This document shows, one piece after another, positions 1 to 64,000 of a stretch of DNA of 64,000 nucleotides. The notes under the pieces were generated by a model. It worked only from the letters and a program-made list of their open reading frames with translations, was not told where the DNA came from and did no database searches. Source of the DNA: Craspedostauros australis. Taxonomy: Eukaryota > Bacillariophyta > Bacillariophyceae > Mastogloiales > Achnanthaceae. The translations under genes were made by a program, and so were the position numbers. How positions within the stretch are numbered: position 1 is the stretch's first letter; the number at the start of each line of letters is the position of its first letter. The stretch covers positions 1-64,000 of the forward strand of contig JAMXDE010000067.1 in the NCBI GenBank assembly GCA_026770025.1. Direction: 5' to 3'.

Positions 1-1493
1 AGCGTGACAAAGTTGCAGTCACTTCTGTTGCCTCTCTCATCACCGCCAACAAGCAACATTCGCACATCTCACAACGCATACACACACTTCAGAACCCCCT
101 CACATGATACAAATGTGACACATGCAGCTGGCTACTCCATGATGCTCATTGTCACACTACATGATAGACCATGGTGGATCACGAAGTCTCACACATGCAA
201 TCACTTATGGTTCACCTCTCAACACCAACTGCGATACTCACAAATCCCACAATGCATACACACGTCCCATAGCACGCATGACATTGCATGAGCATTGCAC
301 ATGCTCCTGGCTTCACTGTGATAATCACTGTCACACTCAAACATAAACCAATATGAATATCCAAGTCTCACAGATGCAGTCACTGCCAGTCCCCCTCTCT
401 CAACACCATCAACTGCAATATTCACCCATCTCACAGCGCATGCACACATCGCACAACCCACATCACATGGATTAAGTGTGGTGCATGTTGTCAGCTACTC
501 CATGATCATAGTTATCACAATCCACAGCTGACCATGATGGACAACCAAATCTCACAGCCGCAGTCAGTGATGGCCCCCTCTGAACACCAGCAATAGCATC
601 TATCATGCATCCCACAACGCATGATCATACCTCACAGACCGCTGGGTATGGTTCAAGCATGGCATGTGCAGCCAGCTACTCCATGATGCTTCTTAACACA
701 CTCAAAGATCGGTCCTGGTGGATCATGATATCTCTCAGTTGTGATCGCTGCTGGTCCCCATTTCAGAATCATCAACAGCATCTATCACACATCCCACAAC
801 GCATACACGCATCGCACAGCCAGCATGACATGGATGAAGCATGGTGTGTGCGACCGGCCACTCCATGATGCTTGTTGTCACAATCAAAGGGTTAGCGTAG
901 CGCATTGCTGAGTCGCGCTGCTGCAGTCAACTTCAGTCTTGCTCTCAAAGCCATCAACAACATTCATCACACATACTACACTGCATACGCATACCTATCA
1001 GCCCTCTGGGTATGGTACATCCCTGGCACATGCGGTTGGCTACTCCATGATGCTAGTTGCCACAGTCAATGGAGGACCATGATTGATTGTTCAGTCTCAC
1101 AGTTGCAGCCAATACCGGGTCCACTCTCAACACCAACAACTGTTGCAGTCACACATTCCATGATGCATACACATACCTCGTACAGGCCGCATGGCATGGT
1201 AGGGCATATCCGCAACACATGTGGGAGGCTACTCTCTGATGTTTGTTGTCACACTCATGGATGGACTGTGATGAATCACAATTCTCACAGCTGCAATCAC
1301 TTCCAGTCCCACTCTCAACACCATCAACCACGATACTAAGACATTCGAGAATGCATACACCTACCTAGCATAGCCCCGAATGACATGACGCAAGCATGAC
1401 GCATATGGCCAGCTACTCCATGATGCTTGTACACACACTCAAAAGGCTGAGCATAGCGCGTTGCTGAGTCTCACAGTTGCAGCTACTGTCTGT
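1..1493. repeat. Degenerate satellite, about 180-bp monomer (block 1)
   Basis: Tandem array of diverged monomers. The landmark CTACTCCATGATGCT recurs near 131, 311, 491, 675, 857, 1029, 1231 and 1411, giving a period of about 172-202 bp. Each monomer also carries a CTCACAGNTGCAGTCACT box, a CTCAACACCATCAACTGC box and a CATCCCACAACGCATACACAC box. Short open frames here are by-products of the repeat and I call no gene. The same satellite resumes at 3887, so one array was split by a later insertion. The nucleosome-like period suits heterochromatin or a centromere, but that is inference. Confidence 0.9.
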
Positions 1494-1514
1494 GCCCCCC
1501 CCCCCCCCCCCCCC
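1494..1514. repeat. Homopolymer C tract (21 nt)
   Basis: Unbroken run of 21 C at the junction between the satellite and the 3' end of the minus-strand LINE. The intact satellite site at the other junction (3887-3896) has only six C, so the run has expanded at, or been added during, LINE insertion. Confidence 0.9.
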
Positions 1515-3886
1515 AACAATAAGCGTAACTCAGGGAATACATTAGAAATGTGCCAGTAGGCATTACCCTCGCCACCACCAGCCTTGTGGGGCCAGCTTTG
1601 AGCGAGCTTTCAGAGAGTCCTTACTCACTCACCCAGCCTGAGCCAAGATGCCATTGATCGCCTTTTGACATGCATTGACCTGGATTGGCGCCGCGCCTTG
1701 ACTTCCGCGTGAACGGCAGTCATGGAGTGGACCCACTGCATCATCTGTGCTTCCGTGCCGAACTCAACCGTCCTGCCCTCGCAGAGCAGATGGAGCTCCT
1801 CGTTCGTCATATCCTGGCTGGTCCCCCAACGCCAAACGCCTCATCCGTCGCTGTAACTCTGCCACAGATGGGTGCTGCTCCACATCGTGAACTTTATCGT
1901 TGCGGGCCTTCCAGACTTCGCAGGGGACTTTCCATTTCTACCTGATCACCTCTTTCGCCCAAGCGCATTCGTCTGGGTAACAACACTCATGGCTGGTCAT
2001 CCAAGTGTTCTGTTGATGTTGCCAATCTTTATGCAAGAACCCCAGGATGAATGGATGCCAGCCAATCATGCCCTGAGCGTCGCTCTGGGCTGTGCGCCGG
2101 CGCATTTCCACCAACCTGTGCCAAATCCATTGTATCACTCGTGGGTTCGTGCCGATTCTCACCATGCAGTCGTGAAACTCCTCTGTCGCCCGTGTCCACG
2201 CTTCGACGTGTTCTGGGCATTCCAGAATATAGTGGGTAGTCTCCTCCCAGGAGCAGAACTGGCATGCAGCCATCTCTTTCTGCCCAGTTTGGTGGAGCTT
2301 CCGGTTGAACCCAAAGAACCTCGACAACCACTTCATGATGAACTGGGCGAGGTCCTGGTTCTTCGGTGCCGATTGAGCGGCTTGGTACGACTTCCAGTCG
2401 ATGAGAGCCACCTGCACCTCGCTCTCTTGGAACTTCGACGCCCAATATTCAGCGGCTGAAGAGGACTGGAGCAGGGCATTCATAGCGGCTGAATCCACAT
2501 GCGAGGGATGCCGTCCGTACAGTAAGATCGTCCATCGATTGGTGCATGTGTTCCATTGACGGATGTGCCTATGTTGTCTGGCGCGCTCCCAATGCTCCTT
2601 TGCTTTGTGATCAGCAACAACATTCAGCTCCTCCAGGACCAAGAGCTCTTTGCCAGTATTGTCCTGGTGACCCCGCACCCACTCCCATTTGAGGGTAGCC
2701 AGAGTACTGTGTCGCAGCCATTGTGTTGCCATAGGCAGGTCCCAGTCTTGTTGGGTGGGCCGCAGCCGGTCTTCTTGAGATTGCTGCAGGGCCTGACTAC
2801 CGTTGAGTGCCAGAGTAATGGTGCACGAGCTGTCAAGACCATCAAGCGCCTCAACCATGGAAAGGGAGGCCCATATCCCCGCCAGCTCGCTGCGGTATTC
2901 CCTGTGTACGTCGCTCGGCCCCAGGACGAAGGTGTGGCAACATAGCTGGTGCTTCGAAGCTGTGTCATACATGATGGAAGCAGAGGTGCCTTGGGACTCC
3001 TTGAAAGACCCGTCGCTCACCACCAAGAGGTTCCCTCTCTGGCCAGACGCCGCTTCTGAATCATGGGTGAGGTTGCCTTGCACTTCCTCAATGGGGTCAT
3101 AGGGGAGGGGAGCCGAGGGAGCTTCTGCGGTAAGGCCTGCATGGCCGTTCCACGTTGTCCCTCGCTCTGTAGTCGTCACTGACACCTCTGCACTAGTCTG
3201 GGCAAAGCCTTGGCCGTCTCCCCTGAGCGATATGCGCTGGCCCTCGTCCGTGGGCTCCTAACCAGATTGTACTTCCGTATCGGGATCCTCGCTGTATCGT
3301 AGATGTGGTCCGTCAGTGTGGACTTCCACCATCTCCAGCTAGCATCGTCGGAGTGCCACAGCCCAAGGGTTCAGTGAAGCTTCAGGCCTTGGTAGCACAT
3401 GCGCTTGCACCACTTCTTTCATTCTCTCCACCAACCGCCTGGAATCGTCAGGGGAGTGTGGGCCCATTCCCTGGGAATGTTGGGGGCAGACAGCCCGTCA
3501 TGAGCTTTGGCTGTTTCGCGGATCCCGCTCGCCGAGGAGATGTCCAATATTCGGCTCACCCCTAGCTGCAACCGGCACATGCTCAGGTGATACAGCTGGG
3601 ATCCCTTGAACCCCTGCCGCAGGCAGATATCCATCAGGTGTTCATCTCCTTTGCACTGTAACAGTGACCCTCCAGTTGTCTCATGTATCATCACACCTGT
3701 GTCCTGCAGCTGTTTCCACAGTCCAGCCACCCAGCAGTGAGTGACGCACCGACTTATCTTGTCGTATGGATATTCAAACAGAGGCCGATGATTCCCCAAT
3801 TCTTCTTTCAGCGCCTGTATCGAGCATTCCACCATCTGTCCCGTGGTGGTTCCTGTCTGGGTCTCCTCGAATGCTATCTGGACTTG
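1515..3886 (-). mobile_element. 5'-truncated, broken LINE (non-LTR retrotransposon)
   Basis: The minus strand encodes the C-terminal end of a LINE polyprotein. The longest open stretch (3185 down to 1938, about 415 codons, no ATG at its head) holds an RNase H domain: an SDGS motif, then SELAGIWASL, VRGHQD and NVVADHKAK. It is followed by a zinc-binding ACQFC..H...CPEH segment, the usual LINE order. Upstream, in other frames, 3419-3885 reads like the linker between reverse transcriptase and RNase H (CRLQLGVSRILDI), and 3190-3340 gives a W-WW-S-L motif in a third frame, so at least two frameshifts are present. The reverse transcriptase itself is missing, which is ordinary 5' truncation. TGTGCCCCCC at 1490-1499 and 3887-3896 is the likely target-site duplication, placing the insertion inside one satellite monomer. 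Inactive copy. Confidence 0.8.
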
Positions 3887-5001
3887 TGTGCCCCCCTCAA
3901 CACCATCAACTGCGAAAATCACACATTCCACAACAAAATACATATCCCCTCATCCCTCTAGGTGTGGTACAATCATGACACATGAGGCCAGCTCCATCAT
4001 GACGCTTGTTGTGATACTCAAAGATAGGCCATGGTGGATCATGGATTCCACAGCTGCAGCAACTGATGGTCTCTCTCTCTCTCTGTCAACACAACAATCA
4101 AGTGCGATATTCTCACATCCCACAACGCATACACACATTGCACATCCCGCATGACCTGGCTCAAGCATGGCACATTCAGCCTGCCACCCCATGATGCTCG
4201 TTGTCACGATCAAAGGCTGAGCATAGCGTATTGCTGAGTCTCACAGCTGCAGTCACTGTCACGCTCGCTCTTGACACCATCAACTGCGATGTTCTCACAT
4301 CCCACGACGCATACACACATCTCACAGCCCGCATGACCTGGCTCAAGCATGGCACATGCAGCCTGCCACTCCATGATGCTCATTGTCACGATCAAAGGCT
4401 GAGCATAGCGTATTGTTGAGTCTCACAGCTGCAGTCACTGTCACGCTCGCTCTTGACACCATCAACTACAATACTCTCACTTCTCACAAATCGCATTCAC
4501 ACGTTGCATAGCCCCCTGGACACGACGCAAGAGTGGCACATGCGAACAGCTACTCAGTGATGCTCGTTAACACACTCAACGGATGACCATGATGGATCAC
4601 AGATCTCACCCATGCAGTCACTGCTGGCCTCCCTCTCAGCATCATCAACAGCATCTATTACACATCCCATAATGCATACGCACGTCACATATCCCCCCAT
4701 GACATGATACATCCGCAACACCTACGGTCGGATACTCCATGATGCTCGTTAGCATACTCAATGGATGACCATGATGGATCACAGATCTCACCAATGCAGT
4801 CACTGCTGGCCTCCCCCTCAGCATCATCAACAGCATCTATCACACATCCCACAACACAAACACACATCCCGCAGCCCCTTAGACATGGCCCAAGCGTGGT
4901 ACATACGGGCAGCTACTCCATCGTGCTTGTTAACATATGCAAAGATTGGCCATGATAGATCACGAAGCCTCGCCAATGCAGTCCCTTCTGGTCCCTCTCT
5001 C
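3887..5001. repeat. Degenerate satellite, about 180-bp monomer (block 2)
   Basis: Continuation of the satellite at 1-1493. Landmarks recur near 3985, 4182, 4364, 4549, 4733 and 4911 (spacing 178-197 bp). The monomers near 4182 and 4364 are close to identical over more than 100 bases, so some units are recently duplicated or homogenised while others are old. The block ends where a Copia LTR begins at 5002. Confidence 0.9.
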
Positions 5002-5460
5002 TGTTGGAAATCCGGGGTAACCCAGCCTTATTAGTTATATCTGATTACCTATTCCTGTTGTTGCATTCTCAGAACTGTGAGCATAACATCTTCAGCTCTT
5101 CCAATTCCATTTGCCATAGCATGTATAATCCACAGTAACATCATGTCATACTGTTGCCTTCATGCTGTCTTCATGCTGTCTTCATCATGCATTCTCGCCT
5201 GTATTCATCGATCCTTTCATCAGGCATCTCCATCATGCATCTCATCATGCATATCATCATCTACATTCATGCGGTACGATTCCACAGCAAGACACGGGAA
5301 TTTCGCTGAAACTCGATGCCGTTTGCGTTCGACCACATGGACTAATCCCCCAATGCCCCAAACGAAATCTGGGTGGACTCAATGGACCACCATTGAATTT
5401 GTAGTTTAACGCATTTAACGTCTTTTGGTTTGAATACCGAACACCTTCCAACGAACACAA

Positions 5461-5676
5461 GTTCGATGAAAGTACCACCAGTTCGATGAAAGTACCACCA
5501 GTTCGATGAAAGTACCATCACTTCGATGAAAGTACCACCAGTTCGATGAAAGTACCACCTGTTCGATGAAAGTACCACCAGTTCGATGAAACTACGACCA
5601 GTTCGATGAAACTAAGACCAGTTCGATGAAAGTACCAATAGTCCGACAAAGGTCCTACGAGTCCGATGAAAGCGGA
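5461..5676 (+). repeat. Left subterminal 20-bp tandem array of element 1
   Basis: Eleven units in exact 20-bp register with consensus GTTCGATGAAAGTACCACCA; the last two are diverged. Each contains TTCGATGAA, a TTC-NNN-GAA half-palindrome. The array begins 173 bp from the left element end. There are no unique spacers, so it is not CRISPR-like. Confidence 0.92.
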
Positions 5677-6696
5677 CACTCTGCAACGCACGCCACAACG
5701 GTTCAAGAAACCAACTCGTGTCCAAACAGCCGTTCTGTTGCAACAAGACCCAATGACAACAACAAGAGCCCGAAACCCCGTGCCAATCTGTGTCGCTCCA
5801 CATCACAGAGGAAGAACTCAGCAATCAGCCAACCAATTGGCACACCAACATTCACCAAAAAGAGGAAGCAAAGGCAGCAGGGAATTTGGAGTGTTCCAGA
5901 CAGAATTTCAGTGCAGTGGAAAGAGCGCAGCCTGCGGCGTGGGATAATGGTGAACGTGTGACGATCGGCAGACGCGACGGGTGTGCATTGTGTGTGCACT
6001 CTGACTGTCTCAGCAGACGCAGCGGGCAGGAGAATTTGCCGCCGCTCCGTCCGTCATCAGACCGTCGACCAACGCGGAAATTCACGAACCACCCAATTTC
6101 CACCAACCAGTTTATTTTGTGCTCCATCGCGACTCAAAACGTCGAAATGTCCACGCGACATTCCATGGACACGGAGATTTCGCATCGACCTCCAAGGCTA
6201 GTGTATAAATGTAGACCACCTGTTTCACACAGGAAAAGTACAAGCCACATCATACATGTTTATCATACTTGTAGCATTGTGACATTAACAAGTTCCTATC
6301 AACGCACATTGTCAAATGAAGGGATAAATGCCTACTTCAGTTGTAGATATGTGCATCATCCATCTGTTTGCTCCAATTCTGTACATCGTGGATCGTATTC
6401 TGACTAAACTTCCATAGGAAAGGATAAAATATTACACTTTAACAAGAATAGTGCATCCCAAGCATTCCAATGGGTATACTGCCAGCTAGCAAGTGTATTT
6501 ATCCATCTGGAAGAGATACTGATATCCAAATCTATGAACCTCGTCATACTCAGTGCAACGCTCGACGCTGCACAATCTTCTGCATGTCTACGCATTCCTC
6601 AGGCCATATTGTGAAATCCGACTGGCGGCACCACTCCAATCACACTCCAATGAGTATGGCCATTGAGTTTGAAGTCCTTGATTTGCCTGGAAGGGA

Positions 6697-7478
6697 TGTT
6701 GGCAAGTTCCGCACACGGATGGCCTTGGCATTGCTGACGATGGTGTTGGTTGTTGCAATACTCTCGTTAGTTCATTCCGTTGCTACTCCGATACTCTTGG
6801 TGTCTCTTCGATGCTCTTGAAATCTCTTGTCTACCCGATGCTCTCAGTGGTTCGTCTGTCTGACTATGAGCTGGCACGTGAGATGCTCTCTTGCTGTTAC
6901 TCATATTCTCTCTCTATGCTGATATTGCATGTTAGTACCATGCATGATAGCGTGTATTCGACACAATCTTGATCTTCCTCCTTCTACTAGTCCACTACTT
7001 CACATGTAGTAGTCAGTGCCATGCATTCTCTGCACCTTGCACCTTTCACGATCACCATGATACTTCAATCATAAGATTCCTACCTTCTGTTCTGATTCCG
7101 AACCAGCTGTCAGTTCGAATGGCATGGACTTTGGAGTCAACGTCAGTCATCGTCATTCTATGGATGTGCTGATTCCATATTCCATTGATGATGCTGTAGG
7201 AGTATCAGGTTGGTGTCATTTGAGGTTTAGTTGGGAAGCATACCAATCCAGCATCGATATCATAGGTTTCTGGATGAGTGGGTAGATCGAACATCTGATA
7301 CTCTCAGATTTCCTGTCTCACGTCTGTCCGACGTTGGGCACAAAAGTGGCGTGCATAATTTTGGTTCGTGATTCACACAACCGTTGATGGCCAATGATGC
7401 AAATGTCAATGCTGCTCAGCGCGCACGGGGTGAGAGAACAATGAGTGAGCGATGCACATACACATATACATCCCAACA
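6697..7478 (-). mobile_element. Old solo LTR of the A/B Copia family
   Basis: This is the reverse complement of a diverged A/B-family LTR: it starts TGTTGGCAAGTTCCG and ends with the counterpart of the family's LTR start at 7478. Its 782 bp compare with 788-793 bp for the LTRs of copies A and B. AAGGGA at 6691-6696 and 7479-7484 is the target duplication. Similarity to A and B is much lower than A to B, so it is an old insertion reduced to one LTR by recombination. It interrupts one of the modules of element 1, so it came after that element. Confidence 0.85.
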
Positions 7479-8740
7479 AAGGGATCTAATTCTACTGATG
7501 CTGATATCCTGCAGTACTGAAACATACGCATCATGCTGCTCAGAGTCCTGAGCAGATGTGCATATAAAATGTCAATCATATTCAATGTAGCACCTTGGCG
7601 CGTCCAAACGCACTCCATGGAGGGCAGTCATGGAGTTTGAAGCTGCACACCTGCTAGCAAGGTGCATCAACATGCCCTCAGGTGAACCTCATGTTACGAC
7701 GCTGCTGAGTGCTGCTTGATATCAGAATCAGTAGAATTAGATCTCTTCCAAATGGACCAAGAGCTTCAAACTCCACGGCCATAGCCATTGAAGTCTACTT
7801 GGAGTGTTCAGCAGTCGCATGTCTCAAGGCAGCCAACCAAAGGCATAAATGTGTGGAATACTGCTCAAGGCGATGCCTACTGTAGAGATGCGTCCCAGGC
7901 AGTACTGCGTGAAACAGCATCTGTAAGAATGGATCCCATACAGATGGACCTTGCATTTCCACCACCATTTGCGTACTCTTTAGATTGCATGCGGAGTGAC
8001 TGAAGTGCTTGTGTGGAGTATATTTGGTGTTGTCTATGCACATATGCTCAGAACACTGTACAACGTGAGGCGTATCTATCAGCCCCACGTGATATGAGCA
8101 TCCATGAAATTGGATCCCTTCCTGACGGATCTAGGGGCTTCCAACTCCATGCCCGTATTCTGTGATGTATGGTTGGAGTGGTTGTAGCGTTGGATCAGAA
8201 TACAATGGACAGTTCCTATGCGCAAATATCCAAATCACTGCCCAGTGCGACATGTACTGTTTTGTACTGCGTGATATCAGCATCTGTAGAATTAGATCCC
8301 TTCCAAATGGAGCTAAGACTTCAAACTCCATGACTGTACTCTTTGGAGCGTGTTTGGAGCTAGGCAGTTGATCATATCTCTCAAAACAGCCTGCTAAATG
8401 CATAGATATGCGTAATGCAGTACAGAGTCAAGCGTACCGCACAGTATGCCGAGGTTCATAGATTTGGATACCAGGATTCCTTCCAGATGGATCCAGATAC
8501 TTGGAAACCACCTCCATATCCATTGAAGCACTTTCACTATGACGAGGTTGGTAGAATTGCAGACGTTGGATCTTTCATATGAAGGTTTGGTCAAAACCCT
8601 GCATACCGCACAGAGTCGCCGTGCGGTATCATGTGATTTGATTGCGTACAATGTGCAACATCTTCTAGATGGATCCAGTCACTCGCAAGCTGGTAGTATA
8701 ACCATTGGAATGATCTCAATGTTCTGATCTTGTTTAGATG
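7479..8740 (+). repeat. Degenerate tandem modules of about 185 bp inside element 1
   Basis: A box resembling TTAGATCCCTTCCAAATGGA followed by TTCAAACTCCATG recurs near 7740, 7935, 8120, 8290, 8480 and 8665 (spacing 170-195 bp). Reverse-complement copies lie near 6490, 6670 and 7630. A related box appears in the foldback at 19707-20807, so the two share a module family. No coding frame. Confidence 0.7.
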
Positions 8741-9194
8741 GAATATGTTTATGCTTTTCAATGAAGACTTGGTCAGAATACAATCCACAACGCACAGAAT
8801 TGGAGCAAACAGGTGAATGATGCACATATCTACAACTATAGTAGGCATTCATTCCTATCATTAGATGATGTATGTTCATATGTACTGGTTAATGTTGCCA
8901 GCATGACAAACATGTATGATGTGGCTAGTACTTTTCCTGTGTGACACAGGTGGTCTACATTTATATTCTTGCCTTGGAGGTCGATGTGAAATCTCTGTGT
9001 CCATGAGATGTCACTCACACGTTTTGTGCAACTGAGTTCTGTGAAAATCGACTGGTTGGTGGAATTCGGGACTTCAAAAGGGCTGGTTCGTGGATTTCCT
9101 CGTGAACCAACAGAATAACACGACTCACAGCTTCGCACAAAATTGGTTGGTGGCGTTTCGACGAAAGTATGCACGCGCCAATGATGGTCGCAAC

Positions 9195-9356
9195 CATTCG
9201 ATGAAAGTAACACAGGCTCGATGAAAGTAATGTCACTTCGATGAAAGTAGTGTCACTTCGATGAAAGTAACACCACTTCGATGAAAGTAACACCACTTCG
9301 ATGAAAGTAACAGGACTTCGATGAAAGTAACAACACTTCGATGAAAGTAACAATAC
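9195..9356 (+). repeat. Right subterminal 20-bp tandem array of element 1
   Basis: Eight units in 20-bp register with consensus CTTCGATGAAAGTAACACCA, ending 159 bp from the right element end. The orientation is the same as in the left array, whereas the terminal inverted repeats and the inner arms are inverted. Confidence 0.92.
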
Positions 9357-9881
9357 TACGCGTAACGTCTATAACGTCTATTTAACGTCGTGACGCACAG
9401 GCTTGGTGTCCCCGTCCGGCTCATTGGGGTTTGACGTGGTTGTGAATGGGACCGGACTGATTGGAGTCTTGCGCGCGTGGTCTCCGCGAACTTTCGGCGA
9501 AATTCCCGTGTCTTGCAGTCATGCGTTTCTCTCTTGGTCTCCTGACACCATTTCTTACGATTGGTGTCAAGCTTGATGTCCTTTCTGAATTGTTCTAGTC
9601 CGTGAGTGGCATGTGTTTCGGTTCTCCTGATGGGGTGGTCACAGACCTGCTGGTCATCGATGTTTCTCCTGTGACGTCGTTGTTTGGATTTTCTTGTTAG
9701 AGGAGGACAGGCTTGTTTTCTTGTCAAGACTGAGATCAGTCACGTTCGTCTTGAGTCATGGGTGTGATCAACAAGACTCAAAGGTGTGATCAACAGGAGT
9801 TGATTTCAGTCGTGATTGATAATTTTGGGAGGTGCGGCAATCATGGGTATCTTGACAAAGTCGTACCCCCGATTCCTGACA

Positions 9882-9996
9882 CCCTTCCATTGTCGCATCG
9901 ACAACATATCATTCTGACTTCATACTCCCTTGACTCTCATCACCAATACTTCTCTCTCTCTCTCTCTCTCTTTTATCACCTTTACTTCTCTCTCTC
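9882..9996. other. Polypyrimidine spacer between G LTR and G pol
   Basis: Contains CT dinucleotide runs at 9951-9972 and near 9986-9998. On the minus strand these are polypurine and lie immediately before the LTR, where a Copia polypurine tract is expected. Confidence 0.5.
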
Positions 9997-11854
9997 TCAC
10001 ACCATCGTCATCAATCCATTGCTAACCGCAATCAGATGATGTGGCCCTTGTGTCTTCAACCCGATGTTGTTCATCAGTTGATTCTGGAAGCGGATCTCAT
10101 TTCCAGCCTCCGATAGTGCGACGTGCTCTGCCTCCGTTGAGCTGAGTGTCACACTGTGCTGTGCCCTCGATCTCCAAATGATCGGCACTCCTTGTAGTAG
10201 GACGATATGTCCTCTCATGCTGATGCGATTGTCCTTGTCACCACCGAATTCGTTGTTGGTGTAGATCACAACCTTTCATGCATCGTTCTCCAATGGACTT
10301 GGCTTCATCCGTAGTCCATATTCTTTCCTGTGTCCGACATGCACTTCATGATCCTCAGAATTTCCTTGTATGCTGCGGCAGTTGGCTCCATCCAACACCT
10401 TGGTCAGTCCGTGCACTGCGTTGGCGATGTTGGGTTGCGAGTGCTTCATTTGATATAGCAGCATACCTTCTCCACTTCAGTATCTGCTGTGTTGGTCTCT
10501 GTCCTCCTTGGGCGAATCGCTATCCCTTGTTGGATGCCTTGCCCTGGTGTTCCTGGTGTACCATACCATTGCAGTTTTATCACGTCGCGGTTGGATACGA
10601 TCTCGCAGCTGATGTGGTCTTCCAGATCATCCTCCACCTTGATACCGAACCGCTCTGCTTTGATATCTTCCATGAGTTTCTTCAACTCCTGTTCATCCTT
10701 GATGCATAGGCAGTCGTCGACATGGGTTCTGATCAATCGCAGTCTCCCTTCTTTGATTCCGAATCAGAAGGCATGGATCAACTCGGCTTGGTCCGAATCC
10801 CAATTCGAGTAGGATGTCGACCAGCTTCTTCCATTGTCTTGCCCTTTGCACGAGTCCGTTGATCGTCTTCTGGATGGTTGCCATGGTTGGTGCGGTATCG
10901 GGACCTCCTGATCCGCCATAGGTGTCGTCCTTGTGTTACTGGAGGACAGGCTATCCTCCTCGCGGTAGTACAGGTGTTAATCACGTCCGTACCCTTAGTC
11001 ATAGTCATAATGACATGGCATATAAAGGTGTGACAAATAGTCTCCGAACATGTGACGAATAGTATTCAAAGCTGTGACGAATAATGTTGGGAGGTGCGGC
11101 AATCACGGGTGTTCCGACAAAGTCGTACCCTCGATTCCTAACATGCTCCATGCCCTTCCGGCAAAGCATGTAGACCTCCTCTTCGAGATCTCCATGTAGA
11201 AATTCTGTCTCAAGGTTGATAGTGGTGCTGTCCAATGTTCAGTAGCATCTTCATTGTGAGCATTCTGCGGTAGGTTGCGTCATGCATCATGGGTGTGTTG
11301 CGTTGAGGAGTCGACTCCTGCGATCTGTGAGTATCCGCATGCAATGAGTCTGGCGATGAATACGCTGTTCCTCTTCTCCTTGAATACCCCCTTTTTCTTC
11401 ACGCATCGCCGATCTCTCGGCATCTCACTCTTCTTGATCTTCTGCCAGACTCCTCGTCTGACCATGTCATAGAACTCCTTATTGATGGCATCTCGCCATT
11501 TCTTTTGCTTCGCTGGATCCGCATGATCCCAGCATTCTTCGAATGTAGTGGGGTCCAGCATCATAGCCATGTATGCATGCTCGGACGTCTCATCCCTTCT
11601 CTCGTGGTTGCTGGGGTCTTCTCAGATACCTCAGCCGACTCACCATCTCCACTGCTTGAATCTGAGTAGGAGTGGTGTTCTGGCATGTTGTTGTGCGGTG
11701 CCAAGCCGCGTATCATCCGTGGCATCCTCGCCACTGGTCTCATGGGATAGTACTCGAGGTTCGTGCCTTCAGCAGGTTGCCTCTGAGTCACTCGTACTTC
11801 GTCCCTTCCGCTAGTCAGGATCCACATGATCTTATCATTCCTTAGGCGCATATA
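9997..11854 (-). mobile_element. Copia element G: pol remains (reverse transcriptase and RNase H), broken
   Basis: Minus-strand sequence matching the 3' part of a Ty1/copia polyprotein. Going down in coordinate it covers the acidic linker after integrase, the start of reverse transcriptase (ARLIACGYSQIAGVD, INLETEFLHGDLEEEVYM), the LVQRARQWKKL region, and RNase H ending near 9997 (TLSSTEAEHVALSEA). It is a fossil with several breaks, and an LTR fragment of its own family is inserted within it. The 5' half is absent: copy A's LTR begins directly at 11855. It is most like the A/B family but distinct. Confidence 0.85.
10920..11143 (-). mobile_element. LTR fragment of the G family nested in G pol
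   Basis: On the minus strand it begins TGTTAGGAATCGAGGG at 11143 and matches the G LTR start at 9881, then becomes diverged but alignable to the shared GCCTGTCCTCC box. Reverse transcriptase similarity resumes on the low-coordinate side. It is a partial LTR of about 220 bp. I could not find a convincing target duplication. Confidence 0.7.
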
Positions 11855-12645
11855 TGTCGAGATGTACATGTGAGTATATGTCAAGATGTACGTGTATATG
11901 TGCATCGTTCACCCGTTATTCTCTCATACGCACTTGGACGGTATAACTATACTCGTGTCGATAGTATGCTGTGATTCGTCAGAATTACAGAGGAAACGGA
12001 ACACACAAAAAGGGGCAAGATTTCTGGAGGAAATTTGCAAATAACGATTTCTGAGAGAATCAGAAGATCGTCCGTCCATGCATCAATGGTACCAAGAGAA
12101 TCTCGAGGTACTTTCCAACTAAACCTCAGATGACGATATCATCTGACAGACTACTGCATCACCAATGGAACGTGACATCTGGAGAGCAGAAGGACGCCTA
12201 CTGACGTCGACAGGATGTCAGCATGTCACCACGTCGACAGCTGTCTCCAAGTCAGAGCAGGAGGCGAAGATCCGATGACCCATGAAGATCATGGATACTG
12301 AAGGTGAACTTCAAATGGTAAGTACTCATGGAGTAGAAGCCAGTACTGAATGAACAGAGTGTCGAATGCGGAGTACGCATCAAACACGGAGGATCGTGTA
12401 GCACGAGCACACGATGGTGAGAGAGAGAGAGAGAATACAGAGAGGAGCGAGAGAGGATCTCGCGTACCGACTCATAGTCGGAGACCGAATCTACGAAACA
12501 GATTGAAGCGCCGAGAGCATCGGGCAAGAGAACGAACGGACACCGAGAGTATCGGAGTGCCAACGTAATGAAATAGCAAACAGACGACTATCAACCAACA
12601 CCATCTTCCACGATCGTAGGTTACCGTGAGCGGAACTTGCCAACA
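11855..12645 (+). repeat. 5' LTR of Copia A
   Basis: 791 bp, starting TGTCGAGATGTACATG and ending GAACTTGCCAACA. Contains a GA dinucleotide run near 12418-12432. The coding region starts 82 bp downstream. Confidence 0.93.
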
Positions 12646-12727
12646 CGTTTATAAACGATAGATCAGGGCGAGCCCGCGGATCGTATCGTGCGAGGAAGAC
12701 GAACATCATTCAAGAGCAGCAGGCTGA

Positions 12728-15700
12728 ATGAGCGAGGAAGAGGAATTGAAAGACATCCCTCTGTCCAATCCGACTATCAAGAGAGAAGAAGGTGCGAGTG
12801 AGACTCCACCACGACAAGAGAAGGAAGCAGCCGCGGCTACTGTCCTATCAGGCGCAGACGCAAGCGCGATCGACGAGACCAAAGAAGAACGGTCTGCAAG
12901 ACTACATCGTAAGGAGAAGAGGATTCTCAAGGCGATCAAGCAAGAGGAGACTGGTGTGACGAAGAGCATTCGCACAGCCAAACAGGGTGGGAAAAGTGAG
13001 ACACCACCAGGAGGAGAATTTGTGACGAAAACAATCTCCGCGCAACAACAGGCGAAAATCGAAGAATCGACAACACAGAAACAAACGGAAACCAAGGGCG
13101 CGAGCGCACCAACGACGAAACAACGAATCAACATGGCGACATCAGCCAACGTGAACAAGCGACGCATCAAGGCGCCGATGTTCAGCGGTGAACAGGAAGA
13201 CTACAGCGCATGGGAGTCCCAAGCGAAGGCATACGCTCGTGCACAGAAGACGAGAGACGTGATGTTGGGCAAGACCAAGGTGCCAACAGTGAGAGAGATC
13301 GCGGCAGCCACCGATGAAGACAAGGAAGCGATGGAGGAGATCTACGAGCTGGGATGCGACTGCTTCAGCGATCTGATCCTCATGATGGATGCAGAGAAAG
13401 GAAAAGGCAAGCAGGCCATCCAGTACATCAACCAATGCATCTCCGACGACTACCCTGAAGGAGACGCACACGCAGCGTGGAACGTTCTCGCGGAGAAGTT
13501 CCGACCATCCGATGCGGTGACGAAGATCAAACTCAAGCGCCAATTCAACAACGAAAAGATGAAGAGAGACACGGACCCCGACATCTACATCACGCAACTC
13601 GAGAGTCTACGATCGCGTCTCCACGATGTCAAATACGAGATCACGGACGAGGAAATGATCATGCAGATTCTCAGCACGGTGAGCAACGAATACAGAACTC
13701 ACATCGTGAACTTCCAACACCAACTCACGTTCAATCCGGAACTGGTTACCATCAACACGATCAGAGGAGTACTCCGCACTGCATACGCCACTCACAGAGG
13801 AGGCAAAGCATACGTCGACGACTTCCAAGACAGTAACACGAAGAGCAACGACACCGGCTTCACAAGCACCGGTAACTTCAAGGGTACTTGTCACAACTGT
13901 GGCGTGTATGGCCATAGATCCGCCGATTGCCCAGAACGCAAGAAACCGAACAACAAGAAAAACAACAACAACAACAACAAGATGAACGGAAAGCGCAACA
14001 AGGGAAGCGGCTTCAAGGGCAAGTGCAACTACTGTGGCATCTTCGGACATCGCGAGGCGGAGTGCCGAAAGAAGAAGTTCAACGAGAAGAAGAAGGCCGA
14101 CGAACAGGCCAACACAGCAACGCAAGGACACGACAAGAGCGGGCACGAGATGGTACTCTCTGCGAAGGACATGCCACTCTGCATGTTGGTGTCCGACGAC
14201 TACATCGAAGACTCCTTCTTCGATAACTTCGAATACGTCGGGAGTGACGACGAAGTACAGGATGATGAGATCATCCCGGAGTGGCTCAGCGAGGAGCCAA
14301 TCATCCACGAGGTGGATCCAAGACGCGAAGTGAGCTACGAATGCTGCTTCAACGCGCACGACCTGATCGGTTCATACGGCGACGAAGCTGAGATGGACGA
14401 TGAGGCCAACAATAGCGACATCGAAGAGGCCATGAGCGATGACGACGACGACGCCGACGAGGACGGCGCAGATGAAGACGATGAGGCGGACCGCGGCGCG
14501 GCGCCTCCTCCTCCAGTGGCGGGGAACAACAGATCGGGCATCTTCGACGAGGATGACAGCGACGAATCCGAGGACGGCAATCATCCAGACGACAGCTTCA
14601 ATCCAAACGAGCGTGTCGTGTACCCAGGGAATATCGACTTCCCACCAATCGAGGATCCCAACAGGTCCAACTACCTCCATCGTCATGACACCATCCCATA
14701 TGCAACAGAAACAGCATTGGTGATCCAGAAGCAACTCATCTTCGATACAGTGATGGAAGCAGGAGTGAGCCTGTTCCCAGGAATCGAACGAGGAGTACTC
14801 AGACCGATATGGGTCAACATGATGGGATCCATCCTATCCGAGAACTTCAGATCGATTGAAGAGATTCTCGCCAATTCAGTTGTGATCAATCGCATACTGG
14901 AAGCAGCCGAGACAGAGACAATCCCAGAGACGGATCTTCATTACATCCTTGGAGGATGTATGCGCGTACTCTTACGCGAACGACCACGGGTCCATCCATA
15001 CGATCCAGCCACAGGATCTCATTGGAACAGTACGATTCCATCGGACTACGCGCAATTACCCGATGACATGGATGACGGAGATCATCATCCTCCATACAAC
15101 GAAGATGGAGTCCACGAAGACAATGATGACGGCAGCTTCAACGACGAGATAGCTGCGGCAGCTGTGGAGCAACTCCACGAGCTGAGCACCAAGTACAAGG
15201 ACAAGGTCAACAAGGACACCTGGCTCGCCGACAGCGGAGCTTCGTGTCACATCGTCAATTCAGACGCCGCTCTCTTCAACGTACGGCATATCAAGTCCTT
15301 CGTCCAAGTGGGAGACAGCACGAAGCTGGATTCTCCCAAGATGGGGTCCATTCGCTTGAAGATCAAGCAGCGAGACAACACTGGCCACATCATCCGGCTC
15401 GATGACGTGAAGTACACACCGAAAATGGCGGTGAACCTTTTCTCCACGAACAAGGCTCTGTACAACGGTTACAAGCTTGGTAACAACGGCATTCTGATGG
15501 ACATCATCAACAGATCCGGAATGAAGATCGTATTCGACCGAGTCTTCCCCACATCCAGCGGATTCATCACGGGAGTGCAGATGCATCCCATCATGCCAAC
15601 AGACGATGACAAAGCTTGTACAGCTATCGTCAAGAATCCATCCAAGGAGATCAGCGCGGTGAACCTGCACCGAATGCTCGGCCACGCGCCACTCGAGACC

Positions 15701-18700
15701 ATGAAGCGGACGGCCGCTCAGTACGGATGGAAAATCATCGGCGAGATGCCGGTGTGTCGTGACTGCGCGGTCGCGAACGCAAGAGTGAAGAACATCCCGA
15801 AGGCAACTATTCCAAGAGCTACTCGCCGCGGCGAACGGTTCTTCATTGACATTAGTTACACTAAACACATAAGCTTTGGAGATAAACGCTACTGGACCCT
15901 GATGGTGGACGACTGCACGGATCACTGCTGGAGTTTCTTTCTCAAGAACAAGAGTGATCAACCAGGATACATCAAACGATTCGTCCAGACGATCAAGTCA
16001 CAGACTGGTGACCAACAGATCATCTTCCAAGGTGACAACAGCGGAGAGAATAAATCCACGGAGGATATTCTCATCGATGCAGGACTCAACGTGAAATTCG
16101 AATACACGGCATCGAACACGCCGCAACAGAACAGCAGAGTGTAACGCAAGTTCGCGTACCTCTACACCAAGATCCGCTCCATGCTCAACGGAGCACAGCT
16201 CGACAAAGAGTATAGGCATGGCCTGTGGGCAGCAGCTGCTAGCACTGCCACCGCCATCGCCAACATCACTGTAGCGAAGAACCAGAAGGAGTCACCACAT
16301 CGACAATTCTTCGGCAACGATCCACCATACGCGGATGCACTCCGCACTTTCGGAGAGGTGGGTGTTGTGAAGACTACCTACGGCGGGATTACCGCCAAGC
16401 TCAAGAATAGAGGAGAAGAGATGGTGTTCATCGGATATGCACACCAACATGCATCAGGGGTCTACAACATGTATAGACCATCGACCAAGTCACTCATCTG
16501 CTCACGCGATATCAAGTGGCTTAACCAATCATACGGACAGTTCCGTGGCTGGGCACCAGCACCGAACATATCCAACGAAACAGGAACAACGGACGCAGAC
16601 GGCTTCACAACCATCGGACGGAAGGGAGCAACGCCAAGGACGGGAACGCGTCAAACATCGGAAGCGAAGAGAGTATCTTTCACTGACAACAACAGGTACT
16701 ACATCCTATCAGACAGCGATGATGAGGATAATGAGGACGATGGAGTAACGACTCAACTAGTCCACAATGACGAGGAAGATCGGAGCGAATCCAATCATGA
16801 GGATGATGAGATCCTACCATCCGGCGACGAAGCCGACGATGACACAGGCGTCACTCCTCCGAACACACCAGTGAGATCTACACATGACACACCATCCAGA
16901 TCTCCACCAAGCAAACCAAGCAAGCGTGACATAGCTAGAAAGGAGAGGATCCGACGTCACGAAGCACGAGGCAGGAAGGGAGAAGCTAATCCCAAGTCAA
17001 CTGGAGGGAAGAGTATTCCCAGAGCTCTGCGCGAGCTCGCAGACTTCAACGAACGAGGTCGAAAGGAAGAAGGCTATGAGAGCGATCCATCATCCAACGA
17101 GGCGAGTGACGAACTCAGCGACGAGATGATCGACGACTCCAACAATGCAACTACAGATGACGAAGAAATCGAAGACGAAGATGAAGAGATCGAGATCACT
17201 CACCATAGCACGACTGGATTATACGGAATGAATGCAATCATCACCGAGAGACCAGCGATCGACATCGGACTGTCGATGCAGGACGAGAACAAGGAACCAG
17301 AGAAGCACATCGAACCTACAACATTCGATGGAGCCTTCAATCACCCAGATCCTATCCATCGAAAGGGATATCGAGCAGCCATCAAGAAGGAGTTCGACTC
17401 CATGGATACACGCAAGGTGTATAGCAAGATCAAACGAGACGCCATCCCACGCGGCCGCAGATGCTGCAAGTGCAAATGGGTCTTCAAGCTGAAGCGTGAC
17501 GGCACACATCGAGCGCGGCTCGTTGCATGTGGCTATTCACAAGTCGCAGGAGTAGACTTCCAAGAGCATTACTCACCCGTCATCCATGACGTGACCTATC
17601 GGGTCATGATGGTGATCATGCTAATCAAGAAGATGGACTGCGCACTCGTCGATGTCGTAACAGCATTCCTACATGGAGACCTCGACGAGGAGATCTACAT
17701 GAACTGTCCCAACGGGATGGATCATCAACCAGACGAAGCCCTGACCCTACACAAGCCAATCTACGGACTTGTGCAGAGCGCCAGGCAATGGTTCAAGATG
17801 TTGGTATCGACCCTCAAGAATATCAACTTCGAACAGAGCGCAGCAGACCCATGCCTGTTCTACAGGAAGACGAACGAAGGAAGCATGATCGTGGCCATCT
17901 ACGTGGACGATTGCTTCTGTTGCGGAGACTCCAAGGCACTGGAGACATTCCTGAAGGACATCCAAGGCAGCAAATTCAAGGTGACAATCGAGCGCGGACT
18001 TGGAGACTACCTCAGCTGCAACATCGAACTGAACCATGACAAGACTAGAGCGACATTGCGTCAACCACATCTCATCCGACACCTCATTGAAGAGTTCGGG
18101 ACCAAGGTTGAGAAGATGCAACGTTATGGGACACCGGGAACCCCGGGTCAAATCATCGTATGACCATCCGAAGATAACGGACTGCAGAAGGTCGGACCGG
18201 AAGAACATGCCGAATACCGCCAAGGCGTCGGTATGCTACTCTTCCTCATCAAGCACTCGCGACCAGATATCGCGAACCCTGTGAGGGAACTCTCCAAGGT
18301 ATTGATCGGGCCCACCAAGGCCGCAATGAAGGAGATGTATCGGATCATTAAGTATGTGATCGATACAAAGGACTATGGATTGAAGATCCATCCAGCGCGT
18401 CCAGACGACGACGGCTGGGACATGGAGCTCTTCTGCAATAGCGAATATGCAGGAGACAAGAACACGAGAATCAGCGTAGGAGGGTTCATCCTATATCTGT
18501 GCAAGGTACCAATCCTTTGGCGATCCAAGGCACAGAAGGCCGTCACACTCAGCTCATCCGAAGCAGAATACGTTGCCTTTTCCGAAGCGGCAAAGGAGAT
18601 CTTCTTCGTCGTGCAGCTACTCGAAAGTGTGGGCGTCCCAGTGAAGACACCGATCAAGGTCCGTGTGGACAACATCGGAGCGATCTTCATCGCCAAGAAC

Positions 18701-18898
18701 CCATCAACATCCCAACGATCGCGGCACATTGACGTGCGCCATCACTACGTGAGGAACATGGTAATCAACAAAACCATCAAAATCATTTTCGTCAAATCCG
18801 AACAGAACACAAGCGACGGATTCACCAAGAACATCAAGGCCGACTTACAACGTGAACACGAGAAGTCGTACCTTGACACATCGAGAACATTCGAATGA
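12728..18898 (+). pseudogene. Copia A gag-pol region (fossil)
   Basis: Parts in order: gag, with an N-terminal acidic and basic stretch, a UBN2-like capsid region and two CCHC zinc knuckles (CHNCGVYGHRSADC and CNYCGIFGHREAEC, near 13890-14080); a long Asp/Glu-rich linker; protease (DSGASCH, near 15230); integrase with an HHCC-type zinc-binding end and the catalytic core (15650-16150); a second acidic linker; reverse transcriptase with YVDD (17380-18160); and RNase H to the end. The start at 12728 is shared with copy B. The region is broken in about two places and should not be counted as a working gene. Confidence 0.92.
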
Positions 18899-18918
18899 CC
18901 GAATGCACACAGGAAGGG

Positions 18919-19706
18919 TGTCGAGATGTACATGTGAGTATATGTCAAGATGTACGTGTATATGTGCATCGTTCACCCGCTATTCTCTCATACGCACTTG
19001 GACGGTACAACTATACTCGTGTCGATAGTATACTGTGATTCGTCAGATTTACAGGAGAAATGGAACACACGAAAAAGGGGCAAGATTTCTGGAGGAAATT
19101 TGCAATCGACGATTTCTGGAAGAATCAGAAGATCGTCCGTCCATGCATCAATGGTACCAAGAGAATCTCGAGGTACTTCCCAACTAAACCTCAGATGACG
19201 ATATCATCTGACAGACTACTGCATCACCAATGGAACGTGACATCTGGAGAGCAGAAGGACGCCTACTGACGTCGACAGGATGTCAACATGTCACCACGTC
19301 GAAAGCTGTCTCCAAGTCAGAGCAGGAGGCGAAGATCCGATGACCCATGAAGATCATGGATACTGAAGGTGAACTTCAAATGGTAAGTACTCATGGAGTA
19401 GAAGCCAGTACTGAATGAACAGAGTGTCGAATGCGGAGTACGCATCGAACACGGAGTATCGTGTAGCACGAGCGCATGATGTTAAGAGAGAGAGAATACA
19501 GAGAGGAGCGAGAGAGGATCTCGCGTACCGACTCATAGTCGGAGACTGAATCTACGAAACAGATTGAAGCGCCGAGAGCATCGGGCAAGACAACTGGTGT
19601 ACACCAAGAGGATCGGAGTAACCAACTAATGAAATAGCAAACGAACGACTATCAACCAACACCATCTTCCACGATTGTAGGTTACCGTGAGCGGAACTTG
19701 CCAACA
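18919..19706 (+). repeat. 3' LTR of Copia A
   Basis: 788 bp, with the same ends as the 5' LTR. The foldback begins at the very next base. Confidence 0.93.
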
Positions 19707-20807
19707 GATGATTGGATCAATGAAATGGCCGGCGTATCACTGCGACAGACTCGAAAATAATGATTTAGCCACAGAGTCAACACATCAACCATTTCTTGGT
19801 GGGACAGTGTAAAGTACTCTAGTTTATGATGTTGTTGATGAATCCTGTTGAGCAGAGGGTCGAACCAACTATATTGCATACTGACATCAATCATTGGCAT
19901 GTACCTACCTTGGAACGGTCTACATTCAACTGCAAGGAGGTTCAGATCACCTGTAGTCAGTTCCTGTGATACCATTTGGTCACTGTGTGTACTGTGTTGG
20001 TCATATGTGCATACAAAAGGTCAAGCATACTTGATTATAACAACCCCACTACTCCAAGCGCACTCTATAGGGTACAGCCACGAAGTTTGAGGCCTTAGAT
20101 CCATCTGCAAGGTGCTCAAATCTGGATATGGAGATAGCAAGTGATGATGTGTGTAGCAGTACTGTGAACTCCTCACATGGCAGCACATGCTGTTCGATTG
20201 GAGCACCTTCCAGAAGGATCTAAGACTTCGAACTTCGTGGATGTATCCTTTGGAGTGTGTTGCAAGTGCTCGTCAGGTTGGATTGGACGACTATGAACGT
20301 TTTCCCTGCACATCTGTTCGAGTTCCTGTACACCGCGTGCCGTATCGCACAGTACTGTGACACACAGCATTGCTTGCTATCTCCATATCCAGATTTGAGC
20401 ACCTTGCAGATGGATCTAAGGCCTCAAACTTCGTGGCTGTACCCTATAGAGTGCGCTTGGAGTAGTGGGGTTGTTATAATCAAGTATGCTTGACCTTTTG
20501 TATGCACATATGACCAACACAGTACACACAGTGACCAAATGGTATCTCAGGAACTGACTACAGGTGATCTGAACCTCCTTGCAGTTGAATGTAGACCGTT
20601 CCAAGGTAGGTACATGCCAATGATTGATGTCAGTATGCAATATAGTTGGTTCGACCCTCTGCTCAACAGGATTCATCAACAACATCATAAACTAGAGTAC
20701 TTTACACTGTCCCACCAAGAAATGGTTGATGTGTTGACTCCGTGGCTAAATCATTATTTTCGAGTCTGTCGCAGTGATACGCCGGCCATTTCATTGATCC
20801 AATCATC
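19707..20807. repeat. Near-perfect foldback (long inverted repeat)
   Basis: Arms of about 435 bp (19707-20140 and 20374-20807) are reverse complements with only two or three mismatches by eye; the spacer is about 230 bp and less symmetrical. The two arms therefore give the same small reading frame on opposite strands, which I treat as non-coding. Boxes such as AAGGTGCTCAAATCTGGAT and the TTCGAACTTCGTGGATGTA segment are related to the modules of element 1. The left arm begins exactly where the LTR of copy A ends, so the left outer end was probably cut by that junction. No target duplication seen. Confidence 0.9.
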
Positions 20808-20990
20808 GTGTCAGGCACCAACACGACCTGGTTAGTCCACTTTGGTCTCCAAAAAGACCTGGTTAGTGAATTTGCTCACAACTTCCACACACAACATTCA
20901 TATTCTCAGAAGATAACAGTTGATAGGACACATTTGGGCCCACAACTAGATCTGTTCTATTGGATTGAGTAATCTCTTGTGTTCCAGTGC
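20808..20990. other. Spacer, nothing recognised
   Basis: Unique-looking sequence between the foldback and the decamer array. GACCTGGTTAGT occurs twice (near 20828 and 20865). No gene seen. Confidence 0.5.
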
Positions 20991-21150
20991 TGTCCGGATT
21001 TGTCCAGATATGTCCAGATTTGTCCGGATTTGTCCAGTTTTGTCCAGATCTGTCCAGATTTGTCCAGATTTGTCCAGATCTGTCCGGATTTGTCCGTACG
21101 TGTCCGAATGGGTCGAGTCTGTCCGTATATGTCCTACATAGTCCGTTAGA
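20991..21150 (+). repeat. 10-bp tandem array (TGTCCAGATT)
   Basis: Twelve units in perfect 10-bp register to 21110 (consensus TGTCCRGATT), then a few decayed units to about 21150. One unit is close to one helical turn. It has open frames in more than one register, as expected of a decamer, and I do not call it coding. Confidence 0.92.
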
Positions 21151-23224
21151 TGCAAGTTCTTATTTCAATGTTCACGTCCTACAGAATCTGTAACTTTCTG
21201 TGGCAAAAAATACTTATCTCTAATTCGTGTCCTGTAAGACTCAAACTGGCTTTTTTCACTTTATTCTGGACAAATTGTTGGGTGTTCCAGAATTGCTGCG
21301 CCTCGAAGGGGCTGGGATGTCGCAACAACCACTGCTCCTCTTCATTCCTCTCGTCGCGTCACATGTGAACGCCAGGCCCAAGAGTTTTCCTTCACATTCG
21401 CGTTCCTCTGAGCCAAGGCTTTTTAATCTTCGTCGGGGGAGCGCTTTGCAGAAGACAGTGAAGCACATGGCGATGAGGTTGGTCTCAGTCTCGGTCTCGA
21501 TTGTGCTTCTCTTCGCGCGCACGCTCGTGATGCGTTGCCACCGGCGATGCGGTTAACAATGTCGCTACTATTGGTGTTGTTGCTGATGATGCTGGTACGA
21601 ATCTATCTGCTCCCACGCTGCTCCTTGGGAAAGCAAAGCATTTCTAGAACATAGACAGAACATGTGTTTGGGGTGGTTGCGAGGACTGTTCGACTGCATC
21701 CTCGGCGAGTATACCACATGAATCACATTGAAGTGCGGCATCACTCTTGGCAACTCCATCGAACGCTCTGGATCTCTCGTGTTGCATTCCTGCATGCCTC
21801 TGTCTTCTGCCAATACGCCGGATCGTGGCGGCTTCACCGTACACGCGATGACGACACGCATTATCACATTGGCGGGTGTGCTTGATCTTTCAAGTTTTAT
21901 CCGCTGAATGACCGAAGCGGGAGAATGGAGCCGGTCCGAGAATAACTTTGTGGGCATTGGAAGGCCACAAAAGCGCCAACACGTCTGGGTGCAAACATAT
22001 CATGACAGTAACACAACACAACCAGAATTAACACAGCCATTATTACGACTTTGATACTTTCGAATGCTGTGCATACTTGCGTGTCTCGTCACAGCATCAA
22101 TTCAACACAAACGTCATTCCCAGAGTTTCTTGGTGACGCAAACCAATAAATAGAGCGGATCAAGAAATGCCATTGGTGAAGCACAACAGCTTTCAGTTGT
22201 CGGAGCTGGTCGTGATCACAACCTCAACGAGATAACATTTAGAAATGAGTGAAGGTGGTCACGGAGAAAATAGGAACTTGGTGGTGAACGCGCAAGGACC
22301 AATGTGTGCGGGTGTGATCCGTGTGTGTCGCAAGCGGTAGCTAGTGGGGCCTTGTCGACTCACTTCAGCAGTGGCGCACCACATCGCAACTTCTACCAAC
22401 GACGTCAGCAACGCGAGTGCGAATGAAACGGCGTCAATCTCGTTCAATTCGTATGAATGCCATGCACACACATCAACAGGACAGGAACGAATCTCTTTGT
22501 TTTGAGACCAGCTGTTATTGGTGTGGATCATGTTGTTGGACTGTGTTGAAGAGACGAAGGATCGAATGAGCTGTCATAAAAAACAATTGGCGAACAGATT
22601 GTCCTCCGAAGCGCAGCATCACCACACAGCAATCGACAAGCATTGCCAGGGTGATCACAAGCCTCTCTCCGGCCAAAGCCAGATTTAAACCAAAGGTACG
22701 TTCCGTTCAGCGATCAATTGCAAATGCAGGGTTGCAAGATGAATGATTGTGTGTAGGGCGAGGAGCCCATGACGGAAGGATTCGTTCGCAGCACTCATCC
22801 TGCCCGACACAGCGTGCTGCCTCAAGCAGATGCACACATCGGGAGCATCAGCATCACAGGCAGCATCTGGGGAGGACGCTCCCATCGGATCAGCTGTCAT
22901 CGTCATGGGAGTGTGATGCGTCATGATGCCACGCGACCTCCACGCTTGTCGTTCCGATCGCATGCTTGCTTTGGCATGTTGGTGACGTGCTGTGTCATCA
23001 CCTCCAACTCTGCTCTACTCTGCCTGCCCAATACACTGCTGCCACGTTCTGTTACTCTGCCCAACTCAACTCAACCCCACATCTCTCGTGTTTCACCGGT
23101 ACGAGTGCTTCTGTTCCCGCACTCCACCATGCGCTGCGCTGCTCTATCCGTCTCCAACACAAAATAAATCGCAGCACACAATCCAAGCAACCGACAAACA
23201 GCAACCAGCAAGTACCGAACAACC
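21151..23224. other. Intergenic region upstream of secreted gene 1
   Basis: About 2 kb without a gene I can support. Frames of up to about 130 codons exist on both strands (for example 21568-21957 minus) but show no domain, no bias and no paralogue. The last 60 bases before 23225 are A/C-rich and include CAAGTACCGAACAACC, nearly identical to the sequence just before the start of gene 2, so this short leader is conserved between the paralogues. The promoter must lie here, but I can name no element. Confidence 0.5.
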
Positions 23225-25819
23225 ATGATCCACACCAAGGCAGCCTTCGTTGTCTTTCTTCTTCTCGCCAACACGGCAAAAACCCACGCCGTGCTCCGCG
23301 GCAACAGGATTCCTGTGGATCCAACCGAGGAACTTCACATGATGATGATGAAGACCCGCATCCTCAAGGGCGCCGACGGTGACACCAACAAGCGCAACAA
23401 GAACAACCAAGTGCCACCCACTGAACACCCAACTGATCCAGAAACGACCCCGCCAACCGCGTCGCCGACCTCCCAGCCCACGCTCCTACCAACATCCAAA
23501 CCATCAGCTGCCCCAACCGTCTTCGATTCCACCATCTCCGTTGCCTGCAACCCGGATGGCGCTACCGATCTCACAATGGAAGAGAGAAGCGCCAAAACCA
23601 TCATTTGTAACTCTGCCAAGCCATCCTGCCGCGAAGCCATCACCGCCGTCAAGGAATCTGCAGAGTTGCAGAATTTCTTCGGATGTGCAGGAGACCTCGG
23701 TGAAGGAGCTGCTCGCAAGCTCTTCCACAAGTACGCAACAGACACTGTGCTCGCTGAGCAACTCACGATGATCGCCTCCACTAGCGCGACCCTCGTCACA
23801 GAACGTCCGGATGCCATGAAGGCAGCATGCGCGGCCATCGCTGCGATGCAATCGCCTGCCGTCGCAGACCCATGCTGCCAAGGATCGTCTGGGTGCACTT
23901 CGGTCACCGGTTCCGCCTCCAGCTCTCCTCCATTCATGACTGTTGCGATCACGGCATGCACCGGTGATAGCGCATGCAAGGATATGGGCCCTAATCCCCT
24001 CATCCTCGATTCCTCCTGCACTGGCGAGAGTGCATGCGAATTGATGAATGAGAACGAGATCAACCCGTCCATTACTGGAGTCACCTTCGTGGGTGAGATG
24101 GCATGCACCACCCCTCAATCTTGTGAGGGAGTGGGACGCCGTTCTCATGGTGATGTCACCATCCAGACCGGTGCATGCGTTGGATCAGAGGCATGCAATT
24201 CCGCTGGACGCCGCGTCGTGCAGAAGGCACCATCATATCGCTTCCGCAGCCATATCGACATTGGTGAGAATGCGTGCGTTGGCAGCAGTGCCTGCAAGGA
24301 TGCCCATTCAACCGTCAACCATGATACTGCTGGCAAGTCGGCAGGCAGTCTGACCATTGGTGCTGGTGGTTGCGCTGCCGATGGGTCATGCGAGAAGATG
24401 GGCTTCAGTGACAGGATGAGAACGGACATCATCGTCCCGCCTGGTGGATGCGGCAGTGTCGAAGGCTGCAAGGGATGCATGACGAAGACGGAGTGTAACT
24501 CCGACGAAGTCTACATCATCAGCGATGTCGACGGAGCCTGCCCTAAGGGAGGCAGCAGCTCTGGGGGCAATCCTACTGGTGACAAGGTGGATGAGTATTG
24601 CATTGGCAAGGACACCTTGCCCACAGACTGTCCAACCTTTTCTCCAACTCCTTTCCCAACACCTGTCACATCACCTCCCACATCAGCTCCGACATCACCT
24701 CCCACATCAACCCCAACATCACCTCCCACATCAGCCCCGACAGCTCCCACATCAGCCCCGACATCAGCTCCAACTCTCCCCCCGGCATCCCTCACTGTCG
24801 GATGTCTTGAGATACCGGGTGACGAAACATCATCGTTCAATTCCGTCACTGGCGATGTATTGTGCGAGGGTGCAACAGGCACATGCGCGGACTTCGTCTC
24901 CATGGTTGATGCTCTGGCTGATGAGAAGCACAACATGATCAGGAGCATCTTTGGATGCAATGATGCAGACCCTCCACAGCCCGTGACGTTGGAAGTGGCA
25001 CAGGAACGCTTTGATAAGATCAGGAACGACGAAAGTGTAACCAAGGCATTGTTGGTGATCGTGGAGGAGAACAGAAAGCTCTTCACCGGGAGCGGGACTG
25101 TGGTGACGAAGGCATGCAATGGTTTATGCTGCAGGGACAGTAATTCTTGCACCGTTCTCCCTGCTGATGGCGGTGTCATGACGGTGAGTTTAGGGTCATG
25201 TACCGGAACTAAAGCATGCAGATTCACACGTCCCAACGCAATCATACTTGACAGTTGCAAGGGAGAACGAGCTTGCCTTGAGTTGGGCAATTTCTCTCCA
25301 GATGAGCCAGCTGCTGGTGTCGAAGTCGGATTCAGGGTGATCGGACCAGGAGCTTGTGGTGGAGACTTCAGTTGCATCATAATGGGAGCAAATATGTTTG
25401 GAGATATACGAGTGGAAGAAGGAGCATGCAATACAAAGAATGCATGCAGTGACGTTGCGAACCGCAAAAACCAAGGGCCTGCAACCATGACACCGATCGT
25501 GGCAAGTGTCTTCATTGGAAAGAATGCGTGCAAAGGGGAGTCCGCTTGCGAGCTTGTGCATACCTCACAGACCAAATCTGCAGGAAGCTTGACCATCGAA
25601 GACGGTGCGTGCTCGGGCGAATCCACGTGCCAGCAGCTTGGCGAAAGTGATAGCGCAACCAATGACATCATCATCAGAGCAAACGTGTGCACGTCAGCTG
25701 CCACCTGTACAAGCTGCGCCAGAGGACCATTGTGCGCGTCAGAGACAGAAACGTACGTCATCGACGACGCAGCCACAGACTGCTCTGGTCCATTCCAATC
25801 TGCCTGTGAAGTTGTCTAA
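23225..25819 (+). CDS. Secreted Cys-rich repeat protein with PT-rich linkers (gene 1)
   Basis: 864 residues, no intron needed. Residues 1-22 form a signal peptide (MIHTKAAFVVFLLLANTAKT), followed by a conserved pro-region with LRGNR and RILK. A first Pro/Thr linker lies at about residues 62-100. Module 1 (about 100-460) has a helical part with several Cys, then about six repeats of the form C-x-G/A-x-x-A-C, such as CTGDSACKDMG and CVGSSACKDAH, each preceded by a hydrophobic VTIQTGA-like strand. A PTSAPT/PTSPPT linker covers about 472-522. Module 2 (about 525-864) has the same plan with different sequence. The spacing suggests a disulfide-rich beta-solenoid (inference). PT linkers and such Cys repeats are frequent in diatom extracellular proteins, so a wall or surface role is plausible but not shown. 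The start is chosen because the leader and first 20 residues match gene 2. Paralogue: gene 2 at 54110-56923. Confidence 0.9.
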   Translation: MIHTKAAFVVFLLLANTAKTHAVLRGNRIPVDPTEELHMMMMKTRILKGADGDTNKRNKNNQVPPTEHPTDPETTPPTASPTSQPTLLPTSKPSAAPTVFDSTISVACNPDGATDLTMEERSAKTIICNSAKPSCREAITAVKESAELQNFFGCAGDLGEGAARKLFHKYATDTVLAEQLTMIASTSATLVTERPDAMKAACAAIAAMQSPAVADPCCQGSSGCTSVTGSASSSPPFMTVAITACTGDSACKDMGPNPLILDSSCTGESACELMNENEINPSITGVTFVGEMACTTPQSCEGVGRRSHGDVTIQTGACVGSEACNSAGRRVVQKAPSYRFRSHIDIGENACVGSSACKDAHSTVNHDTAGKSAGSLTIGAGGCAADGSCEKMGFSDRMRTDIIVPPGGCGSVEGCKGCMTKTECNSDEVYIISDVDGACPKGGSSSGGNPTGDKVDEYCIGKDTLPTDCPTFSPTPFPTPVTSPPTSAPTSPPTSTPTSPPTSAPTAPTSAPTSAPTLPPASLTVGCLEIPGDETSSFNSVTGDVLCEGATGTCADFVSMVDALADEKHNMIRSIFGCNDADPPQPVTLEVAQERFDKIRNDESVTKALLVIVEENRKLFTGSGTVVTKACNGLCCRDSNSCTVLPADGGVMTVSLGSCTGTKACRFTRPNAIILDSCKGERACLELGNFSPDEPAAGVEVGFRVIGPGACGGDFSCIIMGANMFGDIRVEEGACNTKNACSDVANRKNQGPATMTPIVASVFIGKNACKGESACELVHTSQTKSAGSLTIEDGACSGESTCQQLGESDSATNDIIIRANVCTSAATCTSCARGPLCASETETYVIDDAATDCSGPFQSACEVV

Positions 25820-26440
25820 GAGCCACCCGGGCGAGTCGACCTGCACTTTGAAATGAACCTCCTCACTTTGTTCCTGGGATTTCCAAACTAAGAACATATT
25901 CGTAATCCTCGTAGATCTAAAACATATGCTGATCCATTACAGTTCTACGGTTGGTCCTATTTTAAGTTTTATGGGCCGATGGATGTGCATATTTTTTATC
26001 TCTTTCGGGTTTCAGCGGTTCGAGTCCGACTACATCGATTAAGTTTAACGCGTTACTGTTCTTTGTTTCAGCGAGTTTGTTCCCATTTTGAATTGCTTAC
26101 TACTCCGCTCGGACAAGTTTGCTGTGGGACATGAGTTGGGACTGTCATTAACGGTAAAGGGTTAAGTTGGAAGCTGCGGTAAACCCTGCTACTGTTATTC
26201 CCAATACTCCTTCCCGAGTGCTGCACGCTTGCAACCACGTCATCAACAGACTCTTTTTTAGAGAGTTATCGCTGGTAACTTGAAGCCATCCCCTGAAACT
26301 GTCGATGTGACGCGATTTGGGACGCCTCCCCCCAAGGTTCGCTGTGACATTGAATCTTGGAAGGACTGAAGTAAATCAAAGTGATCGTACGATGACGTCA
26401 TCAAAGTTGTCTAGCCTTATCCATGTTTTCGAGTAGCCTG
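25820..26440. other. 3' flank of gene 1 (part repeated at 59456-59650)
   Basis: From the stop codon to about 25990 the sequence (TAAGAGCC..., GAGTCGACCTGCACTTTGAA..., CATATTCGTAATCC, TTTTAAGTTTTATGG) recurs in diverged form at 59456-59650. The rest, to 26440, has no gene I can support. Some of it may be the left end of the Harbinger-like element, but I could not place a terminal repeat. Confidence 0.6.
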
Positions 26441-26601
26441 CCTTGGCGCGAGATTCTCACAAGAGGAAGTTCGTTCCTCTCCACTTGTCCTTTCCGTTTA
26501 CAACGAACAAAACACAATGTTCAACTCTTCCACCTGCATGTTCGTGCTTGTTCGTATCTTTGCCTCCTCTTCCGTTTCAGTGTCTCTGCCATGTTGATCA
26601 T

Positions 26602-27400
26602 ATGCACCACTTGCCTCGCATGTGTTCTCACAATGGACTTCTCCGAAAGATGTCTCAACGCGTGTGGAATTGCTTGCCCAAGCGCGAAGCCTGCGCAGAG
26701 GCAAGGGCCAGATTCGTACGTGCCGCTACATGGCTAGCTCAGCTTCCAATAGATGATCTTGACGATGACGACATGGAGGATCTCCTTCTGCACTTCCGCG
26801 ATGTGCTTGCCCTTGATGTGCACACGCTACGACTACAGCATCAATACCTTCTTCCACTGGATCCTCCCCGGATTCATAGCAATCGCGGTGTCACAATTCG
26901 TCAGCTGTCAGAGAGGGATGCTCTGAAACACTTCCAGTTTCGGAAGGACCACCTGCGTCGAATCCTCGTCGCGCTTTGGCCAAAATTCAATGCTGTGTCT
27001 GGTGAGGCCGATCTCAGATCTATACAGGTGAAGAATTGCTTGGCTGTGTCCTTCGAGGTTGGTGTTTTGATCATGCTGTATCGATTGGCTCATCGAGATC
27101 GATTGATTGACATGGAGGATCGCTTTGATATGGATATCAACAGGCTTTCTTGTATTTGTTCCACCTTCTTTCTTTACTTCTATGAAATCGCGGCACCATA
27201 CCTGAGTGACATTGGGCTGTTCTACCCTCACTTTCAGCAGTACACTGACAATGTCTGCATGCTCACAAACCAATTGGTCAACAATGTCATCGGCTTCGTC
27301 GACGGGACGTTCTCTGCAACGTGCCGACCAACTTACAACCAAGAATTGGCGTATTCTGGGCACAAGCATCTGCATGGAGTGAAGTTCCAAGGGATTGTTG
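26602..27400 (+). pseudogene. PIF/Harbinger-like transposase, N-terminal part
   Basis: Encodes the first half of a DDE_Tnp_4-type transposase: an acidic DDDDMEDLLLHF segment, a helix-turn-helix-like region with FRKDHLRRILVALWP, then the first catalytic Asp in VIGFVDGTF and the family signature YSGHKHLHGVKFQGI. The open frame reaches further up but the first ATG codons are 26602, 26620 and 26650; I cannot choose among them. The gene is cut just after VGA by the Copia element C, and similarity resumes at 34586. As a plain DNA transposon gene it is dead three times over: it is split, and in the second part the second catalytic Asp is His and an in-frame stop is present. Confidence 0.85.
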
Positions 27401-27405
27401 GTGCA

Positions 27406-28027
27406 TATTAGCGCACGCTAAATCTCTAACAATAGCGACACCCGTCGACCAATCAGAAATCTTCACTTTTCTTACTTTTTCCGTTCCGAACGGAAATTTT
27501 GGTCGAAAATCCGTTGTGTCAGATTTGTGTCGCATTTCGCGTCGCAAGAATCGTTTTCCCTCAATCACAGATCCAAAAATGTCGTGGAAATAGATTTCTT
27601 GCCAAGATGAGCCAATCTGCCCAATCAGGACAGACTTGGATCTTGGGTGTGACACGTGCGAATCTTGCCCTGACCTTCTCAAGTGAATACGATCAATCGT
27701 GTGATCGTACTACTAGCAACATCGTGAGAAAACGTAATTTACAACACGGGCTATCGCGGCGTTTTGTTCATTGACTTTTGCACCTCATCTTCATGCAGTA
27801 ACACGCACATTTGTCGTGTTGTCTCCGTGTTATTTTTACTTGCAATTGCATGAGATCATGTCATGCCTCTCTCATGCTCACAGTTCTCAAGAATCCATCT
27901 TGTGAGCTTGCCCGCATTCATACTACCATACGAATAATACTCAATAACAACACTCATCCTCACCCCAACAACGATCTGATCACTCTACGTTTCGGTGCGA
28001 AATCCCATCCCTGATTTCGTTCTAACA
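27406..28027 (+). repeat. 5' LTR of Copia C
   Basis: 622 bp, starting TATTAGCGCACGC (TA rather than the usual TG) and ending TTCGTTCTAACA. The next bases, GATTAACAGTCGC, are the probable primer-binding region. Confidence 0.93.
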
Positions 28028-28348
28028 GATTAACAGTCGCAAGCTTTCACCTACTGAATTGATTGCGTGACAATCCATCCATCCTTCATCCCTCGTCCAT
28101 CCCACGAGCGATCCCTTCACCTTCCATCACGTGACGACGTGATTTCGGCTTCCCTTCGGCTTTCTCACATCCGCAGAACGCCCTCCTTTCGGTTCCCCTG
28201 CTGAGTTCGGGTCTTCCCACTCAGCCATCCAAGACTTCCTGCAGCACCCTCCCGCACCAGAAGACGATTCAGTCAGTGCACTCCAGCCTCGGCTACCCTT
28301 CAGCCTCCAGCATCCGCATCCACTCTCTCCATCCATCCATCGCCAATC

Positions 28349-31300
28349 ATGTCGACTCCTGAGATGGACCTCGCCACCCTGGATCACATCCTCGGTGTCA
28401 TTGGCATTCCTTTGGACTCCACTCCTCGCGATATCATCGCCCATGCGGACATTGTCAGCCCTCTTGACCTTGTCTCGCTCACCGAAGATGATCTTCGCAG
28501 CTTCCAACTTTGCGATGATACCGAAGATGACGAAACCATCGTCGCCGTACTCGGAGTGAACCACATCCGCAAGATCCTCAACCTTGGCAAGTGGTATCTC
28601 ACCCAAGCCATCCTCGACGACAACACCTGGAACGATCTCGATCGTACCTCGTTCATGGCGTTCACAGCCGAGCAGAACAACCCTTCCCTTCCGTCTTCGC
28701 ACTCGCACTCGACTGCAAGCTCTCCCATTCCGTCTCCGATGGGCATGGGCCACCACACCACCACTCCAGCATCCGCATTCCGTCCGGTGCCTGAAGAACC
28801 TCCGCATGTGAACTTCGCATTCGATCCTTCGGCTTCGGTGCCTGATCCTGCCTTCCCGCAACCACCTGTGACTCCATCTATGGCACCCTCTTCCAACTTC
28901 CAAGGTGTCCATGCCATGGAGCTACCGGCTGACTACGTCAAGGAGTTCAGCAAGGCAACCAAGCGAGAGAGCCTGTCGCTCCCAACACTGAAGGACGACA
29001 AGTACTTCCTCACCTTCATGCGGACCTTCGAGACTCTTTCCTTCTCCCATGGACTCAACCACCATCTCGACATGGACTTCATGCCAGCACCCAAGGACGA
29101 GGCCTTCTTTGCGAGCCAGAATCGCTACCTCTTCGCCGTGCTCACTGAGCATGTCAAGACTTCCAAGAGTCGGCGCATCATCCGTGCCTACAAGAAGTCC
29201 TGCGATGGCCGTGCGGCCTACGCCGACCTCGTTGACAGCTACACCAGTGGCGTCGTCGGCGAGACTCTGTCCATCAAATACAGAGACACCATCGTCGCCT
29301 TCCGTCTGGACCAGACTTGGACCAAGACCCGCGAGCAATTCCTCGATGCCTGGGAAACCAAGCTCGATGACATCGAAGAGCTCGATGATGCATGTGTCGA
29401 TGAGGCGGTCAAGCAGCAATGGTTGCGCACCGCCATCGGTCCCGATGTCGACTTGACTCGGGCCTACACCAACGTGAAGTCCAACTCCCGCCAACGTCAC
29501 AAGCAATCTCGCGGCTTCATCAAGGTTGGTGTCTCCTTCGAAGACCTCCTCGAGTTCGTTCGAGATGAGGCACAATCCCTCGACGCCAACCAGCCTCGCA
29601 CCACATCTTGGCGCAAGGTCAACAATGCCAAGACCGGCGGCTCTGCTGGCAAAGGCAATGGCAAGGACTACGCCAAGGACGACCGTCGTTCCATCCCCAA
29701 TGATGAATGGCGTGAGATGTCCAAGGACCAACGCAAGGCGTTCCTCGAAGCAAAGGGAAAGTGGCGCAAGAACAAGGGCAAGGGCAAGGCTGACTCCCAC
29801 CGAGCTGCCAACAACGCTGCCACATCTTCGGGCACCACCGACACTCCTTCCGCAACTCCATCCGCTGGTAACACGGACTCTTCCAAGACCGGTGACCAGT
29901 CCACTGCCATTGATCGCCTTCTCGCACAGACCAAGTCCACCTCTTCGTCTGACGATACTCCTCAACTGGTCTACAAGGGCCAGACCTGGCGCCTTGCCAA
30001 CTCCACGGTGGTCCGGTACAGCTTCAACAAGCTTGTCAAGGACCACTCTGGCTCTCTCGTCGACAGCGGTGCCAATGGTGGCCTGGCCGGCGATGACGTC
30101 CTCGTTCTCTGCAAGACAGGACACACCGCCGACGTCAGTGGCATTGGTGACTCTGCCATCGCCAACCTCGACATCGGTACGGTTGCTGGTCTCATCCAGA
30201 CCACCGAAGGGCCCATCATTGGTAAATTCCACCAATATGCGCTCTACGGAAAGGGCAAGACCATCCATTCATCCAACCAGCTTGGTGCCTTCGGAATGGA
30301 TGTCAACGAACGCCCACGGAATCTCCCTGGAGGTCGCCAGACCATCATCACACCAGGAGGCCACATCATCCCACTGGCTGTCCGGCAAGGCCTGTCCTAC
30401 ATGGACATGGCCAAGCCCACCCGCTCCGAACTCGACAAGTATCCACATGTCGACTTCACCGCGGACGACGAATGGGACCCTTCTTCCCTCGACCAGGAGA
30501 TGAACCTCGACGACGTCGACGATGATGACGCCGCAGCACTCCAGCGCCGCGAGAACAACTCTACCGTTCTCACGGCCTACACTGGTGCTCGCCAAGCCGA
30601 CATCGCTGACAACCCGGGCAGCATCATTGCCACCCGCAAGCCTGCCGACTACGAGGCTCTCTGGCCCCACTTCGGCTGGATACCAGCTCGTCGCGTTCGC
30701 GGCACTCTTCAGTGCACCTCCCAGTGGTACCGTACCGCCGAGCGCTTCTCTATGCGCAAGTATTTCAAGTCTCGGTTCCCAGCGGCCAACGTCGACCGTC
30801 TCCATGAGACGGTTGCGATGGATACGCTCTTCTCCGATACCCCTGCTCACGACGACGGGGTTCCCGGCCATGGCGGCTGCACCATGCTTCAGGTGTACGT
30901 CGCCCTCGACTCTCGGTTCACGGCCGGCTTTCCCATGCCATCCGAGAGCCGCATCTCCGACACTCTCCGTGATTTCATCCGTCGCCATGGGGCTCCTGAT
31001 CTACTGATGTCTGATAACGCCAAGGCGCAGATCGGTAACAAGGTCATGGAGATCCTACGACAATATCACATCAAGGACCACCAGAGTGAGCCGGAACATC
31101 AGCATCAGAACGGCGCGGAACGCCGGATCCAGGATATCAAACGCACAACCAACGGTGTGATGGATCGCACGGGTACTCCCGACCGCTTCTGGCTGATCTG
31201 CACGCTCTATGTGGTTGATCTCTTCAACCACATCGCGCAGGTCACCGTTGGCTCCATCACCCCCCTTCAAGCCGCCTTCGGACAGCGACCGGACATCTCC

Positions 31301-33934
31301 AAGTTCCTGTCGTACCGTTGGTGGCAACCTGTCTACTACCGGGTTGACAACCCCACCTTCCCCAGCCAGTCCAAGGAGCGCAGTGGACGCTGGGCCGGTC
31401 CCTGCCTGCACAAAGGCGATGATCTTACCTTCTGGGTCCTCGACGACGAGACCCAACGACTTCTTCCTCGGTCTGCCATCCGACCTGCCGACGACTCTGC
31501 CACCCGCAATCTTCGTGCGGACTTCCCCTTCCCCATTGTTGGGGAGGACGATGGCTCTGATGCCATGAATGTGGCGAATGGGGAGCCAGCCGACGACATC
31601 TCCGTCCCTCCTGACTCCGACCCCATCGTACACTCCCTCGCCGATTCCATCCTGGCTGACCGCCGCGGCACAGACCCTGAAACAGTGGGGAATGCCAAGG
31701 TCCACATCCCGAAGTTCTCTCCCGAGGATCTCGTTGGGATGACCTTCATCCACGAGAAGGATGGTCAGCAAGTCAGAGCGGAGGTGGTGCAAAAGGTCAA
31801 TGACCTTGATGCAACCAACCACCAACGTATCAAGATGCTACTCGCACTGGCCGATGGGGAGACGCATGACCTCATCTCCTACGTTGAGCTCGCTGACATC
31901 ATCGAACGGCAACAGGAGCACAACGACGACCCCGACGCCAAGTGGGAGTTCGACTCCATCATCGGACACGAGGGTCCCCTCTCATCTTCCTCTCCCTCCT
32001 ACAAGGGATCCAGTTTCAACGTCATCGTGAAATGGGGAGACGGCTCCACCTCCACCGAACCACTCTCCATCATGATTCAGGATGATCCCGTCTCTTGCGC
32101 TGCCTACGGCCGCCGCCACGAGCTGCTCGACGAGCCTGGCTGGAAGTGCCTCAAGCGCCTCGCCATCCGCACCAATCGTCTCGAGCGCCAGGTCAACAAA
32201 TCGAAGACCTTCAACCACGCTCCTACCTTCCAGTTCGGCGTCCAAGTCCCCCGCAACCACAAAGAAGCGATGCGACTCGACGACAAGAACGGCAACTCCC
32301 TTTGGGCCGATGCCGAGAAGAAGGAAATGGACCAACTCTTCGGGTACCATACCTTCAAGTCTCTTGGCAAAGGCGCCCCAGTCCCCTCCGGCTTCCAGAA
32401 GATCCGCCTCCAATGGGTCTACGCTGTGAAGCATGACCTCCGCCACAAGGCACGCTGCGTCGCTGGTGGTCATCTCACCGACCCCTGCAAGGATGCATCC
32501 TACGCAGGTGTGGTCAGTCTTCGCTCTCTCCGCCTCTCCCTCCTCGCCGGCGAACTCAACGGCATCCCAACGTGGGTTGGAGACATCGGCAATGCGTATC
32601 TTGAGGCCTTCACTCAAGAACGCATCTGCTTCATCGCTGGTGACGAATTCGGTGACTTCGCTGGTCATACCATGCAGATAGTCAAGGTACTCTACGGCCT
32701 GCGCACATCGGGCGCCCGATTCCATGAGGCTCTCGCCGACACCCTTCGCGACATGGGTTTCCTCCAATGCCGCTCCGATCCCGACGTCTGGATGCATGAC
32801 GCCAACTCCCATTGGGAGTACGTCTGCGTCTACGTCGATGATCTCACCGCGACGATGGCCGACCCCAAGGCCTTCTTCGACATCCTCTCTTCGAAGTACG
32901 GGTACCAACTCAAGGGAGTTGGTCCTATCAAGTACCACCTCGGTGCTGACTTCGGCCGTGATCCCGACGGCACTCTCAAGCTCTCCCCGCAATCCTACAT
33001 CAAGCGGATGATGGAGAACTACGAACGCATGTTCGGCGAGCTTCCCCGCAAGATCAGCTGCCCCCTCGACAAGGCCGACAGTCCGGAGCTCGACACCTCT
33101 TCCGAACTTAGCGAAACCGACAAACGCAAGTTCATGTCGCTCATCGGTGCACTCCAGTGGTGTATCTCCCTCGGACGGTTTGACATCTCTGTCGCCGTCA
33201 TGACGCTGGCACGCTTCCGCTCAGCTCCCCGCCAAGGTCATCTGGATCGCGCAAAGCGCATCTACGGATATCTTCGCAAGCATCCTGATGCTGCCATCCG
33301 CTTCCGCACCTGCGTCCCCCGCTTCGATCTTCACTACGAAGTTCCCAACCATGACTGGATCTACTCCGTCTACGGGAAGACCTCCGAGGAGATTCCAGAC
33401 GACATCCCCGAGCCGAAAGGCAAACCTGTCCGAACCACCACGTTCGTCGACGCCAACCTTCTCCACTGCCAAGTCACTGGCAGATCCGCTACCGGTGCTC
33501 TCCATCTGGTCAACCAGACCCCCATCGAATGGTTCTCCAAGCGTCAAGGCACGGTTGAGACCGCCACCTACGGGTCCGAGTTCGTCGCTGCCCGTCAAGC
33601 TACGGAGCAGATCATCTCCCTCCGTCTTGCCCTTCGTGAAATGGGCATTCCGATCGACGGCCCCAGCTGGATGCTGGGTGACAATCAGTCCGTCATCACC
33701 TCCTCCACGGTCCCCAAGAGCATGCTCTCCAAGCGCCACAACGCACTGGCCTACCATCGCGTCCGGTCCGCTGTCGCCGCTGGCATCCTCTACTTCATCA
33801 AGATCCCCGGCACGCAGAACGTCGCCGACGTGATGACGAAGTTCCTTCCATGGGCTGTCTTCTGGCCTCTCGTGAAGCCCATCCTCTTCTGGAAAGGACA
33901 CACCGAGTCCTCTTCCCCGACCTACAAGACCTGA
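28349..33934 (+). CDS. Copia C gag-pol polyprotein (virus-like element)
   Basis: 1861 codons in one frame. Parts in order with rough residue positions: gag (about 1-500) with a UBN2-like capsid region and a basic tail rich in Gly and Lys but no visible CCHC knuckle; protease with VDSGANGG near 571; integrase core, with acidic residues near 823, 888 and 924 in a DD35E arrangement; an integrase-to-RT linker; reverse transcriptase with VYVDDLT near 1493; RNase H from about 1695 to the end, with VADVMTKFLP at the C terminus. The Copia order (integrase before reverse transcriptase) is clear. Looks whole. Confidence 0.95.
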   Translation: MSTPEMDLATLDHILGVIGIPLDSTPRDIIAHADIVSPLDLVSLTEDDLRSFQLCDDTEDDETIVAVLGVNHIRKILNLGKWYLTQAILDDNTWNDLDRTSFMAFTAEQNNPSLPSSHSHSTASSPIPSPMGMGHHTTTPASAFRPVPEEPPHVNFAFDPSASVPDPAFPQPPVTPSMAPSSNFQGVHAMELPADYVKEFSKATKRESLSLPTLKDDKYFLTFMRTFETLSFSHGLNHHLDMDFMPAPKDEAFFASQNRYLFAVLTEHVKTSKSRRIIRAYKKSCDGRAAYADLVDSYTSGVVGETLSIKYRDTIVAFRLDQTWTKTREQFLDAWETKLDDIEELDDACVDEAVKQQWLRTAIGPDVDLTRAYTNVKSNSRQRHKQSRGFIKVGVSFEDLLEFVRDEAQSLDANQPRTTSWRKVNNAKTGGSAGKGNGKDYAKDDRRSIPNDEWREMSKDQRKAFLEAKGKWRKNKGKGKADSHRAANNAATSSGTTDTPSATPSAGNTDSSKTGDQSTAIDRLLAQTKSTSSSDDTPQLVYKGQTWRLANSTVVRYSFNKLVKDHSGSLVDSGANGGLAGDDVLVLCKTGHTADVSGIGDSAIANLDIGTVAGLIQTTEGPIIGKFHQYALYGKGKTIHSSNQLGAFGMDVNERPRNLPGGRQTIITPGGHIIPLAVRQGLSYMDMAKPTRSELDKYPHVDFTADDEWDPSSLDQEMNLDDVDDDDAAALQRRENNSTVLTAYTGARQADIADNPGSIIATRKPADYEALWPHFGWIPARRVRGTLQCTSQWYRTAERFSMRKYFKSRFPAANVDRLHETVAMDTLFSDTPAHDDGVPGHGGCTMLQVYVALDSRFTAGFPMPSESRISDTLRDFIRRHGAPDLLMSDNAKAQIGNKVMEILRQYHIKDHQSEPEHQHQNGAERRIQDIKRTTNGVMDRTGTPDRFWLICTLYVVDLFNHIAQVTVGSITPLQAAFGQRPDISKFLSYRWWQPVYYRVDNPTFPSQSKERSGRWAGPCLHKGDDLTFWVLDDETQRLLPRSAIRPADDSATRNLRADFPFPIVGEDDGSDAMNVANGEPADDISVPPDSDPIVHSLADSILADRRGTDPETVGNAKVHIPKFSPEDLVGMTFIHEKDGQQVRAEVVQKVNDLDATNHQRIKMLLALADGETHDLISYVELADIIERQQEHNDDPDAKWEFDSIIGHEGPLSSSSPSYKGSSFNVIVKWGDGSTSTEPLSIMIQDDPVSCAAYGRRHELLDEPGWKCLKRLAIRTNRLERQVNKSKTFNHAPTFQFGVQVPRNHKEAMRLDDKNGNSLWADAEKKEMDQLFGYHTFKSLGKGAPVPSGFQKIRLQWVYAVKHDLRHKARCVAGGHLTDPCKDASYAGVVSLRSLRLSLLAGELNGIPTWVGDIGNAYLEAFTQERICFIAGDEFGDFAGHTMQIVKVLYGLRTSGARFHEALADTLRDMGFLQCRSDPDVWMHDANSHWEYVCVYVDDLTATMADPKAFFDILSSKYGYQLKGVGPIKYHLGADFGRDPDGTLKLSPQSYIKRMMENYERMFGELPRKISCPLDKADSPELDTSSELSETDKRKFMSLIGALQWCISLGRFDISVAVMTLARFRSAPRQGHLDRAKRIYGYLRKHPDAAIRFRTCVPRFDLHYEVPNHDWIYSVYGKTSEEIPDDIPEPKGKPVRTTTFVDANLLHCQVTGRSATGALHLVNQTPIEWFSKRQGTVETATYGSEFVAARQATEQIISLRLALREMGIPIDGPSWMLGDNQSVITSSTVPKSMLSKRHNALAYHRVRSAVAAGILYFIKIPGTQNVADVMTKFLPWAVFWPLVKPILFWKGHTESSSPTYKT

Positions 33935-33958
33935 ATGTCCGGGACACGCTTTGGGGAG

Positions 33959-34580
33959 TATTAGCGCACGCTAAATCTCTAACAATAGCGACACCCGTCG
34001 ACCAATCAGAAATCTCCACTTTTCTTACCTTTTCCGTTCCGAACGGAAATTTTGGTCGAAAATCCGTTGTGTCAGATTTGTGTCGCATTTCGCGTCGCAA
34101 GAATCGTTTTCCCTCAATCACAGATCCAAAAATGTCGTGGAAATAGATTTCTTGCCAAGATGAGCCAATCTGCCCAATCAGGACAGACTTGGATCTTGGG
34201 TGTGACACGTGCGAATCTTGCCCTGACCTTCTCAAGTGAATACGATCAATCGTGTGATCGTACTACTAGCAACATCGTGAGAAGACGTAATTTACAACAC
34301 GGGCTATCGCGGTGTTTTGTTCATTGACTTTTGCACCTCATCTTCATGCAGTAACACGCACATTTGTCGTGTTGTCTCCGTGTTATTTTTACTTGCAATT
34401 GCATGAGATCATGTCATGCCTCTCTCATGCTCACAGTTCTCAAGAATCCATCTTGTGAGCTCGCCCGCATTCATACTACCATACGAATAATACTCAATAA
34501 CAACACTCATCCTCACCCCAACAACGATCTGATCACTCTACGTTTCGGTGCGGAATCCCATCCCTGATTTCGTTCTAACA
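33959..34580 (+). repeat. 3' LTR of Copia C
   Basis: 622 bp, the same length and ends as the 5' LTR, followed by the GTGCA target duplication. Confidence 0.93.
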
Positions 34581-34585
34581 GTGCA

Positions 34586-35044
34586 GACGGATTGATTCTT
34601 CATTACTATGGGCCCATCCTGGGCGCCCGCCATGACATGCACATGCTGCGTGAGAGTGAAGTCGAGGATCGCTTGCACCAATTGATGCTGTTGCCTGGTC
34701 ACGATCTGCTGTATCGTTTGTATGGCCATCCAGCGTACCAAACGAAGGCATACATCCTTGGTGCATTTTGCAACACCGCTCAGGGTTCTTCTGAAGCTCT
34801 GTGCAACAAGGACATGTCTAGTGCATGAATCTGTGTTGAGTGGGAGTTCATGGAGATTGGCAGGAACTTCCCATTGCTGTGGGTGAAGAATCAGCTCAAG
34901 ATGTATTGGAATCTGCTCACCCACATGCAGTACATTGCGGCATTTTTCACCAACCTTCGTCGCACACTCTATGGTAATGAGCAATCATTGCAATGCACAT
35001 GTGAAAAGCTGTCCATGGAGGAGTATATCAGCTTGATTCCATGA
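34586..35044 (+). pseudogene. PIF/Harbinger-like transposase, C-terminal part
   Basis: Continues the family alignment of 26602-27400 immediately after the target duplication at 34581-34585: DGLILHYYGPILGARHDMHML, then LYGHPAY where the family normally has GDPAY (second catalytic Asp replaced by His), then VEWEF containing the third acidic residue. A TGA stop at 34826-34828 lies in frame just before VEWEF, and the frame then stays open to 35044. I found no second, Myb-like Harbinger gene next to it. Confidence 0.85.
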
Positions 35045-35139
35045 TCCAATTGGCTGTCGTTCATTTCAATAATGTGCACTTTTGATAGTGCCATACATAA
35101 TCAACTGTTACTATGTCCTAGTTACATCGCGTTCGTGGC

Positions 35140-35475
35140 GCATGTGATGGTGTTGCAAATGATGGCGTCGCTGATGATATCGTCACAAATGATAGCGTCA
35201 CAAATGATAGCGTCGCAAATGATGGCATCACTGATGATGGCATTGCTGATGATGGAGTCACTGATGATGGCATCGCTGATGATGGCGTTGCTGATGATGG
35301 CGTCGCTGATAATAACGTTGCAAATGATGGAGTCGCTGATGATGGTGTTGCTGATGATGGCGTTGCAAATGATGGTGTCACTGATGATGGCGTTGCTGAT
35401 GATGGCGTTTCAAATGATGGAGTCGCTGATGAGGGCGTTGCAAATGATGGCGTTGCAAATTATGATGATGGTATG
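35140..35475 (+). repeat. 15-bp minisatellite (GATGATGGCGTTGCT)
   Basis: Imperfect units of 15 bp with consensus GATGATGGCGTTGCT or GCAAATGATGGCGTC. All registers are largely open: one reads as Met-rich, another as Asp-Gly-Val-Ala repeats, and the other strand as Thr-Pro-Ser repeats. None has a convincing start or neighbouring domain, so I treat it as a non-coding array near the right side of the Harbinger-like element. Confidence 0.85.
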
Positions 35476-36143
35476 CGAAGAGGGGCGCGCGTGTTTCAAT
35501 CCGCACTTGATCGGCGCAGGCTGTCATTTTGTGTTGCAACGGGGATGAGGATGATTACATGGATAGCAAAGGACAGAGGATTCCAGCTTCAAATCTGCAC
35601 AAAATTGTTGCATTCCGCCAGCCATCGATTGCACAAGCAGCCGATGTTGTGACGATGTTGATGGCAGTGGTGGCAATGGTGGTGGCCGTGACCATGGCCA
35701 TCAAGAGAATAAGTTGGCGTGTTGCGCGCGGATGATGCTGCTAATGACGATGGGGAGTACCATGGACTGGTTGGAGGAATGCGCGTGCCCTCCTCCGCGC
35801 ATCTTGGAAAGCATGAACCGGACGTTCACAGGCATGGCGGCGAGGATGATGAGGATGACGACGATGAATTAGAATTGCACACAAGCAGTTCGCGCCGCAG
35901 ATACCATCGTATGTGTGCACGAAGGATGCGATTGGATGTTCAGGCTGAACATGGGCAGAGAAGACGTCGCAACCGGCTTGTTGTTGTTTTGTTTGTTTTC
36001 GCGCCATCTGCCCGCGATTTTGTGGCAGCCGTACCAACAGACGCAACGAAGGACGCGCGGAGAAACACGATCCTTTCGACCACGAAAATTGGGTCGAACC
36101 GTTCGCATCGACGCTAATCTAAAAAAGAAACAAGGCAAACTCA
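35476..36143. other. Spacer before Copia B, no gene supported
   Basis: A frame of about 130 codons (35719-36117, plus) is rich in Asp, Glu and Arg and has no recognisable domain. The region is not related to Copia D, which lies on the far side of copy B, so the two flanks of B do not belong together. Confidence 0.5.
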
Positions 36144-36936
36144 TGTCGAGATGTACATGTGAGTATATGTCAAGATGTACGTGTATATGTGCATCGTTCA
36201 CCCGCTATTCTCTCATACGCACTTGGACGGTATAACTATACTCGTGTCGATAGTATACTGTGATTCGTCAGAATTACAGGGGAAATGGAACACACGAAAA
36301 GGGGCAAGATTTCTGGAAGAAATTTGCAAATAACGATTTCTGAGAGAATCAGAAGATCGTCCGTCCATGCATCAATGGTACCAAGAGAATCTCGAGGTAC
36401 TTCCCAACTAAACCTCAGATGACGATATCATCTGACAGACTACTGCATCACCAATGGAACGTGACATCTGGAGAGCAGAAGGACGCCTACTGACGTCGAC
36501 AGGATGTCAACATGTCACCACGTCGACAGCTGTCTCCAAGTCAGAGCAGGAGGCGAAGATACGATGACCCATGAAGATCATGGATACTGAAGGTGAACTT
36601 CAAATGGTAAGTACTCATGGAGTAGAAGCCAGTACTGAATGAACGGAGTGTCGGATGCGGAGCACGCATCGAACACGGAGTATCGTGTAGCATGAACACA
36701 CGATGGTGAGAGAGAGAGAGAGAGAATACAGAGAGGAGCGAGAGAGGATCTCGCGTACCGACTCATAGTCGGAGACCGAATCTACGAAACAGATTGAAGC
36801 GCCGAGAGCATCGGGCAAGAGAACGAACGGACACCGAGAGTATCGGAGTGCCAACGTAATGAAATAGCAAACAGACGACTATCAACCAACACCATCTTCC
36901 ACGATCGTAAGTTACCGTGAGCGGAACTTGCCAACA
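36144..36936 (+). repeat. 5' LTR of Copia B
   Basis: 793 bp, starting TGTCGAGATG and ending GCCAACA. Very close to the LTRs of copy A. Confidence 0.93.
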
Positions 36937-37018
36937 CGTTTATAAACGATAGATCAGGGCGAGCCCGCGAATCGTATCGTGCGAGGAAGACGAACATCAT
37001 TCAAGAGCAGCAGGCTGA

Positions 37019-40000
37019 ATGAGCGAGGAAGAGGAATTGAAAGAGATCCCTCTGTCCAATCCGACTATCAAGAGAGAAGAAGGTGCGAGTGAGACTCCAC
37101 CACGACAAGAGAAGGAAGCAGCCGCGGCTACTGTCCTATCAGGCGCAGACGCAAGCGCGATCGACGAGACCAAAGAAGAACGGTCTGCAAGACTACATCG
37201 TAAGGAGAAGAGCATTCTCGAGGCGATCAAGCAAGAGGAGACTGGTGTGACGAAGAGCATTCGCACAGCCAAACAGGGTGGGAAAAGTGAGACACCACCA
37301 GGAGGAGAATTTGTGAGCAAATCAATCCTCGCGAAACAACAAGCAAAAATCGAAAAAGTGACAACACAGAAACAGACGGAAATCAAGGGCGCGAGCGCAC
37401 CAACAACGAAACAACGAATCAACATGGCGACATCAGCCAACGTGAACAAGCGACGCATCAAGGCGCCAATGTTCTGCGGTGAACAGGAAGACTACAGCGC
37501 ATGGGAGTCCCAAGCGAAGGCATACGCTCGTGCACAGAAGACGAGAGACGTGATGTTGGGCAACACCAAGGTGCCAACAGTGAGAGAGATCGCGGCAGCC
37601 ACCGATGAAGACAAGGAAGCGATGGAGGAGATCTACGAGCTGGGATGCGACTGCTTCAGCGATCTGATCCTCATGATGGATGCAGAGAAAGGAAAAGGCA
37701 AGCAGGCCATCCAGTACATCAACCAATGCATCTCCGACGACTACCCTGAAGGAGACGCACACGCAGCGTGGAACGTTCTCGCGGAGAAGTTCCGACCATC
37801 CGATGCGGTGACGAAGATCAAACTCAAGCGCCAATTCAACAACGAAAAGATGAAGAGAGACACGGATCCCGACATCTACATCACGTAACTCGAGGGTCTA
37901 CGATCGCGTCTCCACGATGTCAAGTATGAGATCACGGACGAGGAAATGATCATGCAAATCCTCAGCACGGTGAGCAACGAATACAGAACTCACATCGTGA
38001 ACTTCCAACACCAACTCACGTTCAATCCGGAACTGGTTACCATCAACACGATCAGAGGAGTACTCCGCACTGCATACGCCACTCACAGAGGAGGCAAAGC
38101 ATACGTCGACGACTTCCAAGACAGTAACACGAAGAGCAACGACACCGGCTTCACAAGCACCGGTAACTTCAAGGGTACTTGTCACAACTGTGGCGTGTAT
38201 GGCCATAGATCCGCCGATTGCCCAGAACGCAAGAAATCGAATAACAAGAAAAACAACAACAACAACAACAACAACAAGATGAACGGAAAGCGTAACAACA
38301 ACCGCAACAAGGGAAGCGGCTTCAACGGGAAGTGCAACTACTGTGGCATCTTCGGACACCGCGAGGCGGAGTGCCGAAAGAAGAAGTTCAACGAGAAGAA
38401 GAAGGCCGACGAGCAGGCCAACACAGCAACACAAGGACACGACAAGAGCGGGCACGAGATGGTACTCTCAGCAAATGACATGCCGCTCTGCATGTTGGTG
38501 TCCGACGACTACATCGAAGACTCCTTCTTCGATAACTTCGAATACGTCGGGAGTGACGACGAAGTGGTGGACGATGAGATCGTCCCGGAGTGGCTCAACG
38601 AGGAGCCAATCATCCACAAGGTGGATCCAAGACGCGAAGTGAGCTACAAATGCTGCTTCAACGTGCACGACCTGATCGGTCCATACGGCGACGGAGCCGA
38701 GATGGGCAACGAGGCCGACGATAGCGACATCGAAGAGGCCATGAGCGAAGAGGCCGACGACGAGATCAACGACAATGATAGAGGCCAAGACGAAACGAAC
38801 AGCGACGGCAGCTTCGACGACGAGATAGCTGCGGCAGCAGTGGAGTAGCTCCACGAGCTGAGCACCAAGCACAAGGACAAGGTCAACAAGGACACCTGGC
38901 TTGCCGACAGCGGAGCTTCGTGTCACATCGTCAACTCAGACGCCGCTCTCTTCAACGTGCGGCACATCAAGTCCTTCGTCCAAGTGGGAGACAGCACGAA
39001 GCTGGACTCTCCCAAAATGGGATTCATTCGCTTGAAGGTCAAGCAACGAGACAACACTGGCCACATCATCCGGCTCGATGATGTGAAGTACACACCGAAA
39101 ATGGCGATGAACCTTTTCTCCACGAACAAGGCTCTGTACAACGGTTACAAGCTTGGTAACAACGGCATTCTGATGGACATCATCAACGGATCCGGAATGA
39201 AGATCGTGTTCGATCGAGTCTTCCCCACATCCAACGGGTTCATCACGGGAGTGCAGATGCATCCCATCATGCCAACAGACGACGACAAGGCTTGCACAGC
39301 CATCATCAAGAATCCATCCAAGGAGATCAGCGCAGTGAACTTGCATCGCATGCTCGGCCATGCGCCACTTGAGACCATGAAGCGGACAGCCGCCCAGTAT
39401 GGATGGAAGATCATTGGCGAGATGCCGGTATGTCGCGACTGCGCGGTCGCGAACGCAAGAGTGAAGAATATTCCGAAGGCAACCATTCCGAGAGCAACTC
39501 GCCGTGGCGAACGACTCTTCATTGACATTAGTTACACTAAACACATAAGCTTCGGAGATAAACGCTACTGGACCCTGATTGTGGACGACTGCACGGATCA
39601 CTGCTGGAGTTTCTTTCTCAAGAACAAAAGTGATCAACCAGGATACATCAAACGGTTCGTTCAAACGATCAAGTCACAGACTGGTGACCAACAGATCATC
39701 TTCCGAGGTGACAACAGCGGAGAGAACAAATCCACGCAGGACATTCTCATCGATGCAGGACTCAACGTGAAATTCGAATTCACGGCATCGAACACGCCGC
39801 AACAGAACAGTAGAGTAGAACGCAAGTTCGCGTACCTCTACACCAAGATCCGCTCCATGCTCAATGGAGCACAACTCGACGAAGAATATAGGCATGGCCT
39901 GTGGGCAGCAGCCGCTAGCACTGCCACCGCCATCGCCAACATCACCGTAGCGAAGAACCAGAAGGAGTCGCCGTACCGCCAGTTCTTCGGAAATGATCCA

Positions 40001-42571
40001 CCATACGCGGATGCACTCCGCGCATTTGGAGAGGTGGGTGTTGTGAAGACTACCTACGGCGGGATCACCGCCAAGCTCAAGAACAGAGGAGAAGAGATGG
40101 TGTTCATTGGATATGCACACCAACATGCATCAGGGGTCTACAACATGTACAGACCATCGACCAAGTCACTGATCTGCTCACGCGATATCAAGTGGCTCAA
40201 CCAATCGTACGGACAGTTCCGTGGCTGGGAACCAGCACCGAACATATCCAATGAAACAGGAACAACGGACGCAGACGGCTTCACAACCATTGGACGGAAG
40301 GGAGCAACGCCAAGGACGGCAGCGCGTCAGACACCGGAAGCGAAGAGAGTATCTTTCGCTGACAACAACCGGTACTACATCCTATCGGACAGCAACGATG
40401 AGGATGATGAGGATGACGGAGTAGTGACTCAACTAATCCATAACGACGAGGAAGATCGGAGCGAATCCAATCATGAGGATGACGAGATCCTACCATCCGG
40501 CGACGAAGCCGATGATGACACAGGCATCACCCCTCCGAATACACCAGCGAGGTCTACACATGACACACTATCCAGACCTCCACCGAGCAAACCAAGCAAG
40601 CGTGACATAGCTAGAAAGGAGAGGATCCGACGTCACAAAGCACAAGGCAGGAAGGGAGAAGCTAATCCCAAGTCAACTGCAGGGAAGAGTATTCCCAGAG
40701 CTCTGCGTGAGCTTGCAGACTTCAACGAACGAGGTCGAAAGGAAGAAGGCTATGAGAGCGAACCATCATCCGATGAGGCGAGCGACGAACTCAGCGACGA
40801 GATGATCGATGATTCCAACAACGAAACTACAGATGATGAAGAAATCATGGATGAAGGAGAGATCGAGATCACTCACCATAGTACAACAGGATTGTACAGG
40901 ATGAATGCAATCATCACCGAGAGACCAGCGATCGATATCGGATTATCGATGCAGGACGAGAACAAGGAACCAGAGAAGCACATCGAACCTACAACGTTCG
41001 ACGGAGCCTTCAATCACCCAGATCCCATCCATCGAAAGGGATATCGAGCAGCCATCAAGAAGGAGTTCGACTCCATGGATACACGCAAAGTATTCAGCAA
41101 GATCAAACGAGACGCCATCCCACGCGGCCGCAGATGCTGCAAATGCAAATGGGTCTTCAAGCTGAAGCGTGACGGCACACATCGAGCGCGGCTCGTTGCA
41201 TGTGGCTATTCACAAGTCGCAGGAGTAGACTTTCAAGAGCATTACTCACCCGTCATCCATGACGTGACCTATCGGGTCATGATGGTGATCATGCTGATCA
41301 AGAAGATGGACTGCGCACTCGTCGATGTCGTAACGGCATTCCTACATGGAGACCTCGACGAGGAGATCTACATGAACTGTCCCAACGGGATGGATCATCA
41401 ACCAGACGAAGCCCTGACCCTACACAAGCCAATCTACGGACTTGTGCAGAGCGCCAGGCAATGGTTCAAGATGTTGGTATCAACCCTCAAGAATATCAAC
41501 TTCGAACAGAGCGCAGCAGACCCATGCCTGTTCTACAGGAAGACGAACGAAGGAAGCATGATCGTGGCCATCTACATGGACGATTGCTTCTGTTGCGGAG
41601 ACTCCAAGGCACTGGAGACATTCCTGAAGGACATCCAAGGCAGCAAATTCAAGGTGACAATCGAGCGCGGACTCGGAGACTACCTCAGCTGCAACATCGA
41701 ACTGAACCATGACAAGACTAGAGCGACATTGCGTCAACCACACCTCATCCGACACCTCATCGAAGAGTTTGGAACCAAGGTTGAGAAGATGCAACGCTAT
41801 GGGACACCGGGAACCCCGGGTCAAATCATCGTACGACCATCCGAAGATAACGGACTGCAGAAGGTCAGACCGGAAGAACATGCCGAATACCGCCGAGGCG
41901 TCGGTATGTTACTCTTCCTCATCAAGCACTCGCGATCAGACATCGCGAACCCTGTGAGGGAACTCTCCAAGGTATTGATTGGGCCCACCAAGGCCGCAAT
42001 GAAGGAGATGTATCGGATCATCAAGTATGTGATCGATACAAAGGACTATGGATTGAAGATCCATCCAGCGCGTCCAGACGACGACGGCTGGGACATGGAG
42101 CTCTTCTGCAATAGCGAATATGCAGGAGACAAGAACACGAGAATCAGCGTAGGAGGGTTCATCCTATACCTGTGCAAGGTACCAATCCTTTGGCAATCCA
42201 AGGCACAGAAGGCCGTCACACTCAGCTCATCCAAAGTAGAATACGTTGCCCTTTCCAAAGCGGCAAAGGAAATCTTCTTCGTCATGCAGCTACTCGAAAG
42301 TGTGAGCGTCCCAGTGAAGACACCGATCAAGGTCCGTGTGGACAACATCAGAGCGATCTTCATCGCCAAGAACCCATCAACATCCCAACAATCGCGGCAC
42401 ATCGACGTGCGCCATCACTACGTGAGGAATATGGTAATCAACAAAACCATCGAAATCATTTTCGTCAAATCCGAGCAGAACACAAGCGACGGATTCACCA
42501 AGAACATCAAGGCCGACTTGCAACGTGAACACGAGAAGTCGTACCTTGACACATCGAGAACATTCGAATGA
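37019..42571 (+). pseudogene. Copia B gag-pol region (fossil)
   Basis: Same parts and order as copy A: gag with two CCHC knuckles, acidic linker, protease, integrase, second acidic linker, reverse transcriptase, RNase H, ending in the same TFE-stop shortly before the 3' LTR. Broken in about two places; not a working gene. Confidence 0.92.
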
Positions 42572-42591
42572 CCGAATGCACACAGGAAGGG

Positions 42592-42926
42592 TGTCGAGAT
42601 GTACATGTGAGTATATGTCGAGATGTACGTGTATATGTGCATCGTTCACCCGCTATTCTCTCATACGCACTTGGACGGTATAACTACACTCGTGTCGATA
42701 GTATGCTGTGATTCGTCAGAATTACAGGGGAAATGGAACACACGAAAAGGGGCAAGATTTCTGGAGGAAATTTGCAAATAACGATTTCTGAGAGAATTGG
42801 AAGATCGTCCATCCATCCATCAATGGTACCAAGCGAATCTCGAGGTACTTCCCAACTAAACCTCAGATGACAATATCATCTGACAGACTGCTGCATCACC
42901 AATGGAACATGACATCTGGAGAGCAG
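42592..42926 (+). repeat. 3' LTR of Copia B, first part
   Basis: First 335 bp of the LTR, ending GAGAGCAG; the CAG at 42924-42926 is the left copy of the target duplication of element 2. The LTR resumes at 48481. Confidence 0.93.
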
Positions 42927-43072
42927 GGACACTCGGCAGAAAGTCGGGATTCCATTCAACCTATCATACGTTAAGTAATTTAGTATCATGACATTATCCT
43001 TCAGTCATTAAAAGTTGCTGCGTTTGGCGTCAATTACTCCCTTTACAAAACCTTGAGTCGCAACAGAGAAAC

Positions 43073-43212
43073 TCCCGACATTCCCGACAAAGCACCCGAC
43101 ATTCCCGACAACGCACCCGACATTCCCGACAAAGCACCCGACATTCCCGACAAGACACCCGACATTCCCGACAAAGCGCCCGACATTCCCGACATTCCCG
43201 ACATTACCGACA
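43073..43212 (+). repeat. Left subterminal 21-bp tandem array of element 2
   Basis: Units of CATTCCCGACAAAGCACCCGA with variants AACGC and AAGAC at the middle, in exact 21-bp register, then short CATTCCCGA units. Begins 146 bp from the left end. The frame that reads IPDKAPD repeats runs on into a microsatellite and is not convincing as a protein. Confidence 0.93.
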
Positions 43213-43502
43213 AAACGCTCAATACTCGTCACAAGGCAGTCGGCGTGTTTGAGTACCTTTGCCCATCTGCTCGTGCTCGCTTGTTGGATAACGTTGATAG
43301 AGTGTGTCCCAGTGCGATCCATCAGTTGTACCCAGAACACACACCAGACACCACTCAAAGCGCTGAGGCTATTTGGATCGTTACAGTGCGTTCATTGGTT
43401 CTACCGTGGGGATTCGGACAATCAAGGGACAACCTTTTCCATTTGATGACACAACAACACCCCATTTCGCCTCGTGCCATTTTGCCTCACATCATTTCGC
43501 CT

Positions 43503-43592
43503 CACATCACATCACATCACATCACACCACACCACACCACACCACACCACACCACACCACACCACACCACATCACACAACATCACACAACAT
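43503..43592 (+). repeat. Pentanucleotide microsatellite (CACAT/CACAC)
   Basis: Runs of ACATC and ACACC units, within element 2 and about 100 bp beyond the stop of the 174-residue ORF. Confidence 0.9.
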
Positions 43593-43694
43593 CGCACGAA
43601 AAAAGACAACTTATTGAGCCTGTTCTTTGTTTTGCTGATTGGTATTGAACTATAATAGGTTAATCTGGAGAGTGTTGCTTGATGGTCATTCGAC

Positions 43695-44219
43695 TCACTT
43701 GGAGCTCTTCTTCTTCGATGCTTGTTGGATCGCGAGGTAATGAATAAACTTCTGATGGCGGACCTCCTGATAAATTCGATGGCGAAACACGTCCTTGTTA
43801 AACTGCATGTACTCCTTGCGTGTCTTTTGGAACTCGGAAGGTGGCAGTTGAGTGTGTCGGTTGTTCTTGACATCATCAGCAAGCAGTGCCTTTGCCTCAG
43901 ACATGTCGAATACTGGCTGTCCCATGTTGTTGGTTGATGCTCTTGGATGCATTGCACGATCACGTTCAAGCGCTCTGCGTTCCAAGCACGATCTTACATG
44001 CCGCTCGCTGGCTTTCTTCTTGTAGTCATTGTATCGTGCTTTGAATTGACCAAACACCACACCAGCAAATTCAGGCGTGTCGCGATAGACCTCGAATGCA
44101 ACCTCAGCAGGATACTCTTTGTTGTACAATACTCCACCGGGTTCCAAATCCTCCATTAGGATTGCCCGCGCTGGGCTCTTCCTCCAATCGATCCAACCAG
44201 GTTGAGTTGACTTTGGCAT
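43695..44219 (-). CDS. Element 2 accessory ORF, 174 residues, unknown function
   Basis: Starts at ATG 44219 in the favourable context ACAATGC. Charged, helical-looking protein without Cys-based motifs or signal peptide: an N-terminal WRKSPARAILMEDLEPGG segment, a central FGQFKARYNDYKKKASERH and a C-terminal FRHRIYQEVRHQKFIHYL followed by KKKSSK. I recall WxxSxAR...QFKARL-type proteins recurring next to DNA transposase genes in marine invertebrates and algae, but I cannot name the family or check this. Head to head with the 404-residue ORF (about 455 bp apart), so a shared promoter is possible. DNA binding is a guess from the charge. Confidence 0.65.
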   Translation of the reverse strand: MPKSTQPGWIDWRKSPARAILMEDLEPGGVLYNKEYPAEVAFEVYRDTPEFAGVVFGQFKARYNDYKKKASERHVRSCLERRALERDRAMHPRASTNNMGQPVFDMSEAKALLADDVKNNRHTQLPPSEFQKTRKEYMQFNKDVFRHRIYQEVRHQKFIHYLAIQQASKKKSSK

Positions 44220-44675
44220 TGTTGGATTTATGACTCATTTGCAGTGGTCCAGACAGGAGGATGTGAGTGGGGCAGATTCGAGCTCTTGTTTCAATCAGCA
44301 TTGTGTGGAAACCTCGTCCTGTTCTTCTACTGTTGAACAGAGTGTAGAATACGAAACGCGAGCTATCGATGCATGGGGGGCAATCACCATGACGTCCATC
44401 ATGAACCACGAAGTTTCTTGAATTGTCATTGTCCATAGTGCCGATCCAATGCTATGTGGTTTGTTGTTGTCTTGTCTATGTAAGAAAGTTCTATGGAGCA
44501 ATGCTGAGGCGGGTCTTGAAGCAATGCTATGTCGTAGCTTTTGCGAAAGCAATGACGATGTCACGGAGGTGATGAGCGTCAACTTTGACATGCATCTAGG
44601 CTGCAGCTCGACCATTTTGCAACTAGACATCGCACAAATTGCATGTTGCATCTAGTAATACATGTAGCGCCAAAC

Positions 44676-45890
44676 ATGACACTCCCTGTTGTCGAAGATG
44701 CTGTGCTCAAACTTTTGCTTCAGGAGATCCAGAACTCCCCGATCCCTCTCAACCTGATCAACCTACGAGAAGTTTGCAACTCCAACCCAACCGTGTACGG
44801 GCTGTCTGGGACAATCAAGCGCAGAGCAGTTCAGAAACGCTTCTCCGACATCCAGAGGCTCACACCGAAAGGATACGAAAAGCTGTTGGCAAGGCTTGGA
44901 ATTGATCCGACCAGCAAGACCAAGATCCACACTCCGGTGACAGCGACTACTGCAACACCAGCGACAACCTCCTCAGCCGCTACCGCCACCTCTGTTGCCG
45001 CCGCTGCTGCCATCATACAAAACACAGACGAAGACGACCTCACCTCCGCATTTAGCCGTCTACGGGTAACTTCGCCACCATCCACAAGGGCGACTCCCAG
45101 CTTCTCTCGCCCCCAACAATCTTGCGACAATTCTCTTCAATCACCTCTACTTCGCCCATACACTACAATGACCGCAAGAGCTCTGTTCACGCCACCTGAT
45201 GCTGTGGACACTGCCAGCATCTCCCCATCCGCGGCAAGTCTCGAATCGCTCGAAACGCTCGTCCAAGAGCAGCAAGGAACACGCAATCGCCCATTCATCA
45301 CGATGGTCAGTGTGGACCATCCTGAGCGCAACCGTGAGTTCAACGTGCAACACGTGTCTGGCATCAACCACAATGACCACACGTTGAACGCTTTCCATAT
45401 TTCCAAATCCATCCCGCCACCAGACTTCAATGAATGGAAAGCAACAATCCCAGCAACCGAAGCAGAGTTGGCAGGCCGTGTCATCCAAATTGAGGGCCCT
45501 TCTGTTGACTTCTGGACCCGTGATCGTGAACGGTACCACGAAGACCTGGAGTGCGGTGCCACCAAGCTCGCCCACCAGTCCACACAAGTCGCAATCGACG
45601 AAGCGCAGGGACGCAGCACTTGTTTCTATTGGTTGGTTTTTCCAGATGTTGTCCGTCTTGACAACACTGTGTTCTCCAACAACAACGCGACGCTCAAAGA
45701 AGACCACATCCCACTCGAAGCAGACGCGAACGAGTTCGGATTTGATGACGGCAGTGTGCTGACTGGGTTGATCATTTATTGGAGAATTGGTTTGGATGGT
45801 GGCGTTCGCAACACCAAGGACAAGACTAAAACGACCGCTGGTGGGCTCTTCAAGAAGAAGAAGAGCAAGAAGAAGAAGACGGGCGCTTGA
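44676..45890 (+). CDS. Element 2 accessory ORF, 404 residues, unknown function
   Basis: The frame is open from ATG 44643, but ATG 44676 has the better context (AACATGA) and starts the first ordered segment. Residues 1-85 (MTLPVVEDAVLKLL... to LARLGI) look like a small helical domain with FSDIQRLTPKGYEKLL. A low-complexity Thr/Ala/Ser stretch follows (about 86-190). Residues about 210-380 form a folded-looking domain with QHVSGINHNDHTLNAFHIS, DFWTRDRERYHEDLE and FYWLVFPDVVRLDN; the C terminus is a Lys-rich tail (KKKKSKKKKTGA), a likely nuclear signal. I do not recognise the family. Its place between the other element 2 genes makes it a transposon-encoded partner rather than a host gene. Confidence 0.7.
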   Translation: MTLPVVEDAVLKLLLQEIQNSPIPLNLINLREVCNSNPTVYGLSGTIKRRAVQKRFSDIQRLTPKGYEKLLARLGIDPTSKTKIHTPVTATTATPATTSSAATATSVAAAAAIIQNTDEDDLTSAFSRLRVTSPPSTRATPSFSRPQQSCDNSLQSPLLRPYTTMTARALFTPPDAVDTASISPSAASLESLETLVQEQQGTRNRPFITMVSVDHPERNREFNVQHVSGINHNDHTLNAFHISKSIPPPDFNEWKATIPATEAELAGRVIQIEGPSVDFWTRDRERYHEDLECGATKLAHQSTQVAIDEAQGRSTCFYWLVFPDVVRLDNTVFSNNNATLKEDHIPLEADANEFGFDDGSVLTGLIIYWRIGLDGGVRNTKDKTKTTAGGLFKKKKSKKKKTGA

Positions 45891-46024
45891 TTGCATTCTA
45901 TTTGTTGTGGTTAATTGATAATAAGACTAATTGAGGTTACTTGTGCCTTGTTGAGTGTTGCTGGTTGTCTTTCCATCTGTTTGTTGATTCGCAACGATCG
46001 CACAAGTTCGTTGTGTTCTCTGAT

Positions 46025-46441
46025 TCACTTCTCAAAGTGGACCTTTCTCCATTTCGCCTTGCTGCCGAGACTCTCTTGACGACTGTGAGCAGCCGTCATC
46101 TTGGCGGTCAGGATGGTGCCGACGTCTTCGGTAAATCCACTGATCGAACACTCTGCAAGCATTTTCACCAAGTGGTCAGCTGCTCTCTCGATGTCCTCGT
46201 GCTGTTGGAAAATTGCCTCGCCGTATGTTTCAGGCTTGGTGTGGCGTGGTGCGACGCTCGTCTGGCTGACAATGGTGTGCTTGTGTTTTCCTTGGCCCAA
46301 GTCCACAAACACGTACACTTTCTTCGGTGTTGGCTCTTTGGATGCGTCGAGCCATCCAACCTTCCCTTGGTACTTTCCTGCGCAGAAGCGCACCTCCCTG
46401 CCAAGCTTGGTCTCCGTTTTTGCTGCTGTCACCTTGCTCAT
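46025..46441 (-). CDS. Element 2 accessory ORF, 138 residues, KOW-like N terminus
   Basis: The open frame begins upstream, but ATG 46441 (ACCATGA context) directly precedes the compact domain, so I start there. Residues about 12-50 read LGREVRFCAGKYQGKVGWLD then KKVYVFVDLGQGKHKHTIV, resembling a KOW/SH3-like beta barrel (G-xV-x-G-xx-G-xxG). The rest is helical (AIFQQHEDIERAADHLVKML) and ends in basic residues (KAKWRKVHFEK). A nucleic-acid-binding role is inferred from the KOW resemblance only. It converges on the 404-residue ORF, with about 130 bp between their stops. Confidence 0.65.
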   Translation of the reverse strand: MSKVTAAKTETKLGREVRFCAGKYQGKVGWLDASKEPTPKKVYVFVDLGQGKHKHTIVSQTSVAPRHTKPETYGEAIFQQHEDIERAADHLVKMLAECSISGFTEDVGTILTAKMTAAHSRQESLGSKAKWRKVHFEK

Positions 46442-47064
46442 GGTCGGGTATGTGATACTATGGGGAAGCAATACCAGTATAGAGTGACTCGCGGTTGTTG
46501 GATGAGAGTACCAGCTGTGGTCTGCTGCATTTCGTCGAGCTGAGTCGCGTCGCTGCGAGCTCTTGTTCTTGTCAAGACGGATCAGTCCTGGCAACGTGAT
46601 TGGCGATACTCACATACTAGCAATCGATAGCAGCAACACATGACCTTGTGTGTGGACTTGCGTGTGATGACTAAATCGTCGCCAACTAACGGCCAAGCGG
46701 GTCTACTGTAGAACAAGAAGAACTCAACAACTATGACAACGACTACTACTCTTGTTGTTACTACGACTGCCATCGTGATGGTTCCAACTGCAATTCTGAA
46801 TACGGTTGCAAGGACTGGTACTATGTCGCTAGTCCGACTGTGGCTACTGTTTCTATCGCTGCAACAGCTACTGCTGTTGCTACTGTTACTGATGGTACTG
46901 TTGCTACTGCCGGTGTCATTCGAATGGCGACTGCTGCTGCACTACTGCGACCAGTTCCAAGAACAAGCAAGCGATGGAACACAACAGGAACTGGCTTGAT
47001 TTGCTGCAGCCGATGTTGATCAACCACACTCACAAATCAACAGTTGAGAAGCAACACTCACATC

Positions 47065-47973
47065 ATGTTACTGACCACCACCGACGTCATGACCATTGGT
47101 CTCCAGTACACTGGCCAACAATTTCAGAGCGCCGCATCCATCGACCAACGCACAAAAGCATTCCGTCAACACTACGGGTCTTCACCACTGGACCTGTCAG
47201 AAATGTGGTTTGACATGAATTCAGACTCATTCGATGGTGCCAAGCTCTCAGCCAAAGAGAAGTCACCCTCAGGATTCAAGCTCTTCATGATGGCACACCA
47301 CTTCCTTTGGACATACCAAAAGAACGCGAGCATCCTGGCATCGCGTTTTGGTGTGTGTGAACGATACTGCCGTGGAGAGCCATTGTGGAAATGGATTCGC
47401 CGCATCGCCTCGCTGAAGTCCAAAAAAATTGTCTGGGACCCAGCACTCGACGCGGACAATTCGCCAGTGTTCGCCATCACTGTGGATGGAACAGATTTTC
47501 GCACTTGGGAGAAAAAGCACCCGACGCTCCCCATCGACCGCAAGTACTGTTCCCAAAAATTCAACCACGGAGCAGTGAAGTACGAACTCGCGATGTCGGT
47601 TTTTGGAGCAAAGTGCGTGTGGATCAGTGGGCCACACCGAGGCGGCGAACACGACATGACGATTTTCCGGAGTGGTCTGATGCACAAGCTGAAGCCAGGC
47701 AAACTCGCGATTGCCGACAGAGGGTATGCCACCAGCAGACCACAAGAACGCAAGCTCCTTTCTCTCCCGGACAAAATGGACTGCAAAGAGCTTGCCAAAT
47801 TCAAGAGCAGAGCTCGTTGTCGTCATGAGACGTTCAATGGACGGTTGAAGTTCTTCAACAGTCTTGGCCATACATTCCAACACGGAAGCGAGCTGCATGA
47901 ACATGTGATGGTCGCGGTTTGTGTGATTGTTCAATATCAGATGGACAACGGGTCTGCAATATTCAATGTATAG
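47065..47973 (+). CDS. Element 2 DDE transposase (PIF/Harbinger or ISL2EU/IS4EU-like)
   Basis: 302 residues from ATG 47065. Catalytic residues are all visible: Asp141 in TVDGTD, Asp218 in AIADRGY and Glu255 in RHETFNGRLK, a DD36E arrangement. Family signatures are ISGPHRGGEHDMTIFR between the two Asp and VIVQYQMDNGSAIFNV at the C terminus, close to what I know of DDE_Tnp_4-type proteins of the ISL2EU/IS4EU kind. The N-terminal 100 residues hold a probable DNA-binding helical part (FGVCERYCRGEPLWKWI). Intact and without introns, so element 2 may be, or recently have been, active. It lies about 250 bp from the right array. Confidence 0.88.
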   Translation: MLLTTTDVMTIGLQYTGQQFQSAASIDQRTKAFRQHYGSSPLDLSEMWFDMNSDSFDGAKLSAKEKSPSGFKLFMMAHHFLWTYQKNASILASRFGVCERYCRGEPLWKWIRRIASLKSKKIVWDPALDADNSPVFAITVDGTDFRTWEKKHPTLPIDRKYCSQKFNHGAVKYELAMSVFGAKCVWISGPHRGGEHDMTIFRSGLMHKLKPGKLAIADRGYATSRPQERKLLSLPDKMDCKELAKFKSRARCRHETFNGRLKFFNSLGHTFQHGSELHEHVMVAVCVIVQYQMDNGSAIFNV

Positions 47974-48221
47974 TTGATCAGCAGTAGTAGTTGTGAATTA
48001 AATGGATAGCACCATTACTTATTAATGTAATCAACCCTACTCTACTCTCTCTCATTGAGTCAAGTGCACATCCACAAAATGAGCGCAAGCGTGTCGGTTT
48101 CGCACTCTGTGTGACTGTGTCTGTTGTTACCACGACGCACGTTTTTGTTTTCTTCATTCTTTCGTCTGTCCGTCGCCAGGGGCTGTGCTGAATCAGCTGC
48201 GGGTGTGTGTTGGAGAGAATC

Positions 48222-48351
48222 CTGACATTCCCGACAACGCACCCGACATTCCCGACAAGACACCCGACATTCCCGACAAAGCACCCGACATTCCCGACAA
48301 GACACCCGACATTCCCGACAAAACTCCCGACATTCCCGACATTCCCGACAA
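48222..48351 (+). repeat. Right subterminal 21-bp tandem array of element 2
   Basis: Five full CATTCCCGACAAxxCxCCCGA units and a terminal CATTCCCGA pair, ending 129 bp from the right end. Same unit and same orientation as the left array. Confidence 0.93.
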
Positions 48352-48480
48352 TGACACATGGCAGCATGATACTATCAATTTAGACGTGATGACCAAATAA
48401 ATATCAAACATCACTGAAACTGTCGTTCGTATTTAAGTCATGAGGTTTTGGGGTCATACTCGACATTTTGCCGCGTGTCC

Positions 48481-48939
48481 CAGAAGGACACCTACTGACG
48501 TCGACAGGATGTCATCGTGTCACCACGTCGACATCTGTCTCCAAGTCAGAACAGGAGGTGAAGATCAGATGACCCATGAAGATCATGGATACTGAAGGTG
48601 AACTTCAAATGGTAAGTACTCATGGAGTAGGAACCAGTACTGAACGAACAGAGTGTCGAATGCGGAGTACGCATCAAACACGGAGGATCGTGTAGCACAA
48701 GCACACGATGTAGAGAGAGAGAGAGAGAATACAGAGAGGAGCGAGAGAGGATCTCGCGTACCGACTCATAGTCGGAGACTGAATCTACGAAACAGATTGA
48801 AGCGCTGAGAGCATCGGGCAAGAGAACGAACGGACACCGAGAGTATCAGAGTGCCAACGTAATGAAATAGCAAACAGACGACTATCAACCAACACCATCT
48901 TCCACGATCGTAGGTTACCGTGAGCGGAACTTGCCAACA
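48481..48939 (+). repeat. 3' LTR of Copia B, second part
   Basis: Starts with the right CAG copy and continues AAGGACACCTACTGACG to the LTR end at 48939. The two parts without one CAG add up to about 791 bp, the family length. Confidence 0.93.
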
Positions 48940-51905
48940 GATTGGACCAGGATGCACCCCACGGAAGGGGTGAGCATCTATGTCAAGTATCCTGATCTCG
49001 TGGATGACGACGACGGCGATGGTCCCATCGGGCCAATCGTTGCCACGCCTCGGCCACCGACTGTGACCCAGGACGCGCTCGCCGCGCACACCGCCGAAAC
49101 CACGAGCAACACCCAGTCCGAGAAACTCGTCACCAGCAGTGGGATCGCGACCATCGAGCCGGACCCCGTCTTGTCCAGCCTACGCTTTGCGACACCACAA
49201 GCGTACCCCGACGCCGCGGCAAGCTCAGCTACCAACGCACAGGAGCGATCGGCACGAGGCTCACCAAGCCATGAGGAGAACCCTCGGCCCTACCAAGTCG
49301 CCCGCGTCAGCCGCACTCCCACTGAGGAGGACGCTCCGCCGCGACCACCAGGCCGAGTCCTCACATGGGCCGACGAAGCCGGGACGAGCCCGTCTGTCGT
49401 GAAGCCTATGTATCCGAATATAGACCAACCGAAATCGTCGCCACATCGCGCCGATGTCGAAACGGTGGTCGATCCCGCTCCTGATGGATCGTATGACGTC
49501 GAAGCAGGAAGGAATGAGTCGGAGACACCTCCTCGTGGTACTTCGACGCCAATACTCCAAACCCCACCACCGGTAACCAGCGCACCGCAACCGCCACTGC
49601 CAGTCAAGAACGAACGTCCAACACAGGAGGACGATGGGTACGCTACCAGCCCCGAGATCGACAAAGCCAGCATGGTCGAGATCGTTCTCAACACCACCAA
49701 TCATGACCAACCGCACCACCGAATGCACAACCAAACAAAGCTCACCACCAACGCCAACGGAGAAGACGAAGACACACCAATCGACTTCGTATTCACAGCA
49801 ATGGCAGCCGACGACGTCCCCACCACCGTTCGCCAGGCACTCACCGGACCCGAATCCAACGAATGGAGGAAGTTCATGGCTGAAGAAGCTATGAACTTCA
49901 TCTCCAGGAAGGTATGGAAGAAGGTGCCAAGGGAACAGGCACGCAGGACCAGACGCAAAGTCATGCGAACGAAATGGGTCTGCGTCAAGAAACAACAAGC
50001 AGACGGAACCATCCGATTCAAGAGTCGATGTTGCAACAAGGGATATGAGCAGATTCCTGGATAGGATTTCAAAGAAAGCTTCTCCCCCGTCGCAACGGAC
50101 TCATCCATCCGAGTCGGCATCCTCTCTTACCTCTACCATCCGGAATGGAACATCGAGGTCATCGACGTCACCGCAGCGTTTCTCGAAGGAGACATGGACG
50201 TGCCGACGTACATCGAAATCCTGGACGGACTCGTGGATCTCGGATTCACCACTGAGGAGGAGAAATGAAGCAATGTGTTGCTATTCCTGAAGTCAATGTA
50301 CGGCAACGTTGATGCCGCACTCAAGTTCTTCAACACCTACCGAAACCTTCTCGAGACCATGGGATTGACCCAATCGGAAGCAGACCCATGCGTCTTCACG
50401 AAGAAGGACAAGTATCGGAAGACAACACTCATTGTCATCTGCTTTGTTGATGATACACTCCTCATCGGCATGCCAACAGAGATCAAGTGGTTCAAACAGA
50501 ACATCGGCAAGCGCTTCAAATTCACAGAAGAAGGCAAGCTCGCGAAGCATCTCGGCATCAACTACACGTTCCACAAAGACCAGAACGGAGAGGAGTTCAT
50601 CATCGCGAAGATGGACAAGCTTGTGCAGAAGATTGTCAACACCTACAAGAATCACACGAAGAAGAAGACCAGAGAATGGCACACACCGGGAACTCCAGGC
50701 GTCACCCTCACCAAGAACGAAGGAGAGCCAATCGAACAGACCATGTACCGCCGCATCGTTGGCCAAATCATGTACCTTGTCACCAAGATCTTCCCCGAAG
50801 GAGCCAATGCTGTGAGAGAACTCACAAGGCATTTCTCGAATCCAGGCGCTGAACACTGGAAGGAAGTCGACAGATTCGTTGGCTACTTGCGCTATCTTGG
50901 AGAAGACATCAAGCTCACCTACCGCCGACCAAAGGCGATACGCGTACTCTCGCTGTGCGACAGCAACTACGCGACCAACAAGGACAACAGGAGAAGTGTA
51001 AGCGGAGCCATCCACACACTTGGTGGATCAATCATCAGCTGGATCTCAAAGACCCAAACATCCACTACACTCTCGAGCACAGAAGCAGAATATGTCGCAT
51101 TGAGTCTCGGAGCACAAGAAGTCAAATTCATCCAGATGCTCATGGAAGACATCACCGACATAACGACTCCAGGGATAATACTGGAGGACAACACCGGCGC
51201 AATCTACCTGGTCAAGAATCAGCAAGTCGGCCAACGGACCAAACACATCGATGTCAGATACCATCTCATCAGAGAGCTTCGTCGCCGTAAGATCATCGAA
51301 GTGAAATTCGTCAACTCGGAGAAAAACGAGAGTGACATCATGACGAAGAACGTGAACGAATCGCTTCAGACCCAACATGGCACCAACATTCGAAATGGCA
51401 TGATCCATGTACGAGTAGAATGGGATCGCATCATACTGGAAGTCGAAGAGGATGAGAAAGACCTATTCGCCGCAATCCAGAAGGAGGATGTCGAAGTATG
51501 GCATGACGTAGCGCCACGGAAGACGGACAGACGCAGAACTTGACCAACAGGACTAAAACTCCTGACAATTAGTCTGGATCGCAACTCAGAGGTCATGGAC
51601 CAAACTATCGGTCATGGACCAGATGAACCGAGAAAGCGAACAAGCATCGCCGGGACAGTCGAATGTCCAGGCGACGTAGCCGAAAGAGGACTAGAGATGA
51701 AGGACAAGACGAGATACCACGGAGGAATAACAATGACTCCACCTACACAACACGATGAACTGCGATCGTCAATCATGGACGATCGATACCAACAACAGGC
51801 TGAGACAACGATGCAACCAACAACCACCACCAAGAGAGGAAGAGAAATTGGATCACCATTACCAAATAGACATAAGATCTCAGATTACAGTTACCAACAC
51901 TCGAT
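48940..51905 (+). mobile_element. Copia element D, 3' part of pol, broken
   Basis: Fossil piece of a different Copia family. It starts directly at the end of copy B's LTR, within the region after integrase (Pro/Ser/Thr-rich linker), then covers reverse transcriptase (RTKWVCVKKQQADGTIRFKSR, VIDVTAAFLEGDMD, CFVDDTLLIG) and RNase H (TTLSSTEAEYVALSLGAQE). A short untranslated tail follows to about 51905. The gag, protease and integrase parts and both LTRs are not seen. About two breaks. The sequence upstream of copy B is not its missing 5' half. Confidence 0.88.
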
Positions 51906-53050
51906 CTGACTCACGCCCGTACGACGTACGGACACCGGAAAATTCAACACGAATGGCTTCACTTTGTTCCGTACCAACCTCATCTGCCTTCTCACACAAC
52001 TGTGGATCCCTTTTCCACAACCACTGACTCACATGAACGCTCGATTGGGTGACAGAAGACAAAAAGGGAAACATCCTGTGCATTGTAGGAACGAGGTTTT
52101 CCCTTGGCCTCTTGCATCATTCTGAGAACGTTCCTGAAGATGCATCCTGTTTGCTCTTGGCGTTTGCCTTCCCCAAAATTTCCCAGAGGCAGATCAGCAA
52201 TCATCCAAGACGCTCCATACAGAGTTCCTCAAGCTGAACCCAAAGACGAACAAGTTCTGCAGGGCAAGCAAGAACTTGCGGAACATCACAGGGGATGGTG
52301 TATTCCATCACAAGAAGACTTGACAAACCCACCACAACATTCTTGCTTTCCCAGTACCTCCAGTGAAGACATTCCTCCCCTGAACTGTGCTGTATGGAAC
52401 TTCCTGAATGGTGGGTCTGACATAACAACAAAGCTCATCCAGCAGCACAAAGCATCCCCACTCATTTCACAATCCATTGCATAGCAGTCGGTTGACAGCT
52501 ACAAACCATGTTTGTGGCACTACATTGATTGATTCACTACGCAACAGAGGCACACTCCGAGCGTGAAATTGAAGCAGGCCACACTGGCACCATCGAACAT
52601 TATCCCAGCAGAGTAAATCATGAGTAAAGCCTGAACAAGTTGATGGGATGAATCATTGCTTGGTTGCACAAGTTGCTCGCAGTCATGGCTGCAGACAAAA
52701 GAAAGGGCAAGAAACAAAAGGGAGGCACGGAGACAGCGACCCACAACACTGATATTATTCCAGCAGGCGGGTCAGCCGTCGAAGATGGCGAGATGCAGCC
52801 ACGGGGATGCCCCGAGGACCGTCAAAATAAAAAGGAATGCTTGCCAGCCTATCCACGATGGATCCCAAGGAGGAGATCAAAATGACCAAATGATTGCAGC
52901 AGGGTGAGCATGCAGCAAGGTACTTTCCAGACATGAGGGGAACCTGTGTTGCCTGTTCAGTGTGTAGACACTGGATCTGTCCAGGATGCAACTTGTATGC
53001 TTGCTGATACATCGAAGCTGACAAACAGGAGTGGCTCTCGACATGTGGCA
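51906..53050 (+). pseudogene. Possible piggyBac-like transposase remnant
   Basis: Weak call. 52380-52480 reads NCAVWNFLNGGSDITTKLIQQ, like the segment of DDE_Tnp_1_7 proteins where a GGD/S-xTK motif follows the first part of the catalytic domain. 52930-52995 reads RGTCVACSVCRHWICPGCNLYAC, a compact Cys array like the Cys-rich C-terminal domain of piggyBac transposases. Between them the frame changes and stops occur, so if correct the gene is a decayed copy. The other frames here show nothing. Confidence 0.35.
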
Positions 53051-54109
53051 TTACCCTAACCATGGCATTGAGAAACATCACAAGAGGAGCGGACGCAATC
53101 ATTGTTCACAACTTATGTCATCGAATTGTGCACAAGGAGCCTGTCGAATGGGTAGAGAAGGTGAAGGCCCAGCATCAATGAGAGAAGCCACCACAATAAA
53201 CGCCTCTATCAGCGCAAACACAGATGAGACAACCACCACAGCTACAGATGCAGTAACAGAGATAGCAAGAGAGATGAGCAACGAAAGCAACGACAACGCC
53301 GACGGTGAAGCCACCACTGCCAAGGCACATCAAACAAACATGGCCACAATAATTAGCTCAAGGGTGCCTGTCCTGAATCTGGAAGCAGCAATACAAGCTG
53401 CACACAAGGCAGCCACCAAAGCCAGGATCCAGAGCAGAGATACAGAGGTCATAACTCACGGTCTGCATGGAAGGAAGCAGAAACGATGATATGCAATACA
53501 AATTATGTACACCAACATATTCCACACACAAGAGGCTCGCAAGGATGACTGTATCATAACAGTAGCACAACAGTATCATAACAGTAGAGAAAGACAATAT
53601 AATGCAGAGTAGAGTCAGTGTTGATTGCTGTTATTGTAGGGATGTAGAGAGTATTTGTGTAAGGAAAGAACGGAGGAGGTGCGTCTCAATGCAAAATCGC
53701 TGTGTGCACAAGTTTACACGCAACAACACGAAGAATCCAAAAAATGTGACAGGGCGGGGTGGTCAAAGTAGTCTTTTCTCAGATGAGCGAAATTCGACTA
53801 CTTTTTTGTGGTCGTAAGTGGACTCCTCAGTCCCGAAAAATTCCTTACGGATATGAAATTATGAGCCACACAAACACCTCCATTGAGTGCTACATCACTT
53901 TCTTGTCCCAGCAACGCTCTCGCCCAAGTCCGTGGATACTGTATGCCGATGGACGGCGAGATCCTTTCGATACTTTGGTTGCGCTGAAGACCCAATGAAG
54001 AGAGTGATTTGGTATTATCCATAAGGTGGCTGGCCCAAACCCTTCAAGACCTGGATTTGGTGTGGAACCGGAGGAGGGATGCACTGGTGCTTCTGCTCCC
54101 TTGGGGCGC
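53051..54109. other. Region between the piggyBac-like remnant and gene 2
   Basis: A plus-strand frame of about 150 codons ends at 53489 (Thr/Ala-rich, no domain). A 9-bp inverted repeat, AAAGTAGTC/GACTACTTT, lies at 53765-53773 and 53796-53804. Nothing else recognised; the last 100 bases are the 3' untranslated side of gene 2. Confidence 0.4.
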
Positions 54110-56923
54110 TTAGGTGCAGGTGGCTGGGCAAGAGCTGCCGGAGGCAATTTCCAAGGTGGCAGTGAGAGGCGTGCAGGTGGAAGCCGATGATAAGTTGTAT
54201 TGGCATTTGTTGCAGTTGTTGCTATCGTTGCACACGTTGTTGCCGAGGATGATGCCTGCGTTAAAGTAGTAGTCGAAGCCCAGGTGATAGCAGGAGTGCG
54301 CTGGCACGCAAGTACCATCACCAATCATTGTGTCTCCCCCGAACTGGTTCCGTGGGGGACTAGAGGAGTGAGAGTTGATGTACGCGCACGAATTGGTACC
54401 GACACAAGACCCGGCTCCCACGGTAGTGTCGGACACACGCTTGTTGTCGATACCGCCGGTGCCCTTGGTGGGTCCTATGGTCGCGAAGTCTCCTGCTCCA
54501 GCACCCATGGCATTGCAGGCTTTTTCTGCAGTACATGATTCTGCGCCAATTATGGCGTCGCCGTTGGAGAATTCCGCGAAGGAGGAGCATGATTTGTATC
54601 CAGTGCATGATCCTGGCCCAACGATGGAGGCCTTGTCACTTCCAGAGAAGTAGTTGAAGAAGGAGCATGCATAAGAGTCAGAACTGCCATAGAGGCAGGA
54701 TCCCTGGAAGATCATGGACTGAGTCTCGATCCTCTTACAAGCGTAGTCCCCGATGCAACTGTTGGATGCGATAGAGGCGATGCCAATCCATTTGCAGCCT
54801 TCGTATCCGGAGCAGCACGTGCGTCCTTCCTCCCCACACCAAACCCTGGCTTGACCATCGTGTCCCGTGAACATCTCACCAGTGGCAGCGGCGGCCGCGC
54901 TGAAGACCTCAAGGACACCGGTCTTTCCGCTGATAGAATTGAAGAGAGCGACGCCGTCAGCAATGCTTGCCTGGTTTTCGAAGATCCCGAGGAGATCAGG
55001 TTCGTTTTGGATAGTGGAGAGAAGGATCCTTCCCTCCTCTGTGCCTGGTGTTCCGAGAGCAAACAGAAATGTCAGGGCAGTTGGGGCGCTGGTTGGCGCC
55101 GAGGTCGGTGCTGAAGTCGGAGCAGTGGGGGCCGATGAAGCAGTGGGGGACGAAGTTGGTGCACTTGTTGGAGCCGAAGTCGGCGCGCTGGTTGGGGCAC
55201 TTGTTGGAGCCGAAGTCGGCGCGCTGGTCGGGGCACTTGTTGGAGCCGAAGTCGGTGCGCTGGTCGGGGCACTTGTTGGAGCCGAAGTCGGTGCGCTGGT
55301 CGGGGCACTTGTTGGAGCCGAAGTCGGCGTGCTGGTCGGTGCCGAAGTCGGTGCGCTGGTCGGTGCCGAGGTCGGCGAAGCAGTTGGAGCAGTAGGATCT
55401 GATGTGGGAGCTGATGTGGGAGCTGCTGTTGGAGTCGATGTTGGAGCTATTGTGAGAGGTGTTGGGAAAGGAGTGGGAGAAAAGGTTGGGCAGTCTGTGG
55501 GCAAGGTGTCCTTGCCAATGCAATACTCATCCACCTTGTCTCCTGTTGGATTGTTGTTGCTGTCGTTGCCTCCCTTTGGACAGGCCCCATCGACATCGCT
55601 GATGATGTAGACTTCGTCGGAGCCGCACTCTGTCTTCGTCATGCATCCCCTGCAGCCTTTGACACTGCTGCATCCACCAGGAGGGACGACGAGGTCGGTT
55701 GCCATCTTGTCATTGAAGCCCATCTTCTCGCATGACCCATCGGCGCCGCAACCACCAGCACCAATGGTCAGGCTGCCTGCACGCTTGCCAGGAGTACCAT
55801 AGTTGACAGTGGAATGGGCATCTTTGCAGGCATTGCTGCCGACGCACGCATTCGCCCCGATGTCGATGTGGCTGCGGTTGTTGGAGAGGGCCTTCTGCAC
55901 AACACGGCGTCCAGCTGCATTGCATGCGTCTGGCCCAACGCATGCACCGGTCTGGATGGTGACATCGCCATGAGAACGACGTCCCACTCCCTCACAAGAT
56001 TGAGGGGTGGCACATGCCATCTCACCAACGAAGGTGACTCCTGTGATGGATGGGTTGATTTCATTTTCGTTCATCAACTCGCATGCGCTCGCGCCAGTGC
56101 AGGAGGAATCGAGGATGAGCGGATTGGGTCCCATGTCCTTGCAGGCGCTGTCACCTGTGCATGCCGTGATGGCGACAGTCATGAATGGAGGAGAGATGGA
56201 GGCGGAACCGGTGACTGAGGCGCATCCCGACGGTCCTTGGCAGCATGGGTCTGCAATGGCAGGCGATTGCATCGCAGCCATGGCCGCGCATGCTGCTTTC
56301 ATGGCATCCGGACGTTCAGTGACGAGGGTTGCGTTGGTGGCAGCGACCAACGCCAACTGGCCAGCGAGTACGACGTTGGATGCGTACTTGTTGAAGAGCT
56401 TGCGTGCAGCTCCTTCGCCGAGGTCTCCTGCGCATCCGAAGAAGTTCTGCAGTTGTTCGGATTCCTTGACGGCGGCGATGGCTTCGCGGCAGGATGGCTT
56501 GGCAGAGTTACAGATGATGGTCTTGGCGCTTGTCTCTTGTTTTGTGAGGATGGTATTGCCATCAGGATTGCAGACAACGGAGATAGTGGAATCGAAGATG
56601 GCTGGGGCAGCTGATGGTTTGGCAGTTGGTAGGAGGGTGGGCTGGGAGGTCGGCGAGGCAGTCAGCGACCCAGTAGGCAATGCGGTTGGCGCGGTTGTTT
56701 CTGCACCAGCTGAGTTTTCAGTGGGTGGCACTGAGTTGTTCTTGATGCCCTTGATGGCCTTCGTGGCGCCGTCGGAGTCCTTGAGGATTCGGGTCTTCTT
56801 CATCATCATGTGGAGTTCCTCGGTTGGATCCACAGGAGTCCTGTTGCCGCGGAGCACGGCGTCGACCGTCGCCGTGTCGGCGAGAGCGAGAAAGGTCGCG
56901 AAGGCTGCCTTGGTGTAGATCAT
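54110..56923 (-). CDS. Secreted Cys-rich repeat protein with long PTSAPT linker (gene 2)
   Basis: 937 residues from ATG 56923; the frame is open for 27 more codons upstream, but this ATG matches the gene 1 start in leader (CAAGTACCGAGCAACC) and signal peptide (MIYTKAAFATFLALADTATV). Pro-region (LRGNR, RILK) and module 1 (about 110-470) are very close to gene 1, including the CTGDSACKDMG and CVGPDACNAAG repeats. A linker at about 480-613 consists of PTSAPT repeats, much longer than in gene 1. Module 2 (about 615-937) keeps the C-xG-xxxC pattern (SCIGDYACKRI, SCVGTNSCAYIN) but has Tyr/Phe-rich repeats and almost no residue identity to module 2 of gene 1. Secreted, presumably to wall or surface (inference). 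Confidence 0.9.
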   Translation of the reverse strand: MIYTKAAFATFLALADTATVDAVLRGNRTPVDPTEELHMMMKKTRILKDSDGATKAIKGIKNNSVPPTENSAGAETTAPTALPTGSLTASPTSQPTLLPTAKPSAAPAIFDSTISVVCNPDGNTILTKQETSAKTIICNSAKPSCREAIAAVKESEQLQNFFGCAGDLGEGAARKLFNKYASNVVLAGQLALVAATNATLVTERPDAMKAACAAMAAMQSPAIADPCCQGPSGCASVTGSASISPPFMTVAITACTGDSACKDMGPNPLILDSSCTGASACELMNENEINPSITGVTFVGEMACATPQSCEGVGRRSHGDVTIQTGACVGPDACNAAGRRVVQKALSNNRSHIDIGANACVGSNACKDAHSTVNYGTPGKRAGSLTIGAGGCGADGSCEKMGFNDKMATDLVVPPGGCSSVKGCRGCMTKTECGSDEVYIISDVDGACPKGGNDSNNNPTGDKVDEYCIGKDTLPTDCPTFSPTPFPTPLTIAPTSTPTAAPTSAPTSDPTAPTASPTSAPTSAPTSAPTSTPTSAPTSAPTSAPTSAPTSAPTSAPTSAPTSAPTSAPTSAPTSAPTSAPTSAPTSAPTSSPTASSAPTAPTSAPTSAPTSAPTALTFLFALGTPGTEEGRILLSTIQNEPDLLGIFENQASIADGVALFNSISGKTGVLEVFSAAAAATGEMFTGHDGQARVWCGEEGRTCCSGYEGCKWIGIASIASNSCIGDYACKRIETQSMIFQGSCLYGSSDSYACSFFNYFSGSDKASIVGPGSCTGYKSCSSFAEFSNGDAIIGAESCTAEKACNAMGAGAGDFATIGPTKGTGGIDNKRVSDTTVGAGSCVGTNSCAYINSHSSSPPRNQFGGDTMIGDGTCVPAHSCYHLGFDYYFNAGIILGNNVCNDSNNCNKCQYNLSSASTCTPLTATLEIASGSSCPATCT
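55164..55343 (-). repeat. 36-bp minisatellite inside gene 2
   Basis: Five units in exact 36-bp register (55164, 55200, 55236, 55272, 55308), each coding 12 residues of SAPT repeats on the minus strand. Because 36 is a multiple of three, gain or loss of units changes linker length without a frameshift. Confidence 0.92.
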
Positions 56924-57138
56924 GGTTGCTCGGTACTTGGTGGTTGGTGATTGATCGTTCAGGGTTGATCGTTGTTTGTTGGTGTTGTTGTTTGACAACT
57001 TCAACGGAGTTATGAAATGAAGAGTTTGATTTGTTGTTTGTTTGGACTATTTTGCTTGCATGTTCGACGTGTGCGTGAGGCAACATGGCGCGAGAATGGC
57101 GTGATGCCCAGGAGGCCGAGGCTCCTCCGCAGCTGGAA

Positions 57139-57197
57139 CCTTCACAACCTGAAACCTTCACAACCTGAAACCTTCACAACCTGAAACCTTCACAACT
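57139..57197. repeat. 16-bp tandem repeat upstream of gene 2
   Basis: Nearly four units of CCTTCACAACCTGAAA, about 215 bp upstream of the gene 2 start. Absent from the upstream region of gene 1. Confidence 0.9.
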
Positions 57198-57200
57198 GGT

Positions 57201-58691
57201 GACATCACCGTTGGATAGAAAGACTCCTTGGATCGATGCCGATGTCCAACAATTATGGTGCCGCGTGACCCTCCCCAACGTACATCACATGTTGGGCCTG
57301 AACTATTAGACGTCCAAGCAAAGCGCATGCAAGCATGTTGGGACAAGTAGACATGGAACATGCCGCCCTTGCTCAACCCCACATGCCATCATCTGTCGCC
57401 CTTCTTGATCCGCTGTTCTCGTCTGTACCAGGACAGGCCTTTGTCGCAGTCTGGTTTCCACAAGGGCACTCTCCATGTGTTTTGGCATGCAACACACAAC
57501 ACTCAACACGCAACCGCCACAACCCATTCGGTAAAACAACACTCTTGGAGTCGAGCAGCGGGAACAAGCATCAAGCTCTTGATCACTCCAACGCAAGAAC
57601 GCAAACGATGAATCGGTATCTGGGTTTGCGCCTTCCCCAGCAAAAAAAGGAGAGAGAAAAAAAGACTCGCCAACTGTTCGGGCGAAAGGGTCTTTCGTGA
57701 TCGTCGCCTCTGTGATGCAAGCACAATCAGGTTGTCGAAGCTCTTACGGAACAAGAGCTGAATGCACTTTGTAGGATCAAACACCGATTCGCATTTTGGT
57801 TGGCGTACGACTAGTGTCTTTTGGCTTGGGCGGAGGCCAATTTTTTTGGTAACCATTGGTAACAATTGGTAACTAGTCGTATGAGTCAATTTAGCCGTAG
57901 ACGCTGGTACATTTTGTACGTCAGTCCCACTCGAAGCGGCCCAAAAAACACCTTTTCTGCCACAAACCTCCTCGGCAAGTTCATGCCGCTCCATTTGTTT
58001 GAGCTCTCCTTTTGTGAGCATTCGTATGTGTGGCTTTTAATCACCCTCTCCAAGTTTGGCGGCGATTGGATAGGTAGTTGTCGAGATATGCTTGTTTCTC
58101 TGGGGCCACCACTCCATATTGTCATTCACGAATGCCAATCACCGCGATGTATCGTGGCGAATTTTGTGTACCCCACCGCGTGTTAACATGCGGTGGAAAT
58201 GATCACAAAACAATGTGATACCAACCGATGTGTTCCTCACATGCCATGATCAGTTCTTTACATCCTGATATCATCCATTGTGGCTTCGTTCATTGTATTG
58301 CATTGTAGTTGATGATATGGTTGATACTTTCTACAATATCGTTTCAGTTATACTCCAGAATACTGTACACCAGCAACAGTCTTGGCAACAACAACTTGGA
58401 TGCATGTGTATTGTTGCATCAATCCTGCTTGGGAGAGCAATGATCCCTTGGTTAGCAGCAGCACACAATAGCAGTCCAGAATAGAGCACAGTCGACTGTT
58501 TCACACTGAGGAGTTCCACCTCGCCATGCTCTCACCGCTCTTCTTTGGATCTTCCGCATCGCTGAGCATGTGCAACTGCGCCGCGCAAAATTTCCACGCC
58601 ATGTGCGCGCATTTTAGCATGTGTCACCTGCGCAATGTAGAGGCCGGTGTTCGATTGGCCATAGTTGTGCTGGAGATCAGTATAGAACATC
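57201..58691. other. Region without a supported gene
   Basis: A minus-strand frame of 172 codons (57503-58021) has no recognised domain and no bias that would single it out. A triplicated GGTAACNATT motif lies at about 57849-57873. Nothing else recognised. Confidence 0.45.
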
Positions 58692-58878
58692 TGTTGGCAA
58701 GTTCCGCTCACGGTAACCCACGATCGTGGAAGATGGTGTTGGTTGATAGTCGTTCGTTTGCTATTTCATTACTTGGCTACTCCGATCCTCTCGGTGTACG
58801 CCCGTTCTCTTGTCCGATGCTCTCGGCACTTCAATCTGTTTTGTAGATTCGATCTCCGACTATGAGTTGGTACGCGAG
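58692..58878 (-). mobile_element. Truncated LTR of the A/B Copia family
   Basis: Reverse complement of the last 190 bp of an A/B-type LTR (TGTTGGCAAGTTCCGCTCACGG onward), high similarity to copies A and B. Stops at CGCGAG where the next LTR piece starts. Confidence 0.9.
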
Positions 58879-59455
58879 TGTTGGAAATCCGGGGTTAGTG
58901 TTAGTAAGAACTAATTGGTTGTTAGATCGTACTATTCAGAACTGTGAGTTCATTCTCTTCAGCTCCTTTGCCTTTCGTTTCTCATGTAGCATCTCCTGCA
59001 GCAGCATCGTGTTAGACTGTTGCATTCATGCATCTCATCATCATGAATCAACGCTTGCATGCATGAGATCTCATCCACAGGCGTCCTTGTCATGCACATC
59101 GTCGTGCATATCCGTAGGCATTCTTGTCATGCACCTCGTCGTGCATATCCTTATTCTACATTTCCTGTGGTACGATTCCACAGTCTTGCGTTTCGCTCTT
59201 GATCTCCTGACACCGAACTTTATGATTGGTGTCATGATTGGTGTCATGGATGATGCCCTTTCTGAGTTGTTCTAGTCCCTGGCTGACACGTGCCATGATC
59301 TCCAGATGGGGTGATCATCAATGTGTCGGTCATCATCTTCCTTCACATTGTCTTAGATGTCGTGGCTTTTTCTTCGTTCACATAGGACAGGCTTGTTTTC
59401 TTGGTAAGACTGAGGTCATTCCCGTGTGATTCGTGTCGTGGGTGGAATGGATAAG
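58879..59455 (-). mobile_element. Truncated LTR of the G Copia family
   Basis: Starts TGTTGGAAATCCGGGG like 5002 and follows the G LTR through the point where element 1 is inserted there, so it shows the undivided state. It breaks off in the GGACAGGCTTGTTTTC region and lacks the last 130 bp or so. No coding part adjoins. Confidence 0.85.
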
Positions 59456-59650
59456 AGCCCGATCAGTGAGTCGACCTGCACTTTGAAATGGACATTCTAA
59501 CTTTTCATCTGCGATATCCAAACCAAGCACATATTCGTAATCCTTAAAATCTCATTATACATAATTAACCGTTACATTTTTTGTTAGATCTTTATTTTAA
59601 GTTTTATGGAGTGATCTATGTGTGCATAGCAGTCACGTGGGTCCAACAGC
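59456..59650 (+). repeat. Copy of the gene 1 3' flank
   Basis: Resembles 25816-25990 downstream of gene 1, beginning at the TAAGAGCC that holds the gene 1 stop codon and including GTCGACCTGCACTTTGAAATG and CATATTCGTAATCC. No coding sequence of the secreted family precedes it; an LTR piece does. Confidence 0.75.
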
Positions 59651-60132
59651 ACAAAACCCGTTGTTGTTGGCAGAAGGTTCTATGATGTTCTCATGTATTT
59701 ATCGTGAGGTGATCAGTCACGGACTTGCTTCCGAAGGTGTCAGTCGTTTGGTACGCGTTAATTACACGTTAGCATGTGGCACCTGATTCCACATTCTGCT
59801 CGTCACAAAACAGATGACACAAAACACATCACACAAAACACATCACACAAAACACATCACACAAAACACATCACACAAAACACATCATCTCCATCATTTC
59901 GCAAAATCGCGCCACACTTTGGCTCCATTCACAACTTTCCTCGCCAATGCCATGCACACTCGCCCTTTTTCTCCATGCTCGTTCTCGTCAGAGTATTAGT
60001 AGTAGTCGTTGCTGTTGTTGTTGTTTCTGAATGATCGGCCTTCATCCCATGCTCTCCTTTCCTCACTTCATCTCAGACCAGTTCATCACATCCAACGAGC
60101 AAACAGCACTACTCTCCAGCAACAACTCCACC
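59651..60132. other. Intergenic, with a 14-bp array
   Basis: Holds a 14-bp tandem repeat (AAAACACATCACAC, about five units, 59817-59887). Presumed upstream region of the gene at 60133; no promoter motif I can name. Confidence 0.6.
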
Positions 60133-61980
60133 ATGCCTGTTTCTACCACCGCCAAGGCCTTCTCCAAGGATGCTAACCCCTCCCCCAGTAAGAAACCCCG
60201 TTCTGCTCGCCTTGCATCTGCTCCTCCTTTCGATTCGAAGGGGGACTTGCTGCCTACTGTCGAGCAACTGTTGCCTGACAAGCCATCCGCTGCATTGGGG
60301 AAGCCGAGCACCATCACGCAAGTGATCGATGTGAAGCCAATACTTGCAGCGGATGGCAACCTTGTCCCGAACGGTACGCATGCGCTCGCTCGCGAGCTGC
60401 ATGTGTATGTCCACATCCTTGACAACAACGGAGGCGTCTTTGACGAATCCAATGTCAGGGTGCGTTCGGAGGGACGAGGTGTCGGCGATGGGACTTTGGT
60501 GAGCGTTGTCGTGAACGCGCCACCCCCGCCTGCTATGGCCGACGTTGCACCACCTGTCGAGCCTGCCCCACCAGCGAGGCTCCCTCGTCGCTGCAATGCT
60601 GTTGTTGCTGGGGGCTACGCAGATGCCTCTGGCGACAGTGACAGCACGTACGACGACAACTACAAGAAGGAGGGGCCGCGCGCCAGCAGGAACAGGAGAG
60701 GAGGCCAGTTCGGGTACGATCAGGAAGAGGCGGGAATCTGGAGGCGCGACGCCATCGTTCGTGTGATGGCAGCGCTTCGATCTAACCTAGATCCAAAACT
60801 GTTGCAGCTCATGCCAAAAAAAGGGTTCGTCCTCGCAGGCAGACATGATCGAACCGTCTGGAGCTATGTGAAACAGATGTGGAATGTCGTATCGTCCGCG
60901 CTTTGGACTGTCCTGCTTCCAGAAGAAGAGGTGCCAGCTTGTCAAATGGAACAGGTGGTTGCATACGTACGAGGCAATGTGGAGCTTCCGCCAATCATGT
61001 TGGCGCCCAATCTGTACACCCTGGGTTTGCTTGGCGAAACTACGTCGTCTGTCACAGTGAGAGCTGCCTTGGCCATGTCCGCGCCCCACACACTGTGTAC
61101 TGCTATCTTGGGCAAGCAGGCACATGGACTATCGGAGGAACAGAAGGCGCGCATGCTTCCCAAACGCGACACGATCACACGCAGTCAGACAGACACCTTG
61201 CGACGCTACTATGACATGATGAGCCACGGTGAAAGCATTCCACTACGAGTTCTTCAGTACCGTGTGAGTGCCTGCAATCTCTCTGGCGTGGTGTCCTTCC
61301 TCATGACAACAACAACATACAAGGCAGGGTTAAGTCACACGGTACAGTATGATGGAGTTGCATTTGAAAATGTCCCAGTGTTCGATCGAGGTGGCACGAC
61401 CATCCAAGAATTATTCGGCATGTACTCGTCCACAACTAACAACCCAGTAGGAAGGCCTGCGTTCGCTACAATGACCAACCTCCTCACACGCAAAAGCAAG
61501 ATCAAGACAGGGCTTTCTTCCTTTGAGAGCTATTTCTGGATGGCCACGGAGAAACTGAAACAGGCAATTTCGCGCCTAGTCGACCTGCTGAAGGCTAAGT
61601 ATGAAGTGGGGGGCGAGGAGAAAAACGATGCCAATGACAAGACCCACCATGACAACAATGAGCCAGATGACGTCATCTCACCACATGTGCACACAGCAGA
61701 GTCCCTCTCGCATGCGCTCGAACTGCTTGTTGTGTTCGTCAAATGGGAATTCACCGCGTCGCACATGCAGCATGAGTGTGACGACCCCATGCATTCGGCT
61801 GCGTTCGCACTCATCACAGGAAAGGAGAAGAAGAAGGTAACAACCACATCAACCAATCAACGCAAACCACGCACCAACAAGCACAAGAACAAGCGCAAGA
61901 AGACCACCACCATCACAAACGACTGTTGGAACAGCTGGCGCTCGTGGCTGGCAGGATGCCGATCAACGGCCAGGCGATGA
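60133..61980 (+). CDS. Unrecognised 615-residue protein
   Basis: The frame is open from ATG 60031, but ATG 60133 has a strong context (CCACCATGC) and begins the basic N terminus, so I prefer it (615 versus 649 residues). No signal peptide. Residues 1-75 are basic and Ser/Pro-rich, about 80-165 contain a beta-like segment (HVYVHILDNNGGVFDESNVRV), then a Pro/Ala linker, an acidic-basic stretch (SDSTYDDNYKKEG), and from about 210 a mainly helical region with MLPKRDTITRSQTDTLRRYY and GRPAFATMTNLLTRKSKIKTGLSSF. Near the C terminus is HMQHECDDPMHSAAFALITG, a possible metal site, then a Lys/Arg-rich tail. A splice site at AAG|GTAACA near 61835 could replace that tail. The GRxxFxxxxxLTxxxxxKxxLS pattern recalls unnamed multicopy proteins of algae and oomycetes that may be transposon-derived; uncertain. 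Confidence 0.7.
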   Translation: MPVSTTAKAFSKDANPSPSKKPRSARLASAPPFDSKGDLLPTVEQLLPDKPSAALGKPSTITQVIDVKPILAADGNLVPNGTHALARELHVYVHILDNNGGVFDESNVRVRSEGRGVGDGTLVSVVVNAPPPPAMADVAPPVEPAPPARLPRRCNAVVAGGYADASGDSDSTYDDNYKKEGPRASRNRRGGQFGYDQEEAGIWRRDAIVRVMAALRSNLDPKLLQLMPKKGFVLAGRHDRTVWSYVKQMWNVVSSALWTVLLPEEEVPACQMEQVVAYVRGNVELPPIMLAPNLYTLGLLGETTSSVTVRAALAMSAPHTLCTAILGKQAHGLSEEQKARMLPKRDTITRSQTDTLRRYYDMMSHGESIPLRVLQYRVSACNLSGVVSFLMTTTTYKAGLSHTVQYDGVAFENVPVFDRGGTTIQELFGMYSSTTNNPVGRPAFATMTNLLTRKSKIKTGLSSFESYFWMATEKLKQAISRLVDLLKAKYEVGGEEKNDANDKTHHDNNEPDDVISPHVHTAESLSHALELLVVFVKWEFTASHMQHECDDPMHSAAFALITGKEKKKVTTTSTNQRKPRTNKHKNKRKKTTTITNDCWNSWRSWLAGCRSTARR

Positions 61981-62232
61981 CCGAAATGACCGAGATGGGG
62001 TGAAGAGACAGGATGGGAGAACAAACCACGGCCACACACGTGAGAGCCAACCAACAGCAAACAACAAAACCAAACCATAAAATCAAACAAACAGTATCCG
62101 ATCAAACACAACCAAAGTAGCATCACACAGCACTCGCCCTGGCTCCACTCTTCAGCGTGAAGCTGGGTAAGGACCCGACGCGAGGCTGTTGTCTCAACAT
62201 ACTGTTTGTTTGATTCTCCGCTCTATCCTACG
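61981..62232. other. Spacer before Copia F
   Basis: A/C-rich, no gene. The leader of Copia F and possibly the end of its 5' LTR (a CTCAACA at about 62191) lie here, but with no second copy in the window I cannot fix an LTR boundary. Confidence 0.4.
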
Positions 62233-64000
62233 ATGAGCACAGACAAGAAGACAACCGTGCCGACGAAGCCAAAGGCAGAAGGCGGCACCAACAACAACAA
62301 CAACAACAACAACAAAGGTCGTAACAAACCATACGCGCCATTCAACAAGCCCGCCAAGTTCGAAGGTGCGTGCCCTGACCTCAAGGGACACGTCTTTGAC
62401 TGCGTTGCCATCCGAGCCAAGCAAGTCGACGAATACACAAAGACACTGGAGGCCATCACCACCTATGTGAGCACACAGTACGGGCCAGTGGTCAGCATGG
62501 CAGTGGAGAACCTCACGGCGCCCACCATCGACGAACCGGACGACTACCCTGACGACGCAACAGACATCATGAAGGAGAAATGGAAACGAAAGTATGCGCT
62601 GTATACCACCCGACTCATCAACGCAGAGACAGACTACCAGAAGGTGTACTCGCTCATCTGGGGCCAATGCTCCGATGTCATGCGCACCCGAATCCAGGAA
62701 GCCGACGACTACTCGACAACATCCAGCAACCGCAACACCACAGCCCTCATCCAAACCATCAAGAACGTGGTGTTCAATTACCAAACCCACGAACAAGGAA
62801 CGGTCGCTGCATGTCTCATCATGCAAGAGCTCATGGGGCTGCGCCAGAAGCGGCGACAAACGGTCCAGGAGTACTATGAATCATTCCTCAACCTCTCCGA
62901 GGTCAACGACTCCATCAACACTTCCATCACACAAGTGGGATGCATCATCGCAGCCATCACCAAGAACAGGGACATCACTACTCCCACCGCAGCACAAACG
63001 AAGGTCATCCAAGCCGACGCAAAACAACAATTCCTTGCCGTGCAATTCATCCTTGGGGCGGACCGACACCGCTTCGGATCCCTCCTGGAGGAACTGCGCA
63101 ACGACCAAATCAAAGGGTCGGACCGGTACCCCACGACCATGGTTGCAGCACTCACCATGCTCAACCATTGGTCGAAGGATCCGCGCAACGTGCCAGGCAT
63201 CCACACACCCAGGGACACAGGAATGGCGTTTGTCAATGCCGACACCAACAAGGAAGCATGTACTCGATGTGGGCGAACAAACCACTCCATCGAACAGTGC
63301 CACGCCAAGTATCACAGCAACGGAACCATCCTCGTGCACACAACGGAGGACATCACCGATAACGACTTCGTCTTCCTCCACACTCACCTACCAGGTTACA
63401 CCGCACATGCATACAACCAAAACACCAGCATCATTCCGCGCACATGGATTCTGCTGGACAACCAATCAACGGTGGATGTCTTCAGCAACCAACATCTGCT
63501 GAAAGACATCCACACCACAGAGAACGGATTGACCATCCACTGCAATGCAGGCACTGCCACCACCAACCAGCGTGGCACTCTTCCCGGATACGGCGATGTA
63601 TGGTACCACCCCACCGGTGTCGCCAACATCCTGTCACTCAGCAAGGTGAAGGGTCGCTTCCGCGTTACATACGACAGCACAGGCACCAACAGCTTCACTG
63701 TACACAAGGATGACGGGTCAACACAATCCTTCCGCGAATCCAACGGCGGATTGTTCTACCTCGACACTGGCGAGCACACTGGAGTGGCCATGATCAACAC
63801 CGTAGCTGATAACCAAAATAGCTTCTCATCATTTGACTATTCTCAGGCCAAACTGGCCCGGTCTATCCAACAGCGTATAGGGCGTCCTACCTCGCGCAAC
63901 TTCATCAAATATGTGCGAAACGGCATGATCCCCAACTGTCCCATCACCACAAAGGACATTCGCACAGCTGACCTCATCTTCGGCCCCGACGTGGCATCCC
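62233..64000 (+). mobile_element. Copia element F, gag and start of pol, runs off the window
   Basis: One frame from ATG 62233 to the window edge, 589 codons. Parts: an Asn-run N terminus, a gag capsid region (about 30-330), one CCHC knuckle (CTRCGRTNHSIEQC, near 344), then a protease-like region with WILLDNQSTVDVFSN, a form of the active site that I associate with diatom Copia groups, then the pre-integrase region (SIQQRIGRPTSRNFIKYV, PNCPITTKDI). Looks whole as far as it can be seen. Different family from A/B, C, D and G. Confidence 0.88.

Follow-up and report, generated by a model that had tools for sequence, protein, structure and literature searches.

Same-direction subterminal arrays between inverted termini in PIF/Harbinger-type transposons of Craspedostauros australis

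Simple cut-and-paste transposons are usually depicted with interchangeable, mirrored ends. The window analysed here (a stretch of 64,000 nucleotides from Craspedostauros australis, contig JAMXDE010000067.1) carries two elements, E1 (5288-9515) and E2 (42927-48480), in which the tandem arrays next to the two ends run in the same direction despite inverted terminal repeats, and thus raises the question of whether this layout is a property of a transposon lineage and what the direction of the arrays may mean. The coordinates of both elements had been proposed in a first-pass annotation of the window and were confirmed.

E1 reads CAG, then 5288 CAAGACACGGGAATTTCGC up to 9515, then CAG, the two copies of the duplicated target lying at 5285..5287 and 9516..9518 (unstranded). 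Its terminal inverted repeats (TIRs) occupy 5288..5306 at the A end (+ strand) and 9497..9515 at the B end (- strand), and are perfect over 19 bp, with 24 of 30 bases identical between the ends. The A-end array (5456..5637, + strand) is composed of 9 units of 20 bp with the core TTCGATGAAAGTA, the first of which lies 175 bp from the end. The B-end array (9197..9357, also + strand) contains 8 tandem 20-bp units with the same core and one extra unit at 9157; here the distance from the end to the first unit is 167 bp. The interior consists of nested long inverted repeats (6157..9012, unstranded) in which no transposase was found, and the copy in the window is therefore taken as non-autonomous.

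E2 reads CAG, 42927 GGACAC... ...GTGTCC 48480, CAG (unstranded target copies at 42924..42926 and 48481..48483). The TIR of its B end, GGACACTCGGCAGAAAGTCGGG, occupies 42927..42948 (+ strand), and that of its A end, which reads inward as GGACACGCGGCAAAATGTCGAGTATGAC, occupies 48453..48480 (- strand). Short TIRs had been attributed to both elements; in E2, as a correction, only 6 bp are perfect and 19 of 30 bases are identical between the ends. The B-end array (43074..43216, + strand) is made of 21-bp units with CATTCCCGACAAAG and starts 148 bp from the end, and the A-end array (48224..48351), with the same unit on the same + strand, starts 132 bp from the end, so that in both elements the arrays begin at about the 130-175 bp first estimated. 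The left and right arrays of E2 are 94% identical over 138 bp, and both terminate in 9-bp truncated units.

E2 encodes a transposase of 302 aa (47065..47973, + strand; DDE_Tnp_4, PIF/Harbinger type), a small protein of 174 aa (43695..44219, - strand) homologous to the small protein of the coding relatives of E1, a 415-aa protein of no assigned function (44643..45890, + strand) and a 138-aa protein (46025..46441, - strand) with a weak KOW/uL24-like N-terminal stretch that scores under the curated cut-off. The 415-aa protein is conserved in a further family, E3, and in L018-type relatives, and did not match the ORF of comparable size in L043. The predicted model of the small protein is all-helical and resembles two tandem modules, with no convincing fold match for the model. 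In a search for a Myb/SANT second ORF, the small ORFs of E2 and L017 had no Pfam match at E<=1, and the sole Pfam match of the L044 small ORF was unrelated and sub-threshold.

The 3-bp flanks are identical in 29 of 31 elements (copy C2 included), as matched CAG or CTG in 28 and matched CCG in one, while the remaining two pair a CTG flank with a CAG flank; the target duplication is thus more exactly described as CWG. The CAG duplication initially assigned to E1 and E2 agrees with their flanks, and for E2 it is backed by empty sites, all three other copies of its LTR-like carrier repeat being uninterrupted with a single CAG. The right flank of E1, when searched, corresponded to a repeat found as several pairs with a spacing of about 6-7 kb, in the manner of LTRs. 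Both elements, which had been described as inserted in LTRs, can therefore be placed in LTR-like repeats.

The two elements had been considered as unrelated transposons with a common architecture. The common architecture was borne out and the lack of relationship was not: in the gene-carrying relatives of E1, the encoded DDE_Tnp_4 transposase shares 37% identity with that of E2 (187 residues, E ~1e-36), and the small proteins of the two lineages are homologous (25% identity, E 1e-6). Because of this homology, one inherited architecture explains the likeness better than convergence. The E2 transposase scores 38.5 bits against the DDE_Tnp_4 profile (cut-off 24.8) and those of L017, L018 and L043 score 46-53 bits. 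With this type of transposase, a 3-bp target duplication and short TIRs, the E1 and E2 lineages belong, as judged from sequence, to the PIF/Harbinger (PHIS) superfamily. Transposase identity between array-bearing families is only 37-62%.

Copies with both arrays were tabulated across the host genome (10 of E1, 3 of E1b, 5 of E2 and 10 of E3), and both arrays have the same direction in all 28, which span three lineages with diverged transposases. The distance of the first unit to the end is near-constant in each family: 175-176 and 167-168 bp in E1, 176 and 163-164 bp in E1b, 132 and 148 bp in E2, and 264-265 and 261 or 281 bp in E3. Both arrays are retained even in copies down to 1.2-1.7 kb, a length insufficient for the gene set. 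The proposed check for copies lacking or inverting the arrays therefore came out in favour of the layout among tabulated copies, and its recurrence in 28/28 is not chance. Since a single ancestral orientation may have been passed on to all copies, they represent far fewer than 28 independent observations.

The table covers 10 of the 12 E1 pairs with <=1 TIR mismatch (C49 and C45:55416-56617 being left out) and 3 of the 6 E1b-type pairs. For E3, 10 of the 33 exact pairs were read, two of which are solo forms selected because they are short; L056, L062 and C4b do not belong to the exact E3 pairs. C49 shows a single recognisable unit at its A end and 6 units at its B end, all on one strand. Three E2 copies were omitted because no left TIR was found: L011 and L012, in which a left array is seen on the same strand, and L014, in which none was found. 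The degraded L025 and the one-ended L019, L026, L030, L035, L067, L068 and L071 were also left out; the single ends of L067, L068 and L071, which represent further E1-type subfamilies, have by eye the array sense typical of that end. The L021-L024 lineage encodes the same genes, yet its examined ends (five of type A, one of type B) contained scattered AAAATGG motifs only and no 20-bp tandem array; not every member, then, requires tandem arrays.

Within the units of E1 (76 A and 94 B units, selected with <=2 core mismatches), conservation per position is 88-100% over the 13-bp core, and 77-97% (A) or 42-89% (B) over the 7 spacer positions. The spacer consensus differs between A and B and the core is common to both ends. 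A near-invariant core with variable spacers is as expected of binding sites. In each of 10 two-array E3 elements, the commonest unit variant is identical between the A and B arrays, and 20-bp differences in length separate several E3 copies.

The ends themselves are not interchangeable in their occurrence. The 84 exact E3 ends formed 33 pairs, all of them A+B (18 ends were unpaired), in support of the earlier suggestion that the two ends are inequivalent. Three short E3 elements with a solo array (L054, L055 and L056) can be aligned in colinear order with both halves, A and B, of two-array elements, the overlap falling inside the array, and they look like deletions between direct arrays.

It is probable that E1 and E2 represent one clade of cut-and-paste PIF/Harbinger-PHIS transposons with CWG targets, whose arrays are binding sites for an element-encoded protein and whose direct orientation opens a route to deletion. 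At each end, the DDE transposase would cleave the short TIR, and the tandem array, made of 20-21-bp sites and lying 130-280 bp further in, would most likely be bound cooperatively; because 20-21 bp is about two turns of DNA, all sites of an array would face the same side. The small helical protein is proposed as the array binder, on the model of the Myb-like protein in Harbinger3_DR, and the transposase itself is the other candidate. Homology between direct arrays would permit a deletion that leaves a solo-array element with both ends kept.

Whether the direction itself matters, for instance for the ordered recognition of the ends that was first suggested, is a more tentative issue. Direct arrays combined with inverted TIRs imply, in E1 and E2, that the array follows the sense of the TIR motif at the A end and opposes it at the B end, and this opposite polarity makes the two ends non-equivalent. 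The direct arrays may accordingly be a functional polarity signal, an oriented protein lattice rendering only the A-B synapse productive, though this is less likely than not. It is likewise conceivable, though doubtful, that the direction has no role and is a relic of an ancestral array that was either divided when the interior was acquired or duplicated to the far side through recombination or gap repair, the arrays then being maintained and homogenised by slippage and conversion. The near identity of the E2 arrays with their equally truncated final units, the commonest variant shared by the A and B arrays of E3, the 20-bp steps between E3 copy lengths, and the solo arrays, whose existence implies that exchange between arrays happens, are all consistent with such a history. 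Against it, the E1 spacers differ between the ends around an unchanged core, a pattern better explained by selection on the core than by simple copying; moreover, each family has its arrays at fixed positions relative to either end, and the layout persists among families with transposases only 37-62% identical.

An improbable explanation is that the arrays act outside the transposition complex as promoters, enhancers or silencing targets, a role to which direct orientation is suited and for which their position between the end and the closest conserved gene in E2 and L043 would be appropriate. However, the 1.2-1.7 kb copies keep both arrays with no room for the gene set (the three solo elements keep one), and the transposase is oriented inward relative to the A end in the E1 lineage and outward in E2 and E3. 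Ordinary minisatellites expanded by slippage within unremarkable transposons are disfavoured as very improbable: the window does hold tandem repeats of many periods, but the period of 20-21 bp recurs at near-fixed offsets, on the same strand in 28/28 copies, and with a constrained core in E1. The unit of E2, when searched genome-wide, occurs mostly in same-strand pairs and not as a dispersed minisatellite, so that the second check proposed at the outset also favours the layout, for the E2 unit. Among the 100 listed of 129 matches it forms 29 arrays, none mixed in strand, and 13 of 14 neighbours <9 kb apart are on the same strand, the exception lying between two separate element-like pairs.

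Several features have counterparts in known systems, compared here from partial texts of the sources. Elements of the NuwaI group of PHIS (PIF/Harbinger-ISL2EU-Spy) have 5'-CWG-3' target duplications, short TIRs usually starting with GGG, and two or more ORFs, in most cases with a Myb/SANT domain in the second (PMC4482050). The elements described here share the PIF/Harbinger-kind DDE transposase, the CWG duplication, the short TIRs and at least 2 ORFs, but their TIRs start with GGACAC (E2, E3) or CAAG (E1), GGG being only usual in NuwaI; they have extra ORFs, and their small ORFs gave no Myb/SANT match in Pfam. The main text of that article uses neither "subterminal" nor "tandem" nor "direct repeats". 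The nearest published case met is MtPH-A6-4, a PIF/Harbinger-like element of Medicago truncatula with 60-bp subterminal repeats that have opposite orientation when on both sides, and with reported inversions of the interior (PMC2213677). Repeats facilitate internal rearrangement in both systems, but the present arrays are of 20-21 bp, direct (28/28), and accompanied by solo-array forms. In Harbinger3_DR, a Myb-like protein binds a 9-bp subterminal motif (PMC9710019); this and other two-protein PIF elements resemble the present system in having two proteins, with the difference that the partner there has a recognised domain and that tandem same-direction arrays are not mentioned in the text consulted. 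Tandem repeats near the ends of Galileo hold transposase-binding sites (PMC3688188), in a different superfamily (P) and within long inverted repeats. No description of same-direction subterminal arrays was found in the consulted portions of the open-access literature (PMC2213677, PMC2872659, PMC6875170, PMC4423477, PMC9710019, PMC3688188, PMC4482050).

A transposon clade in which likely binding-site arrays break mirror symmetry consistently, in three lineages with diverged transposases, offers a clean system to ask whether a transposase must distinguish its two ends. If the arrays do signal polarity, a eukaryotic PIF/Harbinger-type element would have a transpososome with asymmetric ends, and array-to-array deletion would be an inherent way of producing short non-autonomous copies, with an outcome like that of solo LTRs. 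Deletion between direct subterminal arrays is suggested as an origin of such short elements and can be tested at the array junctions.

In favour of the binding-site explanation, the inner part of the TIR also resembles the A-sense array unit in E1 (shuffle p 0.027-0.045) and in E2 (p 0.0025 and 0.0095). Against it, the resemblance is weak in E1b (p 0.16-0.26) and absent in six E3 ends and in L019. In L067 and L071, the TIR matches the reversed unit as well as the A-sense unit (9/11 each; reversed p 0.012 and 0.016).

Both transposons claimed in the first-pass annotation were recovered in the window sequence, each bounded by a CAG duplication: E1 (5288-9515) lies between copies of CAG at 5285-5287 and 9516-9518, and E2 (42927-48480) between copies at 42924-42926 and 48481-48483. 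The perfect terminal inverted repeat (TIR) measures 19 bp in E1 and only 6 bases in E2. Tandem Repeats Finder placed 20-bp arrays in E1 (5456-5637 and 9197-9357) and 21-bp arrays in E2 (43074-43216 and 48224-48341). Insertion into LTRs, also claimed, is borne out by LTR-like paired repeats: the 200 bases to the left of E2 belong to a repeat family with several pairs of copies spaced by about 7 kb, and the right flank of E1 is a repeat with several genomic pairs 6-7 kb apart. Three other copies of the repeat that carries E2 were compared across its insertion point, and each is of the form ...GGAGAGCAGAAGGA..., with a single CAG and no element. Nested imperfect inverted repeats (arms of 230, 122, 109, 105 and 89 bp) make up the interior of E1 (6157-9012), which has at least 261 genomic matches, many at 72-84% over the right half only, as if it were common to several families. 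Elsewhere in the window, tandem repeats at 35145-35464 (45/15 bp) and 55161-55448 (36/108 bp) overlap open reading frames, whose products are possibly repeat proteins.

The host genome was searched over 74.8 Mb in 90 contigs, window included. E2 is present in 8 copies including that of the window (transposase gene identity of at least 98%). A search with the E1 TIR at up to 2 mismatches returned 62 places (reversed-pattern control, 0); E1-type elements with genes are L043 and L044 (6.4-6.5 kb), and E1b is a related subfamily with TIR CAAGGCACGGGAATTCCGC and unit ACGTTGAAAGTACTCAACAA. Relatives of the E2 transposase pointed to a further lineage, E3, which comprises L016, L017, L020 and numerous short copies; its TIRs are GGACACCCGGCAAAAAGC at one end (A) and GGACACCCGGCAAAATGG or ...AAGG at the other (B), its unit is of the type AATGACGGATAAATAAATCG, and its exact pattern has 84 genomic matches (control, 0). 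At L020:4929-6626, one E3 element, non-autonomous, interrupts the transposase gene of a second.

The description of E1 and E2 as unrelated does not stand. The E2 transposase scores 38.5 bits against Pfam DDE_Tnp_4, and the transposases of L017, L018 and L043 score 46-53 bits against it. Identity of the E2 transposase to its E3 and L018-type counterparts is about 59-62%; with the E1-type L043 it is 37% over 187 residues. For the small protein, identity between E2 and L017 is 38%, and between E2 and L043 25% (E ~1e-6). An approximately 415-aa protein and a KOW-like protein are common to E2, E3 and L018-type elements; the middle ORF of L043, of similar size, did not match the ~415-aa protein of E2. 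Because transposases and small proteins are homologous, E1 and E2 are, as judged from sequence, distant members of a single clade. The KOW/uL24-like small protein of E2 (46028-46441, minus strand) and its relatives is identified by weak matches, below the curated cut-off; to our knowledge, it is an unusual cargo for a PIF/Harbinger-type element. Close to their B end, E3 and L018-type elements have one more gene (L017:22-555, L016:9015-9626, L018:42-647), encoding a protein of about 180-200 aa, partly hydrophobic in appearance, that of L017 having no Pfam match.

Array direction was tabulated for 31 elements, 28 with two arrays and 3 with both ends but a solo array, the latter being uninformative on direction; ends were named from subterminal sequence, and A adjoins the transposase gene in E2, L017 (E3) and L043 (E1). 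One strand carries both arrays in all 28 two-array elements, without exception or mixed array, which extends to copies across the host genome the same-direction layout first noticed in the window. Read inward, A units have one sense and B units the opposite (28/28). Distances from the end to the first unit (A and B) are 175-176 and 167-168 bp in E1, 176 and 163-164 bp in E1b, 132 and 148 bp in E2, and 264-265 and 261 or 281 bp in E3, where the sole outlier, 260, is in a solo form. Three further E1-type subfamilies, seen as single ends, have diverged units in the expected sense (by eye). Flanking trinucleotides are matched CAG or CTG in 28 of the 31 elements, counting copy C2, whose flanks were taken from opposite strands in the tally and are both CAG on one strand. 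The flanks of L054 are matched CCG; in L056 and L060 the two flanks differ, one being CTG and one CAG, which could result from mutation or from exchange between elements through the arrays.

For the E2 unit, the one searched, single-strand arrays in same-strand pairs argue against dispersed minisatellites, the alternative named in the first-pass annotation: the arrays are mostly paired, not scattered. A two-unit E2 pattern gave 129 matches genome-wide (reversed control, 0); the 100 of these that were listed form 29 arrays, none of mixed strand, and among them neighbouring arrays less than 9 kb apart are on the same strand in 13 of 14 pairs, the lone opposite-strand neighbour falling between two separate array pairs (G000 C17:41827-50141). 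Both pairs at that locus are short and E2-type and have a 717-bp gap; they are inverted relative to each other, at a distance of 6.6 kb. In E1 (76 A and 94 B units), the 13 core positions carry the consensus base in 88-100% of units, a conservation somewhat inflated by the choice of units at no more than 2 core mismatches, and the 7 spacer positions in 77-97% of A units and 42-89% of B units; the core is identical at both ends and the spacer consensus differs (CCACCAG at A, ATACCAC at B). Within each of 10 two-array E3 elements (10/10), A and B share their commonest unit variant (GACGGAT, GACGGCT or GACGTCT), some arrays also having one or two odd units.

The 84 exact E3 ends form 33 pairs and 18 single ends, and all 33 pairs are A plus B (the longest, 10.9 kb, may not be a single element). 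Among exact E3 pairs, derivatives with two A or two B ends are thus absent or rare; given shared ancestry, this does not mean that they are immobile. Several pair lengths differ by 20-bp steps, equal to one unit (1301, 1321, 1361, 1381; 1638, 1658), and others do not. Three E3-type elements, selected for short length, have a solo array: L054 (697 bp), L055 (677 bp) and L056 (658 bp). Positions 1-436 of L054 align to the A half of another copy, L058, at 97.7%, and positions 252-697 to its B half at 94.0%, so that the stretch covered by both alignments is the array. L055 has a like pattern against copy C40 (92.9% and 90.4%), as does L056 at greater distance (78-79%). Deletion between direct arrays, via recombination or gap repair, would leave such solo arrays as its expected product. 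No solo form was seen among E1 pairs (TIR search at up to 2 mismatches), the shortest being about 1.16 kb.

The most economical reading is that the arrays would be bound by protein, the sites being repeated, phased, constrained and at near-fixed distance from the cleavage ends, and being retained in copies that are too short for the genes and hence reliant on proteins in trans. In Harbinger3_DR, a subterminal motif of 9 bp is bound by a Myb-like partner protein (PMC9710019). Here the small protein is a candidate binder, from its position in the gene set and its helical model; it had no supporting domain (Pfam) or fold match. We infer that array direction may be of functional use. Within the PIF/Harbinger-ISL2EU-Spy superfamily, the NuwaI group is defined by CWG duplications (PMC4482050), so that the CAG duplicated by both E1 and E2 is probably a trait of their clade rather than a coincidence. 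In NuwaI a TIR beginning with GGG is usual, and a second ORF with Myb/SANT is present in most members; neither was found in the elements here. In PIF/Harbinger elements of Medicago, subterminal arrays that occupy both sides face opposite ways (PMC2213677), in contrast to the direct arrays of E1, E2 and E3. Relative to the published descriptions compared, three things are new: the direct layout, an A/B polarity that stays fixed from lineage to lineage, and derivatives with a solo array.

Among relatives with the same genes, the L021-L024 elements, a 20-bp array was found in none of the six ends examined (five A, one B). The five A ends contain AAAATGG 2-4 times in A sense and never reversed; the lone B end (L066) has it once in each sense, and AAAATG once against three reversed. 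This arrangement may be a looser form of the array layout. In L026 there is a short repeat of period 20 with 2.3 copies; L019 has an A-end 10/20-bp array.

Some 15 bases in from the end, the inner part of the TIR is similar to the array unit: in E1, TTCGCTGAAAC or TTCGCCGAAAG compares with unit TTCGATGAAAG, and in E2, TGTCGAGTATG at the A end compares with unit TGTCGGGAATG. Shuffle tests gave p of 0.027-0.045 at four ends of E1, mutually non-independent, 0.0025 and 0.0095 in E2, 0.16-0.26 in E1b and 0.01-0.08 at single ends of L067, L068 and L071; all six E3 ends were non-significant. Counting against this reading, the reversed unit matches the TIR equally well in L067 and L071 (p 0.012 and 0.016), and L019 is borderline (0.05) for the reverse sense only. 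Because the motif is in A sense at both ends of E1 and E2, the array follows its direction at A and opposes it at B, a suggestive pattern seen in two of the three lineages. Between TIR and array, each E1 end also has 2-3 TAACG motifs (5405-5422, TTTAACGCATTTAACGTC; 9363-9389, TAACGTCTATAACGTCTATTTAACGTC), on the same strand at both ends by eye, and similar motifs occur in E1b.
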